Below, piece after piece: positions 1-64,000 of a stretch of 64,000 nucleotides of DNA (position 1 is the stretch's first letter; the number at the start of each line of letters is the position of its first letter). The notes under the pieces were generated by a model that had not been told where the DNA came from, made no database searches, and saw only the letters and a list, made by a program, of their open reading frames with translations. Source of the DNA: Pseudomonadota bacterium (lineage in GTDB: Bacteria > Pseudomonadota > Gammaproteobacteria > Burkholderiales > Burkholderiaceae_C); the NCBI GenBank assembly GCA_020161065.1, contig JAIUPH010000023.1, forward strand, positions 45,552 to 109,551. Reading direction: 5' to 3'. The position numbers and the translations under genes are program-made.

Positions 1-1
1 C

Positions 2-1720
2 GACAAGGCGATCGAGTGGGCGCCCTCCGACCGCGTCACCGACGCCTTCCTCGCGCAATACCGCGCCGCGTTCGGCGCCGACTTCCATTGCTTCGACCAC
101 GGCGATCTGCGCTTCGTGGTGGTCAACGCCCAACTGTTCAACTCCGGCCTGGCGGACGAGCCGGCGCAGATGACGTGGCTGCAGGCGGTCCTCGCGCCGC
201 AGGCCGGCCGGCGGACCTTCGTCTTCCTCCACTATCCGCCCTTCATCTACGACCCGGAGGAACGCGGCAACTACGACAACATCGACGAGCCGGCGCGCGG
301 GCAGTTCCTGGCGCTGGTGCGCGCGTCGGGCGTGGAAGCCGTCTTTGCCGGGCACGTGCACAACTTCTGGTACGCCAGCATCGGCACGGCGGACTTCTAC
401 ACGCTGCCGTCCACCGCCTTCATGCGGCACGACTTCACCGAGTTCTACCGCGTCGGCCCCGCGACGGAGTTCGGCCGCGGCGACCTCGACAAGTTCGGCT
501 ACTTCATCGTCGACGTCTACGACTGGGGGCATGTCGCGCACCCGGTGCGCAGCCAGGGCCGCGAGGCGGCGAAGGACGCCACGGCGCCGGCCTCGCCATC
601 GCGTTTGCTGGCCAGCCCGCAGACCAGCGGCTTCGACCGGGTCGGGGTCGAACTGCGCCACGCCTGGATGGAGGCCATGCAGATCCCCGCGACGGGCGGG
701 GTGCAGGATTTCGGCCGCAAGTGGGCGCGCAACGACTACCCGGTGCTTGGCCTGTGGGAGATGGGCTGCCGCCTCGCGAAAGTGCCTGACATCGATTGGG
801 CGGAAGCCGCATCGCGACAGCGGATGCGCCTGCTGGCGGCCAAGGGTTCGCGCTTCATCGTGACAGGGCTGCGGCTCCTCGGCGACGGGGCGAGCCGCCA
901 AGAACTCGAGGCCTGCGGCGTCGTCGGCTTCGAGTTCAACGCCACGCTCGGCGAGTTCGCCCGGCGACGCGGTGCGCTCGTCGAGTGGCGCGAGCGGTCG
1001 GGCGTTGCCGTGTTCTTCTCGAAGATCCTCTCCGGCGACGATGCCCAGTTCAGCGGCGGCAAGTTCAACCACGCGGTGCGGGCCGGCTACGAAGCGGCGG
1101 AGCTGCGCGAACACCGCGAGCTGCTGGCCGGCGCCATCCGCGAGGGTGCCATCGACGGCGTCACGCTTCGCATCGAGGCCGATGGGTCGTGGGCCGCCAC
1201 GGCGCAAGCGGCCGCGGCCTTCGCGGAAGCGACGCACGGCAAGCTGCTGCTGTCGGTCAAGCTGGGCAGCGGCTCGGTGGCGCGGGAGCGCACCGACGAT
1301 CGCGCCAACGCGGCCTTGGTGGCCCGCGCCATGCTGCTGTCGCGCGCCTCATCCTCGCTTCACGTCGTGTTCGACACCTTCGTCGACGTGGACCGCGGCT
1401 ATGCCCCGCGCCACGGCTTCCTGGATCGCCGCTTCGCCCCGCGCGCGGCGGCGCACGTCTTCCGCAGCCTGTCGGCGCTGCTGCCGCGCCATGGCGCGAT
1501 CCGGCTCAGCGAAGGTCTCGCCGGCCTGGATGGGGCGGTGGTCGGCTTCGAGGCCGCGGGCCGCGCGTACCGGCTGCTGGTGGGCACGCCGCAAGCGCTG
1601 AGCCGGCATCTGGCCCAGGGCGACGACCGGCTCTTCGACCTCTGCACGGCCGAGGAGATCGGGAGCGCGCAGCGCCTTGCACCCGGCGAACTTCAGGTGC
1701 TGCTTGCCGGCGCGGCGTAG
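2..1720 (+). CDS. Metallophosphoesterase with large C-terminal domain (5'-partial)
   Basis: The open frame runs in from the window edge, so the start is missing; 572 residues are visible. The first ~180 residues look like a calcineurin-type phosphoesterase: a VVVNAQLFNS strand, FVFLHYPPF, and GHVHNFWY, the usual C-terminal metal-binding GHxH motif. The first metal ligands (DxH, GD, GNH) would lie upstream. The remaining ~370 residues form a second domain I do not recognise; alternating strands and helices with VVFDTFVDVDRGY suggest a TIM-barrel-like fold, which is inference. It is followed 43 bp later by a Bug binding protein and PhnW-like transaminase on the same strand, so it may act on a phosphonate or phosphate ester. 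Substrate unknown. Confidence 0.75.
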   Translation, partial: DKAIEWAPSDRVTDAFLAQYRAAFGADFHCFDHGDLRFVVVNAQLFNSGLADEPAQMTWLQAVLAPQAGRRTFVFLHYPPFIYDPEERGNYDNIDEPARGQFLALVRASGVEAVFAGHVHNFWYASIGTADFYTLPSTAFMRHDFTEFYRVGPATEFGRGDLDKFGYFIVDVYDWGHVAHPVRSQGREAAKDATAPASPSRLLASPQTSGFDRVGVELRHAWMEAMQIPATGGVQDFGRKWARNDYPVLGLWEMGCRLAKVPDIDWAEAASRQRMRLLAAKGSRFIVTGLRLLGDGASRQELEACGVVGFEFNATLGEFARRRGALVEWRERSGVAVFFSKILSGDDAQFSGGKFNHAVRAGYEAAELREHRELLAGAIREGAIDGVTLRIEADGSWAATAQAAAAFAEATHGKLLLSVKLGSGSVARERTDDRANAALVARAMLLSRASSSLHVVFDTFVDVDRGYAPRHGFLDRRFAPRAAAHVFRSLSALLPRHGAIRLSEGLAGLDGAVVGFEAAGRAYRLLVGTPQALSRHLAQGDDRLFDLCTAEEIGSAQRLAPGELQVLLAGAA

Positions 1721-1763
1721 CGCGCCGTCGCCGCCCTTCACCGTCACCCACGAGGAGCATCCC

Positions 1764-2765
1764 ATGAGCCATCCCATCGCGCGTCGCGGCACCAACGGCC
1801 GCCTTGCACGCACCCTCTGGGGCCTGGCGCTCGCGCTGCCCACGTTGGCCGCGCAGTCGCAGGAGTCCTATCCGAGCCGTCCGGTCACCCTGCAGGTCGG
1901 CTACGGCGCGGGCGGCACCACGGACAAGGTCGCGCGTCTCGTCGCGCTGGCGATGAAGGAAACGCTGGGCCAGTCGGTGGTGGTCGAGAACCGCCCGGGC
2001 GCCGGCGGCAATCTTGCCGCTGCCGCCGTGGCGAAGAGCCCGCCTGACGGCTACACCCTCTACATGGCCACCGTCAGCAGCCACGCCATCGGCCCGGCCA
2101 TGTACCAGAGCCTGGGGTTCACCCCGCTGGGCAGCTTCGAGCCGGTGGCGCTCGTCGCGCAGTACCCGCTGCTGGTGATGGCCAGTGCCGACTTTCCGGC
2201 CAAGACCGCCGCTGCGTCGCTGGCGTACCTCAAGGCGAATCCGGGCAAGGTCTTCTTCGGGTCGGCCGGCGTCGGGTCGGCGGGCCACCTGACCGGCGAA
2301 TTGCTGGCCGCCCGGATCGGGACCACCATGAACCACGTGGCCTACAAGGGCGGCAGCGCAGCCTCGATCGCGGCCATGGGTGGCGAGATCTCGTTGATGA
2401 TCGACCCGCTGCCCGGCCTGCTGGGCAACGTGCGTTCGGGGCGGCTGCTGCCGCTGGCCGTCTCGTCTTCGCGCCGCTCCACGGCGTTGCCAGACGTGCC
2501 GACGCTGGCCGAAAGCGGGCTGGCAGGCTTCGAGACGAACTCCTGGGCCGGCATCGTGGCCCCGGCAGGCACGCCGGCGGCCGTCGTCGCGAAACTGCAG
2601 CGGGCCATCGACGCCGCGTTGAAGTCGCCGGCCGTCGCTGCCTCGCTGTCGGCAGACGGCGTCGAGTTGACCTACCTGCCGGGCGAGCCGTTCCGGCAAT
2701 TCATGGCATCCGAGATGCAGCGCTGGGGCCAGGTGGTCAAGGCGAACCGAATCAAGGGCGAGTGA
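1764..2765 (+). CDS. Bug-family (TctC-like) periplasmic solute-binding protein
   Basis: 333 residues. An N-terminal hydrophobic stretch (LARTLWGLALALPTLAAQ) is a probable signal peptide. The mature start SYPSRPVTLQVGYGAGGTTD, the VVENRPGAGGN segment and the late VPTLAESG motif are typical of the Bug receptor family of Burkholderiales, which bind small carboxylates and amino acids in the periplasm. I chose the ATG with GAGGAG about 7 bases upstream over a longer frame overlapping the previous gene. No TctA/TctB membrane partners are present, as is common for orphan Bug genes. It lies between a phosphoesterase and phnW, so a phosphonate or amino-carboxylate ligand is possible but unproven. Confidence 0.88.
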   Translation: MSHPIARRGTNGRLARTLWGLALALPTLAAQSQESYPSRPVTLQVGYGAGGTTDKVARLVALAMKETLGQSVVVENRPGAGGNLAAAAVAKSPPDGYTLYMATVSSHAIGPAMYQSLGFTPLGSFEPVALVAQYPLLVMASADFPAKTAAASLAYLKANPGKVFFGSAGVGSAGHLTGELLAARIGTTMNHVAYKGGSAASIAAMGGEISLMIDPLPGLLGNVRSGRLLPLAVSSSRRSTALPDVPTLAESGLAGFETNSWAGIVAPAGTPAAVVAKLQRAIDAALKSPAVAASLSADGVELTYLPGEPFRQFMASEMQRWGQVVKANRIKGE

Positions 2766-2768
2766 GCG

Positions 2769-3887
2769 ATGGAGCATTCGCCGTATCTCCTGACGCCCGG
2801 GCCGCTGAGCACGTCGGCGCGCACCAGGCACAGCATGCTGCGCGACTGGGGCAGCTGGGACGCCGACTTCAACCAGATCACCGAGCGATTGCGTGGCAGG
2901 CTGCTGGCCATCGTGAACGGCAGCGCGACGCACGAATGCGTGCCCCTGCAGGGCAGCGGCACCTTCGCGGTGGAAGCCGCCATCGGCACGATCGTGCCCA
3001 GGGACGGGCACGTGCTCGTTCCCCTCAACGGCGCGTACTGCCAGCGAATCGCCCGCATCTGCAAGGTGCTCGGCCGCCGCCTGACCACGATCGAGTTCGC
3101 CGAAGACGCTCCCGTGCTGGCGGCAGCGGTGGACCGCGCCCTCGCCGCCGATCCTTCGATCACGCATGTCGCGCTGGTCCATTGCGAGACCAGCACCGGC
3201 ATCCTCAACCCGCTGCAGGCCATCGCCGATGTGGCGCGGGCCCGCGGCAAGGGCCTGATCGTCGACGCCATGAGTTCCTTCGGCGCCCTCGAGATCGATG
3301 CCCGCACGACCGCCTTCGATGCGCTGATCGCCGCATCGGGCAAGTGCCTGGAGGGCGTGCCCGGCATGGGCTTCGTGCTGGTCGAGCGTGGTGTCCTGTC
3401 GCGATCCGAAGGCAACAGTCCGTCGGTCGCGCTCGACCTGTACGACCAGTGGACCTACATGAACCGCACCACCCAGTGGCGCTTCACGCCGCCGACGCAT
3501 GTCGTCGCCGCGCTGGACGCCGCGCTGACGCAATATCTCGAAGAGGGTGGCCTGGCCGCACGCGGCGCCGCGTACGCGAAGAACTGCGCCCAACTCGTGG
3601 CGGGCATGGCCGCGATCGGGCTGCGGCCATTCCTGCCGGCGCCGATACAGGCGCCGATCATCGTGACCTTCCTCGCGCCCGAAGACCGCCGCTATGACTT
3701 CAAGGCCTTCTACAACGCGGTGAAGGCGCGAGGCTACATCCTGTACCCGGGCAAGCTCACCACCCGCGAGACCTTCCGCGTCGGCTGCATGGGGCAACTC
3801 GGTCCCCGCGGGATTTCGGGCGCGGTGGCGGCCGTGGGCGAGGCGCTGGACGAGCTGGGCATCAAGGGACGCGAAGCGCTCGCCTGA
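2769..3887 (+). CDS. phnW: 2-aminoethylphosphonate--pyruvate transaminase-like class V aminotransferase
   Basis: 372 residues, full length for the family. PhnW converts 2-aminoethylphosphonate and pyruvate to phosphonoacetaldehyde and alanine using PLP. Visible family features are [10 protein letters not shown] at the N-terminus, [12 protein letters not shown] (~23-34), [10 protein letters not shown] (~61-70), the PLP-contacting Asp in VDAMSSFGA (~166) and the Schiff-base lysine in [11 protein letters not shown] (~192). It starts three bases after the stop of the Bug gene, so they are co-transcribed. The usual partner phnX is not visible; the upstream phosphoesterase or a gene outside the window may complete the pathway. 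A related class V transaminase with another substrate is the main alternative. Confidence 0.82.
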
Positions 3888-3999
3888 CGCGCTTTCCACC
3901 TTGCAGGCGCCGCCGCCGCGGGAGCGGGCGATGCGGCCGGACGACCCCTGGCTGGTCGTCGAGGGTACGGGAAAGTCCCGGCCGGCCCTGAAATCAATG

Positions 4000-4014
4000 G
4001 TCATACGATATGAC
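4000..4014. promoter_or_regulatory. Palindromic operator, probably for the GntR regulator
   Basis: Perfect 6-base arms GTCATA and TATGAC flank a CGA centre, about 60 bases before the first gene of the sugar ABC operon. The spacing and the AT-rich centre in a GC-rich spacer fit a dimeric FadR/FCD-type GntR site, and such a regulator is encoded as the last gene of the operon. Assignment to that regulator is inference. Confidence 0.5.
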
Positions 4015-4074
4015 GACAACAGCGGCGGCGCCAAGACCGCTGCCCCTTTCATGCACCGCAAGGAGACACGCTCG

Positions 4075-5454
4075 ATGAGACTCAAGACCTCGATCGTCCT
4101 GGCGCTGGCCGCGGCCGGCCTGCTGGCCGGCGGCGCCGCGCAGGCGCAGGAAAAGCTCACCGTCTGGTGGGTCAAGGGCTTCTACAAGGCCGAGGACGAC
4201 GCGCTGTTCGAAGCCATCAAGAAGTTCGAGGCCAAGAACAAGGGCATCAAGGTCGAGTTGTCGCAATACCCGGTGCAGGACACGATTCCGAAGACGGTGT
4301 CGGCGCTCGATTCCGGCAACCCGCCCGACGTCGCGTTCTCTGACGTCTACGACTTCCAGGTCACCGCCAAATGGGCCTACGACGGCAAGCTGGAAGACAT
4401 CTCCAGCGTCATCGACCCGCTGCGCGCCAGGTTCGAGCCGGTGGCGCTGTCGACCACCTTCCTCTACAACAACGCGACGCAGAGCCGGGCCTACTACGCC
4501 TTCCCGATCAAGCAGCAGACCATGCACATCCAGTACTGGAAGGACATGCTCGCCGACGCCGGGTTCAAGGAAGCCGACATCCCCAAGACCTGGAAGGAAT
4601 ACTGGAGCTTCTGGTGCGACAAGGTGCAGCCGGCCTACCGCCAGAAGACCGGCAACCGCGGCTTCGGCATCGGCCAGCCGATGGGCGTGGACTCCAGCGA
4701 CTCGTTCTTCTCGTTCCTGACCTTCATGGACGCCTACAACGTCAAGCTGGTCAACGATTCGGGCAAGCTGCTGGTCGACGACCCCAGCGTTCGCCAGGGG
4801 CTGATCAACGCGCTCAACGACTACACGGCGCCCTACACCAAGGGCTGCACGCCGCCGTCGTCGACGAGCTGGAAGGACCCGGACAACAACGTCGCCTTCC
4901 ACAACAAGACCACGGTGCTGACGCACAACGCGACGATCTCGATCGCCGCCAAGTGGCTGGACGACGCCAACAACGCGACGTTGACCGACGCGCAGCGCGC
5001 CACCGCGAAGAAGAACTACACCGAGCTGATCGCCACCGCCGGCTTCCCGGCCAAGCCCGACGGCGGCAAGATGGTGTACCGCGCCGCGATCAAGACCGGC
5101 GTCATCTTCAAGGATGCGAAGAACAAGGCGGGGGCGAAGAAGTTCGTCGCCTTCATCCTCGACGAAGCCAATCTGCAGCCTTATGTCGAAGGCTCGCTGG
5201 GGCGCTGGTTCCCGGTCATGAAGGCTTCGCAGCAATCGCCGTTCTGGAAGGCCGACGCGCACCGGCTGGCGGTCTACAACCAGTTCATGGCCGGCACGGT
5301 GCCGTTCGAGTTCACCAAGAACTACAAGTTCACGGTGCTCAACAACGAGAACGTCTGGGCCAAGGCGATGAACCGCATCGTCAACGAGAAGGTGCCGACC
5401 GACAAGGCCGTCGACGAGCTGATCGCCCGCATCAAGACGGTGGCCGGCAACTGA
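4075..5454 (+). CDS. CUT1-type sugar ABC transporter substrate-binding protein
   Basis: 459 residues. A clear signal peptide ends GGAAQAQ just before EKLTVWW. The mature protein has the layout of family 1 extracellular solute-binding proteins: an early strand, FEAIKKFEAKNKGIKVEL, and SALDSGNPPDVAFSDVYDF. The ATG at 4075 has AAGGAG nine bases upstream; a longer frame starting near 3901 would cross the promoter and operator and was rejected. It heads a six- or seven-gene operon encoding two permeases, an ATPase, gluconokinase, a cupin and a regulator, so the ligand is probably a sugar acid, sugar or polyol; the sequence alone does not say which. Confidence 0.9.
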   Translation: MRLKTSIVLALAAAGLLAGGAAQAQEKLTVWWVKGFYKAEDDALFEAIKKFEAKNKGIKVELSQYPVQDTIPKTVSALDSGNPPDVAFSDVYDFQVTAKWAYDGKLEDISSVIDPLRARFEPVALSTTFLYNNATQSRAYYAFPIKQQTMHIQYWKDMLADAGFKEADIPKTWKEYWSFWCDKVQPAYRQKTGNRGFGIGQPMGVDSSDSFFSFLTFMDAYNVKLVNDSGKLLVDDPSVRQGLINALNDYTAPYTKGCTPPSSTSWKDPDNNVAFHNKTTVLTHNATISIAAKWLDDANNATLTDAQRATAKKNYTELIATAGFPAKPDGGKMVYRAAIKTGVIFKDAKNKAGAKKFVAFILDEANLQPYVEGSLGRWFPVMKASQQSPFWKADAHRLAVYNQFMAGTVPFEFTKNYKFTVLNNENVWAKAMNRIVNEKVPTDKAVDELIARIKTVAGN

Positions 5455-5485
5455 GGCCTTTGGCCATCACGTCGCGGACGGCCCG

Positions 5486-6340
5486 ATGACGACCACGGTG
5501 CTGGGCGCGGCGGCGCCCAAGCCGCTCAGCCCCTGGACGTTCTGGGGCCGCGCGCTGGTGCTGCCCTACCTGCTGGTGTTCGCCGTCTTCGTGGTGTTCC
5601 CGGTCGGCTACGGCCTGTGGCTGGCGCGCCACCCGGCCAGTTACGTCAAGCTGTTCGACGACCCGATCTTCTTCCGCACGGCGATCAACACGCTGGTGTT
5701 CATCGTCGTCGCCATCAACCTGAAGATGATGGTGGCGCTGGCGCTGTCGGGCTTCTTCGTCGTCAAGCGCTGGTGGATCAGCGTGGTGGCCGCGCTGTTC
5801 ATCCTGCCCTGGGCGGTGCCCAGCATCCCCACCATCCTGTCGGTGCGCTTCATGCTCAACCCCGAGTGGGGCGTGATCAACAGCACCTACTTCAGGCTGA
5901 CCGGGCTCGACGGCCCCAACTGGTTGAACGACCCGCTGCTGGGCCTGAGCTTCTCGATGCTGATGCACGTCTGGAAGAGCCTGCCGTTCTGGACGCTGAT
6001 CCTGGTGGCCGGCCGGCTGGCCATTCCGGCCGAGCAGTACGAGGCCGCCAGCGTCGACGGCGCCACGCGCTGGCAGAAGTTCCGCTTCATCACCTGGCCG
6101 GCGATGAAGTCGCTGTACCTCACCTCCACCATCCTCTCGATGATCTGGACGCTGGGCGACTTCAACAGCGTCTACCTGCTCACCGGCGGCGGGCCGGCCG
6201 ACCTCACGCACGTGCTGGCGACCCTGGGCATCCGCTACCTGCGGCTGGACCAGGTGGACCTGGCGATGGCCTCCATCGTCGTCGCGCTGCCGCTGGTGCT
6301 GCCGCTGGTGTTCTTCATGATGCGGCGGCTGGGCAAATGA
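5486..6340 (+). CDS. Sugar ABC transporter permease, MalF-type
   Basis: 284 residues with about six predicted membrane segments, the first being VLPYLLVFAVFVVFPVGYGL. The EAA coupling loop reads EQYEAASVDGATRWQKFRFI, the contact point for the ATPase. It lies 31 bp after the binding-protein gene and its TGA overlaps the next permease's ATG, which implies translational coupling. The typical large MalF P2 loop is absent, as in most CUT1 systems of this size. Confidence 0.92.
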   Translation: MTTTVLGAAAPKPLSPWTFWGRALVLPYLLVFAVFVVFPVGYGLWLARHPASYVKLFDDPIFFRTAINTLVFIVVAINLKMMVALALSGFFVVKRWWISVVAALFILPWAVPSIPTILSVRFMLNPEWGVINSTYFRLTGLDGPNWLNDPLLGLSFSMLMHVWKSLPFWTLILVAGRLAIPAEQYEAASVDGATRWQKFRFITWPAMKSLYLTSTILSMIWTLGDFNSVYLLTGGGPADLTHVLATLGIRYLRLDQVDLAMASIVVALPLVLPLVFFMMRRLGK

Positions 6341-7185
6341 GCGCCTCGTGGAAGAAGGTCGGCAACGAAGCCCGGCTGCTGCTGATCGGCATCCCGGTGC
6401 TGCTGTGGACGCTGGTGCCGGTGTACCACCTGTTCCTCTTCGCCATCAGCGAGCGCGACTCGGCCACCTCGGGCCGGCTGTGGCCCAAGCACCCGACGCT
6501 GCAGAACTTCGAGATCGTCTTCCAGCAGAAGCACTTCTACCTGAACCACTTCTGGCTGCAGATGTTCAACTCGCTGGTCATCGCGCTGGCGGTGGGCGCC
6601 ATCACGCTGTTCGTCGCCACCACCGCGGCGTTTGCCATCAGCCGGCTGAAGGTGCGCGGCGGGCGCACGGTGATGAACATCGCGCTGTTCACCTACTTCA
6701 TCCCGGCCGCCTTCCTGGCGGTGCCGATGTACAAGACGATGAGCATCTACGGGCTGCTGAACAACCAGTGGTCGCTGATCCTGGCGATGGTGACCATCGC
6801 CTCGCCGTACTGCATCTGGGTGCTCAAGCAGGCCAGCGACAAGCTGCCGTGGGAACTGGACGAAGCGGCGCGCATGGACGGCGCCGGGCCGCTGCAGTTG
6901 TTCCGCCTGGTCTACCTGCCGCTGATGGTGCCTTCGCTGGTGGCGGTGGGCACGTATTCGCTGCTGCTGGCGTGGAACGAGTACCTCTACGCCTTCCTGC
7001 TGCTGAGCAACGACACCGACGTCACGCTGGCGGTGGCGCTGGGTCACTTCCTGGCCGCCGACGATTCGCCGTGGGAACTGCTGATGGCCACCGGCTTGAT
7101 CTACGCGCTGCCGCCGGCGGCGATCTACTACGCCTTCAAGCGCTACATGGTCTCGGGCCTCACGGCCGGTGCGGTCAAGAGTTAA
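6337..7185 (+). CDS. Sugar ABC transporter permease, MalG-type
   Basis: 282 residues, six predicted membrane segments. The EAA loop reads ELDEAARMDGAGPLQLFRLV, and the end FKRYMVSGLTAGAVKS is characteristic of MalG-like subunits of CUT1 transporters. The start overlaps the previous stop as ATGA; much longer open frames upstream are shadows of the first permease. It forms the inner-membrane channel with the MalF-type partner. Confidence 0.93.
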   Translation: MSASWKKVGNEARLLLIGIPVLLWTLVPVYHLFLFAISERDSATSGRLWPKHPTLQNFEIVFQQKHFYLNHFWLQMFNSLVIALAVGAITLFVATTAAFAISRLKVRGGRTVMNIALFTYFIPAAFLAVPMYKTMSIYGLLNNQWSLILAMVTIASPYCIWVLKQASDKLPWELDEAARMDGAGPLQLFRLVYLPLMVPSLVAVGTYSLLLAWNEYLYAFLLLSNDTDVTLAVALGHFLAADDSPWELLMATGLIYALPPAAIYYAFKRYMVSGLTAGAVKS

Positions 7186-7199
7186 CAAGGGCCGTCGCG

Positions 7200-8252
<1,053 letters not shown>

Positions 8253-8258
8253 GCGGCG

Positions 8259-8783
8259 ATGGCGGCCCCGCGCGTGGTGGTGATGGGCGTCAGCGGTTGC
8301 GGCAAGAGCACCGTGGGCCGGCTGCTGGCGGCGCTGCTCGACGTCCACTACGTCGAAGGCGACGAGCTGCATCCGCCCGACAACGTGGCCCGCATGGCCG
8401 CTGGCGTGCCGCTGACCGATGCCGACCGCCACGGCTGGCTGCAGGAGGTGGCCGGCCAGCTGGCCAACGCCACCAGCCGCGAGCTGGGCGTGGTGGTGAG
8501 CTGCAGCGCGCTCAAGCGCCGCTACCGCGACCAGCTGCGCGCCGCCGCGCCAGACCTGCGCTTCATCCACCTGCAAGGCCCCGAGCCGCTGCTGCGCGCT
8601 CGGCTGGCCGCGCGGCGCGGGCACTACATGCCGGCCTCGCTGCTGCAAAGCCAGCTCGACACGCTGGAGCCGCCGGCCGCCGACGAGCCGGCGCTGAGCC
8701 TTGGCATCGACCAACCCCCGCAACAGCTGGCCGCCGAAGCCGAACGCTGGCTGCGCACCACCTGGCGGCCCGGCGCACCATGA
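8259..8783 (+). CDS. gntK: Gluconokinase
   Basis: 174 residues, the usual size for GntK. It phosphorylates D-gluconate to 6-phosphogluconate. The P-loop GVSGCGKST (~10-18), the substrate motif EGDELHPPDNVARMAAGVPLTD (positions ~33-54, key residues D35, H38, N42, M45, D54), and SCSALKRRYRD (~86-96) are family hallmarks. It lies six bases after the ATPase gene and overlaps the cupin start, so transport and phosphorylation are co-expressed; gluconate or a compound converted to it is a candidate substrate. Confidence 0.93.
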   Translation: MAAPRVVVMGVSGCGKSTVGRLLAALLDVHYVEGDELHPPDNVARMAAGVPLTDADRHGWLQEVAGQLANATSRELGVVVSCSALKRRYRDQLRAAAPDLRFIHLQGPEPLLRARLAARRGHYMPASLLQSQLDTLEPPAADEPALSLGIDQPPQQLAAEAERWLRTTWRPGAP

Positions 8784-9163
8784 GCACCTTCACCAAGACC
8801 ATCCTCTTCACCGACGCCGACGGCCGCGCGCGCTGGCGCGACGAAGCCATCGCGCTGAGCGAAGGCAAGCCGCAGGCGCTGCTGTCGCCGCTGCAGCCCA
8901 GCGGCGGCTACCAGTTGCGCCACAGCCCGGTGGGCTTTCGCAGCCAATTCCACTGCACCGAAACGCCGCAATGGGTGTTCATCCTCGGCGGGCAGATGGA
9001 GATCGGCCTGCAGGACGGCAGCTCGCGCGTCTTCAAGCCGGGCGAGCATTTCTTCTCCGACGACCGGCTGCCGCCGGGCGCCGCGTTCGACCCCCAGGTG
9101 CACGGCCACTGGAGCCGGCAAGTCGGCCCCGATCCGCTGGTCACGCTGTTCGTGCGTGCTTGA
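8780..9163 (+). CDS. Small cupin-domain protein
   Basis: 127 residues with one beta-barrel cupin: HSPVGFRSQFHCTETPQWVFILGGQMEIG carries the first motif region and FKPGEHFFSDDRLP the second. Motif histidines are partly replaced, so metal binding is uncertain. The ATG overlaps the gluconokinase stop and its own TGA overlaps the GntR start, so it is translated with both. Function unknown; in this setting a sugar-acid sensor or isomerase-like role is a guess. Confidence 0.75.
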   Translation: MSTFTKTILFTDADGRARWRDEAIALSEGKPQALLSPLQPSGGYQLRHSPVGFRSQFHCTETPQWVFILGGQMEIGLQDGSSRVFKPGEHFFSDDRLPPGAAFDPQVHGHWSRQVGPDPLVTLFVRA

Positions 9164-9942
9164 TGGCCGCGGTCAAGAACGTCCACGGCCATACGCTCGA
9201 CCAGTTGGGCGAGGCCGTCGTCAGCGGGCGTTATCCGCCGGGCACCGCGATCCCGCCCGAGCCGCTGCTGTGCGAGGAACTGGGCGTCAGCCGCACCGTG
9301 GTGCGCGAGGCCGTCAAGTCGCTGGTTGCCAAGGGCATGCTGGTCACCGGGCCCAAGCTGGGCACGCGCGTGCTGGCGTCGGAGCAGTGGAACTGGTTCG
9401 ACCCCGAGGTGGTGGCCTGGCAGGCCAAGGCCGGGCTGACGCGCGACTTCCTGCGCGACCTGCAGGAGCTGCGCCGCGTCGTCGAGCCCGCCGCCGTGCG
9501 CCTGGCCGCCGAGCGCGCCAGCGCCGCCGACATCGCGCAGATCGAGGCCGCCTACGCCGGCATGAAGGACGCCATCGACCACGGCGGCGACTACGTGCGC
9601 CACGACCTCGCCTTCCACCAGGGCCTGCTGCGCGCCTGCCACAACCGCATGGTGGTGCAGATGAGCAAGGCGCTGGGCGCGCTGCTGCGCACCAGCTTCG
9701 AGATCAGCACCTCGCGCCCCGACGGCCCGGCCACCAGCCTGCCGCTGCACCGCGCGGTGCTGGATGCGGTGATCGCGCGCAACGCCGCCAAGGCCGAGCG
9801 CGCCAGCCTGCTGCTGATCGACAGCGCGGCCGACGACATCGAGGCCGTGCTCGCCTCGCGCCGCAAGCTGCCTTCGCTGTCGCTGCCGGCGCCGCGGCTG
9901 TCGCCCAGGCGCGCCAAACCAGCCGTTCGGGTCGAGCGTTAG
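9163..9942 (+). CDS. GntR-family regulator, FadR/FCD subgroup
   Basis: 259 residues. An N-terminal winged helix (LGEAVVSGRYPPGTAIPPEP ... LGVSRTVVREAVKSLVAKGML, ~15-60) is followed by an all-helical FCD domain with metal-ligand-like residues in RHDLAFHQGLL and LPLHRAVLDAV. FCD regulators bind sugar acids or small carboxylates. As last gene of the ABC/gluconokinase operon it is probably the local regulator, and the palindrome at 4000-4014 is its likely site. The very C-terminus is Arg/Pro/Ser rich. Confidence 0.9.
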   Translation: MAAVKNVHGHTLDQLGEAVVSGRYPPGTAIPPEPLLCEELGVSRTVVREAVKSLVAKGMLVTGPKLGTRVLASEQWNWFDPEVVAWQAKAGLTRDFLRDLQELRRVVEPAAVRLAAERASAADIAQIEAAYAGMKDAIDHGGDYVRHDLAFHQGLLRACHNRMVVQMSKALGALLRTSFEISTSRPDGPATSLPLHRAVLDAVIARNAAKAERASLLLIDSAADDIEAVLASRRKLPSLSLPAPRLSPRRAKPAVRVER

Positions 9943-9953
9943 CCTGTCTTGCC

Positions 9954-9972
9954 GACGTCGAAGGCGTCGGCT
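9954..9972. terminator. Hairpin between convergent genes, possible terminator
   Basis: GCCGACG and CGTCGGC form a 7-base stem around a short loop just after the GntR stop and before the convergent CoA-transferase stop. There is no clear U-tract, so a simple structural stop for both directions is inferred. Confidence 0.35.
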
Positions 9973-9997
9973 CTCGGCGCTGAAGCACCGACCGGCG

Positions 9998-11212
9998 TCA
10001 GATGACCCGTGCTTCGCGCAGCCGGGCCAGCTCGGCGGGGCTCAGTCCCAAGGGGCCGAAGACCTCGGCGTTGTGCTCGCCCACGCCGGGCCCGCTGCGC
10101 GGCACGACCGAGGGGTGGCCCGAAAACCGCGGCACGGCGCAGGGCGCGGGCAGGGCGCCCAGGTCGGGATCGGGCATGCGCACGATCGCCTGGCGTGCCT
10201 GGAACTGCGGTTCCTTCAGCACGTCCTCGATGCTGTTCACCTTGCTGAAGGGCACCTCGAAGCGTTGCAGCGTGGCCGACAAAGCGTCGAAGCTCAGCGA
10301 GCGGCACCAGGCCTCGATCAGGCCGTCGAGTTCGTCCACATGCTGCAAGCGCAAGGGGTTGGTCGCGAAGCGCGGCTCGTCGGCCAGTTCGGGGCGGCCC
10401 ATCGCCTCGCACAAGCGCCTGAAGATGGCGGCCGACGAGCCGACCACCGTCACCCACGCGTCGTCGGCGCTGCGGTACAGGTTGGACGGCGCCGTGTAGG
10501 TGGCCCGCGAACCGGCGCGCCCGCGCGCGACGGCCAGTTGCTCCCACTCGACGGGCAGCGTCTCCAGCAGCCGCAGCAGCGCTTCGGTGGCCGAGAGGTC
10601 GATCTCCTGGCCGGGCGCGTCGGGAAGGCTGCGCCGTTCGACCATGGCGGCGGCGATCGAGAAGGCGCCGAACACCGCGGCCACGGCATCGCCGAGCGGG
10701 AAGTTCATGTGCTGCGGCGGCCGGTCGGCTTCTCCCGTGAGGTGGGCCAGGCCGCTCATGGCCTCGAAGATGCGCGCAAAGCCGGGGCGGGCGGCATAGG
10801 GGCCGGTCTGTCCGAACCCCGTCAGGCGCAGCACCATCAGCCGCGGGTTGGCGCGCTGCAGCGCCTCGATGTCCAGCCCCCAGCGGTCCATCGTGCCGAC
10901 GCGAAAGTTCTCCACCAGCACGTCGAACTGCGGCAGCAGGCGCAGCAGCAAGTCGCGGCCCTCGGGCTTGCGGACATCGAGCGAAATGCCGCGCTTGCCG
11001 CGGTTGGTGACCTTCCAGTGCAACGAATGCTCGTCCTTGACGGGCGCCAGCGAACGCAGCGAGTCGCTGCCGTCCGGCAGTTCGAGCTTGACGACATCGG
11101 CACCGAGGTCGGCGCACAGCGTCGCCGCCATCGGCGCCGCAACCACCGTGGCCATGTCCAGGATGCGCACGCCCGCCAGCGGGCCGGTGCGAGAAAGGCT
11201 TGGGTCGTTCAT
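9998..11212 (-). CDS. CaiB/BaiF family CoA-transferase
   Basis: 404 residues, normal length for class III CoA-transferases. Family features: GPLAGVRILDMATVVAAP at the start, DLGADVVKLELPDGSD (~34-49), a KRGISLDVRKPEGRDLLLRLL helix-strand block, VLVENFRVGTMDRWGLD, and the GDAVAAVFGAF helix that follows the catalytic region; the catalytic Asp probably lies in EIDLSATEALL. It transfers CoA to an unidentified carboxylic acid. It is the last gene of a three-gene operon with a Bug receptor and an acyl-CoA dehydrogenase, consistent with import, activation and oxidation of one organic acid. Confidence 0.9.
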   Translation of the reverse strand: MNDPSLSRTGPLAGVRILDMATVVAAPMAATLCADLGADVVKLELPDGSDSLRSLAPVKDEHSLHWKVTNRGKRGISLDVRKPEGRDLLLRLLPQFDVLVENFRVGTMDRWGLDIEALQRANPRLMVLRLTGFGQTGPYAARPGFARIFEAMSGLAHLTGEADRPPQHMNFPLGDAVAAVFGAFSIAAAMVERRSLPDAPGQEIDLSATEALLRLLETLPVEWEQLAVARGRAGSRATYTAPSNLYRSADDAWVTVVGSSAAIFRRLCEAMGRPELADEPRFATNPLRLQHVDELDGLIEAWCRSLSFDALSATLQRFEVPFSKVNSIEDVLKEPQFQARQAIVRMPDPDLGALPAPCAVPRFSGHPSVVPRSGPGVGEHNAEVFGPLGLSPAELARLREARVI

Positions 11213-11234
11213 GGATGTTCAAGTGGGTTGCGGC

Positions 11235-11302
11235 GGCCGGTCGGCTTCACTCGGCCTTCAGGCCGGTCGGCTTCACTCGGCCTTCAGGCCGGTCGCTTTC
11301 AC
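11235..11302 (-). repeat. 26-bp tandem duplication spanning the Bug gene's stop codon
   Basis: Two exact 26-bp copies (11235-11260 and 11261-11286) are followed by a diverged third partial copy inside the coding sequence. Read on the minus strand, each unit contains a CGGCC-TGAA-GGCCG hairpin and the TGA stop of the Bug gene, so the stop and final codons are repeated in the spacer before the CoA-transferase gene. Compare the repeats at 39534 and 44354. Confidence 0.9.
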
Positions 11303-12250
11303 CAGGGCGCGCCACGCGAGCACCTCGTCGCCGATCATCTTCGTGGCATCGGCGCGGCCCTTGAATCGCGGCGAGGCGCCGGCCGCTTCCAGCGCGGCGA
11401 TGACCTCCGGCGAGCCGAGCGCCGCCTTGACCTCGCCCTCGATGCGCGAGACCACGGCCGCCGGCGTCGCTGCCGGCACCAGCACGGCAAACCACGGCGC
11501 CACCACCGCCTTGGGATAGCCGGCCTCCGCCATCGTCGGCACGTCGGGAAACTCCTTCGTGCGGGCATCGCCCACCACCGCCAGCACCTTGACGCGGTTC
11601 GACTTGCCCTGCGCAATGGCCAGCGACGAGGGCATGTAGGTGGCCGACAACTGGCCCGCGACGAGATCGGGAATGATCGGCGGCGCGCCCTTGTAGGGAA
11701 TGGCGACCACGTCGATGCCCGCGACATGCTTGAACAGCTCGAACCCCAGGTGGGGCGTGGAGCCGATGCCGCTGCTGCCGTAGCTCAAGCCGCCGGGCTT
11801 GGACTTCGCCAGGGCGACATACTCCTTCACGCTGGCCACCGGCAGCGAGGCCGGCACGACGAAATAGTTGGGCGACACCGCGAACTGCGCGACCGGGACG
11901 AAGGCCTTCATCAGGTCGGTGCGGATGTTCGGCATCAGCGCCATGTTGGCCGCATTGCTGGTCGTCGCGATCAGCCACGTGTAGCCGTCCGGCCGCGACT
12001 GCGCGACGAAGTCGGTGCCGATGTTGCCGCCGCCGCCGGACTTCGACTCGACGACGAAGGGCACGCCCATGCTTTTGCTCATGCGGTCGGTCAAGGCCCG
12101 GGTCAGGATGTCCACGATGCCGCCGGGCGCGTAGGGATTGATCACCTGGATCGGCTTCGACGGGAACGCGTCCTGTGCCCGTGACAGGCTGGGCGCCGAA
12201 GCCAGGGCGAGGGCCAGGAGCGGAATCGCAATTCGGTTGCGGGCGTTCAT
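11273..12250 (-). CDS. Bug-family periplasmic solute-binding protein
   Basis: 325 residues with a signal peptide (IAIPLLALALASAPSLSRAQ). DAFPSKPIQVINPYAPGGIVD, VVESKSGGGGNIGTDFVA and VPTMAEAGYPKAVVAPW are standard Bug motifs. The ATG overlaps the acyl-CoA dehydrogenase stop (ATGA). It probably delivers the organic acid that the adjacent CoA-transferase and dehydrogenase process. The final codons, the KATGLKAE end and its stop, lie inside a tandem duplication, so this end has been recently rearranged. Confidence 0.9.
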   Translation of the reverse strand: MNARNRIAIPLLALALASAPSLSRAQDAFPSKPIQVINPYAPGGIVDILTRALTDRMSKSMGVPFVVESKSGGGGNIGTDFVAQSRPDGYTWLIATTSNAANMALMPNIRTDLMKAFVPVAQFAVSPNYFVVPASLPVASVKEYVALAKSKPGGLSYGSSGIGSTPHLGFELFKHVAGIDVVAIPYKGAPPIIPDLVAGQLSATYMPSSLAIAQGKSNRVKVLAVVGDARTKEFPDVPTMAEAGYPKAVVAPWFAVLVPAATPAAVVSRIEGEVKAALGSPEVIAALEAAGASPRFKGRADATKMIGDEVLAWRALVKATGLKAE

Positions 12251-13425
12251 TGCGTGGTCTCCAAGCTGCGGGCCACGGCATCGCTCAGCAACCGCTTGCC
12301 GATGGTGATCTGGTGGATCTGGCTGGTGCCTTCGTAGATGCGGAAGGCGCGCACGTCGCGATAAAAGCGTTCGATGCCGCTCTCCTTCACGTAGCCCTGG
12401 CCGCCGAAGATCTGCACGACGCGGTCGGCCACGCGGCCGCACATCTCGGTGGCGTACAGCTTGCACATCGAGACGTCCATCGTCACGTCTTCGCCGCGGT
12501 CGCGCTTGCGCGCGGTCTCCAGCACCAGCGCCTTGGCGGCCTCGATCTCGACCTTGCAATCGGCCAGCATGGCCTGCACGAGCTGGAAGCCGCCGATGGG
12601 CTTGCCGAACTGGCGGCGCCGGTTGGCGTAGGCCACGGCTTCATCGAGCATGCGGATCGCCGGGCCGATGGCGAGCGCGGCCAGGTTGATGCGCTGCTTG
12701 TTCAGCGTCTTCATCACGGTGCGGAAGCCCTTGCCGGGCACGCCACCGATGATGGCGTCGGCCGCGGCGCGAACATCGCGCAGATGCACCTCGCCGATCG
12801 GCCCGCCTTCCTGGCCCATCTTCGGCGTCGGCGCGGAACAGGTCATGCCGGCGGCGCCGCGCTCGATCAGGAAGGCGCTGATCGAATCGGCCGGGCGGCC
12901 GCCTTCTTCGCTGCGCGCGAACACGGTGATCAGGTCGGCAATCGGCGCCAGCGTGATGTAGCGCTTGTGGCCGTTGATCACGTAGCCGCCGGACGCGTCG
13001 CGCCGCGCCACGGTCTGCAGCGCGGTCGCGTCGGAGCCCGCTTCGGGCTCGGTCAGCGCCAGCGCGCCGGTGAACTCGCCCGACGCCAGCCGGGGCAGGT
13101 AGCGCTGCTTCTGCTCGGGCGTGCCGTCCTGCACCAGCGACTCGGAACCGACGCCCGTGTTGATGCCGATGCGCACGCGGTACGCCACCGAGCATTGCGA
13201 GATCTCCATGTTGGCCAAGGCCAGCTCCTCGGTCGTCAGGCCGCTGCCGCCGTAGGCTTCGGGGATCGACCAGCCGAACAGGCCAAGCTCGCGCATGGTC
13301 TGCACGATCTCGTCGGGAATGCGGTCCTCGCGTTCGACGCGCGCTTCGTTGGGCATCGCGAGCTCGCGCACGAACTGCCGGGTCGTGGCGAGAAGCTGGT
13401 CCAGCCGCTGCTTGTCTCTGATCAT
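12247..13425 (-). CDS. Acyl-CoA dehydrogenase
   Basis: 392 residues from the ATG preceded by GGGAGA; an upstream extension would cross the divergent promoter region. FAD enzyme that forms an alpha,beta double bond in an acyl-CoA. Visible motifs: LALTEPEAGSDA (~135-146, FAD signature 1), GHKRYITLA, QRINLAALAIGPA, RRRQFGKPI, and IFGGQGYVKES. The catalytic Glu is in YEGTSQIHQ near the C-terminus. First gene of the operon, transcribed away from the IclR gene. Confidence 0.93.
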   Translation of the reverse strand: MIRDKQRLDQLLATTRQFVRELAMPNEARVEREDRIPDEIVQTMRELGLFGWSIPEAYGGSGLTTEELALANMEISQCSVAYRVRIGINTGVGSESLVQDGTPEQKQRYLPRLASGEFTGALALTEPEAGSDATALQTVARRDASGGYVINGHKRYITLAPIADLITVFARSEEGGRPADSISAFLIERGAAGMTCSAPTPKMGQEGGPIGEVHLRDVRAAADAIIGGVPGKGFRTVMKTLNKQRINLAALAIGPAIRMLDEAVAYANRRRQFGKPIGGFQLVQAMLADCKVEIEAAKALVLETARKRDRGEDVTMDVSMCKLYATEMCGRVADRVVQIFGGQGYVKESGIERFYRDVRAFRIYEGTSQIHQITIGKRLLSDAVARSLETTQ

Positions 13426-13536
13426 TCCCGTCTCCCGCCGATGAAGGTTCGGCGATTCGGGAATGCTAGGAAGCGGCGCGCCGCTTGTGACCGATGTGTC
13501 CCACTCTGCGGGAGGGTTTGGCCGCGCCGTGGCCGC

Positions 13537-13568
13537 ACGATCGCCCCACGATCGCAGCACAATCGCCA
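13537..13568. promoter_or_regulatory. Direct repeats in the divergent IclR control region
   Basis: The 146-bp spacer between the dehydrogenase operon and the IclR gene holds three close copies of a C(A)CGATCG-like word (GCACGATCGC, CCACGATCGC, GCACAATCGC), spaced about one helical turn apart directly upstream of the IclR start. IclR proteins often bind repeated or palindromic sites in such spacers; this assignment is inference. Confidence 0.35.
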
Positions 13569-13571
13569 GCC

Positions 13572-14393
13572 ATGCCGAAGTCATCGTCCCCCCGCGCGAC
13601 GCCGGCGGCGCCCGAAGATGCTTCCGTCGACCCCACGCGCAACTTCGGCATCGCGATCGCCAGGGCTTTCGACATCCTGCGCTGCTTCACGCCCGAGCGC
13701 TCCTTGCTCGGCAACAGCGATCTGGTGCGGCTCAGCGGCTTGCCGCGGTCGACCGTCTCGCGCCTGGCGTTCACGCTGGAAGAACTCGGCTATCTCTATC
13801 GGCTGAGTCCCATCGGCAAGTACCGGCTCGGCTGGGGCGTCGTTTCGCTGGGCTACCCCTTGCTCACCAGCATGGCCTTGCGCCACATCGCGCGGCCGGA
13901 GATGCATGCGCTGGCCGCGCGGCTGAAGGTCAACGTGAACATGGGCACGCTGCACCGCACCTCGGTCGTGTACCTGGAGTCGGTGCACTTCGACGAGACC
14001 AGCACCACGCGGCCGGACATCGGCGCGCCGCGCAGCCTGCTGAGCAGTGCCATCGGCCGTGCCTTGATCTGGAGCCTGGACGAGCGCCGCCGCACGGCGC
14101 TGCTGAACCGGGCCGCCATCGCCGAGCCGGAGGCGTTCGCGCGCACCAAGGCGAAGCTCGCGCAAGCCCGCAAGAGCTTGGTGGCCAGCGGCTTTTGTCT
14201 TTCGTTGGGCGAGACGCGCCAGGGCTACAGCGCCGTGTCGGTGCCGATGCGCGTGGTGTCGTACGAGGAGCCCATCGCCTTCAACTGCGCGACGGCCGAC
14301 CATCGGATGCGCAAGGACCGCCTGCAGAACGAGGTCGGCCCGGCGCTGGTGGCGATGGTGACGATGCTCGAACACCGGGTCGGCATTCGCTGA
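13572..14393 (+). CDS. IclR-family transcriptional regulator
   Basis: 273 residues. N-terminal winged helix (AIARAFDILRCFTPERSLLGNSDLVRLSGLPRSTVSRLAFTLEELGYL, about 27-75; quoted regions fit the IclR helix-turn-helix) and a C-terminal effector domain with SAIGRALIWSL and GYSAVSVPMRV. I start at the MPKSSS methionine; a longer frame would place codons over the repeats upstream. Divergent from the dehydrogenase-Bug-CoA-transferase operon, which it presumably controls in response to the imported acid or its CoA ester. Confidence 0.9.
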   Translation: MPKSSSPRATPAAPEDASVDPTRNFGIAIARAFDILRCFTPERSLLGNSDLVRLSGLPRSTVSRLAFTLEELGYLYRLSPIGKYRLGWGVVSLGYPLLTSMALRHIARPEMHALAARLKVNVNMGTLHRTSVVYLESVHFDETSTTRPDIGAPRSLLSSAIGRALIWSLDERRRTALLNRAAIAEPEAFARTKAKLAQARKSLVASGFCLSLGETRQGYSAVSVPMRVVSYEEPIAFNCATADHRMRKDRLQNEVGPALVAMVTMLEHRVGIR

Positions 14394-14398
14394 CCCCT

Positions 14399-14430
14399 GA
14401 TCAGACGATCAGACGATCAGACGATCAGCC
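14399..14430. repeat. Four tandem 8-bp repeats between convergent genes
   Basis: GATCAGAC occurs three times followed by GATCAGCC, in the 55-bp spacer between the IclR stop and the convergent cfa stop. The units contain the self-complementary word TGATCA/GATC. No gene fits here. Confidence 0.85.
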
Positions 14431-14448
14431 CATCATCGCGTCAGACCA

Positions 14449-15630
14449 TCAGCTGGACACCCGCGCGTAGACGCCGCGCCGCCCCGGCGGCGACAGCACC
14501 CATTGCCAGAGCTGGATGTCGCGCGCGCGAAAGGCGCCGGCGCAGCTCAGCAGGTAGTAGCGCCACATGCGCTGGAAGCGGCTGCCCAGCCGCTCGGCAA
14601 AGCGCGGCCACGCAGCCTGCACGTTGGCGTGCCAGCTGAGCAGCGTGCGGTCGTAGTCGGCGCCGAAGTTGTGCAGGTCTTCGACGACGAAGCGGCGCTC
14701 GCAGGCGCGGCCGATCTGCGCGATGGTGGGCAACTCGCCGTTGGGGAAGATGTAGCGGTGGATCCACGGGTCGGTGCCGTGGCCGTGCTCGTTGCGGCCG
14801 ATGGTGTGCAGCAGCGCCAGCCCGTCGGGCGCCAGGCAGCGCTTGATCACGTCCATGTAGATGGCGTGGTTCTTCTGGCCGACATGCTCGAACATGCCCA
14901 GGCTCGCCACGCGGTCGAAGCGCTCGTCGAGCGACCGGTAGTCGGCCAGGCGGAACTCCACCGGCAGCCCGGCGCAGCGCTCGGCGCCCAGCGCGGCCTG
15001 CTCGGCCGAGATCGTCACGCCGACGCAGTGCACGCCGTAGCGCTCCGCCGCGAACTGCATGAAGCTGCCCCAGCCGCAGCCGATGTCCAGCACGCGCATG
15101 CCGGGCTCGAGCTGCAGCTTGCGGCACACGAGGTCGAGCTTGCGCTCCTGCGCCGCGTCGAGCGTGGCCGCGCCGTCCCAGAAGGCGCAGGTGTAGGTCA
15201 TGCGGCGGTCCAGCATGGCCGCGTAGAAGTCGTTGCCCAGGTCGTAGTGGATGCGCCCCACCTGCCAGGCGCGGGCCTCGGTCTGCAGGTTCAGCCAGCG
15301 CGCGCGCAACTGGTACAGCACCGCGGCCACGGGCTGCAGCCGGCTGCCGAGGTCGGCGCGCAGCAGGCGGTCGAACAGCTCGTCGAGTCGCTCGCAATCC
15401 CACCAGCCGTCCATGTACGACTCGCCGAGGCCCAGCGTGCCCTGCTGCACCGCGCGCTCCAGCACGCCGGGGCGCAGCAGCCGCATGTCCCACGGGCGCT
15501 GGCCGTCGAGCCGGATGTCGGCGGCCTCCAGCAAGGCCTGCGCGGCGCGCACGCCGCGGCGCGACGGCGGTGTCGGCGGGGTCGGCGCCTGAAAGCCCCG
15601 AGACGAATCAACGGTCGAAGAGCCAGCCAT
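14449..15630 (-). CDS. cfa: Cyclopropane-fatty-acyl-phospholipid synthase
   Basis: 393 residues. Adds a methylene from SAM across the double bond of membrane phospholipid acyl chains. The Cfa pattern is clear: LGLGESYMDGWWDC near the N-terminus, HYDLGNDFYAAMLD, MTYTCAFW, the SAM motif VLDIGCGWGSF (~180-190), GVTISAEQ, and FEHVGQKNH. The C-terminal block (HNFGADYDRTLLSWH, MWRYYLLSCAGAFRARDIQLWQ) carries the lipid-site residues. Stands alone; often stress or stationary-phase induced in relatives. Confidence 0.95.
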   Translation of the reverse strand: MAGSSTVDSSRGFQAPTPPTPPSRRGVRAAQALLEAADIRLDGQRPWDMRLLRPGVLERAVQQGTLGLGESYMDGWWDCERLDELFDRLLRADLGSRLQPVAAVLYQLRARWLNLQTEARAWQVGRIHYDLGNDFYAAMLDRRMTYTCAFWDGAATLDAAQERKLDLVCRKLQLEPGMRVLDIGCGWGSFMQFAAERYGVHCVGVTISAEQAALGAERCAGLPVEFRLADYRSLDERFDRVASLGMFEHVGQKNHAIYMDVIKRCLAPDGLALLHTIGRNEHGHGTDPWIHRYIFPNGELPTIAQIGRACERRFVVEDLHNFGADYDRTLLSWHANVQAAWPRFAERLGSRFQRMWRYYLLSCAGAFRARDIQLWQWVLSPPGRRGVYARVSS

Positions 15631-15743
15631 CGCCGCATTCGAGCAAGATTTCGGCGCGGCTGCAAATAGTTATCACCCCAATCGGGTGATTGACGTTGTC
15701 GATGGTGGCGACCGCGGCCGCTGCTGCTGCCGCCGCGTGGCGC

Positions 15744-16214
15744 TCAATCCACCGGCAGCGCCGCGGTGCACTTGATCTCGTCCAGGCAGACGGTGGAGCG
15801 CACCGCCTGCACGCCGGGCGTGCGCATCAAGGTGTCCATCAGAAAGTTCGACAACGACTTGAGATCGCGCGCCACCACCTTCATCACGTAGTCGGAATCG
15901 CCGGTGACGGCGTAGCACTCCTGGATCTGCGCGAGGTCGCCGACCAGCGCCTTGAACTTCGACAGCTCGCGGATGTGGCCGCGCTCCATCACCACGTTGA
16001 CGAAGGCCACCACGTGCAGGCCCAGCGCGGGCGCCGCCAGCCGCGCCTCGTAGCCGCCGATCAGGCCCAGTTCCTCCAGCCGCCGGTGGCGGCGGTTGCA
16101 CTGCGCCGGCGACAGCCCGGCGGCCTGCGCCAGCTCCAGCGTGGTGGCGCGGGCGTTGGCCTGCAGGTGGGCGAGGATGCGGCGGTCCACGGCGTCCAGC
16201 GTGATCGGTGTCAT
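15744..16214 (-). CDS. Lrp/AsnC-family transcriptional regulator
   Basis: 156 residues: N-terminal helix-turn-helix ([20 protein letters not shown] ... [21 protein letters not shown]) and a C-terminal RAM ligand domain ([20 protein letters not shown]). Divergent from hpd with a 135-bp spacer, an arrangement common in Burkholderiales, so it probably controls tyrosine catabolism through hpd, perhaps sensing an aromatic amino acid. Confidence 0.93.
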
Positions 16215-16255
16215 GTTCGTCTCGCGAAGCCCTTGTTCGGCGCGAAATTCTTGCA

Positions 16256-16267
16256 TGACCCCGGTCA
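16256..16267. promoter_or_regulatory. Short palindrome in the Lrp-hpd control region
   Basis: TGACC-CC-GGTCA is a perfect inverted repeat about 40 bases upstream of the Lrp start and 83 upstream of hpd. It is the only clear dyad in the spacer, hence a candidate site for the divergent regulator. Confidence 0.3.
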
Positions 16268-16349
16268 AGCCCGGATGCCCCATGCGCGCACATTGCGAAG
16301 CGGCTTGCCTACAGTCACGCCCCAACGCAACGCTGCACGGAGCAAGACC

Positions 16350-17432
16350 ATGGCCGACCTGTTCGACAACCCGCTGGGCCTGATGGGCTTCGAGTTCGTG
16401 GAGTTCGCATCGCCCACGCCCGGCGTGCTGGAGCCGCTGTTCGAGATGATGGGCTTTCGCCAGGTGGCCCGCCACCGCAGCAAGGACGTGCTGCTGTTCC
16501 GCCAGGGCGACATCAACTTCATCGTCAACCGCGAGCCCAAGAGCCTGGCCGGCTACTTCGCCGCCGAGCACGGCCCCAGCGCCTGCGCGCTGGCGTTTCG
16601 CGTGCGCGATTCGCACAAGGCCTACGCGCTGGCGCTGGAGCGCGGCGCGCAGCCGGTGGACGTGCCCACCGGCCCGATGGAGCTGCGGCTTCCGGCCGTC
16701 AAGGGCATCGGCGGCGCGCCGCTGTACCTGATCGACCGCTTCGAAGACGGCAAGAGCATCTACGACATCGACTTCGAGTGGGTGCCCGGCGCCGAGCGCC
16801 ACCCGCGCGGCCACGGCCTGCAGACCATCGACCACCTGACGCATAACGTCTATCGCGGGCGTATGGCGTACTGGGGCAGCTTCTACGAGCGGCTGTTCAA
16901 CTTCCGCGAGATCCGCTACTTCGACATCAAGGGCGAGTACACCGGCCTCACCAGCCGCGCGATGACGGCGCCCGACGGGCTGATCCGCATTCCGCTGAAC
17001 GAGGAATCGGGCAAGGGCGCGGGCCAGATCGAAGAGTTCCTGATGCAGTTCAACGGCGAAGGCATCCAGCACATCGCGCTGTCGACCGCCGACCTGCAGG
17101 CCAGCGTCGACGCGCTGCAGCTCGCCGGCATCCCGCTGATGACGGCGCCCAACGACGTCTACTACGAGATGCTCGACGAACGCCTGCCCGGCCACGGCCT
17201 GCCGGTGGACGAACTCAAGACGCGCGGCATCCTGGTCGACGGATCCACCGCCGGCGGCGAGAAGCGGCTGCTGCTGCAGATCTTCAGCCAGACGCTCCTG
17301 GGCCCGGTGTTCTTCGAGTTCATCGAGCGCCGCGCCGACCAGGGCTTCGGCGAAGGCAACTTCAAGGCGCTGTTCGAATCGATGGAGCGCGACCAGGTGC
17401 GCCGCGGCGTGCTGAAGACCGAAGCGGCCTGA
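16350..17432 (+). CDS. hpd: 4-hydroxyphenylpyruvate dioxygenase
   Basis: 360 residues, standard for bacterial HPPD. Converts 4-hydroxyphenylpyruvate to homogentisate in tyrosine breakdown. Two vicinal-oxygen-chelate domains: the first begins [16 protein letters not shown]; the second carries the iron ligands His in [12 protein letters not shown] (~160), His in GIQHIALST (~236) and Glu in [11 protein letters not shown] (~317). The C-terminal [19 protein letters not shown] tail is the helix that closes the active site. The next homogentisate-pathway genes are not adjacent. Confidence 0.96.
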
Positions 17433-17443
17433 GGCGACGCCGA

Positions 17444-20245
17444 TCAGTGCAGCGTCAATAAGGTTTCAGGCAACTCGCGGCCGGTGGCCCGGAGGTAGGC
17501 CTCGCGCGCCTGCTGCAGCCGCTGCGCGGCGGGCGCCGCGGCGTGCTGCGCCTGCAGCACTTCGGCCTCGGCGGCCAGCAGCTCGGCGCGCAGCGCGTGG
17601 CCCGGCGGCCAGGTGGCCGACAAGACTTCTTGCGCGCGCTGCAGGGCTTCGGCCGGCACCGGCGCGGCGGGGTCCAGGCCCTGCAGCCAGGCCTGCACGG
17701 CTAGGCAGCGCTGCTGCCGCGGGTTGCCGGCGCCCAAGGCCGCGCCGAAGGTCCCGCAGGCCTGGGCCGCCAGCGCAGCGGCGGCCCGCGGGTCGACCCG
17801 GCGCGACGCCAGCGCCAGGCTCAACTGCTTGCCGGCGCGCTCCAGCGGGTTGTCGGCACGGCCCATGGCGGCGGCGTGGTCGATCGACGCGCGCAGCGCA
17901 CGCAGCCCCTCGTCGCGCCGGCCGGCGCCGAACAGTGCATCGGCCAGCAGCGCGCGGGCCTGCTCGCGGTAGCGGGTGGGCTGGGGGTAGCGCTGGTCGA
18001 AGAAGGCCGACAGCTCGCGCGCCAGCGCCACCGCCTCGTCGTGCCGGCCGTCCAGCGTGAGCAGGCGCACCAGTTGCAGCTTGGCCAGCGCCAGGGCCTC
18101 GGGCTCCACCTGGCTGCGGCGGGCCACCGCATCGACGTTGGCGCGCTGCTCGCGCACCGCCTCGGCGTAGTGCCCGCGCTCGGCCAGCACGCGGGCCAGC
18201 AGCGCGCGCGCCACCACGCTGCGGTCGTGCAGCGGGCCGAGGTGGCGGTCGAAGGCGGGCATCAGCTCGCGCATGCGGCGTTCGACCTCGGCGAAGTCGC
18301 CGCGGTTGAAGGCCAGCGTGGCCAGGCTGTAGCGATTGCCCAGCAGGTCGGTGACGGGGTAGTCGGGCAGCCCCGGGCCGACGCGCTCGATGTGCGCCAG
18401 CAGCGCCTGCGCGGCCGGCAGCTCGCCGCGCGCGATCAGGTTGCTGGCGATGTGGCTGGCCACGGTCAGGTAGTCGGCCGAGGCCTCGCCGCTGACTTGG
18501 GCCTGCGCCGCCAGCGCCTGCCGCCCCAGCGCGGCGCTGCGCTCGAGCTGCCCTTGCTGCGAGGCCAGCCAGGCCTGGTAGGCGAGCACGCGGCCGGTCC
18601 AGCGGTTCGGCGGCGGCTGCAGCCGGTCGGCCGCCGCGGTGGTCTGCGCCAGCGCCGCGGCGGCGGCCTCGAAGTCGCGCAGCTCGACCTTTGCCTGGGC
18701 CAGCCGGAACAGCAGCTCCACGCCGCTTTCGTCGTCGGCCAGCGCGGCCTGGCGGCGCGCCTGCAGCGCCGCGCCCAGGTGGCGCGCGGCGGCGGCCATG
18801 TCGCCCAGCTCGATGAAGATGCCGCCCACCACCTGGTGCAGCCGGGCCTGCAACTCGGGCTGGCCGGCGAACTCGGTGTCGATGCGGCCGGCGGCGCGCT
18901 GCAGCAGTTCGCGCGCGCTCAGCTCGCGGCCCTGCGACTGTTGTGGATCGTTGTCCGACAGCAGCCGCGCCAGGAAGGCCTGCGCCGCCTGGCTGCCGCG
19001 CGCCTCGGCGCGCGCGCGCCCGGCCTGCCACAGCGCCAGCCCGGCGCCGGCCAGCAAGGCGACGGCGACCAGGGCCGACGCGGTGGCCATCAGCGCATGG
19101 CGGCGCAGCAGCCGGCCGGCGCGGTACGCCAGCCCGGCCGGCCGCGCCAGCACCGGCTGGCGCTGCAGGTGACGCTGCAGGTCCTGCGCCAGCGCCTCGG
19201 CCGAGGCGTAGCGCTGTTCGGGCTGCAGGGCCAGCGCTTTCAGCAGCACGGTGTCGAGGTCGCCGCGCAGCGCGCGGCGGGTGGCGGCATCAGCCGCGGC
19301 CTGGCTGGGCGCGCGGATGGCGGCGCCGAGGATGGCTTCTTCCAGCGCCGCCGGCGTGTCGCGCGCCAGCGTGTAGGGCCGCGTGCCGGTGAGCAGCTCG
19401 TACAGCAGCACGCCCAGCGAGTAGACGTCGCTGGCCGTGCCCAGCGGCCGGCCGGCCACCTGCTCGGGCGAGGCGTACTGCGGCGTCAGCGCGCGGCCGC
19501 CCCAGCGCGTGAGGTCGGTCGTTGGCGTGTCCGACTCGGTGCCGGTGTCGGCCTCCAGCAGCTTGGCCACGCCGAAGTCGAGCAGCTTGACCTGGCCTTG
19601 CTCGTCCACCAGCACGTTGCCGGGCTTGATGTCGCGGTGGATCACCAGCCGCGCATGGGCATGCTGCACCGCCTGCAGCACCTGCAGGAAGAGCCGCAGC
19701 CGCGCGGCGGTGTCCAGCCGCCGCGCGTCGGCCCATTGCGTGAGCGGCTCGCCCTGCACGTATTCCATCGCCAGCCAGGGCTGGCCGCCGTCGCTGCCGG
19801 CGTCCAGCACGCCGGCGATGTGCGGGTGCGCCAGCGACGACAGGATGCGCCGCTCGCGCACGAAGCGCTCGGCAATCAGCCGCGAGCGTGCGCCGTCGAC
19901 GAAGGGCAGCTTCAGCGCCACCGGGCGCTGGTGCGCGCCGTCGGCGCGCCGGGCCAGCCAGACGCAGGCCATGCCGCCGCGGCCGAGTTCGGCCTGCAGC
20001 AGATAAGGCCCCACGCGCTGGCCGGCCGCGGGGCCGGCGCTGGCGGCCGGCTCGTCCAGCGCGGGCAGCGCGGCCAGGAAGTCGTGGGTCTCGATCGCCT
20101 GGCGGTCCTGCAGCAGCTCGGCCAGCGGCGCCTGCAGCTCGGCCGGCTGCCGCTGCAGCCACGCGGCGCGCTCGGGCGCCGGCAGTTCCAGCGCATCGTC
20201 CAGCAGCGGCAGCAGGCGGGCCCAGTCGGCGGCGGAGAGCTTCAT
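17444..20245 (-). CDS. Membrane-anchored serine/threonine protein kinase with C-terminal helical repeats
   Basis: 933 residues. An acidic N-terminal helical part (~1-75) precedes a Hanks-type kinase domain (~78-365): Gly loop GRGGMACVW, Lys112 in VALKLP, catalytic loop HRDIKPGNVLVD (~203-214), DFGVAK (223-228) and SPEQVAGRPLGTASDVYSLG. A single membrane helix (~384-406) leads to ~500 residues of helical TPR-like repeats, probably periplasmic. Such kinases are usually encoded just after an ECF sigma factor of the TIGR02999 type; here only a broken piece of that gene lies upstream (20327-20493). All catalytic residues are intact, so the kinase may still work without its partner. Confidence 0.92.
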   Translation of the reverse strand: MKLSAADWARLLPLLDDALELPAPERAAWLQRQPAELQAPLAELLQDRQAIETHDFLAALPALDEPAASAGPAAGQRVGPYLLQAELGRGGMACVWLARRADGAHQRPVALKLPFVDGARSRLIAERFVRERRILSSLAHPHIAGVLDAGSDGGQPWLAMEYVQGEPLTQWADARRLDTAARLRLFLQVLQAVQHAHARLVIHRDIKPGNVLVDEQGQVKLLDFGVAKLLEADTGTESDTPTTDLTRWGGRALTPQYASPEQVAGRPLGTASDVYSLGVLLYELLTGTRPYTLARDTPAALEEAILGAAIRAPSQAAADAATRRALRGDLDTVLLKALALQPEQRYASAEALAQDLQRHLQRQPVLARPAGLAYRAGRLLRRHALMATASALVAVALLAGAGLALWQAGRARAEARGSQAAQAFLARLLSDNDPQQSQGRELSARELLQRAAGRIDTEFAGQPELQARLHQVVGGIFIELGDMAAAARHLGAALQARRQAALADDESGVELLFRLAQAKVELRDFEAAAAALAQTTAAADRLQPPPNRWTGRVLAYQAWLASQQGQLERSAALGRQALAAQAQVSGEASADYLTVASHIASNLIARGELPAAQALLAHIERVGPGLPDYPVTDLLGNRYSLATLAFNRGDFAEVERRMRELMPAFDRHLGPLHDRSVVARALLARVLAERGHYAEAVREQRANVDAVARRSQVEPEALALAKLQLVRLLTLDGRHDEAVALARELSAFFDQRYPQPTRYREQARALLADALFGAGRRDEGLRALRASIDHAAAMGRADNPLERAGKQLSLALASRRVDPRAAAALAAQACGTFGAALGAGNPRQQRCLAVQAWLQGLDPAAPVPAEALQRAQEVLSATWPPGHALRAELLAAEAEVLQAQHAAAPAAQRLQQAREAYLRATGRELPETLLTLH

Positions 20246-20326
20246 GGCGGTGGATACGGAATGCGCCGGCGCCGGCCGCCATGCCGCGTGGACAGAGGAA
20301 GGAGGCTAACCCGATTTCAGCGCGGC

Positions 20327-20493
20327 CTAGAGAAAGCGGCGCGCCTTCTCCCAGTCCCCAGTCGCGCTCGACCGTGCGCTTGCCGACGCCCAGCGCGGCG
20401 GCGATCTCGTCCATCTCCAGCCCGCCGAAGTAACGCATCTCCACCACCTTGCACCAAGCGCGCGTAGACGTCGGCCAGCGCCTGAAGGATCGA
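20327..20493 (-). pseudogene. C-terminal remnant of an ECF sigma factor
   Basis: Three frames together read as sigma region 4 of an ECF factor: ILQALADVYARL, then KVVEMRYFGGLEMDEIAAAL and GVGKRTVERDW, then EKARRFL-stop. One shift lies near 20455 (one extra G would explain it); the other is explained exactly by a 7-bp tandem duplication GACTGGG at 20350-20363. Nothing sigma-like is recognisable upstream, so regions 2 and 3 are lost. The family normally partners the kinase encoded downstream. Confidence 0.8.
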
Positions 20494-20609
20494 ACCCCAG
20501 CATAGCCCATGCCCTGCCCGTCGAACGAGGGGGGGCTGGCGGACGGCGGCGCCCGGCTCCGTATGGCTGGGTAGGCGGTGCCGTCGCGCCGCTTGTGGGA
20601 GACCTCCTC

Positions 20610-21596
20610 ATGCCTTCGATCGTTTCATCCGCGCGCCGCCGCGGGCCGGCGCTGGCCGGCGTGCTGGCCGTCCTGTCCACGCTGGGCGGCCTGCCGGCCG
20701 CGCAGGCGGCGGGCTGCCCCGTCTTCGTGGAAGCGCCGCACCTGCCGCCCAAGTCCAGCCAGGCGGCGGTGTTCTTCATCCCGCCGTCGGCGCCCTCGCA
20801 AACCATGGCTTTCGGCGCCGACTGCGCCGCCGCGGCATGGTCGGGCACGGTGGCCGGGCCGGGCAGCACGACGCTGGACTTCGTGGGCTGGAACTACCAC
20901 GGCGCCGGGCAGGCCAGCCCGGCGGCGGCGCATGTCTCGGCGTCCAGCCACCGCGCGGGCACCGGCGACGCCGGCATCGGCGGCTCGGTGGGCGTCACGG
21001 CGCGTTCGGTGCTGCCGTTCTGGCTGACGCCGCTGGCCAGTGCTTCGACCAACCCATTGTTCGCCATGCAGTTCGACGTTCTCGGCGAAGGCGAGTACGG
21101 CGGATCGAACGTCCCCGGCAAGCTGGGCAGCGCCAGCGTGCACCTGGCGGCGAGCGGCGGCGTCGGCTTCACCGAGGTGGTCCACGCGCACTACGGCGAC
21201 AGCGACGGCACCTCGCACGACGGCGCCGGCGGCAGCGTCTCGGGGCCGTCGGTGCACGCGGAGTTGTCGATCATCTACATGGCCGGCTTCGCTGCCGGCG
21301 CCAACGCCTTCCAGATCGACTTCGACACCTTGGTCGGCGGCGAAGGGTTCTCGGACTTTGCGCATACCGCCAAGATCACGGGCATCACGCTGCTGTCCGA
21401 CGACGTGCAACTGGTGCTGCCCGAGGGCTACTTCGTGCAGGACGGGCCGCGGCACTGGTCGCTGCTGGGCGACGGCTCCGGCAACCCCGGCACCGACCCG
21501 TTGACGGTGGCCGAGCCGGCGCCCTTGGCGCTGGCGCTGGCCGCCGGCCTGGCCGGCGTGGTGCAACGCCGGCGCCGGCGCCCCGGCCGCGGGTGA
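20610..21596 (+). CDS. Exported protein with PEP-CTERM-like sorting signal
   Basis: 328 residues. An N-terminal signal peptide ends near AAQAAGC; a C-terminal tail reads AEPAPLALALAAGLAGVVQRRRRR, i.e. a Pro-containing motif, a hydrophobic helix and an Arg cluster, the plan of PEP-CTERM signals cut by exosortase. The middle is Gly/Ala/Ser-rich with predicted strands and no domain I recognise; two cysteines (~35, ~71 region) may pair. I start at the ATG after GGGAGACC; a GTG five codons earlier is possible. A surface or exopolysaccharide-associated role is typical for the class but unproven here. Confidence 0.7.
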   Translation: MPSIVSSARRRGPALAGVLAVLSTLGGLPAAQAAGCPVFVEAPHLPPKSSQAAVFFIPPSAPSQTMAFGADCAAAAWSGTVAGPGSTTLDFVGWNYHGAGQASPAAAHVSASSHRAGTGDAGIGGSVGVTARSVLPFWLTPLASASTNPLFAMQFDVLGEGEYGGSNVPGKLGSASVHLAASGGVGFTEVVHAHYGDSDGTSHDGAGGSVSGPSVHAELSIIYMAGFAAGANAFQIDFDTLVGGEGFSDFAHTAKITGITLLSDDVQLVLPEGYFVQDGPRHWSLLGDGSGNPGTDPLTVAEPAPLALALAAGLAGVVQRRRRRPGRG

Positions 21597-21663
21597 GCCC
21601 CGATCCGGCGGCCGCCGGGGCGGGCGCACAATCGTCATACCTTTGACGAGGGCGGAGCCCGCC

Positions 21664-22677
21664 ATGAAGATCCTCATCACCGGCGGCGCCGGTTTCGTCG
21701 GCGCGCGCCTGGCGCAGCGCCTGCTGGCGCGCGGCACGCTGGGCGGCCAACGCATCACGCAACTGGTCATCGCCGACCAGGCGGCGGCACCGGCCGCGCT
21801 GCTGGCCGACGCGCGCGTGCAGGGCCGCGTCGGGGCGCTGCTGGCGCAGGCCGAAGGTCTGCGCGACGAGGCCTTCGACGGCGTCTTCCACCTGGCCTCG
21901 GCCGTCTCCGGCGAATGCGAGGCCGACTTCGAACTGGGCCTGCGCTCCAACCTCGACAGCACGCGCGCGCTGCTCGACGCGCTGCGCCACCGCCGCGAGC
22001 AGGGCGCGCCGCCGGCGCGGCTCGTGTTCAGCAGCTCGGTGGCGGTGTTCGGGCCCGACCCGGCCGTGCCGCTGCCGCCTGTCGTCGCCGACGACACGCT
22101 GCCGACGCCGCAGACCAGCTACGGCACGCACAAGCTGATCTGCGAGCAGCTCATCGCCGACTACACGCGCAAAGGCTACCTCGACGGCCGTGCCGCGCGG
22201 CTGATGACGGTGACGGTGCGCCCCGGCCGGCCCAACGGCGCGGCCAGCTCGTTCTTCAGCGGCATCATCCGCGAGCCGCTGGCGGGCGAAGCCTCGCTGT
22301 GCCCGGTGGACGCCACCGTCTCGCACCCGGTCACCTCGGTCGGCAACACGGTCGACGGCCTGATCGCGGTGTACGAAGCCAGCCGCGAGGCCTTCGGCGG
22401 CCGCACGGCGCTGAACCTGCCGGCCATCAACATCACGGTGCAGCGGATGCTCGATGCGCTGCAAGCCGTGGCCGGCCCGCGCGTGCGCGAGCGCGTGCGC
22501 TTCGAGCGCGACGAGCGCATTGCCGGCATCGTCGCCAACTGGCCGAAGGGTGCCAGCGCGGCGCGTGCCGCCAAGCTGGGGCTCAAGCCCGAGCCAAATT
22601 TCGAAGCCATCATCGAGCAATACATCGCCGACTGCCGCGCGACGAATCCTGCGGCGCTGAAAGGGCTGGACGCATGA
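21664..22677 (+). CDS. denD: NAD-dependent epimerase/dehydrogenase, D-erythronate dehydrogenase-like
   Basis: 337 residues, extended SDR. NAD-binding GGAGFVGARLAQRL (~7-20), VFHLASAVSGECE, the catalytic region SSSVAVFG and YGTHKLICEQL (Tyr-x3-Lys). LMTVTVRPGRPNGAASSFFSGIIREPLAG closely follows the DenD pattern as I remember it; DenD oxidises D-erythronate. The symbol is tentative. Its stop overlaps the next SDR gene, so both act together, probably on a sugar acid. The usual OtnK/OtnC partners are not in view. Confidence 0.75.
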   Translation: MKILITGGAGFVGARLAQRLLARGTLGGQRITQLVIADQAAAPAALLADARVQGRVGALLAQAEGLRDEAFDGVFHLASAVSGECEADFELGLRSNLDSTRALLDALRHRREQGAPPARLVFSSSVAVFGPDPAVPLPPVVADDTLPTPQTSYGTHKLICEQLIADYTRKGYLDGRAARLMTVTVRPGRPNGAASSFFSGIIREPLAGEASLCPVDATVSHPVTSVGNTVDGLIAVYEASREAFGGRTALNLPAINITVQRMLDALQAVAGPRVRERVRFERDERIAGIVANWPKGASAARAAKLGLKPEPNFEAIIEQYIADCRATNPAALKGLDA

Positions 22678-23429
22678 ACCACATCGACCTGCAAGGCCGC
22701 GTCGCGGTGATCACCGGCGGCGCGCAAGGCATCGGCCTGGCGAGCGCCGAACGCTTCCTGCGCTCCGGCGCCACGGCGATGCTGTGGGACATCGACGAGG
22801 CCCGCCTGGCCGAGGCGCAGGCCGCGTTGCAAGGCCTGGGCCCGGTGCTGACGCGCCGCGTCGAGCTGACCGACGACGCCGACGTGGCGGCGGCCACGGC
22901 CGATGCGCTGGCGCGCGCCGGCGGCCGCATCGACGTGCTGGTCAACAACGCCGGCATCACCGGCGGCAATGCCAGCACCTGGACGCTGGACCCGCAGGTG
23001 TGGCGGCGCGTCATCGAGGTCAACCTGATCGCCCCCTACCTCACCTGCCGCCACGTGGTGCCGGCGATGCTCAAGCAGGGCTACGGCCGCATCGTCAACA
23101 TCGCCTCGGTGGCGGGCAAGGAAGGCAACCCCAACGCCAGCCACTACAGCGCCAGCAAGGCCGGGCTGATCGCGCTGACCAAGTCGCTGGCCAAGGAAAC
23201 GGCGACGCAGGGCGTGCTGGTCAACGCCATCGCGCCGGCGGCGGCGCGCACCGCGATGTTCGAGCAGATGGCGCAAAGCCACATCGACTACATGCTGGGC
23301 AAGATCCCAATGGGCCGCTTCGTCGAGGTGCAGGAGATCGCCGCGCTCGCCGCCTGGCTGGCCAGCGAGGACTGCAGCTTCAGCACCGGCGCGGTGTTCG
23401 ACATCAGCGGCGGGCGCTCGACCTACTGA
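22674..23429 (+). CDS. SDR-family NAD(P)-dependent oxidoreductase
   Basis: 251 residues, classical SDR. Cofactor motif TGGAQGIGLA (~15-24), NNAGITGG (~90-97), catalytic Ser in IVNIASVAGKEG and Tyr-x3-Lys in HYSASKAGL. The C-terminus GAVFDISGGRSTY is usual for the family. The ATG overlaps the upstream dehydrogenase stop. Probably a sugar-acid or polyol dehydrogenase in one pathway with the DenD-like enzyme; substrate not determinable. Confidence 0.9.
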   Translation: MNHIDLQGRVAVITGGAQGIGLASAERFLRSGATAMLWDIDEARLAEAQAALQGLGPVLTRRVELTDDADVAAATADALARAGGRIDVLVNNAGITGGNASTWTLDPQVWRRVIEVNLIAPYLTCRHVVPAMLKQGYGRIVNIASVAGKEGNPNASHYSASKAGLIALTKSLAKETATQGVLVNAIAPAAARTAMFEQMAQSHIDYMLGKIPMGRFVEVQEIAALAAWLASEDCSFSTGAVFDISGGRSTY

Positions 23430-23472
23430 AGCGCGCGCCCACCCGACGCCTTTTGCGCGCGACGCCGCGGCG

Positions 23473-24348
23473 ATGGCCATCCACCGCATTCCGCCGATCC
23501 AGTGCCTGATGACCTTCGAGGCGCTGGCGCGGCTGCGCAGCGCCACCCGCGCCAGCGAGGAACTGTGCGTGACCGCCAGCGCCGTCAGCCACCGCGTGCG
23601 GCAGCTGGAAGACCACCTCGGCTTCAAGCTGTTCGGGCGCGAGTTCTCGCTCACCACCGACGGTGCCGCCTACCTGAACCAGGTGCGCGCCGGCCTGGCC
23701 TTGCTGCAGCACAGCGGCGGCCACGGCACGCCGCAACGCCGCGCGCGCCTGCGGCTGGCCGCGCCGCCCACCTTCTGCCGCCAGTTCCTGATGCCGCGGC
23801 TGGAGCTGTTCCGCACCCAATGCCCCGACGTCGACCTGGTGCTGCACGTGGCCATCCCGCTGGCCGACGTGACGGCCGAACAGGCCGACCTGGAGGTGCG
23901 CTTCGGTCCCGGCGGCTATGTCGATTGCGAGTTCAGGCTGCTGCAGTCCGACCGCCTCACGCCGGCCTGCAGCCCGGCCTTCGTCAACGAGTTCGGGCCT
24001 TTCAACGGCTTCGACAGCTTGGCCGAGCTGTCGCAGACGCGGCTGATCCGCAGCCCGCTGGAACCCTGGGCGCCGTGGTTCAGGCACTGCGGCGTCGAGC
24101 TGCCCGAGCCCAGCGGCTCGCAGTTCAACGACATCGGCCTGGCCTACGACGCCGCGGCCTCGGGCTTCGGCGTGATGCTGGTGCGCCCCAAGCTGGGCGC
24201 GGCCTGGCTCGATTCCGGGCGCCTGGTGCCGCTGTCGGAGCACTCGGTGGCCAGCCCGCACAACTACTACCTGTGCCACGCGCCGGGCGCGCTGGAGCGC
24301 TGGGAGTGCGCGGCTTTCGCCGACTGGCTGCTGCAGACGGTGGGCTGA
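23473..24348 (+). CDS. LysR-family transcriptional regulator, GcvA-like
   Basis: 291 residues. The helix-turn-helix is at ~10-65 (LMTFEALARLRSATRASEEL, VTASAVSHRVRQLEDHLG) and a periplasmic-binding-like effector domain follows. The pattern PPIQCLMTFEAL and FGVMLVRPKLGAAWLDSGRLVPL resemble the GcvA subgroup. It lies on the same strand between the SDR pair and a 2-hydroxyacid dehydrogenase, so it may regulate both. Confidence 0.9.
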   Translation: MAIHRIPPIQCLMTFEALARLRSATRASEELCVTASAVSHRVRQLEDHLGFKLFGREFSLTTDGAAYLNQVRAGLALLQHSGGHGTPQRRARLRLAAPPTFCRQFLMPRLELFRTQCPDVDLVLHVAIPLADVTAEQADLEVRFGPGGYVDCEFRLLQSDRLTPACSPAFVNEFGPFNGFDSLAELSQTRLIRSPLEPWAPWFRHCGVELPEPSGSQFNDIGLAYDAAASGFGVMLVRPKLGAAWLDSGRLVPLSEHSVASPHNYYLCHAPGALERWECAAFADWLLQTVG

Positions 24349-24470
24349 GCACGGCCTTCGGGCGCGTGAAATTTCTTGGCCGCGGCGCGGCCGAAGTTTC
24401 AGTTGCCGGCCGGCGCGGCGGCCGCGAACATCGCGCCCCAGCCCCACCGCACAGCGCCGAAAGACCCGCG

Positions 24471-25622
24471 ATGCGACTGTCCCACTGCCACAACTTCCAC
24501 GACTTCCGCCAACTGGCTCGGCGCCGGCTGCCGGGGCCGATCTTCGACTACATCGACGGCGCCGCCGACGACGAGCGCACGCACCGCCGCAACACCGACA
24601 GCTTCGACGACTGCGACCTCGTGCCCAGCGTGCTGCGCGGCGTGACCGACGTCGACCTCTCGGTCACCGTGATGGGTCAGAAGCTGGCGGTGCCGTTCTA
24701 TTGCTCGCCCACCGCGTTGCAGCGGCTGTTCCACCACCGCGGCGAGCGCGCGGTGGCCGCCGCCGCCGCCGGCCTGGGCACGATGTTCGGCGTCTCGTCG
24801 CTGGGCACGGTGAGCCTGGAGGAACTGCGCCAGGCCTACGACACGCCGCAGGTCTACCAGTTCTATTTCCACAAGGACCGCGGCCTCAACCGCGCCATGC
24901 TGCAGCGGGCCAAACAAGCCGGCGTGCAGGTGATGATGCTGACGGTGGACAGCATCACCGGCGGCAACCGCGAGCGCGACCTGCGCACCGGCTTCTCGAT
25001 CCCGTTCCGGCTGACGCTGGGCGGCATGGCGCAGTTCGCGCTGAAGCCGGCGTGGGGCATCAACTACGTGACGCACGAGCGCTTTCGCCTGCCGCAGCTC
25101 GAAGAGCATGTCGACATGGGCGGCGGCGCGATGTCGATCGGCCGCTACTTCACCGAAATGCTGGACCCGGCGATGAACTGGGACGACGTGGCGCAGATGG
25201 TGCGCGAATGGGGCGGCCCGTTCTGCCTGAAGGGCGTGATGTCGGCGGCCGACGCCCGCCGCGCCGCCGACATCGGCTGTCGCGGCGTCGTGCTGTCCAA
25301 CCACGGCGGCCGCCAGCTCGACGGTTCGCGCAGCGCCTTCGACCAGCTGGCCGAGGTGGTGGACGCCGTGGGCGACCGCATCGACGTGATGATGGACGGC
25401 GGCGTGCAGCGCGGCACCCACGTGCTGAAGGCGCTGTCGCTCGGCGCCAAGGCCGTCGGACTGGGGCGTTATTACCTCTACCCGCTGGCCGCCGCCGGCC
25501 AGGCCGGCGTGGAGCGCGCGCTGCAACGGCTGCGCGACGAGATCGTGCGCGACATGAAGCTGATGGGCTGCACGTCGACCCGCCAGCTGACGCGCGCCAA
25601 CCTGCGCTTCAGGGCCGGCTGA
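24471..25622 (+). CDS. FMN-dependent alpha-hydroxy-acid dehydrogenase (LldD family)
   Basis: 383 residues. Oxidises an L-2-hydroxy acid such as L-lactate to the 2-oxo acid using FMN in a TIM barrel. Visible: FDYIDGAADDERTHRRN at the N-terminus, YFHKDRGLNRAML, the FMN/catalytic segment CLKGVMSAADARRAADIGC, the catalytic His in VLSNHGGRQLDGS (~276-288) and DGGVQRGTHVLKALSLGAKAVGLGR. A longer open frame upstream is the shadow of the LysR gene. With the neighbouring dehydrogenases it suggests a hydroxy-acid pathway; lactate is not assured. Confidence 0.9.
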   Translation: MRLSHCHNFHDFRQLARRRLPGPIFDYIDGAADDERTHRRNTDSFDDCDLVPSVLRGVTDVDLSVTVMGQKLAVPFYCSPTALQRLFHHRGERAVAAAAAGLGTMFGVSSLGTVSLEELRQAYDTPQVYQFYFHKDRGLNRAMLQRAKQAGVQVMMLTVDSITGGNRERDLRTGFSIPFRLTLGGMAQFALKPAWGINYVTHERFRLPQLEEHVDMGGGAMSIGRYFTEMLDPAMNWDDVAQMVREWGGPFCLKGVMSAADARRAADIGCRGVVLSNHGGRQLDGSRSAFDQLAEVVDAVGDRIDVMMDGGVQRGTHVLKALSLGAKAVGLGRYYLYPLAAAGQAGVERALQRLRDEIVRDMKLMGCTSTRQLTRANLRFRAG

Positions 25623-25656
25623 GCCACGCTGCCGCAGCGGCGCCGCGACCGAAAGC

Positions 25657-26565
25657 TCAGCCGATGCGGCCGAGCAGCAGGTACTCCATCAGCGCCTTCT
25701 GCACGTGCATTCGATTTTCGGCTTCATCCCAGACCACGCTTTGCGGCCCGTCGATGACCTCGGCGGCGACCTCCTCGCCGCGGTGCGCGGGCAGGCAGTG
25801 CATGAACAGCGCGTCGCTTTGCGCAAGCTGCATCATCTGCGGGTCGACGCACCAGTCGGCGAAGGCCGCCTGGCGCGCGGCGTTCTCGGCCTCGAAGCCC
25901 ATGCTGGTCCAGACGTCGGTGGTCACCAGGTGCGCGCCGTCGCAGGCGGCCGCCGGGCTCTTGAAGGTCTTCAGGCAGGCCGGCGCGGCGCCGAACAGCT
26001 TGCTGTCGATCTCGTAGCCGCTGGGCGTGCTGACGTGCAGTTCGAAGCCCAGGATCTCGGCCGCCTGCAGCCAGGTGTTGGCCATGTTGTTGCCGTCGCC
26101 GACCCAGGCCACCACCTTGCCCTTGATGTCGCCGCGATGCTCGATGAAGGTGAAGATGTCGGCCAGGATCTGGCAGGGGTGGTACTCGTTGGTCAGCCCG
26201 TTGATGACCGGCACGCGCGAGTGCGCGGCAAAGCGCTCGAGCTTGCTCTGCTCGTAGGTGCGGATCATCACGATGTCGACCATGCGGCTGATCACGCGCG
26301 CGCTGTCTTCCACCGGCTCGGCGCGGCCGAGCTGGCTGTCGCCGGTGGTCAGGTGCACCACCGAGCCGCCCATCTGGTACATGCCGGCCTCGAAGCTGAC
26401 GCGCGTGCGGGTGCTGGCCTTCTCGAAGATCATCGCCAGCGTGCGGTCGGCCAGCGGCTGGTAGCGCTCGTAGTTCTTGAAGCGCGTCTTGATGATGCGC
26501 GTGCGCTCGAAGAGGTAGGCGTACTCCTCGGCACGCAGGTCCTTGAACTGCAGAAAGTGTTTCAT
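25657..26565 (-). CDS. argF: Ornithine carbamoyltransferase
   Basis: 302 residues starting MKHFLQFKDL, the usual start in betaproteobacteria; an ATG seven codons upstream is less likely. Makes citrulline from ornithine and carbamoyl phosphate. Carbamoyl-phosphate motif STRTRVSFE (~49-57), ornithine-binding HPCQILAD (~129-136) and MHCLPAHRGEEV (~263-274). It follows argD by 17 bp or less on the same strand, so arginine synthesis steps are co-expressed. Confidence 0.97.
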   Translation of the reverse strand: MKHFLQFKDLRAEEYAYLFERTRIIKTRFKNYERYQPLADRTLAMIFEKASTRTRVSFEAGMYQMGGSVVHLTTGDSQLGRAEPVEDSARVISRMVDIVMIRTYEQSKLERFAAHSRVPVINGLTNEYHPCQILADIFTFIEHRGDIKGKVVAWVGDGNNMANTWLQAAEILGFELHVSTPSGYEIDSKLFGAAPACLKTFKSPAAACDGAHLVTTDVWTSMGFEAENAARQAAFADWCVDPQMMQLAQSDALFMHCLPAHRGEEVAAEVIDGPQSVVWDEAENRMHVQKALMEYLLLGRIG

Positions 26566-26582
26566 CAGCGAGAAGCCGGGCT

Positions 26583-27797
26583 TCATGCCCGCGGTTCCGC
26601 GAGGAAGGCCTTGACCAGCGGCACCAGGATCTGCACGAGCTGATCGCATTCGTCGGCGTTGATCACCAGCGGCGGCAGCAGCCGGATCACGCTGTCGGCG
26701 GTGATGCTCATCAGCAGTCCGGCGTCGGCCGCGCGCTGCAGCAGCACGCCGCAGGGGCGGTCGAGCTCGATGCCGATCATCAGGCCCTGGCCGCGGATGT
26801 CCTTCACGCCGGGCAGCGGCTTGAGCTGCGCCTCGAAGGCCGCGCGCAGCTGCTCGCCGCGCGCCGCGGCGTTGGCCAGCAGGCCGTCGTCGCTCATGAT
26901 GCGCAGCGTCTCGACGCCGGCGCGCATGGCCAGCGGGTTGCCGCCGAAGGTGGTGCCGTGGTTGCCGGGCCCGAAGATGCGCGCCGCGCGCGGCCCGGCC
27001 ACCACCGCGCCGATCGGCACGCCCGAGCCCAGGCCCTTGGCCAGCGGCATCACGTCGGGCTTGATGCCGGCCCACTGGTGCGCGAACCACTTGCCGGTGC
27101 GGCCCAGGCCGCACTGCACCTCGTCGAGCATCAGCAGCCAGTCCTGGCGGTCGCAGATCGCGCGCAGGCCTTGCAGGATGTCGGCGCGCGTCGGGTTGAT
27201 GCCGCCTTCGCCCTGGATGGTCTCCAGGAACACCGCCACCACGTTGGGGTTGCTGCGCGCCGCCGCCTCGACCGCCGACAGGTCGTTCAGCGGTACGCGC
27301 ACATAACCTTCCACCAGAGGGCCAAAGCCGGCCTGCACCTTGGGGTTGCCGGTGGCCGACAGCGTGGCGATCGAGCGGCCGTGGAAGGCCTTCTCGTAGA
27401 CGATGATCTCCGGCCGCTCGATGCCCTTGTCGTGGCCGAACTTGCGCGCCAGCTTGATCGCGGCCTCGTTGGCCTCCAGCCCGGTGCTGCAGAAGAAGGC
27501 GTTGTCCAGGCCCGAGATCTCGCACAGCCGCGCGGCGAGCTGCTCCTGCAGCGGCACCTCGTAGTAGTTGGAGCAGTGGATGATCTTGGCGATCTGCTCC
27601 TGCAGCGCCGGCACCAGCTGCGGGTGGTGATGGCCCAGCGTGCTGACGGCGATGCCGGCCAGGCCGTCGAGGTAGCGCCGGCCGTTGGTGTCCCAGACCC
27701 AGCAGCCCTGGCCGTGCGACAGCGCGATCGGCAAGCGGCCATAGGTGTTCATCACGTGCGGCATCGGCGAGGTGGGCACTTTGTCCGGGGCGTTCAT
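26583..27797 (-). CDS. argD: Acetylornithine aminotransferase
   Basis: 404 residues from the MNAPDK methionine, which has AGAAAGG upstream. PLP class III aminotransferase. Motifs: LDGLAGIAVSTLGHHHP, CSTGLEANEAAIKLARK (~100-116), VAVFLETIQGEGG, the PLP Asp in LLMLDEVQCGLGRTG and the Schiff-base Lys in MPLAKGLGSGVPIGA. First gene of the argD-argF pair. Confidence 0.95.
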   Translation of the reverse strand: MNAPDKVPTSPMPHVMNTYGRLPIALSHGQGCWVWDTNGRRYLDGLAGIAVSTLGHHHPQLVPALQEQIAKIIHCSNYYEVPLQEQLAARLCEISGLDNAFFCSTGLEANEAAIKLARKFGHDKGIERPEIIVYEKAFHGRSIATLSATGNPKVQAGFGPLVEGYVRVPLNDLSAVEAAARSNPNVVAVFLETIQGEGGINPTRADILQGLRAICDRQDWLLMLDEVQCGLGRTGKWFAHQWAGIKPDVMPLAKGLGSGVPIGAVVAGPRAARIFGPGNHGTTFGGNPLAMRAGVETLRIMSDDGLLANAAARGEQLRAAFEAQLKPLPGVKDIRGQGLMIGIELDRPCGVLLQRAADAGLLMSITADSVIRLLPPLVINADECDQLVQILVPLVKAFLAEPRA

Positions 27798-28051
27798 GCG
27801 GGCCTTTCTGCGATGGAAACAAATCGGCCGGCGAGCCACCTTCGCGGTCGCTGCCGGCCGGGCGGAAATTCTAAAGGTCGGGCCGCAATGGCCGAGAACG
27901 AAGGGGTCAGGTGCCGCTGGACCGATTCATGCTTGCTGTTGCTCAACCGCTTCGATGCACAATCCGAAGCGCGGGTTTACCCGCGTCAGGCGCTGGAAAC
28001 CTGCGCTTGCTACAACCGCCGGCCGGCATCCAGGCCGCACCGCAGCCGCCC

Positions 28052-28360
28052 ATGAGCCTTGCCGTTCCGCGCCAGTACTACATCCAGGGAGTGACGAAGG
28101 ACGGCCGCACCTTTCGCCCCAGCGACTGGGCCGAGCGGCTGGCCGGCGCGATGTCGATCTTCAGGCCCGGCGGCGGGCAGGGCGGCATCAGCGCCGCGAT
28201 CGGCTATTCGCCGTACTGCGTGCCGCGCGTGGTCGACGGCATCAAGTGCGTGATCGTCAGCGACGCGCTGCGCGGCATCGAGCCGATGGCCTGGGACTTC
28301 GTGATGAACTTCGCCCGCGACAACGAGTTGCAGGTGGTGGAAATCACGGCCCCGAAATGA
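28052..28360 (+). CDS. DUF3579 protein
   Basis: 102 residues. YYIQGVTKDGRTFRPSDWAERL, YSPYCVPRVVDGIKCVIV and IEPMAWDFVMNFARDNELQVVE match the conserved DUF3579 protein of betaproteobacteria, function unknown, normally found beside argF and rpsT as here. I start at the MSLAVPRQ methionine; a frame opening at 27911 adds an unconserved, low-complexity leader. Upstream, 27798-28051 is a divergent spacer with argD and should hold both promoters, though I see no strong -10/-35 pair. Confidence 0.88.
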   Translation: MSLAVPRQYYIQGVTKDGRTFRPSDWAERLAGAMSIFRPGGGQGGISAAIGYSPYCVPRVVDGIKCVIVSDALRGIEPMAWDFVMNFARDNELQVVEITAPK

Positions 28361-28388
28361 CAAAGGGCCTGCAAGCGCAGGCCCTTTG
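28361..28388. terminator. Bidirectional rho-independent terminator
   Basis: A perfect 12-base stem CAAAGGGCCTGC with a 4-base AAGC loop, GC-rich in the core and ending in AAA/TTT on both sides, starts directly after the DUF3579 stop. It can end transcription of DUF3579 on plus and rpsT on minus, which converge here. Confidence 0.9.
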
Positions 28389-28411
28389 CTGGCACCGGGA
28401 AACGCTTCGGC

Positions 28412-28714
28412 TCAGGCGGCGAGCGCCAGCGCCTTGACCTTGGCGGCCAGCCGGCTCTTGATGCGGGCGGCCTTGTTCTTGTGGAAGATGCCCTTGTCGG
28501 CCACCGAGTCGATGACGCTCTGGCCGCTCTTGAACAGCTCGGTCGCCTTGGCCTTGTCGCCGCCGGCCACCGCCTTCTGCACGTTCTTCACGACGGTGCG
28601 AAAACGCGAGCGCAGCGAGGTGTTGGCGGCATTGATCGCCACGTCCTGCCGGGCGCGCTTGCGGCCCGAGGCGAGGCGGACGGTCTTCTTCTTGGCTTTG
28701 GACGAGGTGGCCAT
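28412..28714 (-). CDS. rpsT: 30S ribosomal protein S20
   Basis: 100 residues, highly basic: [58 protein letters not shown]20 binds 16S rRNA in the 30S body. A very long open frame that contains it upstream (to 31870) is an antisense shadow. Divergent from murJ, as in many relatives. Confidence 0.97.
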
Positions 28715-28759
28715 GCGGGTGTAGAGCTTTTCGGGCGCGTGTTTGGTGCGAAGCCGGCG

Positions 28760-28782
28760 ACTATACCACGCCCGCCTATACT
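28760..28782. promoter_or_regulatory. Divergent -10 elements for rpsT and murJ
   Basis: TATAGT on the minus strand (28760-28765) faces rpsT, and TATACT on the plus strand (28777-28782) lies 16 bases before the murJ start. Both are good -10 hexamers in an otherwise GC-rich 84-bp spacer; -35 elements are weak. Confidence 0.5.
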
Positions 28783-28798
28783 CGCGCGCTGATCGCCC

Positions 28799-30352
28799 GT
28801 GAACCTCCTCAAGGCCGCCTCCACCGTCTCGCTGCTGACCCTGGCCTCCCGCGTCACCGGGCTGGTGCGCGACCAATTGGTGGCCGCGCAGTTCGGTGCC
28901 GGGGCGCTGACCGACGCCTTCAACGTCGCCTTCCGGCTGCCCAACCTGCTGCGCCGGCTGTTCGCCGAGGGCGCGTTCTCGCAAGCCTTCGTGCCCTTCC
29001 TGGCCGCCACGCGCGAGCGCGAGGGCGACGAGGCCACGCAGTCGCTGATCGACGCCGTCGCCACCGTGCTGCTGTGGGCGCTGCTGCTCACCTGCGCCGT
29101 CGGCGTGGCGGCGGCACCGCTGCTGGTGTGGCTGCTGGCCGCCGGGCTGCAGGAGTTCGACCTCGCGGTGCTGATGGCGCGCTGGATGTTCCCCTACATC
29201 GGCTGCATGTCGCTGGTGGCGCTGTCGGCCGGCATCCTCAACACCTGGAAGCGCTTCGCGGTGCCGGCGCTGACGCCGGTGCTGCTGAACCTGAGCCTGA
29301 TCGCCGCCGCCTGGGGCGGCGTACCGCTGTTCAAGGCCTGGGGCGTGCAGCCCATCCTGGCGCTGGCCGCCGGCGTGATGCTGGGCGGGCTGCTGCAGCT
29401 GGCGGTGCAGGCGCCGGCGCTGGCGCGCATCGGCCGGCTGCCGCACTTCGGCATCGGCCCGGCGGCGATCGTCCGCGCCTGGCGCCACCCCGGCGTGCAC
29501 CGCGTGCTGCGGCAGATGGCGCCGGCGCTGCTGGGCGTCTCGGTGGCGCAGATTTCGCTGCTGATCAACACGCAGATCGCCTCGCAACTCGGGGTCGGCG
29601 CGGTGTCGTGGCTGTTCTATGCCGACCGGCTGATGGAGTTCCCGACCGGGCTGCTGGGCGTCGCGCTGGCCTCGGTGCTGCTGCCGCAGTTGTCCAGCGC
29701 GCAGGGGCGCGGCGACGCGGCGCACTACGCGCAGTTGCTGGACTGGGGCCTGCGCCTCGTGCTGCTGCTGGCGCTGCCGTGCGCGGTGGCGCTGGCGGTG
29801 TTCCCGGCGCCGCTGATCGCCGTGCTGTTCCACCACGGCGCCTTCAACGCGGCGGATGTCGTGCAGACGGCGCAGGCGCTGCGCGGCTACGGCTTCGGCT
29901 TGCTGGGCATCGTCGCCGTCAAGGTGCTGGCGCCGGGTTTCTACGCGCGCCAGGACGTGCGCACGCCGGTGCGCATCGCCATCGGCGTGCTGCTTGCCAC
30001 GCAGGCGCTGAACCTGCTGCTGGTGCCCTGGCTGGGGCCGGCCGGGCTGGCCTGGTCGATCGGCCTCGGCGCCACCGGCAACGCGGCCTTCCTGCTGCAC
30101 GGCTTGCGCCGCCGCGGCGCCTACCAGCCGCAGCCGGGCTGGCGCCGCTTCGTGCTGCAGGTGGGGGCCGGCTGCGTGCTGCTGGCGCTGCTGCTGGGCT
30201 GGGCGGGGCATGCGATCGATTGGCTCGGCAGCGCCAACCCGTGGCGCCGCGCCGGCTGGATGGCGCTGCTGCTGCCGGCCGTGGCGCTGGCCTACCTGGG
30301 CTGCCTGCGGCTGTGCGGGCTGCGCTGGCAGCAGTTCCGCCGGCGTGGCTGA
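28799..30352 (+). CDS. murJ: Lipid II flippase MurJ (MviN)
   Basis: 517 residues, polytopic with about 14 helices. Moves lipid II across the inner membrane for peptidoglycan synthesis. Starts with [27 protein letters not shown] and [22 protein letters not shown] are diagnostic MurJ segments, the latter holding the conserved arginines. Divergent from rpsT and followed by the SirB1-hda-pcnB series. Confidence 0.96.
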
Positions 30353-30376
30353 CCTACACTCGCGGCCAACCGACCC

Positions 30377-31243
30377 ATGCCAGGCTCGCTGCACTTCGAA
30401 ACGCCGACCGCGCTGCAATACTTCGCCACCCTGGTGGCGGACGACGCCAGCCTTTCGGCGTTGGAAGCCGCCATTTCGGTGGCGCAGGACGAGTATCCGC
30501 GCCTGGACGTGCAGGACGTGCTGGCGCAGATCGACGAACTCGCCGTGCGCCTGCGCCGGCGCCTGCCGGCCGACGCGGCGCCGCTGCCGCGGCTGCGCCT
30601 GCTCAACCGCTACTTCTTCCAGGAGCTGGGCTTCGCCGGCAACGTGAACGACTACTACGACGCCCGCAACAGCTACCTCAGTGAGGTGCTGCGCACGCGG
30701 CGCGGCATCCCGATCACGCTGGCGCTGCTGTACATCGAGTTCGCCGGCCAGGTGGGGCTGCAGGCGGCGGGCATCTCGTTTCCGGGGCATTTCCTGGTCA
30801 AGCTGCACCTGCCGCGCGGCGAGGTGGTGATCGACCCGTTCAGCGGCCAGTCGCTGTCGCGCGACGAGTTGGACGAGCGCCTGCTGCCGTACCGCCGCCA
30901 GCGCGGGCTGACGGGCGATTTCGAGGCGCCGCTGGGCCTGTTCCTGCAGCCCGCGCCGCCGCGCGACGTGGTCGCCCGGCTGCTGCGCAACCTGAAGGAG
31001 ATCCACCGCACGGCCGAAGACTGGCCGCGCCTGCTGGCCGTGCTGGAGCGCCTGGTCGTGCTGCTGCCCGAGGCCTGGGACGAGCGGCGCGACCGCGGCC
31101 TGGCGCGCGCCGAGCTGGGCCGCTACGGCGAGGCCGCCGACGACCTGGGCTGTTATCTCGAACACCACCCGCAGGCCGACGACGCCGCCGCGCTGCAGCG
31201 CCGCCTGGCCGAGTTGCGCGGCGGCGGGCCGCATTGGCATTGA
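30377..31243 (+). CDS. SirB1-family protein (transglutaminase-like plus TPR)
   Basis: 288 residues. [20 protein letters not shown] and [11 protein letters not shown] mark the SirB1 transglutaminase-like core; the C-terminal third ([35 protein letters not shown]) is TPR-like. The core Cys of true transglutaminases is not obvious, so catalytic activity is doubtful. It precedes hda closely on the same strand. Biochemical role unknown. Confidence 0.87.
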
Positions 31244-31251
31244 GGCCGATG

Positions 31252-31935
31252 ATGGTCGTGCCGACGATGCAGCAGATCCCGCTGGCCATCGGGCCGGAGC
31301 CGCTGCCCACGTTCGAAAGCTTCCTGCCCGGCCCCAACGCCGCGGCGCACGCGCAGTTGCAGGCGCTGCAACTGCCGGCGCCGCCGATCTACCTTTGGGG
31401 GCCGGCCGGCAGCGGCAAGACCCACCTGCTGCGCGCGCTGGCGCACCGCCAGCAGCAGCAAGGCCAGCGCGTGGGCTGGTTCGATGCCCGCGACGCCGTG
31501 CCCTGGACGGCGGCGGCCGACTGGTCGCTGGTGGTGATCGACCGCTGCGAGGCGCTGGACGTCGCCGCCCAGCAGGCCGCCTTCGCGCTGTTCGTCGAGG
31601 CCACCGGCCAGGGCGTGCCGATCGCCGCTGCCGGCCGCCTGCCGCCGGTGGACCTGCCGCTGCGCGACGACTTGCGCACGCGGCTGGGCTGGGGCCACGT
31701 GTTCGCGCTGCAGCCGCTGTCGGAAGCCGAAACGCGCGCCGCGCTGCGCCGCGAGGCCGACCGCCGCGGCATCTTCTTGTCCGATGAGGTGATGGACCAC
31801 CTGCTGACGCGCTTCGAGCGCGACATGGGCAGCCTGATCGGCCTGCTCGACCGGCTGGACCAGTTCTCACTGGCGCGCTCGCGCGCCGTCACCGTGCCGC
31901 TGCTGCGCAGCATGCTGGCCGAGGAAGGGCGATGA
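31252..31935 (+). CDS. hda: DnaA regulatory inactivator Hda
   Basis: 227 residues. Hda with the sliding clamp stimulates ATP hydrolysis by DnaA and so limits initiation. MQQIPLAIG is the short clamp-binding N-terminal motif; [14 protein letters not shown] is Walker [11 protein letters not shown] replaces the usual Walker B DD/DE pattern. Three in-frame ATGs (31249, 31252, 31267) are possible: the ribosome site GAGG favours 31252, homology favours 31267. The following HAD gene overlaps by ATGA. Confidence 0.9.
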
Positions 31936-32600
31936 AGCTGGCGCTGTTCGACCTCGACGGCACCTTGCTGCCGATCGACTCCGACCACGCCTTCGGCGAG
32001 TTCCTGATCGAGCTGGGCTGGGCCGACGCCGCCGAGTACCGCCGCCGCAACGACGCCTTCTACGAGCAGTACAAGGCCGAGCGGCTGGACATCGACGCCT
32101 ACGTCGACTTCTGCACCGCGCCCTGGCGCGACCGCCCGGCGCCGGAGCTGGCCGCGGCGCAGGCCCGCTTCATCGACGAGCGGGCGCGCCCGGCGCTGCA
32201 CGAGCGCGCGCTGGCGCTGGTGCAGCGCCACCGCGAGGCCGGCGACCGGCTGGCCGTGGTGACGGCGACCAACGACTTCATCACGCGGCCGATCGCGGCG
32301 CTCTTCGGCATCGAGACGCTGATCGCCACCGAACTGCAGCGCGACGCCGCCGGCCGCGCCACCGGCGCCATCAGCGGCACGCCGGCGTTCCGCGCCGGCA
32401 AGGTGCAGCGCGTGCACGACTGGCTGCGCGGCCAGGGCGCCGACTGGGCCGACTTCGAGGCCCAGGTGTTCTACAGCGATTCCATCAACGACCTGGCGCT
32501 GCTGGAGCACGTGAGCCACCCGGTCGCCACCAATCCCGGCCCGGCGCTCGAAGCCGTTGCGCGGCAACGCGCCTGGCCCATCCTCAGGCTCTTCGAATGA
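31932..32600 (+). CDS. HAD-superfamily hydrolase, subfamily IB (SerB-like)
   Basis: 222 residues. Nucleophile motif LFDLDGTLLPIDSD (~4-17), motif II VVTATNDFIT and motif III/IV FYSDSINDLALLE. This is a phosphatase-type HAD-IB protein with a helical cap; phosphoserine and other phosphomonoesters are possible substrates. It sits between hda and pcnB with four-base overlaps on both sides, a fixed order in betaproteobacteria. Confidence 0.92.
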   Translation: MKLALFDLDGTLLPIDSDHAFGEFLIELGWADAAEYRRRNDAFYEQYKAERLDIDAYVDFCTAPWRDRPAPELAAAQARFIDERARPALHERALALVQRHREAGDRLAVVTATNDFITRPIAALFGIETLIATELQRDAAGRATGAISGTPAFRAGKVQRVHDWLRGQGADWADFEAQVFYSDSINDLALLEHVSHPVATNPGPALEAVARQRAWPILRLFE

Positions 32601-34240
32601 TCAAGCGATTCATCAACCGGCTGCTCGGCAAGGAGGCGCCGGCCGCGGCGCCGCCGGCGGAAGCCGCGGTTCCCCTGATTCCCCTGGGCCGGCGCGTCGA
32701 GATCGCGGCCGCCGAGCACGGCATCGACCCCAAGCTGCTGGACGACAACGCGGTGCGCGTGGTGCGCACGCTGAAAGATGCCGGGCACGAGGCCTACATC
32801 GTCGGCGGCGCGGTGCGCGACCTGCTGGTCGGCCTGCGGCCGAAAGACTTCGACGTCGCCACCGACGCCACGCCCGAGCAGGTGAAGGCGCTGTTCCGCC
32901 GCGCCTTCATCATCGGCCGGCGCTTCCGCCTGGTGCACGTGGTGTTCGGCCGCGGCCGCGAGCACGAGGTGATCGAGGTCTCGACCTTCCGCGCCTACCT
33001 CGACAGCGCCGCCGCCGAGCAGGTCAGCGGCAACGAGAAGACGGCCAAGCAGCAGATCAGCGACAAGGCCCACGTGGTGGACGCCAGCGGCCGCGTGTTG
33101 CGCGACAACGTCTGGGGCCCGCAGATCGAGGACGCGGCGCGGCGCGACTTCACCGTCAACGCGATGTACTACGACCCGATCACGCAGACCGTGGTCGACT
33201 ACCACGGCGGCCTGGCCGACGCCCGCACGCGCGTGCTGCGCATGATCGGCGACCCCGCCACGCGCTACCGCGAAGACCCGGTGCGCATCGTGCGCGTGGT
33301 GCGCTTCGCGGCCAAGCTGGGCTTTGCGCTCGACCCCGCGACGCAGCAGCCGGTGCGCGAGATGAGTGCGCTGCTGGCCAACGTGCCGGCCTCGCGGCTG
33401 TTCGACGAGATGATCAAGCTGCTGCAGACCGGGCATGCGCTGCGCAGCATCGAAGAATTGCGCAGGCAGGGCCTGGACCGCGGCGTCTTCGCGGTGCTGG
33501 ACGCCGTGCTGCACCCCGACGTGGCGCACCCGGCGCGCGAGAAGTTCGTCGAGCTGGCGCTGGCCGACACCGACCGCCGCGTGGCCGAGGGCCGCGCCGT
33601 GGCGCCCAGCTTCATGCTGGCGTGCATGCTGTGGCACGACGTGCAGGGCCGCTGGCAGGCGCTGCGCGACGCCGGCGAAAGCCCGTTCCCGGCGCTGCAG
33701 CAGGCCATCGACGCGGTGTTCGACGCGCGCATCGGCGACATCTCCGGCCGCGGCAAGCTGGCCGCCGACATGCGCGAGATCTGGCAGATGCAGCCGCGCT
33801 TCGAGCGCCGCACCGCGGCGTCGGCCGCCTCGCTGGCGGCGCAGCCGCGCTTTCGCGCCGGCTACGACTTCCTGCGCCTGCGCGCCGATGTCGGCGAGGT
33901 CGACGCCGAGCTGGCCGACTGGTGGGAGGACTACCATCTGGGCAGCGACGAGGAACGCGAAGCGCTGGTGCGCACGCTGCGCGAAGCGCAAGGCCAGCGC
34001 AAGACGGGCACCGTGCGGCGCGTGCCGGCCGCGGCGGCGGCACCGGCGGCGACCTCGGCAGCGACCTCGGCGGCGACCTCGGTGCAAGTCGCAGCCGAGC
34101 CCGGCGCCGAGCCGGCGGCCGGGCCCGCGGCCGACGACGCCGTCGCCGCGCCGGCCAAGCGCCGCCGGCGCCGCCGCCGCAAGCCGGCGGCGGGCGAGGC
34201 CGGCGGCTCCCTACAATCCGACGATTCAGCCCAGGGGTGA
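32597..34240 (+). CDS. pcnB: Poly(A) polymerase I
   Basis: 547 residues. Adds 3' A tails that promote RNA decay. The nucleotidyltransferase core shows VGGAVRDLLVGLRPKDFDVATDATPEQ (~59-85, GG and DxD metal ligands), RRDFTVNAMYYD (~180-191) and RYREDPVRIVRVVRFAAKLGF. The C-terminal ~75 residues are low complexity: an AATS repeat (12-bp unit, three copies) followed by an Ala/Pro stretch and KRRRRRRRKP, a probable RNA-binding basic tail. The folK gene that often follows is absent; a DUF47 gene follows instead. Confidence 0.95.
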   Translation: MIKRFINRLLGKEAPAAAPPAEAAVPLIPLGRRVEIAAAEHGIDPKLLDDNAVRVVRTLKDAGHEAYIVGGAVRDLLVGLRPKDFDVATDATPEQVKALFRRAFIIGRRFRLVHVVFGRGREHEVIEVSTFRAYLDSAAAEQVSGNEKTAKQQISDKAHVVDASGRVLRDNVWGPQIEDAARRDFTVNAMYYDPITQTVVDYHGGLADARTRVLRMIGDPATRYREDPVRIVRVVRFAAKLGFALDPATQQPVREMSALLANVPASRLFDEMIKLLQTGHALRSIEELRRQGLDRGVFAVLDAVLHPDVAHPAREKFVELALADTDRRVAEGRAVAPSFMLACMLWHDVQGRWQALRDAGESPFPALQQAIDAVFDARIGDISGRGKLAADMREIWQMQPRFERRTAASAASLAAQPRFRAGYDFLRLRADVGEVDAELADWWEDYHLGSDEEREALVRTLREAQGQRKTGTVRRVPAAAAAPAATSAATSAATSVQVAAEPGAEPAAGPAADDAVAAPAKRRRRRRRKPAAGEAGGSLQSDDSAQG

Positions 34241-34245
34241 CGCGG

Positions 34246-34893
34246 ATGGTTTTCGGCAAGCTGTTGCCCAAGGAAGGCAATTTCTTCGAGTTGTTCAACG
34301 AGCACGGCACGCACATCGCGCAGGGCGCGCGCTCGTTCATGGCGATGGTGGAGAACTACGCCGACCGCACGCTGCGCGAGAAGTACGCCGCCGAGGTGGA
34401 CGGCGCCGAGCGCGCCGCCGACAAGATCACCGCCGAGGTCAGCCGGCTGCTGCACCGCACCTTCATCACGCCGATCGACCGCGAGCAGATCCACGGCCTG
34501 ATCAACGCGATGGACGACATCCTCGACCTGCTGCAGGACTCCAGCGAGGTGATGTCGCTGTATGACGTGCAGCGCATCGGCGAAGACGTGGTGCGCCTGA
34601 CCGAGATCTCGGTGCGCTGCTGCGAGCGCGTGCAGCACGCGCTGACGCTGCTGCCGCAGCTCTCGCGCGCCGACGTCGCCGAATCGGCGATCAAGACCTG
34701 CGAGGAGATCGACCGCCTCGAAAGCGACGCCGACCGCGTGATGCGCTCGGCCATGTCGCGCCTGTTCCGCGAGGAGCAGGACACGCGCGAGCTGATCAAG
34801 CTCAAGGCCATCTACGAGCACCTGGAGTCGATCTCCGACCGCTGCGAGGACGTGGCCAACCTGATCGAAGGCGTGGTGCTGGAAAACTCCTGA
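34246..34893 (+). CDS. DUF47/PhoU-like protein (phosphate transport accessory)
   Basis: 215 residues, all helical. MVFGKLLPKEGNFFELFNEH, EVSRLLHRTFITPIDREQIHGL and MDDILDLLQDSSEVM are typical of DUF47 (TIGR00153) proteins, which regulate or assist Pit transporters. A TACAAT -10 element (34212-34217) lies within the end of pcnB, suggesting its own promoter. The Pit gene follows by 52 bp. Confidence 0.93.
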   Translation: MVFGKLLPKEGNFFELFNEHGTHIAQGARSFMAMVENYADRTLREKYAAEVDGAERAADKITAEVSRLLHRTFITPIDREQIHGLINAMDDILDLLQDSSEVMSLYDVQRIGEDVVRLTEISVRCCERVQHALTLLPQLSRADVAESAIKTCEEIDRLESDADRVMRSAMSRLFREEQDTRELIKLKAIYEHLESISDRCEDVANLIEGVVLENS

Positions 34894-34945
34894 GTGCCGC
34901 GCGGCTGCGCCGGCCGCCGGCGCGCGCAACCCGACTCGACAAACG

Positions 34946-35956
34946 ATGGAAACCGTACCGACCGCACTGTGGGTCGTCGTGATGCTGGTCGTGCTGGCCT
35001 TGCTGTTCGACTTCATGAACGGCTTCCACGACGCCGCCAACTCGATCGCCACGGTGGTCTCCACCGGCGTGCTGAAGCCCCAGCATGCGGTGGTCTTCGC
35101 CGCCTTCTTCAACGTGGTGGCGATCCTGGTCTTCCAGCTCAAGGTGGCGGCCACCGTCGGCAAGGGCATCGTCGAGCCGGGCATCGTCGACCAGCACGTG
35201 GTGTTCGGCGCGCTGATCGGCGCCATCGCCTGGAACGTGATCACGTGGTGGTATGGCATCCCGTCGAGCAGCTCGCACGCGCTGATCGGCGGCATCGTTG
35301 GCGCCACCGTGGCCAAGGCCGGCACCGGGCCGTTGATCGGCTCCGGCGTCTTCAAGACGGTGCTCTTCATCTTCGTCTCGCCGGTGATGGGCTTCCTGCT
35401 CGGTGCGCTGATGATGGTGGCGGTGGCCTGGATCTTCAGGCGCACCTCGCCGCTGCGGGTGGACAACTGGTTCCGGCGGCTGCAGCTCGTCTCGGCCGGG
35501 CTGTATTCGCTGGGCCACGGCGGCAACGACGCGCAGAAGACCATCGGCATCATCTGGCTGCTGCTGATCGCCTCGGGCTACACCAGCGCCGCGTCGACGG
35601 CGCCGCCGATGTGGACCATCTGGTCGTGCTACATCGCCATCGGCCTGGGCACGATGTTCGGCGGCTGGCGCATCGTCAAGACCATGGGCCAGCGCATCAC
35701 CAAGCTCAAGCCGGTGGGCGGCTTCTGTGCCGAGACCGGCGGCGCGGTGACGCTGTTCGTGGCCACCGGGTTGGGCGTGCCGGTGTCGACCACGCACACC
35801 ATCACCGGCGCCATCTTCGGCGTCGGCTCGGTGCGCAACGCCTCGGCCGTGCGCTGGGGCCTGGCCGGCAACATCGTGCTGGCCTGGATCGTCACGATCC
35901 CGGCCACCGCGTTCATCGCCGCGGTGTTTTACGGCTTGAGTCTCCTGCTGTTCTAG
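34946..35956 (+). CDS. pit: Low-affinity inorganic phosphate transporter (Pit family)
   Basis: 336 residues with about ten membrane helices. Proton-coupled phosphate (or metal-phosphate) symport. The duplicated signature is visible as FDFMNGFHDAANSIATVVSTG (~21-41) and SLGHGGNDAQKTIGIIW (~187-203), plus SSSSHALIGG and VSTTHTITGAIFG. Paired with the DUF47 gene, the common pit operon. Confidence 0.94.
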   Translation: METVPTALWVVVMLVVLALLFDFMNGFHDAANSIATVVSTGVLKPQHAVVFAAFFNVVAILVFQLKVAATVGKGIVEPGIVDQHVVFGALIGAIAWNVITWWYGIPSSSSHALIGGIVGATVAKAGTGPLIGSGVFKTVLFIFVSPVMGFLLGALMMVAVAWIFRRTSPLRVDNWFRRLQLVSAGLYSLGHGGNDAQKTIGIIWLLLIASGYTSAASTAPPMWTIWSCYIAIGLGTMFGGWRIVKTMGQRITKLKPVGGFCAETGGAVTLFVATGLGVPVSTTHTITGAIFGVGSVRNASAVRWGLAGNIVLAWIVTIPATAFIAAVFYGLSLLLF

Positions 35957-36075
35957 CGCGTTTAGCGGCGTCGGCGCGGCGCCCGCCGTGTGGATGCAGC
36001 ACGGTGCGGATGGCGACGACCGTGGCATGCCGGCGCATAATTGCGCCGGTTTCTCGATCCAATGTTGCCTCGGCC

Positions 36076-36291
36076 ATGAGCCTCGCCGCCCGCATCTACG
36101 ACCGCGTCGTTTCGCTGCCTCAGCAGGCGGCAAGCGAGGTGCTGCAGTTCGCCGATTTCCTGGCGGCCCGCTACGGCAAGCCCGAGGCCGCCGGCTCCGC
36201 GCAGCGGCAGGACGCCGCCGCGTTCTACATGCGTTTCCAGGCCGACCTATCTTCGTATCGCTTCGACCGCGACGAAGCCAATGCCCGGTGA
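36076..36291 (+). CDS. Antitoxin of a PIN-type module (DUF2281-like)
   Basis: 71 residues. SLAARIYDRVVSLPQQAASEVLQFADFLAARYG resembles the DUF2281 dimerisation helix found in antitoxins; the C-terminal half (FYMRFQADLSSYRFDRDEAN) would wrap the toxin. It overlaps the following PIN gene by 11 bp. Base use is less GC-biased than the neighbouring core genes, consistent with transfer. Confidence 0.75.
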   Translation: MSLAARIYDRVVSLPQQAASEVLQFADFLAARYGKPEAAGSAQRQDAAAFYMRFQADLSSYRFDRDEANAR

Positions 36292-36706
36292 GTCTTCCGC
36301 CAAGACGTTCCTGGACAGCAATGTCTTGATCTACGCGCTTGGACGAGAGGCGGACAAGAAAGCTGCAGCCATCGCCTTGATGCTGCCGTCGGCGACGATC
36401 TCAAGCCAAGTGCTGGGTGAGGTTGCCAACGTGATGCGGCGCAAGCTGGGCTTTACGCCACAGCAGGCTGCCGAGGTGGTTGTCGATCTCATCGGGCGCA
36501 TGGACGTCGTGCTGGTGGGCACGCGAACCATGCTGATGGCGCTGGATTTGGCGCAGCGCCATTCCTTGTCTCATTTCGACAGTCAGATCGTTGCCAGTGC
36601 GTTGGAGTCCGGCTGCGAGGTGCTCTACTCGGAAGACATGCACGCAGGGCAGGTTTTCGAAGGGCGTCTTCGCATCGTCAATCCGTTTGCTGCGCCACGG
36701 CGTTGA
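36281..36706 (+). CDS. PIN-domain toxin, VapC-like
   Basis: 141 residues. PIN ribonuclease fold with acidic residues in FLDSNVLIYALG (Asp ~12), VLGEVANVMRR (Glu ~47), SHFDSQIVASALE (Asp ~98) and YSEDMHAG (Asp ~117), the expected four-residue set. Predicted to cut RNA when unbound by the upstream antitoxin. The overlap with the antitoxin gene is typical of TA operons. Codon use is atypical for the window. Confidence 0.88.
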   Translation: MPGESSAKTFLDSNVLIYALGREADKKAAAIALMLPSATISSQVLGEVANVMRRKLGFTPQQAAEVVVDLIGRMDVVLVGTRTMLMALDLAQRHSLSHFDSQIVASALESGCEVLYSEDMHAGQVFEGRLRIVNPFAAPRR

Positions 36707-36811
36707 GGCGGCGGCGACCGCTGACTGGGCATCGCACCGTTTGAACCGGCAAGGTTGACCGGGCGCGGGGCCCGTGCATGCTGCCCGCGCACGGGGCGCT
36801 GGATGGGCGGG

Positions 36812-37246
36812 TCAGCCAAGCAGCGACTCGAACAGCTTCTGGAAGCCGAAGGCGATGGTGCTCATCAGCGCGATGCCGCCGAGCAGCAGCGCCAGCATGG
36901 CGCCCAGCACCGGGCCCCAGCGCGTCGCTTGCGGCGGCTGGCCGGGGGCGTGGCGGGCGGCCCAGCGCTCGTCGCTGGTCAGGCCGTAGACGATGGCCGT
37001 CAGCATCGCGGCCGACAGCGACAGCCCCAGCAGCGGCAGCAGCGCCCAGGCCAGGCGGTCGTCCTGGCCCAGGTCGCGCAAGCGCCAGGCGCCCCACAGG
37101 CCCAGCAGCGTGGGCGGCACGTACAGCCAGCCCCAGCGGTCGCCGGCGCCGTACAGGTAGAAGCGGTGCAGGCCGAGGGCGCCGCCGGCCAGCGCGATCC
37201 AGGTGGCCAGCGTCTTCGATCGGCCGCGGCCGGGGGGTGGACTCAT
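36812..37246 (-). CDS. TM2-domain membrane protein
   Basis: 144 residues. [35 protein letters not shown] fits the TM2 domain (two helices around a GxHRFYLG-like turn); two more hydrophobic helices follow. Function unknown. It starts 153 bp from rpsP on the other strand, and the rpsP promoter overlaps its first codons. The 105-bp spacer 36707-36811 to the TA module holds nothing recognisable. Confidence 0.75.
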
Positions 37247-37265
37247 GGTCGGCCAAGTCTATAAT
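37238..37265 (+). promoter_or_regulatory. Promoter of the rpsP operon
   Basis: A consensus TATAAT (37260-37265) with TGGACT 16 bases upstream. The bases after the -10 (GCGCGGTT) recur after the -10 before rplS. The leader to rpsP is about 130 bases and includes a GC-rich segment, leaving room for control at the RNA level. Confidence 0.7.
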
Positions 37266-37398
37266 GCGCGGTTCCCGTCGCTGGCCATGCCAATGGCGTA
37301 TCTACTTCGCCGGGACAAAAGGTTTTGCTTCGATCGCCCAGGCTCGTGCGTGTCCCCCGGCTGCGGTGGTCTCTTCGACTATCCAAGGAAATCTCAAC

Positions 37399-37647
37399 AT
37401 GGTCGTGATCCGACTGGCTCGTGGCGGCGCCAAGAAGCGCCCGTTCTACAACGTGGTGGTGGCCGATTCGCGCGAGCGCCGTGACGGCCGCTTCATCGAG
37501 CGCGTGGGCTTCTACAACCCGATGGCCGCCGGCGGCGAGCAGCCGCTGCGCCTGGCGCTGGACCGCGTGACCTACTGGACCGGCGTCGGCGCCCAGGTCT
37601 CGCCGACCGTGGCGCGCCTGGTCGGCCAGGCCAAGCAGGCGGCCTGA
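37399..37647 (+). CDS. rpsP: 30S ribosomal protein S16
   Basis: 82 residues. [35 protein letters not shown] and [20 protein letters not shown] are S16 signatures. AAGGAA lies 8 bases before the ATG. First gene of rpsP-rimM-trmD-rplS, the universal order. Confidence 0.98.
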
Positions 37648-37670
37648 GGCCGCGCGCCAAGGCGCCCACG

Positions 37671-38297
37671 GTGTCCCGCGGAGCAGGCTCCGCAGCGAAG
37701 CCGGATCCCCGCGATCCGGCTTCGTCGTTTGCGGCCGACGATGCCGCGCCGCCGGCCGACGCCGTGGAAGTGGCGCGCGTCGTCGGCGCCTGGGGCATCA
37801 AGGGCGGCATCAAGCTGAAGGCTTTCTCGGCCGACCCGCAGGCGCTGTTCTCGTCCAAGCGCTGGTACCTGGCGCCGGGGGAACGCGTGCTGGCGCGGCC
37901 GCCCGGCGCGGCGGCCGCGCTGCCGCGGCTGCTGAAGGTGGTGCAGGCGCGCGAGCAGGGCGAGTTCATCGTCGCCACCGCGCAAGACCTGGACGACCGC
38001 AGCGCCGCCGAGGCGCTGGCCGGCGCCCGCGTCTTCGTCTCGCGCGCCAGCTTCCCGACGCCGGATGCCGACGAGTTCTACTGGGTCGACCTCATCGGCC
38101 TGGCGGTGCGCAACCGCCAGGGGCTGGCGCTGGGCCGGGTCAGCAACCTGATCGAGACCGGCCCGCACTGCGTGCTGCGCGTGCAGCCGGCGGCGGCCGA
38201 TGCCCACGAGGTGCTGATTCCCTTCGTCGACGCCTACGTCGACCGCGTGGACCGCGAGGCCGGGCTGATCGAGGTCGACTGGGATCCGGCTGACTGA
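37671..38297 (+). CDS. rimM: Ribosome maturation factor RimM
   Basis: 208 residues from a GTG start. RimM assists 30S head assembly. [24 protein letters not shown] (positions ~30-53) is the conserved N-terminal core, [13 protein letters not shown] begins the PRC-barrel, and [15 protein letters not shown] ends it. The first ~30 codons are not conserved and contain two perfect hairpins (37678-37724), so the true start may be the GTG at 37764 or initiation may be controlled by the structure. Confidence 0.93.
37678..37724 (+). promoter_or_regulatory. Two adjacent perfect hairpins at the 5' end of rimM
   Basis: Stem GCGGAGC/GCTCCGC with a 2-base loop (37678-37693) is followed by a 12-base stem CGAAGCCGGATC/GATCCGGCTTCG with a CCCGC loop (37696-37724). 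Both lie at the annotated start of rimM, just after rpsP. They could attenuate, process or lower translation of the downstream part of the operon. Confidence 0.7.
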
Positions 38298-38309
38298 CGG
38301 CGGCGCGGC

Positions 38310-39095
38310 ATGCGCTTCGACGTCGTCACGCTGTTTCCCGAACTGTTCGCGCCGCACCTGGCGCAGGGCATCACGCGGCGCGCCTTCGAGTCGGCGCAGG
38401 TCGACGTGCGGCTGTGGCCGCTGCGCGACTTTGCCGACGGCGCCTACCGCCGCGTCGACGACCGCCCCTTCGGCGGCGGCCCCGGCATGGTGATGCTGGC
38501 CGAGCCGCTGCAGCGCGCGCTGGACGCAGTGCGCAGCGACCGCGCCGATCGCGCCGATCGCGCCGATCGCGCCGATCGCGGACAGCCGGCCGCGGTCGTG
38601 CACTTCACGCCCACCGGGCAGCGGCTGGACCAGGCGCTGGTGCAGCGGCTTGCCGCCGGGCCGGGCGCGGTGCTGCTGTGCGGGCGCTACGAAGGCATCG
38701 ACCAGCGCTTCATCGACCGCAACGTGACGCTGGAGATCAGCCTGGGCGACTTCGTGCTCTCCGGCGGCGAGTTGCCGGCGCTGGTGCTGCTCGACGCCGT
38801 GGCGCGGCTGCAGGAAGGCGTGCTGAACGCGCCGTCGCACCAGCAGGACAGCTTTTCCGACGGCCTGCTCGAAGGCCCCGCCTACAGCCGCCCCGAGCGC
38901 TGGGACACGCCCGAGGGCGAGCGCGCGGTGCCGCCGCTGCTGCTGTCGGGCCACCACGGGCAGATCGCCCTCTGGCGGCGGCAACAGGCGCTGGCGCTGA
39001 CGGCGCGGCGGCGTCCCGACCTGCTGGCCGCGGCGCGCGCCGCGGGGCGGTTGTCGGCCGCCGACGAGCGCTTCCTGGCCGGCCTCGGCCCGTAG
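38310..39095 (+). CDS. trmD: tRNA (guanine-37-N1)-methyltransferase
   Basis: 261 residues, SPOUT family with a trefoil knot; methylates G37 in tRNAs and prevents frameshifting. [42 protein letters not shown] and [16 protein letters not shown] are diagnostic. At ~78-90 a four-copy DRA repeat (9-bp unit) expands the loop after the GGGPGMVM strand, compared with usual family members. Confidence 0.97.
38542..38577 (+). repeat. Four in-frame 9-bp repeats inside trmD
   Basis: GCGCCGATC is repeated four times without mismatch, giving Arg-Ala-Asp repeats. Being a multiple of three it keeps the frame. Confidence 0.95.
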
Positions 39096-39109
39096 CTGCC
39101 GGCAGGCGC

Positions 39110-39123
39110 TACAATGCGCGGTT
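39110..39123 (+). promoter_or_regulatory. Probable internal promoter before rplS
   Basis: TACAAT followed by GCGCGGTT matches the rpsP promoter region over 13 of 14 bases. It lies 78 bases upstream of the rplS GTG, just after trmD, and would allow rplS to be made at a higher level than trmD. A clear -35 is not seen. Confidence 0.5.
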
Positions 39124-39193
39124 TTTCGATCCTCTGCCGGGATCTTCGATTCCTTCAACCCACCCGCGCAAGATCGTTCGTCTGGAGCCCTCC

Positions 39194-39547
39194 GTGGACC
39201 TCATCGCCACCCTCGAGCAGGAAGAAATCGCTCGCCTCAACCGCAAGATCCCCGCTTTCGCCCCCGGCGACACGGTGATCGTCAACGTCAACGTCGTCGA
39301 AGGCACCCGCAAGCGCGTGCAGGCCTACGAAGGCGTGGTGATCGCCAAGCGCAACCGCGGGCTGAACAGCAGCTTCATCGTGCGCAAGATCTCCAGCGGC
39401 GAAGGCGTCGAGCGCACCTTCCAGCTCTACAGCCCGCTGCTGTCCAGCATCGAAGTCAAGCGCCGCGGCGACGTGCGCCGCGCCAAGCTGTACTACCTGC
39501 GCCAGCGCAGCGGCAAGTCGGCCCGGATCAAGGAGAAGCTGGCCTGA
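39194..39547 (+). CDS. rplS: 50S ribosomal protein L19
   Basis: 117 residues with a GTG start and GGAG upstream. [60 protein letters not shown] and [21 protein letters not shown] are standard. L19 lies at the 30S-50S interface. The final codons and stop begin an 84-bp tandem repeat. Confidence 0.97.
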
Positions 39548-39729
39548 GCGAAGCTCGGGCAAGGGCCGCAAGGCCCTCATCGCGCGCAGCGCGATGCACA
39601 GCGAACGCGCGAAGCGCAGAAGCTGGCCTGAGCGAAGCTCGGGCAAGGGCCGCAAGGCCCTCATCGCGCGCAGCGCGATGCACAGCGAACGCGCGAAGCG
39701 CAGAAGCTGGCCTGAGCGAAGCTCGGGCA
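39534..39729 (+). repeat. 84-bp tandem repeat spanning the rplS stop codon
   Basis: Two full units (39534-39617, 39618-39701) and a 28-base partial third follow at an exact 84-bp period. Each unit begins with the last codons and TGA of rplS and can fold into four small hairpins: CCTGAGC-GAA-GCTCGGG, AGGGCC-GCAA-GGCCCT, ATCGCGC-GCA-GCGCGAT and GCGC-GAA-GCGC. The 253-bp spacer to the Nudix gene contains nothing else recognisable; open frames through it are made by the repeat. Confidence 0.95.
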
Positions 39730-39800
39730 CAGCGCACGCGCTTCAGCGCCGAAGCCGCCGCCAGGCGGCTTTTTGCTGCCGGGCGGCGCACAATTTCAGC

Positions 39801-40493
39801 ATGAGCCCGCCGCGCATCATCGACCCGCATGCCGTGCCGGTGGCGGGGCACGACCAGCACCTCGACCCGGTGGCGCCGGACCGCCTGACGGCCGCCGGCG
39901 TGCGCCAGCAGTTCCACGCCGCGCAGGGCTTCGAAGCGCCGATCCGCGGCGACGGCGGCCGCCTGGGCGACCCCAGCCGGCCGGCCGCGTCGGCCGCGGT
40001 GCTGGTCGGCCTGGTCGAGCGCGACGACGGCCTGCAAGTGCTGCTGACGCGGCGCACCGAGCATTTGCGCGACCACGCCGGGCAGATCAGCTTTCCCGGC
40101 GGCCGCGCCGAGCCCGAGGACGCCAGCGCCGAGGCGACCGCGCTGCGCGAGGCCGAGGAAGAAGTGGGCCTGGCGCCGGCGCGCGTGGAACTGCTGGGCC
40201 GGCTGCCCGACTACACCACCGTCACGCAGTACGTGGTGACGCCGGTGGTCGGCATCGTGCACCCGCCGTTCGATCTGCAGCTCGACGCCTTCGAGGTGGC
40301 CGAAGCCTTCGAGGTGCCGCTGGCCTGGCTGATGACGCCGGCGCACCACCGCCGCCACGTCTTCCAGTACGACGGCGGGCAGCGCCAGTTCCTGTCGATG
40401 CCCTGGCGGCGCGACCCGCACGCCGGCGAGTACTTCATCTGGGGCGCCACCGCGGCCATGCTGCGCAACCTGTATCACTTCCTGCGCCATTGA
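39801..40493 (+). CDS. Nudix hydrolase, CoA diphosphatase-like
   Basis: 230 residues. The Nudix box is complete: G-x5-E-x7-REAEEEVGL within ISFPGGRAEPED to EEVGLAP (~105-130), preceded by the LLTRRTEHLRDHAGQISFPGG pattern of CoA pyrophosphatases (NudL group). Probably hydrolyses CoA or a related nucleoside diphosphate derivative. The ATG after the repeat is preferred to a longer frame read from the repeat DNA. Confidence 0.92.
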   Translation: MSPPRIIDPHAVPVAGHDQHLDPVAPDRLTAAGVRQQFHAAQGFEAPIRGDGGRLGDPSRPAASAAVLVGLVERDDGLQVLLTRRTEHLRDHAGQISFPGGRAEPEDASAEATALREAEEEVGLAPARVELLGRLPDYTTVTQYVVTPVVGIVHPPFDLQLDAFEVAEAFEVPLAWLMTPAHHRRHVFQYDGGQRQFLSMPWRRDPHAGEYFIWGATAAMLRNLYHFLRH

Positions 40494-40529
40494 CAGGCGG
40501 CCCCGGCGCGCGCCCTATCATCGGCGGCG

Positions 40530-41519
40530 ATGAGCTTCTTCGCCGTCTTGCTGGCCCTGCTGCTCGAACAGCTCAAGCCGCTCCCGCGCGACACCTGGGT
40601 GCACGAGGCGCTGTTCGCCTGGGTGCGCTGGACGGGCCGCAACTTCGACGCCGGCAAGTCGCACCACGGCTGGATCGTCTGGTGCGTCTCGGTGCTGGTG
40701 CCGTCGGCGCTGGTCTGCGGCGTGTACCTGCTGGTGGCGCGCTACAGCCTGCTGCTGGCGCTGGCCTTCGATGTCGCGCTGCTGTACCTGACGCTGGGCT
40801 TCCGCCAGTTCAGCCACTACTTCACCGACATCCGCGACGCGCTGGACCGCGGTGACGAAGACCTGGCGCGCCAGCGCCTGGCCGAGTGGCGCCACCTCGA
40901 TGCCAGCGAACTGCCGCGCACCGAGGTGCTGCGCCATGTCATCGAGCATGCGCTGCTGGCGGCGCACCGCCACGTGTTCGGCGTGTTCTTCTGGTTCGTT
41001 GTGCTGTCGGCGCTGGGCCTGGGGCCCACCGGCGCGGTGTTCTACCGCATGGCCGAGTTCTGCAGCCGCTTCTGGGGCTACCGCCACCGCATGCTCGACG
41101 CGCCGGCCGACGACCACCTGCTGGCACTGTCGCGCCGCATCTTCCAGTGGATCGATCACGTGCCGGCGCGGCTCACGGCCTTCGGCTTCGCGGTGGTCGG
41201 CAACTTCGAGGAAGCCATCGGCGCCTGGCGGCGCGACGCGGCGCTGTGGTACTACGGCAATGAAGGCATCATCCTCGCCGCCGCGGCCGGCGCAGTGGGC
41301 GTGCAGTTGGGCGGCGCCGCGGCGCCGGGCGTCACGCCCGACCGCAGCAAGACCTTCACCACCGGCTTGCCGGCCGACAGCACCGAGGCCCAAGGCTCCA
41401 CCGCAGGCGTGCCGCCGGTGGCGGGCCACCTGCAAAGCGTGGTCGGCCTGGTCTGGCGCTCGGTGGTGCTGTGGATGCTGCTGGTGGCGCTGCTGTCGCT
41501 GGCTAACGTGGTGGGTTGA
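40530..41519 (+). CDS. CobD/CbiB-family membrane protein
   Basis: 329 residues with several hydrophobic helices. MSFFAVLLALLLEQLKPLPR, a long cytosolic part with FSHYFTDIRDALDRGDEDLAR and GVFFWFVVLSALGLGPTGAVFYR resemble the CobD/AmpE-like family conserved next to rsgA in Burkholderiales. No other cobalamin genes are near, so a role in B12 synthesis is doubtful. A TATCAT element lies just upstream. Confidence 0.8.
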   Translation: MSFFAVLLALLLEQLKPLPRDTWVHEALFAWVRWTGRNFDAGKSHHGWIVWCVSVLVPSALVCGVYLLVARYSLLLALAFDVALLYLTLGFRQFSHYFTDIRDALDRGDEDLARQRLAEWRHLDASELPRTEVLRHVIEHALLAAHRHVFGVFFWFVVLSALGLGPTGAVFYRMAEFCSRFWGYRHRMLDAPADDHLLALSRRIFQWIDHVPARLTAFGFAVVGNFEEAIGAWRRDAALWYYGNEGIILAAAAGAVGVQLGGAAAPGVTPDRSKTFTTGLPADSTEAQGSTAGVPPVAGHLQSVVGLVWRSVVLWMLLVALLSLANVVG

Positions 41520-41524
41520 CGGCC

Positions 41525-42463
41525 TCACCAGCGCGTCTGCGACAGCTCGGCGTACAGCTCCTGGTAGATGCGCCAGCGCGAGGCGCTGATGCGCCCGGCC
41601 TCCAGCGCGGCGCGCAGGCCGCATTGCGGCTCTTCGCGGTGCGTGCAGTTGTGGAAGCGGCATTGCCCCAGCTCGGCCGCCAGGTCGGGCATCAGCGCGG
41701 CCAGTTCGGTGGCCTGCAACTGGCGCAGGCCGAACTCCTGGAAGCCCGGCGAATCGAGCACCGCGCCGCGCCGTTCGGCGTCCAGCCAGTACCAGGTGGT
41801 GGTGGTGGTGGTGTGCCGGCCGCTGGCCAGCGCCACCGAGATCTCGCCCACCTGCGCGCCGGCGCCGGGCACCAGGCGGTTGATCAGCGTGCTCTTGCCG
41901 GCGCCGCTGGGGCCGAGGATCAGCGTCGTGCGCCCTTCCAGGCGCGGCCGCAGCAGCGCCAGCGCTTCGTCGGGGGCGGCCTTGACGGCCAGCTCCAGCA
42001 CCTCCACGCCCATCGCGCGGTAGGGCTGCAGGCGCTGGCGCGCGGCGGCGGCCACCGGCAGGTCGGTCTTGTTGAGGCCGATGACCGCCGGGATGCCGGC
42101 CGCGGCGGCGGCGATCAGCGCGCGCGCCAGCTGCGATTCGCTGAACGGCGGGTCGGCCGCCACCAGCATCAGCAACTGGTCGAGGTTGGCGGCGAACGAC
42201 TTGCTGCGCCACTCGTCCTGGCGGAACAGCAGGTTGCGGCGCGGCTCGATGGCCTCGATCACGCCTTCGTCGCCGGCGCGCTGCCAGCGCACGCGATCGC
42301 CGACCACCACCTCGCTTTTCTTGCCGCGCGGGTGGCAGCGCCAGCGCTCGCCTTCGGGCGTTTCCACCACCGCGTGGCGGCCGTGGGCGGCCACCACCAG
42401 GCCGAGGTCGAGGTTGGCGCCGGCGGCGCCGCGGCCGGGCGTCGGCCGCGGGTCGCGGCTCAA
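41525..42463 (-). CDS. rsgA: Ribosome small-subunit-dependent GTPase A
   Basis: 312 residues from a TTG start; the only upstream ATG gives a six-codon frame. Circularly permuted GTPase in late 30S maturation: OB fold, then G4 NKTD (~125), G1 GPSGAGKST (~185-193), switch I, G3 DSPGFQEFG, and a C-terminal zinc knuckle CRFHNCTHREEPQC. The switch I threonines that normally read HTTT are expanded to six, followed by WYWLD. Confidence 0.94.
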   Translation of the reverse strand: MSRDPRPTPGRGAAGANLDLGLVVAAHGRHAVVETPEGERWRCHPRGKKSEVVVGDRVRWQRAGDEGVIEAIEPRRNLLFRQDEWRSKSFAANLDQLLMLVAADPPFSESQLARALIAAAAAGIPAVIGLNKTDLPVAAAARQRLQPYRAMGVEVLELAVKAAPDEALALLRPRLEGRTTLILGPSGAGKSTLINRLVPGAGAQVGEISVALASGRHTTTTTTWYWLDAERRGAVLDSPGFQEFGLRQLQATELAALMPDLAAELGQCRFHNCTHREEPQCGLRAALEAGRISASRWRIYQELYAELSQTRW

Positions 42464-42476
42464 GGCGCGAGGGCCG

Positions 42477-43745
42477 TCATGCCGGCTGCGGCAGCGCCGC
42501 CAGGCGCTCGGAGGCCGGCGGGTGCGAGTAGTAGAAGCGCACGTACACCGGGTCGGGCGTCAGCGTCGAGGCGTTGTCCTCGTGCAGCTTCAGCAGCGCC
42601 GAGGCCAGGCTGCGGCCATCGGCTTGCGCGCAGGCGTAGGCGTCGGCCTCGAACTCGTGGCGGCGCGACAGCTGCGACGCCAGCGGCGTGATGAAGAACA
42701 GGAACGGCGGCAGCGCCAGGCTGAACAGCAGCAGCGCCAGCGCGTCGTTGGGCGCCGCCAGGTTGGGCGCCACGCCCAGGCCGGCGTAGAAGCCGCTGTC
42801 GCCCGCCAGCCAGCCCAGCAGCGCCAGGCCGGCGCCGCTGGCGCCGAAGATCATCAGCATGCGCTTGAGCACGTGGCGGTGCTTGAAGTGGCCCAGCTCG
42901 TGCGCCAGCACCGCCTCCACCTCGGGCGGCGACAGCCGCGCCAGCAGCGTGTCGAAGAACACCACGCGCTTGGCCGCGCCCAGGCCGGTGAAGTAGGCGT
43001 TCGCGTGTGCCGAGCGCTTGCTGCCGTCCATCACGAACAAGCCCTTGGCCGCAAAGCCGCAGCGCTGCATCAGCGCCTGCACGCGGGCCTTCAGCGCCTC
43101 GTCGGGCAGCGGCTCGAAGCGGTTGAAGAGCGGCGCGATCACGGTCGGGTACAGCACCAGCAGCAGCAGGTTGAAGCCGACCCACGCCACCCAGGCCCAG
43201 AACCACCAGCTCGTGCCCAGGCTGCCCATGATCCACAGGATCAGCGCGGCCAGCGGCAGGCCGATCAGCGCGCCGACCAGCGCGCCTTTCAGCAGGTCGG
43301 CGACGAACAGCGCCGGCGTCACGCGGTTGAAGCCGAAGCGATGCTCCAGCACGAAGGTGGCGTAGACGTCGAACGGCAGCTCCAGCAGGCCGCCGATCAG
43401 CGTGAACGCGGCCAGCAGCGATAGCTGGTAGGCCATCGTGCCCCACCGCGGCAGCACGGCGTCGCGCAGCGCGACGTTGAGCGCGTCGAGCCCGCCCAGC
43501 AGCGTCCAGCCCAGCAGCACGGCGGCGCCGAAGGCCATGCTCAGCAGCCCCAGCCGCGCCTTGGCGATGGTGTAGTCGGCGGCGCGCCGGTGCGCCGCCA
43601 GCGTCACGCTGCCGGCAAAGGCCGGCGGCACCTGGTCGCGGTGCCGCGCCACGTGGCGGATCTGCCGCGTGGCCAGCCACAGCCGCAGCGCCAGCCAGGC
43701 CAGCACGACGGCGGCGAACACCAGGGAGACGAACGATGGCTGCAT
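42477..43745 (-). CDS. M48-family membrane metallopeptidase (Ste24-like)
   Basis: 422 residues. Several membrane helices; zinc motif HELGH in [13 protein letters not shown] (~280-292) and the third ligand Glu in [11 protein letters not shown]. [20 protein letters not shown] segment matches CAAX protease/Ste24 peptidases. Probably degrades or processes membrane proteins. It starts at the MQPSFV methionine, divergent from orn by 50 bases, and precedes rsgA. Confidence 0.93.
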
Positions 43746-43795
43746 GGGGCCCGAAGTGTAGGCTTGGGCGAGAATCGCAAGCCCTTCCGAACCGC

Positions 43796-44377
43796 ATGAC
43801 CATGAGCGAAGCCGCCGCCCCTGCACCGACCCTTGCCGCCAGCGAACACAACCTGATCTGGATCGACCTCGAAATGACGGGGCTGTACCCCGACCGCGAC
43901 CGCATCATCGAGGTGGCGGTGGTCGTCACCGACCCGCAGGTGAGCGTGCGCGTCGAAGGCCCGGTGCTGGCGGTGCACCAGAGCGACGCCGTGCTCGACG
44001 CCATGGACGCCTGGAACAAGGGCACGCACGGCAAGAGCGGGCTGATCGACCGCGTCAAGGCCTCGGCCGTCGACGAGGCCGCGGCCGAGGCCGAGGTGAT
44101 CGCCTTCTTGCAGCGTTATGTGCCCGCCGGCAAAAGCCCGATGTGCGGCAACTCGATCTGCCAGGACCGCCGCTTCCTCGCCAACACCATGCCGCGGCTG
44201 GAAGCCTTCTTCCACTACCGCAACCTCGACGTCAGCACGCTCAAGGAACTGGCGCGGCGCTGGAAGCCCAAGGCGCTGGAAGGCTTCAAGAAAGCGCAGG
44301 CGCACACGGCGCTGGCCGACATCCACGAGTCGATCGACGAGCTGCTGCACTACCGCCAGCACCTGCTGGCGGTTTGA
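43796..44377 (+). CDS. orn: Oligoribonuclease
   Basis: 193 residues (191 if the second ATG is used). DEDDh 3'-5' exonuclease that degrades 2-5 nt RNAs and pGpG. Motif [11 protein letters not shown] (~20-29), [25 protein letters not shown], and the late [18 protein letters not shown] with catalytic His/Asp. The final seven codons and stop form the first unit of a four-copy repeat. Confidence 0.96.
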
Positions 44378-44470
44378 CGGTCCGCGCCAGCACCTGCTGG
44401 CGGTTTGACGGTCTGCGTCAGCACCTGCTGGCGGTTTGACGGTCCGCGCCAGCATCTGCTGGCGGTTTGA
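44354..44470. repeat. Four 31-bp hairpin repeats spanning the orn stop codon
   Basis: Units begin at 44354, 44385, 44416 and 44447, period exactly 31. Each has an 8-base stem CGCCAGCA/TGCTGGCG with a 2-base loop, then GTTTGA, the orn stop, and a short linker. Unit 3 changes one stem C to T, keeping a G-T wobble; unit 4 changes only the loop. The array fills the space between orn and the convergent DUF1501 gene and can act as a two-way transcription end, though no U-tract is present. Confidence 0.95.
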
Positions 44471-44479
44471 TAGGCGCGA

Positions 44480-45685
44480 TCAGGCCGGCGCGCGCAGCAC
44501 GTCCTGCAGCCGCGGCAGCGCTGCGCTGCCGGGCAGCACCTCGCGGTCGAGCGCGGCGCGCGCCACCTGCAGATGGTCGGCCAGCACCGGCCGCAGCACG
44601 GCGCGCAGGTCGGTGGTGATGCGCAGGTCGCGGCCTTCGTAGCGGTCTTTCGCGGCCAGGCCCGGCCAGTCGGCCAGCACGCGGCCGCCGCGCACGGCGC
44701 CGCCCAGCAGCAAGGCCGCGCCGCCGCTGCCGTGGTCGGTGCCGCCATTGCCGTTGGCCGCCACCGCGCGGCCGAACTCGGTGGCCACCAGCACGACGGT
44801 GTGCGCCCAGGCGCTGCCGTCGCCTTGCAACAGCCCCTCGCGCAAAGCCGCCAGCATGCCGTCCAACGTGCGCAGACTGTTGGCCGTGGCGCCTTGCGGC
44901 GCGGCCTGGTTGGTGTGCGAGTCCCAGCCGCCCAGTTCCAGCACGGCCACCGTCAGCCCGCCGGGGGCGCGCAGGAACTCGGCCGCCTGGCGCGCCAGCG
45001 TCAAGGCGATGCGGCCGCCGCCTGCCGCGCCCGGCGTGGCCAGGCGCTCGCGCATCGCGGCTTCCTCGTGCAGGCCGCGGGCACGCGCCAGCGCCGGCGC
45101 CAGTTCGGCGTCGGCTTCGTACAGGCTGGCCAGCCGCGCCACCAGGTCCGCCGCCGGCTCGGGCAGTTGCGACGGCGCCCAGGTGTCGACCGCCGTCGCG
45201 CCGCGCAGCGCCAGCGGCACGGCGGTGCTGAGCGCCACGCCGCGCCGGCCCGAGGCCTGCAGCGCGCGGCCCAGCCAGCCGCTCGTCAGCTCGTGCGGCC
45301 GGCTGCCGCCGGACTCCAGCACCTGTTGCGCGTCGAAGTGCGAGCGCTCGCGGTACGGCAGCCCAGTGGCGTGCACGACGAGCAGTTCGCCGCTGCCATA
45401 GAGGCCATGCGCCTGCGCCAGCAGCGGGTGCAGCGCGAACGGGCCGCCGGCCAGCGGCAGCGCCGCATCGGCCGCGGCGGCCAGCGTGCCGCGCGCCGCC
45501 GCCCAAGCGGGGTCGCCCGGCGCGGGCGCGGCCATCAGGCCGTCCATGCCGCCGCGCAGGATCAGGAACACGAAGCGCTGGGGCCGTGTGTCGCCGGCGC
45601 TGCCGGCCAGGCTCAGCCGCGCCCAGGGCGCCAGCGTGCCGCCCACAATCGTCGTTAGCGCGCGGCGGCGGGTGGCGTTCATCAT
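44480..45685 (-). CDS. DUF1501 protein, Tat-exported
   Basis: 401 residues. A Tat-type leader (TRRRALTTIVGGTLAPWARL) precedes FVFLILRGGMDGLMAAPAPGD, which with VLELGGWDSHTNQ and VVLVATEFGRAVAANGNGGTDHG is the DUF1501 pattern, part of the alkaline-phosphatase-like superfamily. Function unknown. It lies 19 bp after a DUF1800 gene; the two are usually paired. Confidence 0.9.
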   Translation of the reverse strand: MMNATRRRALTTIVGGTLAPWARLSLAGSAGDTRPQRFVFLILRGGMDGLMAAPAPGDPAWAAARGTLAAAADAALPLAGGPFALHPLLAQAHGLYGSGELLVVHATGLPYRERSHFDAQQVLESGGSRPHELTSGWLGRALQASGRRGVALSTAVPLALRGATAVDTWAPSQLPEPAADLVARLASLYEADAELAPALARARGLHEEAAMRERLATPGAAGGGRIALTLARQAAEFLRAPGGLTVAVLELGGWDSHTNQAAPQGATANSLRTLDGMLAALREGLLQGDGSAWAHTVVLVATEFGRAVAANGNGGTDHGSGGAALLLGGAVRGGRVLADWPGLAAKDRYEGRDLRITTDLRAVLRPVLADHLQVARAALDREVLPGSAALPRLQDVLRAPA

Positions 45686-45704
45686 TTGCGTTGGCTCCTT
45701 GCGC

Positions 45705-47189
45705 TCAACGGCGCTGGAACTCGGGGCTCAGCAGCAGCAGCGCGAACGCCTGCGGGCCGTCGGCGGCGCGTTCGATCTGCTGGCGCGTGGCCTCGCCCAG
45801 CAGCGGGCCCAGGCTTTGCGGCGCCAGCGCGCGGGCGTCGACCTGCGGCCCCAGGCGCTCGGCCAGGCGGGTGGCCCATTCGATGCGCTTCCACAAGGCG
45901 TCGGGACCCAGCCACTCGTCGGCGCGATCGGGCCAGCCGGCCGGCGACGGCGCGGCCTGCAGCCGCTGGCCGAGCTGCGTGACGCCGCCGTCGCCGGCGC
46001 GGCGGAAGGCCGCTTCGCCCAGGCCCAGCAGCCGCGCGCTGCCGACTACGAACTCTTCGGGCGTCTTCAGCTTGCGCGGCGCCGGCAGCCAGGCTTCGGG
46101 GCTTTGCAGCAGCGCGGCGTAGACCGCGGGCAGATCGCCGCCGCTGCGCCGGTAGGCCTGGGCCAGGCGCTCGACCACCGCCGCCGGCGGCTCGTCGGCG
46201 ATGAAGTGGCGCGCCAGCTTGGTGGCGATGAAGCGCGCCGTCGACGGGTGCTGCGCCAGGTCGCGCAGCAGTTCGTCCAGCGCCTGCGGGCCCTCGGCAT
46301 AACGCCGGTTCAAAACGGATTTGGCGCCGGGCTGGTGCCAGGCGGGGTCGAACACCGTCGCCGAGACGGCGGCCGGCGGCGCGTCGCCGGCGAAGTCGCG
46401 CAAGGGCACGCGCCAGCCGGTCAGCACGCGGGCGAACTCGGTCACGTCGGCTTGGGTGTAGCCGCCCCAGCCGCCGTAGGCGGCGCCGCCGCCGCTGACG
46501 CCCAGCGTGTGCAGCTCCAGCACTTCGCGCGCCAGGTTTTCGTTGAGGCCGCTGAGCCGCGGCGCCTGCAGCCGCTGCAGGCGCTGCAGGCGCAGAACCA
46601 CGCGCGACTGCGGGCCGGCCGACTGGTCGTTGTCCAGGTACCGCAGCATCGCCGGGTGCTTGACGGCGGCGGCCAGCAGCGTCTCGAAGCGGCCGGCGAT
46701 GTGCGGGCGGATCGCTTCGCGCTCGAACGCGCCCACCAGGCCGCGCGCGCTGGCCTTGGCCATCGACACTGTGAAGTGGTTGGCCCAGAACAGCGCCAGC
46801 CGCTCGGCGAAAGGCCGCTCGGTGGTGGCCGCGGTGAGCAGCCGGGCGCGCAGGTCGGCCTGCACGATGGCGCGGAAGTGCTCGGCAAACGGCTGCTCGG
46901 CCGCCGGCGCCGCCGCCGGCATTGCGCCCGCGGCCGGCGGGCGCTGTGCTTGCGGTTGCGGTTGCGGTTGCGGCTGCGCTGGCGGTTGCTGTTGCCGCAG
47001 CTGCCGATAGCGCACGATGGCGCGCAACCCGGTCGCGGCGTCGGCCAGGTCCTGGCCGCGTTGCGGGTCGGCCGGGCCGATCTGCGCCAGCAGCCAGCCG
47101 CGTGGGTCGGCGGCCATCGCGTCGAGCCGCGCTTCGCCGAGGCCGAAGCGATGGGCGGCGATGGCGGCAGCGGTGGGCGCGGGGTTCAT
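45705..47189 (-). CDS. DUF1800 protein
   Basis: 494 residues from the MNPAPTAA methionine. AAIAAHRFGLGEARLDAM at the start, LFWANHFTVSMAKASARGLVGAFEREAIRPH, YLDNDQSAG, NENLAREVLELHTLG and ATKLARHFIADEPP are DUF1800 motifs. A PQ-repeat linker (6-bp DNA unit) lies at ~75-85. Mostly helical, function unknown; genetic pairing with DUF1501 suggests one exported complex. A signal peptide is not evident. Confidence 0.9.
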   Translation of the reverse strand: MNPAPTAAAIAAHRFGLGEARLDAMAADPRGWLLAQIGPADPQRGQDLADAATGLRAIVRYRQLRQQQPPAQPQPQPQPQAQRPPAAGAMPAAAPAAEQPFAEHFRAIVQADLRARLLTAATTERPFAERLALFWANHFTVSMAKASARGLVGAFEREAIRPHIAGRFETLLAAAVKHPAMLRYLDNDQSAGPQSRVVLRLQRLQRLQAPRLSGLNENLAREVLELHTLGVSGGGAAYGGWGGYTQADVTEFARVLTGWRVPLRDFAGDAPPAAVSATVFDPAWHQPGAKSVLNRRYAEGPQALDELLRDLAQHPSTARFIATKLARHFIADEPPAAVVERLAQAYRRSGGDLPAVYAALLQSPEAWLPAPRKLKTPEEFVVGSARLLGLGEAAFRRAGDGGVTQLGQRLQAAPSPAGWPDRADEWLGPDALWKRIEWATRLAERLGPQVDARALAPQSLGPLLGEATRQQIERAADGPQAFALLLLSPEFQRR

Positions 47190-47274
47190 GGCCGCCGCAG
47201 TGTGCACGAAGGGCGGCCGCGCCGCCGTCGCGCGACGGTAAGCGGCCGGTGAAGAAGCGTATCGTCGCGCCGGC

Positions 47275-48600
47275 TCAGCGGGCCAGCAGGGCGTTGATGG
47301 CCTCGATGTCGCCGGCCGCCAGCTGGCCCGCGGCCTGACGCAGCCGCAGCGTATTGACCAGCACGTCGTAGCGCGCCTTGGCGAGGTCGCGCTGCGTCTG
47401 GTAGAGCGCGGTCTGCGCGTTCAGCACGTCGAGGTTGACGCGCACGCCGACGCGGTAGCCGAGCTGCGTGGCCTCCAGCGCCAGCTTGCTGGAGGCTTCG
47501 GCCGCTTCCAGCGCCTTCACCTGCGCCTGGCCCGACTGCACGCCGAAGTAGGCCACGCGCGTGCCTTGGGCGATGGCGCGGCGCGCGGTGTCGAGGTCTT
47601 GGCGCGCCTTCTCTTCGAGCAGCAGCTTTTCCTGGATGCTGTTCTGCGTGCTGCCGCCGGTGTAGAGCGGCCAGTTGAACTGCAGCCCGATGGTGGCGGT
47701 GCGCGTGGTGCCGGGCAGGCCCGACAAGGTGCTGCCGCTGAGCCGCTGGGCGCCGACCGAGCCCACCGCGTCGAGCGTGAACTTCTCGGCGGCGCGCGCC
47801 TTCTCGGTTTCGAGCTGCGCGATGTCGACCGCGACGCGGGCGCGCCGCACCGTGGGGTGCTGGGCGTCGGCGCTGCCGACCCAGGCTTCCACGTCGGCCG
47901 GCTGGATGGGCGGCAGCACGGCCGGCAGCGCCAGCGGCCGCGGCTCGGTGCTGCTGCGGCCGACCAGCTGGTCGAGCGCGATGCGCTTGGTGCGCAGGTC
48001 GTTGTCGGCGGCGATCTCGTCGGCCTGCGCCTTGTCGTAGCGCGCCTGGGCTTCGCGGGTGTCGGTGATGGTGGCGGTGCCGACCTCGAAATTGCGCTTG
48101 GCCGAAGCCAGCTGCTCGGTGATGGCCGCCTTGTTGGCGCGCACCGTGCCCAGCGTGTCCTGCGCGGCCAGCACGTCGAAGTAGGCCTGCGACACGCGCA
48201 GCAGCAGGTCTTGCTCGGCGGTCTCGAGGTCGGCCTTGGCGATCTCCAGCGTCTTGCGGGCCTGGGCGATGATCGCGTCGTTGCTGCGGTTGATGACGGC
48301 GTAGCGCCCGGTCAGGTTGGCGGCCAGCGCGTTGCTGTCGCCGCTGCCGCCGATCGGCGGGTCGATGCGCGAGGTGGTGGCGCTGCCGCTCAAGGCGGCC
48401 TGCGGCCTGGCGATGCCTTCGATGGCGGCGACGCGGTAGTCGGCCGAACGGTACAGGGCCTGCGCCGACAGGAAGGCCGCGTCGTAGGGGCGCGCGGCCT
48501 CGTACAAGTCCTTCAGGCTTTGCGCCTGCGCGCCGCTGCCGAGCAACAGGGTCGCCGCCAGGGCCAGGGCGGACAGGAGGGGCGGGCGCAGCAAGGGCAT
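47275..48600 (-). CDS. tolC: TolC-family outer-membrane efflux channel
   Basis: 441 residues with a signal peptide ending GSGAQAQ. The two-fold repeat of long coiled helices and strands is visible (SLKDLYEAARPYDAAFLSAQ, LRVSQAYFDVLAAQDTLGTV; IGLQFNWPLYTGG, TRVAYFGVQSGQAQVKALE). It forms the trimeric exit duct for RND and other pumps; the RND operon on the same strand 1.1 kb upstream lacks its own outer-membrane gene, so they probably work together. Confidence 0.93.
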   Translation of the reverse strand: MPLLRPPLLSALALAATLLLGSGAQAQSLKDLYEAARPYDAAFLSAQALYRSADYRVAAIEGIARPQAALSGSATTSRIDPPIGGSGDSNALAANLTGRYAVINRSNDAIIAQARKTLEIAKADLETAEQDLLLRVSQAYFDVLAAQDTLGTVRANKAAITEQLASAKRNFEVGTATITDTREAQARYDKAQADEIAADNDLRTKRIALDQLVGRSSTEPRPLALPAVLPPIQPADVEAWVGSADAQHPTVRRARVAVDIAQLETEKARAAEKFTLDAVGSVGAQRLSGSTLSGLPGTTRTATIGLQFNWPLYTGGSTQNSIQEKLLLEEKARQDLDTARRAIAQGTRVAYFGVQSGQAQVKALEAAEASSKLALEATQLGYRVGVRVNLDVLNAQTALYQTQRDLAKARYDVLVNTLRLRQAAGQLAAGDIEAINALLAR

Positions 48601-48646
48601 TGAGGGTCCTCGATCGGAAGGCGGGGATAGCGGGGAAAGCGAAAGG

Positions 48647-48979
48647 TCAGTAGCGCGGCACGCTGGCGTCGACCTCGCGCGACCAGGCGTCGATGCCGCC
48701 CGTCAGGTTATAGACGGCGCCGTAGCCCTGCTGCACCAGGAATGCGACGACCTGCGCGCTGCGGGCGCCGTGATGGCAGATGCAGACGACGGACCGCGCG
48801 CGGTCGATGTCGGCCAGGCGCTGCGGGATCTGCATCATCGGCACGAACAGCGCGTCGCCGCTGCCCGCGGGGATGCGCGCCAGCGCCGTCTCCCAGGGCT
48901 CGCGCACGTCCAGCAGCAGCGGCCGCGCCTGCGCGTCGGCGCACAGCGCGGCCAGTTCGGGAGCGGTGAGCGACTGCAC
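48647..48979 (-). CDS. Rhodanese-like sulfurtransferase
   Basis: 110 residues, single rhodanese domain starting with GTG. LLLDVREPWETALARIPAG is the first motif, and the catalytic Cys is in VCICHHGARSAQVVAFL (~67). Transfers sulfane sulfur; the acceptor is unknown. It lies between pcm and tolC, a conserved order in Burkholderiales. Confidence 0.92.
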   Translation of the reverse strand: MQSLTAPELAALCADAQARPLLLDVREPWETALARIPAGSGDALFVPMMQIPQRLADIDRARSVVCICHHGARSAQVVAFLVQQGYGAVYNLTGGIDAWSREVDASVPRY

Positions 48980-49010
48980 GGGGCGAGGGGCCGTTCGGAC
49001 GCCGCCGGCT

Positions 49011-49673
49011 TCAGAAGTGGAACGCCGGCTTCTCGGCGAAGCCGTCGAGCCGCGGCGCCACCACGTCGAACAGCTCGCGCTGCTGCCAGCCGGCGTCGCC
49101 CGTGCGGGTGAAGAGGGTGGCGCGCATCATCGGCTCGTCGCCGACGATGGCCAGCAGCCGGCCGCCGGGCTTGAGCTGCTCCAGCAGCACGCGCGGCACC
49201 TCGGCCACCGAGCCGGAGAGCAGGATCACGTCGTACGGCGCCTCCGGCGCGTGGCCGCGCGCGCCTTCGGCGGCGCTGCAAGCCGCCACCTGCACGTTCA
49301 GCAGGCCGTTGCGGCGCAGGTTCTCGCGCGCCATCTTGGCCAGCTCGGGCCGGCATTCCAGCGTGACCACCTGCTGCGCGCGGTGCGCCAGCAAGGCCGC
49401 CATGAAGCCCGAGCCGGCGCCGATCTCCAGCGCCTTCTCGTGGCGCTGCACCTTCAGTTCCTGCAGCAGCCGGGCCTCCAGCCGCGGTTCCAGCATGCAC
49501 TGGCCGTCGGGCAGCGGCACTTGGGTGTCGAAGAAGGCCAGCGCGCGCAAGCCCGGCGGCACGAAGTCCTCGCGCCGCACGGTGGCCAGCAGCGACAGCA
49601 CGTTGGCATCGAGCACGTCCCAGGGGCGGATCTGCTGCTCGATCATGTTGAAGCGGGCGGTTTCGAGGTTCAT
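49011..49673 (-). CDS. pcm: Protein-L-isoaspartate O-methyltransferase-like
   Basis: 220 residues. SAM motif ALEIGAGSGFMAALLAH (~80-96), VVTLECRPELAKMARENL, and the Pcm pre-motif MIEQQIRPWDVLD/REDFVPP. The SGSV of YDVILLSGSVAEVP fits the Pcm loop. Repairs isoaspartyl residues if active; the set of residues around the peptide site is less conserved than in E. coli Pcm, as in the Burkholderiales group found next to rhodanese and tolC. Confidence 0.85.
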   Translation of the reverse strand: MNLETARFNMIEQQIRPWDVLDANVLSLLATVRREDFVPPGLRALAFFDTQVPLPDGQCMLEPRLEARLLQELKVQRHEKALEIGAGSGFMAALLAHRAQQVVTLECRPELAKMARENLRRNGLLNVQVAACSAAEGARGHAPEAPYDVILLSGSVAEVPRVLLEQLKPGGRLLAIVGDEPMMRATLFTRTGDAGWQQRELFDVVAPRLDGFAEKPAFHF

Positions 49674-49715
49674 TTGTTTACCGTGGGGGGTATTGTAGGG
49701 CAGGGCGCCGAAATT

Positions 49716-52700
49716 CTAGGCGCTGAGCTTGACGGCAGCCTGATCGGCCGCCGGCCGGCGCCGGCGGCGGCGCGCCCAGGCCGCCAGGTCGTCGAGCCAG
49801 CAATAGATGACCGGCACCACCACCAGCGTCAGCAGCGACGAGGTGATGACGCCGCCGATCACCGCCTGCCCCATCGGCGCGCGCTGCTCCGAGCCTTCGC
49901 TGACGGCAAAGGCCAGCGGCACCATGCCGAAGACCATCGCCAGCGTCGTCATCAAAATGGGCCGCAGCCGCACGCGCGCGGCGTGCAGCAGGGCCTGGTT
50001 GCGGTCCATGCCGGCCTCTCTGGAACGGATGGCAAAGTCGACCAGCAGGATCGCGTTCTTGGTCACCAGCCCCATCAGCATGACGATGCCGATGATCGAG
50101 AACATGTTCAGCGTGGAGCGGAAGAACAGCAGCGCCAGCACCACGCCGATCAGCGTCAGCGGCAGCGAGCTCATCAGCGCCAGCGGCTGCAGGAAGCTCT
50201 TGAACTGGCTGGCCAGGATCATGTAGATGAAGACCACGGCCAGCGCCAGCGCGGCCAGCGCGTAGCCAAAGCTCTCCTGCATGTTCTTGGTCGAGCCGCC
50301 GAAGCTGTAGCGGTAGCCCGGCGGCCAGGCGATGGCGTCGAGCGCGCGGCGGATCTCGGTGGAGACGTCGCCCGAGCTGCGGCCCAGCACGTTGGCGTCG
50401 ACGTTGATCTCGCGCGTGAGGTCGCGCCGGTTGATCTGGTTGGGCCCGGTCGACGGCAGCACCTCGGCCACCTGCGACAGCCGCACGATGCGCGGGCTGC
50501 CGTCGGCCGCCGTGCCGACGATCAACGGCAGGTTGGACAGGTCCGCGCCGTCGGCGCGCGCCTCGGGGCCCAGGCGCACGATCACGTCGTAGGTCTCGCC
50601 GTCGGCGGCGCGCCAGTTGCCCACCGTCTGGCCGGCCACCAGCACGCGCAGCGCGGAGGCCACGGCGTTGACGTTGAGGCCGAGGTCGGACGCCGCGTCG
50701 CGCCGCATGCGGATGGCCACGGTCGGCTTGTCGGGCTTGAGCGTGCTGTCCACGTCCACCAGGCCGGGGATGGCGGCCAGCTTGGGCGCCAGGCCGCGCC
50801 ACAGGCGTTCCAGCTCGGCGAGGTCGGGGCCCTGGATCGAGAACTGCAGCGTCTTGCCGCCGCCGAGGTCGGTGACGCCGATGTTGGTGACGGTGATGCC
50901 GGGAATGCGCGCCAGCTTCTCGCGCAGGCTGACGGTGAGGTCGTCGACGCTGGCCTTGCGGTTCTTGCGGTCGACCAGGCGCACGTAGGTCGAGCCGTAG
51001 ATCTTGCCGGCCGCGATGCCGCTGTTGATGGTGGTCACCGTGTACTGCACCTCGGGCATGGCGCGCAGCGCCGTGTCGATCTGGCGCGCGCGCGTCTCGG
51101 TGACTTCCAGCGCCGATCCCACCGGCGTGTAGAAGTTGACCACCGTCTCCGAGAAGTCGGCCTTGGGCACGAACTCGGCGCCGAGGATGGGAATGATGAA
51201 GAAGCTGGCCGCGAAGGTGGCGGCGGCCAGCAGCACGGTCTTGACCTTGTGCACCAGCGACCACGCGAGGATGGCCTGGTAGCCGTCGGACAGCCAATGC
51301 GTCAGCCGGTCGAAGGCGCCGGTGACGCGGCCCACGGTCTTGTCGTACAGCGTGACCGGCGCGCCGGGGTGCGCGCCGTGCGCGTGCGGGTCGTTCCACA
51401 CGCTGGACAGCATGGGGTCGAGCGTGAAGCTGACGAACATCGAGATCAGCACCGCGGCGACGATGGTGATGCCGAACTGGTGGAAGAACTTGCCGACGAT
51501 GCCGCCCATGAAGCCGATCGGCAGGAACACCGCGACGATCGACAGCGTGGTGGCCAGCACCGCCAGGCCGATCTCGTTGGTGCCGTCCAGCGCCGCGTCG
51601 TGCGCGCTCTTGCCCATCTGCACGTGGCGCACGATGTTCTCGCGCACGACGATGGCGTCGTCGATCAGCAGGCCCACGCACAGGCTCAGCGCCATCAGCG
51701 TGACGGTGTTGATCGTGAAGCCGAAGACGTACATGAACAGGAAGGTGCCGATCAGCGCGATCGGCAGCGTCAGCCCGGTGATGACGGTCGAGCGCCAGCT
51801 GTTGAGGAACAGGAAGACGATGGCGATGGTCAGCAGCGCGCCTTCGACCAGCGTGCGCTGCACGTTGGACACCGCGACGCGGATGGCGCGCGAGTTGTCG
51901 CGGTTGATCTCGGTCGTCACGCCGGCGGGCAACTGCCGCGCCACGTCGGCCAGCGCCGCCTTCAGGCCGTCGACCACGTCGATGGTGTTCTCGCCCTGGC
52001 TTTTCTGCACCGACAGCAGCACCGTGCGCCGGCCGTTGTAGAGCGCCAGGCTGTCCACCTCCTGCGGGCCGTCGACCACGTCGGCCAGCTGCCACAGCTT
52101 GACCGGCTGGCCGCCGTGGCGCGCGACGATGATCTCGCGGAACTCGGCCGGCGCCTTCATGCGCGCGTTGACCTGCACCACCGCCTCGCGCTCCTTCGAG
52201 CGCACGGCGCCCATCGGCAGCTCCTGGTTCTCGCTCTTCACGGCGGCCACGATCTGGTCGATGCCGATGCCCAAGGCCTCCATCGCCGCCGGCCGCACCT
52301 GGATGTTGATCTGCCGCGCCACGCCGCCCACCACGGTGACGGCGCCGACGCCGCGCACGTTCTCCAGCCGCTTCTGCAGCACCTGGGTGGCCCAGGTCGT
52401 CAGCTCCTGCGCGCTGCGGCTGCCGTCGGGCGAGAGGATGGCGACGTTGAAGATCGGCTGGCTCGCCGGGTCGAAGCGCGAGACGCGCGCGTCCTTCACC
52501 TCGTCGCGCAGCGTGGGCTTGATCAGCGCCACTTTCTCGCGCACGTCTTCGGCGGCGCGGCGGCCGTCGGCGTCCAGCTTGAACTGCACGACGACGACCG
52601 CCGTGCCTTCGTAGGAGCGCGAGAACACGGTGTCGATGCCGGCCACCGTGTTGACGGCTTCCTCGATCTTCTTGGTCACCTCGGCCTCGACGATCTCGGG

Positions 52701-52865
52701 CGAGGCGCCGGGGTAGTCCATCTGGATCACCACGGTGGGGATGTCGATGTCGGGGAACTGGTCGATCGACAACCGCTGGTAGCTGAACAGCCCCAGCACC
52801 ACGAAGGCCAGCATCACCATCGTGGCCAGCACCGGGTTGTGGATGGAAACGCGCGTGAACCACAT
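49716..52865 (-). CDS. RND-family efflux pump inner-membrane subunit
   Basis: 1049 residues, full AcrB/MdtC-type length. SIHNPVLATMVMLAFVVLGL is TM1; FPDIDIPTVVIQMDYPGASP follows; the proton-relay Asp pair is in GLLIDDAIVVREN (TM4, ~405-417), and a second set of helices starts near 860. Large periplasmic loops contain RRDLTREINVDANVLGRS. Drug/proton antiporter; substrates not predictable. 16 bp after the adaptor gene. Confidence 0.96.
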   Translation of the reverse strand: MWFTRVSIHNPVLATMVMLAFVVLGLFSYQRLSIDQFPDIDIPTVVIQMDYPGASPEIVEAEVTKKIEEAVNTVAGIDTVFSRSYEGTAVVVVQFKLDADGRRAAEDVREKVALIKPTLRDEVKDARVSRFDPASQPIFNVAILSPDGSRSAQELTTWATQVLQKRLENVRGVGAVTVVGGVARQINIQVRPAAMEALGIGIDQIVAAVKSENQELPMGAVRSKEREAVVQVNARMKAPAEFREIIVARHGGQPVKLWQLADVVDGPQEVDSLALYNGRRTVLLSVQKSQGENTIDVVDGLKAALADVARQLPAGVTTEINRDNSRAIRVAVSNVQRTLVEGALLTIAIVFLFLNSWRSTVITGLTLPIALIGTFLFMYVFGFTINTVTLMALSLCVGLLIDDAIVVRENIVRHVQMGKSAHDAALDGTNEIGLAVLATTLSIVAVFLPIGFMGGIVGKFFHQFGITIVAAVLISMFVSFTLDPMLSSVWNDPHAHGAHPGAPVTLYDKTVGRVTGAFDRLTHWLSDGYQAILAWSLVHKVKTVLLAAATFAASFFIIPILGAEFVPKADFSETVVNFYTPVGSALEVTETRARQIDTALRAMPEVQYTVTTINSGIAAGKIYGSTYVRLVDRKNRKASVDDLTVSLREKLARIPGITVTNIGVTDLGGGKTLQFSIQGPDLAELERLWRGLAPKLAAIPGLVDVDSTLKPDKPTVAIRMRRDAASDLGLNVNAVASALRVLVAGQTVGNWRAADGETYDVIVRLGPEARADGADLSNLPLIVGTAADGSPRIVRLSQVAEVLPSTGPNQINRRDLTREINVDANVLGRSSGDVSTEIRRALDAIAWPPGYRYSFGGSTKNMQESFGYALAALALAVVFIYMILASQFKSFLQPLALMSSLPLTLIGVVLALLFFRSTLNMFSIIGIVMLMGLVTKNAILLVDFAIRSREAGMDRNQALLHAARVRLRPILMTTLAMVFGMVPLAFAVSEGSEQRAPMGQAVIGGVITSSLLTLVVVPVIYCWLDDLAAWARRRRRRPAADQAAVKLSA

Positions 52866-52881
52866 GGCGGCGGCGCTCCGC

Positions 52882-54075
52882 TCAGGGCTTGGGCGCCGAG
52901 GCCGGCACGGCCGCGCGCGCCGATGCCGACGCCGACGCCGACGCCGGCAGTTGCACCGCGGTGCCGGCCGGCAGGCTGCCGACGCTGGCGCGCAGCACCG
53001 GCTCGCCCTCGGCCAGGCCGGACAGCACTTCCAGCGCCGGCTCGCGGCCGTTGCCGAAGTCGACCTCGCCGCGCGCGCCGATCTGCACCGCGCGCGGCTG
53101 CGCGCGGCCGCGTTCGACCACCAGCACCGTGGGGCGGCTTTGCTCGGTGCGCAAGGCGGCGGCCGGAATCGTCAGCGCCGTGCGGCGGTCGAGCTCGATG
53201 CTGCCGCGCGCGAACAGGCCCTGGCGCAGCCCGGGCTGCGCGGCCACCGCCAGGTAGGCCGTCACCGCGCGCGTGCCGCCCTGCGCGCTGGGGTTGATGC
53301 GCGCCACGGTGGCGGCCAGCGGCGCGCTCAGCCCGTCCACCTGCAGCGTGGCGCGCTGGCCGACGCGCACCGCCACCACGTCCTCGGGGGCGAGCGCGGC
53401 TTCCAGTTCGAGCCGGCTCAGGTCGACGATCTCCACCAGCTTGGCGTCGACCGATACGCGCTCGCCCGGCTGCACCAGGCGCTGCGCCACCAGGCCGGCC
53501 AGCGGGGCGCGCAGCTCGGCGTCCTGCACCGCCTTGCGCGCCAGCTCGGCGGCGGCCTTGGCGGCCTGCAGCGAGGCGCGGGCGCCGTTGGCGCTGCTGA
53601 GCGAGGTGTCGAGCGCGGTCTTCGAGATGAAGCCCTGGTCGACCAGCGCCTTGTTGTTGGCCAGCGTGCGCTCGGCAATCTCCAGCTGCGACTGCGCGGC
53701 GCCGGCCTGCTCTTCGGCTTGGCGCAGCCGCCACTGGTATTCGGTGGCGTCGAGGCGGCCCAGCAACTGGCCGGCCTGCACCGCGTCGCCCTCGCGCACC
53801 AGCAGCGTCTTCACCTCGGCCGCCACCTTGGCCTTGACGAAGGCGCTGTTGACGGCCTTGATGCCGCCCGACACCGGCAGCGTGGCCACCAGCTCGGCGC
53901 GCCGCGCCGGCGTGACGTCGGCCGCCGTCAACTCCAGGGCCAGCGCCGGCGCCGAAGCCGCCGTGGCCACCGCCGAGACCTGCGTGCGCTTGGACAGCAG
54001 CGCGCGGCCGATGCCCACGGCCAGCAGCAGTGCGGCGACGGTGACGATCAAGGTCCAGCGGAAACGACGGCTCAT
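52882..54075 (-). CDS. RND efflux periplasmic adaptor (membrane fusion protein)
   Basis: 397 residues. An N-terminal membrane anchor (WTLIVTVAALLLAVGIGRALL) leads to the adaptor core: lipoyl half VKAKVAAEVKTLLVREGDAVQAGQLLGRLD, a helical hairpin, ELRAPLAGLVAQRLVQPGERV, and a beta-barrel. The C-terminus has an ASASASAS stretch encoded by a 6-bp repeat. The start overlaps the tetR stop (ATGA). Confidence 0.94.
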   Translation of the reverse strand: MSRRFRWTLIVTVAALLLAVGIGRALLSKRTQVSAVATAASAPALALELTAADVTPARRAELVATLPVSGGIKAVNSAFVKAKVAAEVKTLLVREGDAVQAGQLLGRLDATEYQWRLRQAEEQAGAAQSQLEIAERTLANNKALVDQGFISKTALDTSLSSANGARASLQAAKAAAELARKAVQDAELRAPLAGLVAQRLVQPGERVSVDAKLVEIVDLSRLELEAALAPEDVVAVRVGQRATLQVDGLSAPLAATVARINPSAQGGTRAVTAYLAVAAQPGLRQGLFARGSIELDRRTALTIPAAALRTEQSRPTVLVVERGRAQPRAVQIGARGEVDFGNGREPALEVLSGLAEGEPVLRASVGSLPAGTAVQLPASASASASARAAVPASAPKP

Positions 54076-54719
54076 CGCGCCTTCCCCGGCCGCCGCAGCA
54101 GCCCGTGCAGGATGAGGTCGGCATGCGCTTGCAGCGTGGGCAGCGGGTCGACCTTGCCGCCATGCACCTGGCAGGCGCCGATGGAGTATTGGTGCAGCAT
54201 CAGAAAAACCATGGGGATGATCAAGGCGTGGGCGGTGCTGGCGGGGTCGACCTTGCGGAACTCGCCGCTGGCGATGCCGCGTTCGATCAGCGCGATGAAG
54301 ATGCGGTGCGCCGGCGCGATCACCTCGTCGGCATAGAACTGCGCCAGCTCGGGAAAGTTGCGCACCTCGGCCAGCACCACCTTGTGCAGGCCGCCGACGC
54401 CGGTGTCGGCGACGCGCAGCCACCACTCCTTGTACAGCGCCAGCAGCAGCTCGGCGCTGCTGCCTTCGAAGGCGGCCACGAACTCGGCGCCTTCGCCGAT
54501 CAGCTTGGTGAGGTTCTGCCGCACCACGGCCTTGAACAGCTCTTCCTTGCTGGGGTAGTACAGGTACAGCGTGCCCTTGGAGACGCCGGCCAGCGAAGCC
54601 ACTTCTTCCGAGCGCGTGGCCGCGAAGCCCTTCTCGACGAACAGGCCGAGCGCCGCGTCCAGCAACTGCTGCGGGCGGATGTCCTTCAGCCGCTGGCGAG
54701 GGGGGCGCGAAGTGCTCAT
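54072..54719 (-). CDS. TetR-family repressor of the RND operon
   Basis: 215 residues from MSTSRPP; a start seven codons earlier would lie inside the operator. HTH: LLDAALGLFVEKGFAATRSEEVASLAGVSKGTLYLYYPSKEELF (about 25-68, canonical TetR). The C-terminal helical domain resembles the group carrying a TetR_C WHG-like domain. First gene of tetR-adaptor-pump, so it should repress its own operon through the palindrome at 54722. Confidence 0.94.
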   Translation of the reverse strand: MSTSRPPRQRLKDIRPQQLLDAALGLFVEKGFAATRSEEVASLAGVSKGTLYLYYPSKEELFKAVVRQNLTKLIGEGAEFVAAFEGSSAELLLALYKEWWLRVADTGVGGLHKVVLAEVRNFPELAQFYADEVIAPAHRIFIALIERGIASGEFRKVDPASTAHALIIPMVFLMLHQYSIGACQVHGGKVDPLPTLQAHADLILHGLLRRPGKAR

Positions 54720-54721
54720 CG

Positions 54722-54743
54722 TTAATGACTGGTTGGTCATTAA
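54722..54743. promoter_or_regulatory. TetR operator between tetR and uppP
   Basis: Perfect 8-base arms TTAATGAC and GTCATTAA separated by 6 bases, AT-rich in a GC-rich setting, directly next to the TetR start and 99 bases before uppP. It has the size and symmetry of a TetR-family dimer site. Confidence 0.75.
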
Positions 54744-54841
54744 TATAGCCGGCCCGTCGGTTCGCGGTCAAACGCGCGCGGGCCGCGCCGACCCGCTGGC
54801 TATCATCCGCCGCTTTGCCCGCGCCGGAGAACGCCGCCGCC

Positions 54842-55663
54842 ATGGATTTCCTGCTGCTTGCCAAGGCCGCCGTGATGGGCGTGGTCGAAGGCCTGACCGA
54901 GTTCCTGCCCATCTCGTCCACCGGCCACCTGATCCTGGCCGGCACGCTGCTGGGGCTGGACGATGCCAAGGGCAAGGTGTTCGACATCGCGATCCAGACC
55001 GGCGCCATCGTCGCCGTGGTGCTGGTGTACTTCGACCGCCTGCGCGCCGTGGCGCGCCAACTGCCCGGCAGCCCGCAGGCGCGGCGCTTCGTGGCCAACG
55101 TGGCCATCGGCTTCCTGCCGGCGGCACTGGCCGGCGTGCTGTTCTACAAGGCGATCAAGGCGCACCTGTTCAACGGGCCGGTGGTGGCGGCGTCGTTCAT
55201 CGTCGGCGGCTTCATCATCCTGTGGGCCGAGCGGCGGCAACAGCGGCCGCGCGTGCTGAGCGTCGACGACATGCGCTGGCCCGACGCGCTGAAGGTCGGC
55301 CTGGTGCAATGCCTGGGCATGATTCCCGGCACCAGCCGCTCGGGGGCCACCATCATCGGCGGCATGCTGCTGGGACTGTCGCGCCAGGCGGCCACCGAGT
55401 TCAGCTTCTTCCTGGCCATTCCCACGCTGATCGGCGCCGGCGTCTACAGCCTGTACAAGGAACGCGCGCTGCTCTCGATGGCCGACCTGCCGATGTTCGC
55501 GGTGGGGCTGGTGGTCAGCTTCCTGGCGGCCTGGGTCTGCGTGCGCTGGCTGCTGCGCTACGTGGCCACGCACACCTTCGTGCCGTTTGCCTGGTACCGC
55601 ATCGGCTTCGGCGCGCTGGTGCTGCTGACGCACGTCATGGGTTGGATTCGCTGGTCCGACTGA
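54842..55663 (+). CDS. uppP: Undecaprenyl-diphosphate phosphatase
   Basis: 273 residues, about eight helices, BacA family. Recycles the lipid carrier for peptidoglycan. Signatures: [18 protein letters not shown] (~13-30) and [19 protein letters not shown] (~161-179). A TATCAT -10-like element lies 36 bases before the ATG. Its last 29 bases overlap the end of the convergent trmB. Confidence 0.96.
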
Positions 55664-56378
55664 AGACCAGGTCCCACACGCCGTGGCCGAGTTGCAGGCC
55701 GCGCGCCTCGAACTTGGTCAGCGGCCGGTAGGCGGGCCGCGGCGCGTAGCCGCTGGCGGCCGGCGCGGTGTTGGCCAGCAGCGGCTCGGCGGCCAGCACC
55801 TGCAGCATCTGCTCGGCATAGGGCTGCCAGTCGGTGGCGCAATGCAGGTAGGCGCCGGGCTGCAGCCGGCTGGCGACCAGCGCCACCAGCGCCGGCTGGA
55901 TCAGCCGCCGCTTGTGGTGGCGCTTCTTGTGCCAGGGGTCGGGAAAGAACACGTGCACCGCGGCCAGCGAGCCGGGGGCGATCATGCGCTGCAGCACCTC
56001 CACGGCATCGTGGCGCACGATTCGAAGGTTATGCAGGTCCTGCTCGCCGATGCGGCGCAGCAGCGCGCCGACGCCGGCTTCGTGCACCTCCACGCCGATG
56101 AAGTCGACCGCGGGCTGCGCGGCGGCGATCTGCGCGGTGGCGTCGCCCATGCCGAAGCCGATCTCCAGCACGCATGGCGCACGCCGGCCGAACACGGCCG
56201 CGGCGTCGAGCGGCTGCGCCTGGAACGGCAGCACGAAGCGCGGCCCCAGCTCGGCCAGCGCCCGGTGCTGCCCGCTGCCCATGCGCCCGCCGCGCAGCAC
56301 GTAGCTGCGCACGGGGCGGCGGGGCGTGGTGGTCGTGGTGGTGGTCGTGGTCGGGGTCGAGGGGGTCTCGTCGCTCAT
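55635..56378 (-). CDS. trmB: tRNA (guanine-46-N7)-methyltransferase
   Basis: 247 residues from the MSDETP methionine. SAM motif [15 protein letters not shown] (~66-80), [14 protein letters not shown], and [19 protein letters not shown] (~140-158) are TrmB hallmarks. The N-terminus carries a run of nine threonines encoded by ACC-type repeats, probably a disordered extension. Overlaps uppP tail-to-tail. Confidence 0.95.
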
Positions 56379-56387
56379 CGCCCGCGA

Positions 56388-56414
56388 TTGTGCCGCCGCG
56401 GCCGGCGCTAGAAT
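56388..56414 (+). promoter_or_regulatory. Promoter of tRNA-Gly
   Basis: TTGTGC and TAGAAT (56409-56414) spaced 15 bases apart, 12 bases before the mature tRNA. It overlaps the start region of trmB on the other strand. Confidence 0.5.
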
Positions 56415-56425
56415 CGGCGCCCAGC

Positions 56426-56499
56426 GCGGGTGTAGTTCAATGGCAGAACGGCAGCTTCCCAAGCTTCATACGAGGGTTCGATTCCCTTCACCCGCTCCA
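56426..56499 (+). tRNA. tRNA-Gly (anticodon CCC)
   Basis: 74 nt with encoded CCA. Acceptor GCGGGTG pairs with CACCCGC; D stem GTTC/GAAC; T arm GAGGG-TTCGATT-CCCTT; anticodon loop TTCCCAA gives CCC. The anticodon stem GCAGC/GCTTC has a C-T mismatch at the second pair (28-42). Reads GGG codons. Confidence 0.96.
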
Positions 56500-56593
56500 C
56501 AGGCTGCCGAACGATTGGGGCTGCTGGCACACCACACGCAGCTCGTCAGCCCCGCCTTGCGGGTGGCTTGCCGGTGGTCACCACCTTGCGGCC

Positions 56594-57127
56594 TCAGGCC
56601 AGCGCCACCTTCGGAAAATCCACCGGCACGTCGAGCGCCACGTTGACGTAGTTGGTGAACAGGTTCAGCGCGACGTGGGCGATGATCTCGACGATCTGCC
56701 CGTCGCCGAAGCCGGCCTCGCGCAGCATCGCCACGTCGGCTTCACTGACCTGGGCGCGCTGCTCGACCATCTTCAAGGCAAAGGCCAGCGCCGCGGCGGT
56801 CTTGCCGTCGGCCGAACGGCCGGCCTGCGCCGCCGCCATCTCGGCGGCCGAGGCGCCGGCCTGCTGGCCCAGCACGGTGTGCGCGGCCAGGCAGTATTCG
56901 CAGCGGTTGCGGTTGGCAATGGCCACGGCGATCTGCTCGCCGAGCCGGGCGCCCAGCGTGCCCTGGCCCAAGGCGCCGAAGGCACCCCACATGCTCTGCA
57001 GCGCGGCCGGCGAATTGGCCACCGCCTTGAACATGTTGGGCGTGACGCCGAAGGCCTGGTGGATCTGCGCCAGCAGCGGCTGGCTGGCGGCGGGGGCACG
57101 TTCGGTCTGGATGTTGACGCGGGGCAT
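56594..57127 (-). CDS. AhpD-like / carboxymuconolactone decarboxylase-family protein
   Basis: 177 residues from MPRVNI. Helical AhpD fold with the redox pair in NRCEYCLAAHTVLG (CxxC and His three on, ~75-88), so an alkylhydroperoxidase/thiol-peroxidase activity is likely. Divergent from an AraC-type regulator with a 95-bp spacer, a frequent arrangement. The preceding 94-bp spacer after the tRNA shows only a long-loop inverted repeat GGGGCTG/CAGCCCC. Confidence 0.9.
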   Translation of the reverse strand: MPRVNIQTERAPAASQPLLAQIHQAFGVTPNMFKAVANSPAALQSMWGAFGALGQGTLGARLGEQIAVAIANRNRCEYCLAAHTVLGQQAGASAAEMAAAQAGRSADGKTAAALAFALKMVEQRAQVSEADVAMLREAGFGDGQIVEIIAHVALNLFTNYVNVALDVPVDFPKVALA

Positions 57128-57222
57128 CACGGTCTCCTGGCGGGTTGCGGGAGGCGCCAGTCTGCGCGGCCGCTGCGTATGATTGGGTGCAATCCATTCA
57201 AAGAACATACCGAATCGTTCAG

Positions 57223-58125
57223 ATGAAGGCCGCCCCGCCTGCCATGCCCGCCGCGCCCACCATGCCCACGGTGCCGGTCGATCGTCTGTCCGGCCTGCTG
57301 GAGCGCTTTCGCGTTCGCGCTCAGTTGCACCACGCCGGCGCGCTGTGCGGGCTGAACCATTTCGATGCCGCCGAAGGGCACGGTTATCTGCACGTGCTGC
57401 GCCGTGGTCGGCTGGAGGTCAGCCACCCCGGCGCGCGCCGTGCCGCCCGGCGGCTGCGCTTCGACGAGCCCACGCTGCTGCTGTACCCGCGCCCGTTCAC
57501 GCACCGCTTCCACAACCCGCCGGCCGAAGGCGCCGACTTCACCTGCGCGCGGCTGCATTTCGACGGCGGCGCGCAGCACCCGCTGGCGCGCGCGCTGCCG
57601 CCGCTGGTGGCGTTGCCGCTGGCGCAGGTGCCGGGCCTGCATGCGGCGCTGGAGCTGCTGTTCGCCGAGACCGACCAGGTGCGCTGCGGCCAGCGGCTGC
57701 TGGCCGACCGGCTGTTCGAAGTGGTGCTGCTGCAGTTGCTGCGCTGGCTGCTCGACCATCCGCAGCAGGCCGGCGTGCAGCCGGGGCTGATCACCGGGCT
57801 GTCGCACCCGCGGCTGGCGCGCGCGCTGGTGGCGCTGCACGACGCACCGGGCGAGCCCTGGACGCTGGCGCGCATGGCCGCTTGCGCCGGCATGTCGCGC
57901 ACGGCGTTCGCCACCGCCTTTCGCGCCGTGGTCGGCCAGACGCCGGCCGACTACCTGAGCGGCTGGCGCATGGCGCTGGCGCAGAGCCGGTTGCGCGAAG
58001 GCCGGCCGGTCAAGGCGCTGGCCGACGAGCTGGGCTACGCCAACCCGTCGGCGCTGTCGCGCGCCTTCGCGGCCAAGGTCGGGCTGGCGCCGCGCGACTG
58101 GCTGGCGCAGGCCGGGCGGCTATGA
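57223..58125 (+). CDS. AraC-family transcriptional regulator
   Basis: 300 residues. An N-terminal cupin-like sensor (AraC_binding, LRFDEPTLLLYPRPFTHRFHN) and two C-terminal HTH motifs (WTLARMAACAGMSRTAFATAF and VKALADELGYANPSALSRAF). This is the CmlR-like group of regulators usually divergent from an AhpD-type gene, which it probably activates. Its last six bases overlap the convergent isomerase gene. Confidence 0.92.
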   Translation: MKAAPPAMPAAPTMPTVPVDRLSGLLERFRVRAQLHHAGALCGLNHFDAAEGHGYLHVLRRGRLEVSHPGARRAARRLRFDEPTLLLYPRPFTHRFHNPPAEGADFTCARLHFDGGAQHPLARALPPLVALPLAQVPGLHAALELLFAETDQVRCGQRLLADRLFEVVLLQLLRWLLDHPQQAGVQPGLITGLSHPRLARALVALHDAPGEPWTLARMAACAGMSRTAFATAFRAVVGQTPADYLSGWRMALAQSRLREGRPVKALADELGYANPSALSRAFAAKVGLAPRDWLAQAGRL

Positions 58126-58968
58126 CGCGCCGGCGTGCTGCAGCGCCTGCCAGGCGCCGCGCACGTGGCCGATGCTGATCGCCGCGCAGGCCAGCGGCTC
58201 GGGCTCGTACTCGAAGGGTTCGAGCGCCACCCAGCCGCGGTAGCCGGCTTGGCGCAACACCCGCAGCACCGGCGCGACCGGCGTGTCGCCCTGGCCGGGG
58301 CCGCGGCCGTTGCGGTCGTTCAACTGCACGTGGGCGACGTGGCCGCTGGCCAGGTGGCGGGCCAGCACCTGCTCCACCGGCTCGGTCTCTTCGGCCGACG
58401 CGGCGCAGAGGTCGAACACCATGCGCAGCGCCGGCGAACCGATGTGGTCGACCACCGCGGCGGCCTCGGCCGCGGTGTTGAGCACCGGCGTCTCGCGGCG
58501 CGCCAACGGCTCGATGCAGTAGACCACGCCGGCCGCCCGCGCCGCGTCGGCCAGCTGCGCCCAGCCGGCCTCGCAGCGCGCCAGCGCGTCGGCCACGGTC
58601 TGCCCCGGCAGCGGCGAGCGCTGGCGCGGCGAGCCGTGCACCAGCACGCCGGCGCCGCAGGCCTGGGCAAAGTCGACCAGCCGGCGCAGCAAGCCCACGG
58701 TCCGCGCGTGCAGCGCGGCATCGGGCGTCGACAACGACAGGCCTGCGGGCTGCACCAGCAGCCAGTGCAGGCTGCAGATCGACAAGCCGTGGTCGGCGGC
58801 CATGCGCTGCAGCCGCCGGCCGTCGGCCGCGGTCAGCGTCGACGGGTCGTCGGCCACCGTGAACGGCGCCAGTTCCAGCGCCGCGTAGCCGAGGGCGGCG
58901 GCCAAGCGGCATTGCTCGGCGAAGGGGCGGTCGCGCAGCACCTCGTTGCACAGGGCGAGCTTCATCAT
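58120..58968 (-). CDS. Sugar phosphate isomerase/epimerase-family TIM barrel
   Basis: 282 residues from the first of two ATGs (281 from the second). MKLALCNEVLRDRPFAEQCRLAAALGY begins an AP-endonuclease-2-type barrel; metal-site residues appear as YCIEPLARRETP (Glu), MVFDLCAASAE (Asp), HVQLNDRNGRGPGQGD (His, Asp) and ALEPFEYEP (Glu). Probably a sugar or sugar-acid isomerase; no partner genes indicate the substrate. Confidence 0.87.
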   Translation of the reverse strand: MMKLALCNEVLRDRPFAEQCRLAAALGYAALELAPFTVADDPSTLTAADGRRLQRMAADHGLSICSLHWLLVQPAGLSLSTPDAALHARTVGLLRRLVDFAQACGAGVLVHGSPRQRSPLPGQTVADALARCEAGWAQLADAARAAGVVYCIEPLARRETPVLNTAAEAAAVVDHIGSPALRMVFDLCAASAEETEPVEQVLARHLASGHVAHVQLNDRNGRGPGQGDTPVAPVLRVLRQAGYRGWVALEPFEYEPEPLACAAISIGHVRGAWQALQHAGAS

Positions 58969-59034
58969 CAGGGCCGATTCTGGGCCCCGGCGGCCGGGGT
59001 AAGATGATTTCAAAGCCGCCAGCCGATCCACACC

Positions 59035-59946
59035 ATGAGCGCCCCGTTCCAGGTCCTGTGCGTGTCGGCCCGGCCCGCCGATCTCTGGGGCTCGCCATAC
59101 GGCCCCTTCGTGCTGCACCCGGTGGCCGGCCTCGACGAGGCGGCGCGCGAGCTGCAAAGCCGCGCCCACGACGCCTTGCTGATCGAGTTGCCGACGGCGG
59201 CCGACCTGGCGGCGCTGCAGGCCTGGCCGGCGCTGTCGCACGCGGTGCTCGACGCGGCGGTGGTGCTGGTGCATGCCGAGCCCGAGGTGCCCACCGTGCT
59301 GTCGCTGCTGCAGTTCGGCGTGCAGGACGTGCTGCCGCCCACCGACGCGCCGGGCCTGGCGCGTTCGCTGCGGCTGGCCATCGAGCGCAAGCGCATCGAG
59401 ATGGCCGCGCGCAAGGCCTACGCCACCGACCTGGCCACCGGGCTGCCCAACCACACGCAGTTGCTGGAGCACATGACGCACCTCGTCGCGCTGCGCGCGC
59501 GCGAGCCGGCGCCGATGGCGCTGATCGTGCTGCGCATCGAAGGCCTGGCCGCCACCGAGGCGGCGCTGGGCGCCGAGGCGGCCAACGTGCTCAAGCGCAA
59601 GGCGGCGGTGCGGCTGCGCTCGGGGCTGCGCGCCAGCGACGTGGTGGCCTCGATCGGCGGCGACGCCTTCGCCGTGCTGCTGGCCTGGATCGACGCGCCG
59701 GGCGACGGCGAGCGCGTGGCCGCCAAGCTGGCGCAGTCGCTCACCCAGCCCTTCAACGTGACCGGCCGCGAGCGCCGGCTTGGCGTGCGAGTGGGCCTGG
59801 CGCAGTTCCCGGCCCATGGCGACCGCGTGGAAGACCTGCTGCGCCGCGCACTGGGCCAGGCGGCATCGGTGGCCACCATCGGCAAGGCCGACTACGCCCA
59901 CGCTGCCGATCGCGGACCGTCGGCGGCGGCCAACGACGAGGGCTGA
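59035..59946 (+). CDS. Degenerate GGDEF-domain protein with receiver-like N-terminus
   Basis: 303 residues. Residues ~1-120 resemble a response-regulator receiver fold (FQVLCVSARP, DALLIELPT, VVLVHAEPEVPTVLSLLQFGVQDVL), but the phospho-Asp is not conserved. ATDLATGLPNHTQLLEHM starts the GGDEF domain; its signature reads SIGGDAFAVLL (GGDAF, ~208-212), with Ala for the catalytic Glu, so cyclase activity is probably lost. It may bind GTP or c-di-GMP or act as a scaffold. Confidence 0.85.
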   Translation: MSAPFQVLCVSARPADLWGSPYGPFVLHPVAGLDEAARELQSRAHDALLIELPTAADLAALQAWPALSHAVLDAAVVLVHAEPEVPTVLSLLQFGVQDVLPPTDAPGLARSLRLAIERKRIEMAARKAYATDLATGLPNHTQLLEHMTHLVALRAREPAPMALIVLRIEGLAATEAALGAEAANVLKRKAAVRLRSGLRASDVVASIGGDAFAVLLAWIDAPGDGERVAAKLAQSLTQPFNVTGRERRLGVRVGLAQFPAHGDRVEDLLRRALGQAASVATIGKADYAHAADRGPSAAANDEG

Positions 59947-60051
59947 GCGGCCTCGGGCTTCCACGCCTCGTCGGCGCGCACCGCGTCGTCGCCGATCCGC
60001 AGGCTTCGAGTCTTGCGATGATCGGGGCGTCGCAGCCCCCGAATCACCGCC

Positions 60052-60858
60052 ATGGATCTCGCCCCCGCCTTCGATCGGTTGATGGCCTCGCACCGGTCGA
60101 TCCGCAGCTTCAAGCCCGACCCGATCGACCCCGCCGAGGTCGACCGGTTGCTGCACGCCGCGCTGCACGGCACCTCGTCGAGCGGCAACCTCAACATGGT
60201 CTCGGTCGTGAAGACGGCCGATGCCGAGCGCAAGGCCCATTTGTGCGAGCTGCACGGCGGCCAGCCGATGGTGCTGCAGGCGCCGCTGCTGCTGACCTTC
60301 TGCGCCGACACCTTCCGCACGCGCGAATGGCTGGCGCTGCGCGGCGCGCGGCCGGGCTTTGCCGACTTCGTGAGCTGGCACACCGCGGCCTTCGACGCGA
60401 TGATCTTCGCGCAGACCGTCGCGCTGGCGTTCGAGAGCCGGGGCCTGGGCATCTGCTACATGGGCACCACGCTGTTCTCGATGCGCGCGATCGCCGACTT
60501 CCTGGAGTTGCCGCCGCAATGCCTGCCCGCCACCACGCTGGTCGTCGGCTGGCCCGACGAGGCCCCGCCGCAGCGCGACCGGCTGCCGCGGCAAGCCTGG
60601 ATCCACGACGAGCGCTACCAGCGCCCGAGCCGCGACGACATCGAAGAGCGCTTCCGCGACCGCGAGGCGCGCGGCCGTGCGCGCTACATGGAGTCGTCGC
60701 CGGAGATGGCGCAACTGTGGCGCGACCACGGCATCACCTCGCTCGCGCAGTACTACACGAGCCGGATCAAGTACGACCCGGACCGCTTCGCGGTCTTCTC
60801 GGCGGAGATCGAGGCGCTGCTGCGCGAGAGGGGGTTTGGGGTGGCGTCGGCGCCGTAG
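60052..60858 (+). CDS. Nitroreductase-family FMN oxidoreductase
   Basis: 268 residues. SHRSIRSFKPDPIDPAEVDRLL is the FMN-phosphate-binding start; SSSGNLNMVSVV, QTVALAFESRGLGICYMGTTLFSM and PATTLVVGWPDE fit NfsA-like proteins (N-terminal FRASE/NADPH-type layout, ~240-270 residues). Reduces nitro groups, quinones or flavins with NAD(P)H. Last gene with normal base composition before the atypical segment; the preceding 105-bp spacer shows no element I can name. Confidence 0.9.
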   Translation: MDLAPAFDRLMASHRSIRSFKPDPIDPAEVDRLLHAALHGTSSSGNLNMVSVVKTADAERKAHLCELHGGQPMVLQAPLLLTFCADTFRTREWLALRGARPGFADFVSWHTAAFDAMIFAQTVALAFESRGLGICYMGTTLFSMRAIADFLELPPQCLPATTLVVGWPDEAPPQRDRLPRQAWIHDERYQRPSRDDIEERFRDREARGRARYMESSPEMAQLWRDHGITSLAQYYTSRIKYDPDRFAVFSAEIEALLRERGFGVASAP

Positions 60859-61008
60859 CGGCGGATGGCTGACGGCTCGAGACTGGTTGCGGTCGATCTG
60901 GGTGTGGGCGTTGTACGTTCGCTGGCGCGGACATCTGACACAACAACTGACCAGCGGAACGCAGCAGTTCGTGGGCCTTGTTGCTGCTCTGCTAATCTGG
61001 CGCGTGGA

Positions 61009-63000
61009 ATGACATCTGCGACCCCGATCCGGCTACTCCAACGCGCTTGGTACGCTTCATCGTTTGATGTCTTCAGTGCCCAATCCGAAGATGAGATCGT
61101 TGGCCACCTCACCCAGCAAAGCAACCACGCGATTGAGTTGACACAGCGCGACGCGTGGCTGGCGGAAATCGAACTGCTGCGGCGCTGGCTGAAGGGACGC
61201 AACGGGACCCTGCTACTGGAGTTCAACATCCCGCGGATGGGCTTACGGGCCGACGCGGTGCTGGTGATCGCTGGATTCATCGTTATTCTGGAGTTCAAGG
61301 TGGGCGACTCCACCGTGGGCCAAGGCGCGCTGAACCAAGTGTGGCAGTACGCGCTCGACACCAAGAACTTTCATGAGCCCAGCCACCGGCTGCCGATCAT
61401 TCCGGTTCTTGTTCCCACCGGGTTGGCGGTCAGCGAGCCAGCAGCGCCAAGCTACGCGAGCGACTGGGTGAGCGACCCCATCGCGCTCGCACCACAGCAG
61501 GTGCCCGGATTGTTGGACGAGCTCAGCCAGCGATTTTCCAGCCCGATCGACTCGGATGCTTGGCAGGCTGGGCGCTATCGCCCCACACCCACCATCATCG
61601 AAGCGGCCCGGCATCTGTATGCCCAGCACGATGTCGCCGACATCGTGCGGACTGAGGCCGATGCCACCAACCTGACCGACACCGCACACAGGCTCGAAAC
61701 GCTGATCCAGCAAGCCCAGAGACACGATGAAAAGCTGATCTGCTTTGTTACTGGCGTGCCCGGTGCCGGCAAAACCTTAGTCGGTCTAAACCTGGCCACC
61801 GCACGGCGCGACATCGGCGACTCACATGCGGTGTTTTTGTCCGGCAACGGACCGCTGGTTTCGGTGTTATGTGAGGCCCTGACGCGCGACGACGTGCGGC
61901 GGCGCAGACAGGCGGGCGAATCGGTCACCAAGGCCAGCGCATCCAAACCCATCAAGGCTTTCATCCAAAACGTTCACCACTTTCGAGACGAAGCACTGCG
62001 TGCGGCGCAAGCGCCGGTGGACCGCATCGTGATCTTCGACGAGGCCCAGCGCGCCTGGAACTTGCAGAAGACCACGCTGTTTATGCGGCAGAAGAAGAAC
62101 CAGCCCAACTTCAACCGATCGGAGCCTGAGTTTCTGATCGAAACCATGGACCGGCACAAGGGCTGGGCCGTGATCGTGTGCCTGGTGGGCGGTGGCCAAG
62201 AGATTCACACTGGCGAAGCCGGCATCGGCGTTTGGATCGATGCGTGCCGAGAGCGCTTTCCGCACTGGCGCCTGTGCCTGTCTGACCAACTGTTGGAGGC
62301 CGAGTACGGCGCGGGCGAACCACTCAGGCGCGCCCGTGCAGGCACCCAAACCGAGCTCTATCGAGACCTGCACCTGTCGGTATCGATGCGCTCGTTTCGC
62401 GCCGACAGCGTGTCAGCCTTTGTGAAAGCGCTGCTGGATGAGGACCAAGATGCCGCGCGGAACGCGCTGAGCCACTTCAACGACCGATACCCCATCGCCA
62501 TCACCCGCGACCTGAACGCCGCGAAGCAGTGGCTGAAGCGCCAGGCCCGAGCCAACGAGCGCTACGGCCTACTCAGCTCATCCAAAGCCATGCGCCTGAA
62601 ACCGTACGCCGTGGATGTGCGGCTGGCGGCCGACCCGATCCACTACTTTCTGGCTGAGCGCGAGGATGTGCGCTCCAGCTTCTACCTGGAAGAGTGCGCC
62701 ACCGAGTTCCAGGTTCAGGGATTGGAACTGGACTGGGCCTGTGCGGCATGGGATGCCGACTTGCGCATGACTTCCACAGGGTGGCGCCACTACGACTTTG
62801 CTGGGAGCCGGTGGAAGAACATCCACAGCACTGAGAACCAGCGGAATCTGAAAAACGCCTATCGAGTGCTGCTGACTCGGGCGCGACAGGGCATGGTGAT
62901 CTTTGTGCCTGCTGGAGATGAAGAGGATGCGACCCGAGCTCCTGGTTACTACGCTGAGACGTTTGACTACCTTCAAGGACTTGGGCTTTGCGTGATTTAA
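61009..63000 (+). CDS. RecB-type nuclease-SF1 helicase fusion (DUF2075)
   Basis: 663 residues. The N-terminal ~200 residues hold a PD-(D/E)xK nuclease: Asp82 in LRADAVLV, Glu95-x-Lys97 in ILEFKVG and Q110-x3-Y114, the RecB/Cas4-type QxxxY motif. The rest is a DUF2075 helicase: Walker A GVPGAGKT (249-256), Walker [11 protein letters not shown] (~341-350), and motif [20 protein letters not shown] chose the ATG at 61009 because the upstream extension is unlike coding sequence. GC content and codon use are lower than in all core genes, and a broken IS follows, so it was probably acquired. Role: likely nucleic-acid degradation in phage or plasmid defence (inference). Confidence 0.82.
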
Positions 63001-64000
63001 TCAGCGCCCGACATCAGGCATTGCACCATTTCGTGGCCAAGGCCCAGTGGTCCGATCGGGAGATGCTGCGCCGGGTCTGCCAGTGGGTCGTGCCGCAGAT
63101 GGACTTCAGCCGCGGCGGCTGGTGGATCATCGACGACACGGGTTTCCCGAAGAAGGGCAAGCACTCCGTGGGTGTGACCCGGCAATACTGCGGGATGCTG
63201 GGCAAGCAGGACAACTGCCAGGTCGCCGTGAGCGTGTCGCTGGGCCGCGGATCCGGTGCGCAGGCAACAGGCCGGCGTGCCCGAGGCGTTGCGCTTCGCC
63301 ACGAAGACGCAGATCGCGCTGGCGCAGTTGCGCGCTCTTCTGGCCGAGGGCGCGCCGCACCACTGCGTGCTGGCCGACGCGGGCTATGGCGTGGACACCG
63401 CGTTTCGCCAGACGCTGAGCGACATGGGTCTGCTGTACGCCGTAGGTGTGACCTCGGCGATCGTGGTCTGGCCACCTGGCGTCGAGCCGCTGCCACCCAA
63501 GCCCTACAGCGGCATGGGCCGCCCGCCGGTGAGGCCGCGGCGTACTGCCCGGCGTCAGCCCATGAGCGTCAAGGCACTGGCCCTGTCGCTGCCGGCGCAG
63601 GCGTTCCATACGATCAGCTGGCGCGAGGGCACCAATGAGACGCTGAGCGGGCGCTTCGCGGCAGTTCGAGTGCGTCACGCCGGCGGCAATGCCGGCAAGG
63701 CGCGATTGCGCCCGCTGGAGTGGCTGCTCATCGAATGGCCCGCGCACGAGCAAGAGCCAAGCAAGTACGTCCTGTCCACGCTACCCGAAGACACGCCGAT
63801 CAACGAACTGATCGGTGCCGCTCATCAACGCTGGCGCATCGAACGCGACTACCAGGATCTGAAGCAGGACTTCGGGCTCGGGCACTACGAAGGGCGCGGC
63901 TGGCGTGGGTTCCACCACCATGGCAGTCTGAGCATTGCAGCCTACGGGTTCCTGATGGCGGAGCGACTCATTGCAGACAAACCCGTCGGCAGCAAAAAAA
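62988..64000 (+). pseudogene. IS701-like transposase, 5'-truncated and frameshifted (runs off window)
   Basis: Frame 1 reads [35 protein letters not shown] and [17 protein letters not shown] up to ~63242; frame 2 resumes at ~63250 with [45 protein letters not shown] and continues to the window end. The family needs about 20 more residues between the two parts, so an out-of-frame deletion of roughly 60-65 bp removed them. The normal N-terminal ~80-100 residues are absent. DDE residues Asp (DDTG), Asp (ADAGYG) and Glu (HYEGR) are still visible. Not functional as read. Confidence 0.88.

Follow-up and report, generated by a model that had tools for sequence, protein, structure and literature searches.

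Tandem duplications across stop codons in a bacterial genome and a putative hairpin-linked hot spot at the end of orn

Why should three unrelated genes within one 64-kb stretch of a bacterial genome each end in tandem copies of their own stop codon? The window, by which we mean the whole 64,000-nucleotide stretch analysed here, belongs to a draft genome of 6.29 Mb in 41 contigs (G000). TRF lists 124 tandem-array rows in it, and the three top-scoring ones all cover stop codons (the next score is 81). The first (11235-11302, minus strand; period 26, 2.6 copies, 95% match, score 122) spans the stop of a gene for a Bug/TctC-family substrate-binding protein (11273-12250, minus strand; TGA stop at 11273-11275; Pfam and NCBIfam TctC), and its unit contains CGGCC-TGAA-GGCCG, a 5-bp stem. 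The second (39534-39729, plus strand; period 84, 2.3 copies, 100% match, score 392) spans the stop of rplS, encoding ribosomal protein L19 (39194-39547, plus strand; stop at 39545-39547; Pfam and NCBIfam L19). It is composed of two identical full copies, each with perfect hairpins, and 28 bp of a third; after these 28 identical bases the third copy continues as a diverged stretch that, by eye, lacks the two perfect hairpins. The last array (44354-44470, plus strand; period 31, 3.8 copies, 94% match, score 213) spans the stop of orn, encoding oligoribonuclease (43796-44377, plus strand; stop at 44375-44377; NCBIfam oligoribonuclease). The starts of orn and of the Bug gene are those given by our own gene caller. 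Within the last orn codons lies a hairpin (44352-44373, plus strand), ACCGCCAGC-ACCT-GCTGGCGGT, with a 9-bp stem and a 4-nt loop, which we propose as the seed of the duplication. A convergent gene with a Pfam match to DUF1501 (44480-45685, minus strand) stops about 10 bp past the orn array, which thus sits between two gene ends. A fourth, weaker stop-spanning array is found at 14400-14452 (TRF score 62).

The initial annotation described stop-covering tandem copies at these three genes from the letters alone, and both TRF and reading of the sequence bear this out. The units are unrelated, as it had also stated, and each gives a single match, itself, in the whole genome. A dispersed repeat family of the REP, MIRU or BOX type is rejected on this ground, in agreement with the earlier claim that no single family is involved. 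Since the units are unrelated, match only themselves and each cover a stop, the original observation holds. An Rfam search of the window at the gathering score returned one match, a tRNA at 56426-56496, and none in the arrays. Among orn loci with a named organism, the closest are those of Rubrivivax-type Burkholderiales.

Two of the functions first suggested for the copies find little support. Tandem transcript ends would require a hairpin with a T run in each unit. None of the five terminator-like sites between 39400 and 44700 lies inside the rplS or orn arrays, and no T run is seen by eye in the Bug unit; a tandem of intrinsic terminators is therefore rejected. One terminator-like hairpin with a T run (39757-39774, hairpin 39757-39769, plus strand) lies after the rplS array and is not part of it. 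Backup stop codons are unlikely as well, because periods of 26 and 31 shift the copied TGA out of frame.

Do stop codons attract tandem arrays throughout the genome? We took 78 further stretches of G000 (1,527,646 bases; 1394 genes called with our own script, not a published caller) and parts of three related genomes (800,000 bases, 744 genes), so that the four genomes together cover 2.33 Mb. The expectation was obtained by placing the original segment of each array that touches non-coding sequence at random among stop-spanning and intergenic positions. In G000 outside the window, 5 arrays cover stops at TRF score 80, compared with 4.1 expected (P 0.39), and 12 do so at score 60 (9.3 expected, P 0.19). 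Across the four genomes outside the window the counts are 8 at score 80 (7.1 expected, P 0.41), 18 at score 60 (13.6, P 0.11) and 27 at score 50 (20.6, P 0.07). The only result in favour of an excess comes from the three relatives at score 50 (13 arrays where 6.9 would be expected, P 0.008); at the higher cut-offs these relatives have 6 with 4.3 expected (score 60) and 3 with 3.0 expected (score 80). A smaller sample that included the window had given 14 arrays with 6.6 expected at score 60, of which 4 were the window's own. The genome-wide tendency at stops proposed in the initial annotation thus amounts, outside the window, to no excess over chance, the outcome that the annotation itself had named as refuting the idea. 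In prokaryotes, according to PMC4060949, the representation of tandem repeats whose units are longer is for the most part normal.

Where arrays do occur, their placement follows the coding constraint. Arrays that overlap start codons are scarce (at score 60, one against 7.0 expected in a first subset that includes the window; 2 seen, 3.1 expected in G012), and the 1.53 Mb of G000 outside the window holds three of them plus two that cover both a start and a stop. At score 60, with a period of at least 10 and few indels, periods are multiples of three in 124/127 intragenic arrays, 17/32 intergenic arrays and 6/14 stop-spanning arrays. Sparing of starts and frame-keeping within genes are what purifying selection predicts, because a duplication that covers a stop is cheap, the first copy still stopping translation. 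Convergent neighbours are not enriched: of the stop-spanning arrays that have a neighbour (window included), 7/26 have a convergent one, as do 558/2079 gene ends. At score 80 and a period of at least 20, the window holds three stop-spanning arrays and the other 1.53 Mb sampled also holds three. A cluster of three in one window is unusual, yet the window was selected for that cluster.

The end of orn behaves differently from the average gene end. We surveyed orn in G000 and 78 further species of its genus, one genome each; these 79 are what is left of 81 genomes once G005, which has no orn, and G088, whose orn is truncated by a contig end, are set aside. Of the 79 orn ends, 60 were located by motif and 19 by coordinates. 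An initial pattern search had picked out doubled orn ends in 4/81 genus genomes, with G041 rejected on reading as a chance match. When we ask whether the gene end recurs within some 150 bp (at least 18/22 bases), 10/79 species are positive, G000 among them, against a background of 31/1963 gene ends. The copies in G096 (L303) and G014 (L045) are attributable, wholly or in part, to the convergent neighbour and hence are scored as misses in a strict count, which leaves unambiguous stop-spanning orn copies in 7 of the 78 further species, compared with 18 of 669 gene ends with a spacer of at least 60 bp (P 0.005). Restricted to periods of 26-36, the comparison is 4/78 for orn against 4/669 (P 0.0013). 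As a control from the same loci, copies were found at 2/116 other gene ends, both of them the convergent neighbours in G096 and G014; a Fisher test of orn against this control gives P 0.005 at 18/22 bases (9/78) and P 0.086 at 20/22 bases (4/78). That part of the earlier interpretation which saw a repeated process, as an alternative to a selected architecture, is therefore borne out clearly at orn, and fails as a genome-wide excess at stops. In the literature we found no report of stop-spanning arrays at orn, by a search that says little about subscription journals.

The longer orn arrays share one plan. G083 has five copies of 32 bp, G075 has 2.9 copies of 32 bp and, by reading, G045 has two copies of 33 bp and G010 three decayed copies of 33 bp; the last two score too low for TRF and are known from the 22-base comparison and from reading. 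In these four species and in the window, the unit is made up of the last codons, the stop and a short linker, and the linkers are not the same between arrays. G046, G053 and G084 carry stop-spanning orn arrays of 12-14 bp, and the full hairpin is absent from them. Outside the genus, a search for the hairpin end in 399 genomes of the family added four species, one of which (G238, another genus) has a 32-bp duplication at orn and is a sixth case of about 32 bp. The orn hairpin pattern searched across the order occurs in 1/399 genomes, the window's own.

These arrays go together with the hairpin. All nine pairs, with wobble allowed and at the same position, are present in 8/79 orn ends of the genus. 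Arrays of 31-33 bp occur in 5/8 of these full-hairpin species and in 0/71 of the others, and three hairpin species have no array. Without G000 the counts are 4/7 versus 0/71, with a Fisher P of 2.5e-5 that is partly post hoc, since G000 supplied the geometry of the hairpin. In a phylogeny of 50 orn genes that leaves out the last 30 coding bases, the six arrays require six changes, and a topology that unites them in one clade is rejected (p-AU 2.6e-9). Near relatives of the duplicated species bear the hairpin without an array: G007 beside G045, G321 beside G238, and G051 and G123 beside G010. G007 and G045 differ at orn by one clean 33-bp insertion, so that the single-copy state is seen in a near relative. 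An independent-pairs test counts 2.7 pairs for the association and 0 against, which are too few pairs (median p 0.25, range 0.125-1). Because relatives have the hairpin without the array and the linkers differ, we read this as separate gains at orn, with the hairpin preceding the array, although the tree itself does not tell gain from loss; in each pair of near relatives we infer gain. The end of orn would then be a hot spot at which stop-spanning tandem duplications recur in association with the hairpin, and this is the genuine small surprise of the present analysis.

The other two genes offer no such history. Of the 37 other genomes with a match, 29 loci (22 in the same genus) were compared at rplS, and none of these 29 has a copy of the rplS end, the best reaching 15/22 bases, below the shuffled maximum of 16. 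For the Bug gene there is no near orthologue among the relatives searched, the matches listed having at most about 43% identity. The single-copy state of G000's own arrays is seen only in more distant relatives for orn and rplS, and in none for the Bug gene.

A link between stop-spanning repeats and hairpins in general, as also proposed initially, does not extend beyond the window. The window's three units are fairly stable for their position: in sets of 600 G000 stop-spanning segments, one set for each unit and of its geometry, 15% fold at least as stably as the Bug unit, 4.5% as the rplS unit and 5.8% as the orn unit. Thirteen stop-spanning units including the window's showed lower fold quantiles (P 0.054), a difference that vanishes without the window: outside it, the mean quantile is 0.446 for 12 arrays and 0.446 for 250 controls. 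Nearby copies show no enrichment at strong hairpins in non-coding sequence or at gene ends of the four genomes (4/162 versus 7/380), and a hairpin by itself is thus insufficient. Gene ends with stems of at least 9 bp did show strong copies more often (2/7 versus 6/1956, P 3e-4), a result that we set aside because one of its two cases is a 9-bp simple repeat. The core palindrome GCCAGC-N4-GCTGGC has 2118 sites in the 81 genomes, most of them presumably coding, yet only at orn of G000 is it doubled in tandem. It seems that the hairpin has to coincide with the end of a gene and perhaps with local repeats.

We consider it likely that the arrays are short tandem duplications born of slippage, harmless when they lie over stops, arising by chance at most genes and seeded repeatedly by the hairpin at orn. 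Strand misalignment during DNA slippage would produce the duplication; when this includes the stop, the first copy would still end the gene and further copies would land in the spacer, so that the protein is unchanged and the array is kept. At most genes such an event would be a matter of chance. At orn, lineages with the complete 9-bp hairpin would repeatedly gain a duplication of 31-33 bp that takes in the hairpin, the stop and roughly 6-12 bp of linker and afterwards may expand or decay. From the pattern of sequences we infer slippage as the mechanism, the hairpin as cause and neutrality of the copies. Short direct repeats may assist slippage at the hairpin. By eye, the duplicated segment of G238 has ACCGTC at its border within the gene and ACCGCC at its border in the flank, with a further strong palindrome after it; border repeats of this kind are not evident in G045 or G000. 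The loss of hairpins in the third rplS copy fits slippage as outlined in PMC4134008.

The alternative that survives best is a selected architecture at the 3' end of the RNA, in which hairpins placed after the stop shield the mRNA from 3'-5' exonucleases and duplications that add hairpins are favoured. Presence of orn arrays in six lineages agrees with it, and an action of the orn copies at RNA ends is possible by analogy, since E. coli stabilises upstream genes with hairpins that lack a U-tract (PMC5927463). The initial annotation had held that pairing is kept in the copies. In downstream copies the pairs retained of nine range from 9 in the second copy of G238 (by eye, period 32) through 8 in copies 4 and 5 of G083, 8 and 7 in G075, 7 in G045 and 7 in G000, down to 5 and 4 in G010; the fewest are thus found in the most diverged copies, and upkeep of the hairpins is not supported. 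All three downstream copies of G000 keep 7/9 because the junction alters the outer two pairs, and one inner pair is broken in copy 2 of G045 and in copies 4 and 5 of G083. The wobble pair in the third orn unit of G000, formerly taken as a sign of maintenance, is a single C-to-T change opposite G, which always yields a G-T pair and so says nothing about maintenance. In G075, a paired A-T has taken the place of C-G in copies 1 and 2, and this paired change, like the full pairing of the second G238 copy, could reflect selection on pairing or merely youth. Other stop-spanning arrays fold no better than controls, and 71/79 orn genes of the genus have neither the full hairpin nor an array of about 32 bp. 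We therefore regard selected RNA architecture as rather unlikely. The loss of pairing in the most diverged copies favours slippage at a hot spot, tolerated since the first copy keeps the stop.

Pure chance, by which three unrelated slippage products fell within the same 64 kb and no hot spot exists, is a poor candidate for the whole set. The lack of a genome-wide excess, the private nature of the rplS array and the choice of this window for its cluster agree with it, and for rplS and the Bug gene this explanation stands; for orn it is disfavoured by the recurrence in other species and by the link to the hairpin. Assembly errors, in which the assembler expanded or invented the arrays, are very improbable: the draft state of the genome in 41 contigs and the identity of the two full rplS copies would fit, but copies differ from one another within the orn and Bug arrays, short-read assemblers collapse repeats more often, and such errors do not account for the distinct orn arrays of six genomes, though a single array could have this origin.

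Under slippage seeded by the hairpin, orn offers a natural test bed for tandem duplication, with species that have or lack the hairpin and near relatives in the single and duplicated states. It also calls for caution: repeats that overlap stop codons seem purposeful, yet the survival of harmless duplications predicts them. A further idea, which we hold to be improbable, is that the orn end recurrently generates stop-spanning minisatellites, seeded by the hairpin of its last codons, and that the added hairpins act as 3'-end RNA elements which tune the orn mRNA, with mutation bias and selection each strengthening the other. If orn copies did act on RNA ends, a mutation bias would be linked to the dosage of an RNA-decay nuclease.

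Among known systems, the arrays resemble bacterial intergenic minisatellites or VNTRs, the tandem repeats used in MLVA, in having tandem units of tens of bases that are unrelated between loci. They differ in that the unit starts within a gene and includes its stop, and the comparison here is of one genome per species. In the rtl repeats of E. coli tyrT, the tandem units reportedly contain the gene's 3' end, and the mycobacterial MIRU overlap stop codons; the former concern a tRNA gene and a longer unit, and the latter form a single dispersed family. Hairpin-assisted replication slippage between short direct repeats is described in PMC4134008, which cites Trinh and Sinden 1993 and reports deletions; both there and here, short direct repeats and a hairpin lie where the change takes place, whereas what we describe are putative duplications of a hairpin together with a stop codon. 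The intergenic TAACTGA heptamers of Beggiatoaceae (PMC4679880) are one dispersed 7-bp family, located in the genome described there mostly directly 5' of start codons, unlike the unrelated units found here. The orn array is a fresh case of an already known mutational kind.

The core palindrome of the orn-end hairpin, GCCAGC-N4-GCTGGC, occurs 2118 times in the 81 genomes of the genus, versus 302 occurrences of the pattern read backwards, a 7x difference in raw counts that do not take codon usage into account. Within the window, the sole Rfam match is a tRNA gene (56426-56496). The window also contains a further stop-spanning array, that is, a tandem repeat that starts inside a gene and covers its stop codon. 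It consists of GATCAGAC-type units and is placed between two convergent genes (14400-14452; TRF score 62).

Other tandem repeats were identified in G000, the genome to which the window belongs. The top TRF score within the first 1.19 Mb sampled, 821, belongs to a 198-bp unit repeated in ~7 copies with a 70% match (L213, contig C18, 446-1866), which sits in apparently non-coding DNA. A simple GACGACTGC repeat of 11 copies (L178, contig C4, 19659-19760) spans the gap between two convergent gene ends and reaches into both.

Two gene ends in related genomes carry tandem copies as well. In G096, a 29-bp array crosses the stop codon of the gene convergent to orn (L303, gene 111-1436), and its unit is once more made of the last codons plus TGA. 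At the end of a gene in G007 (L278, 7754-8554), a hairpin with a 13-bp stem lies over the stop codon and is followed by a copy, offset by 30 bp, that carries a second stop codon. This is the orn plan, in which the last codons, the stop codon and a short linker are tandemly copied, at a different gene.
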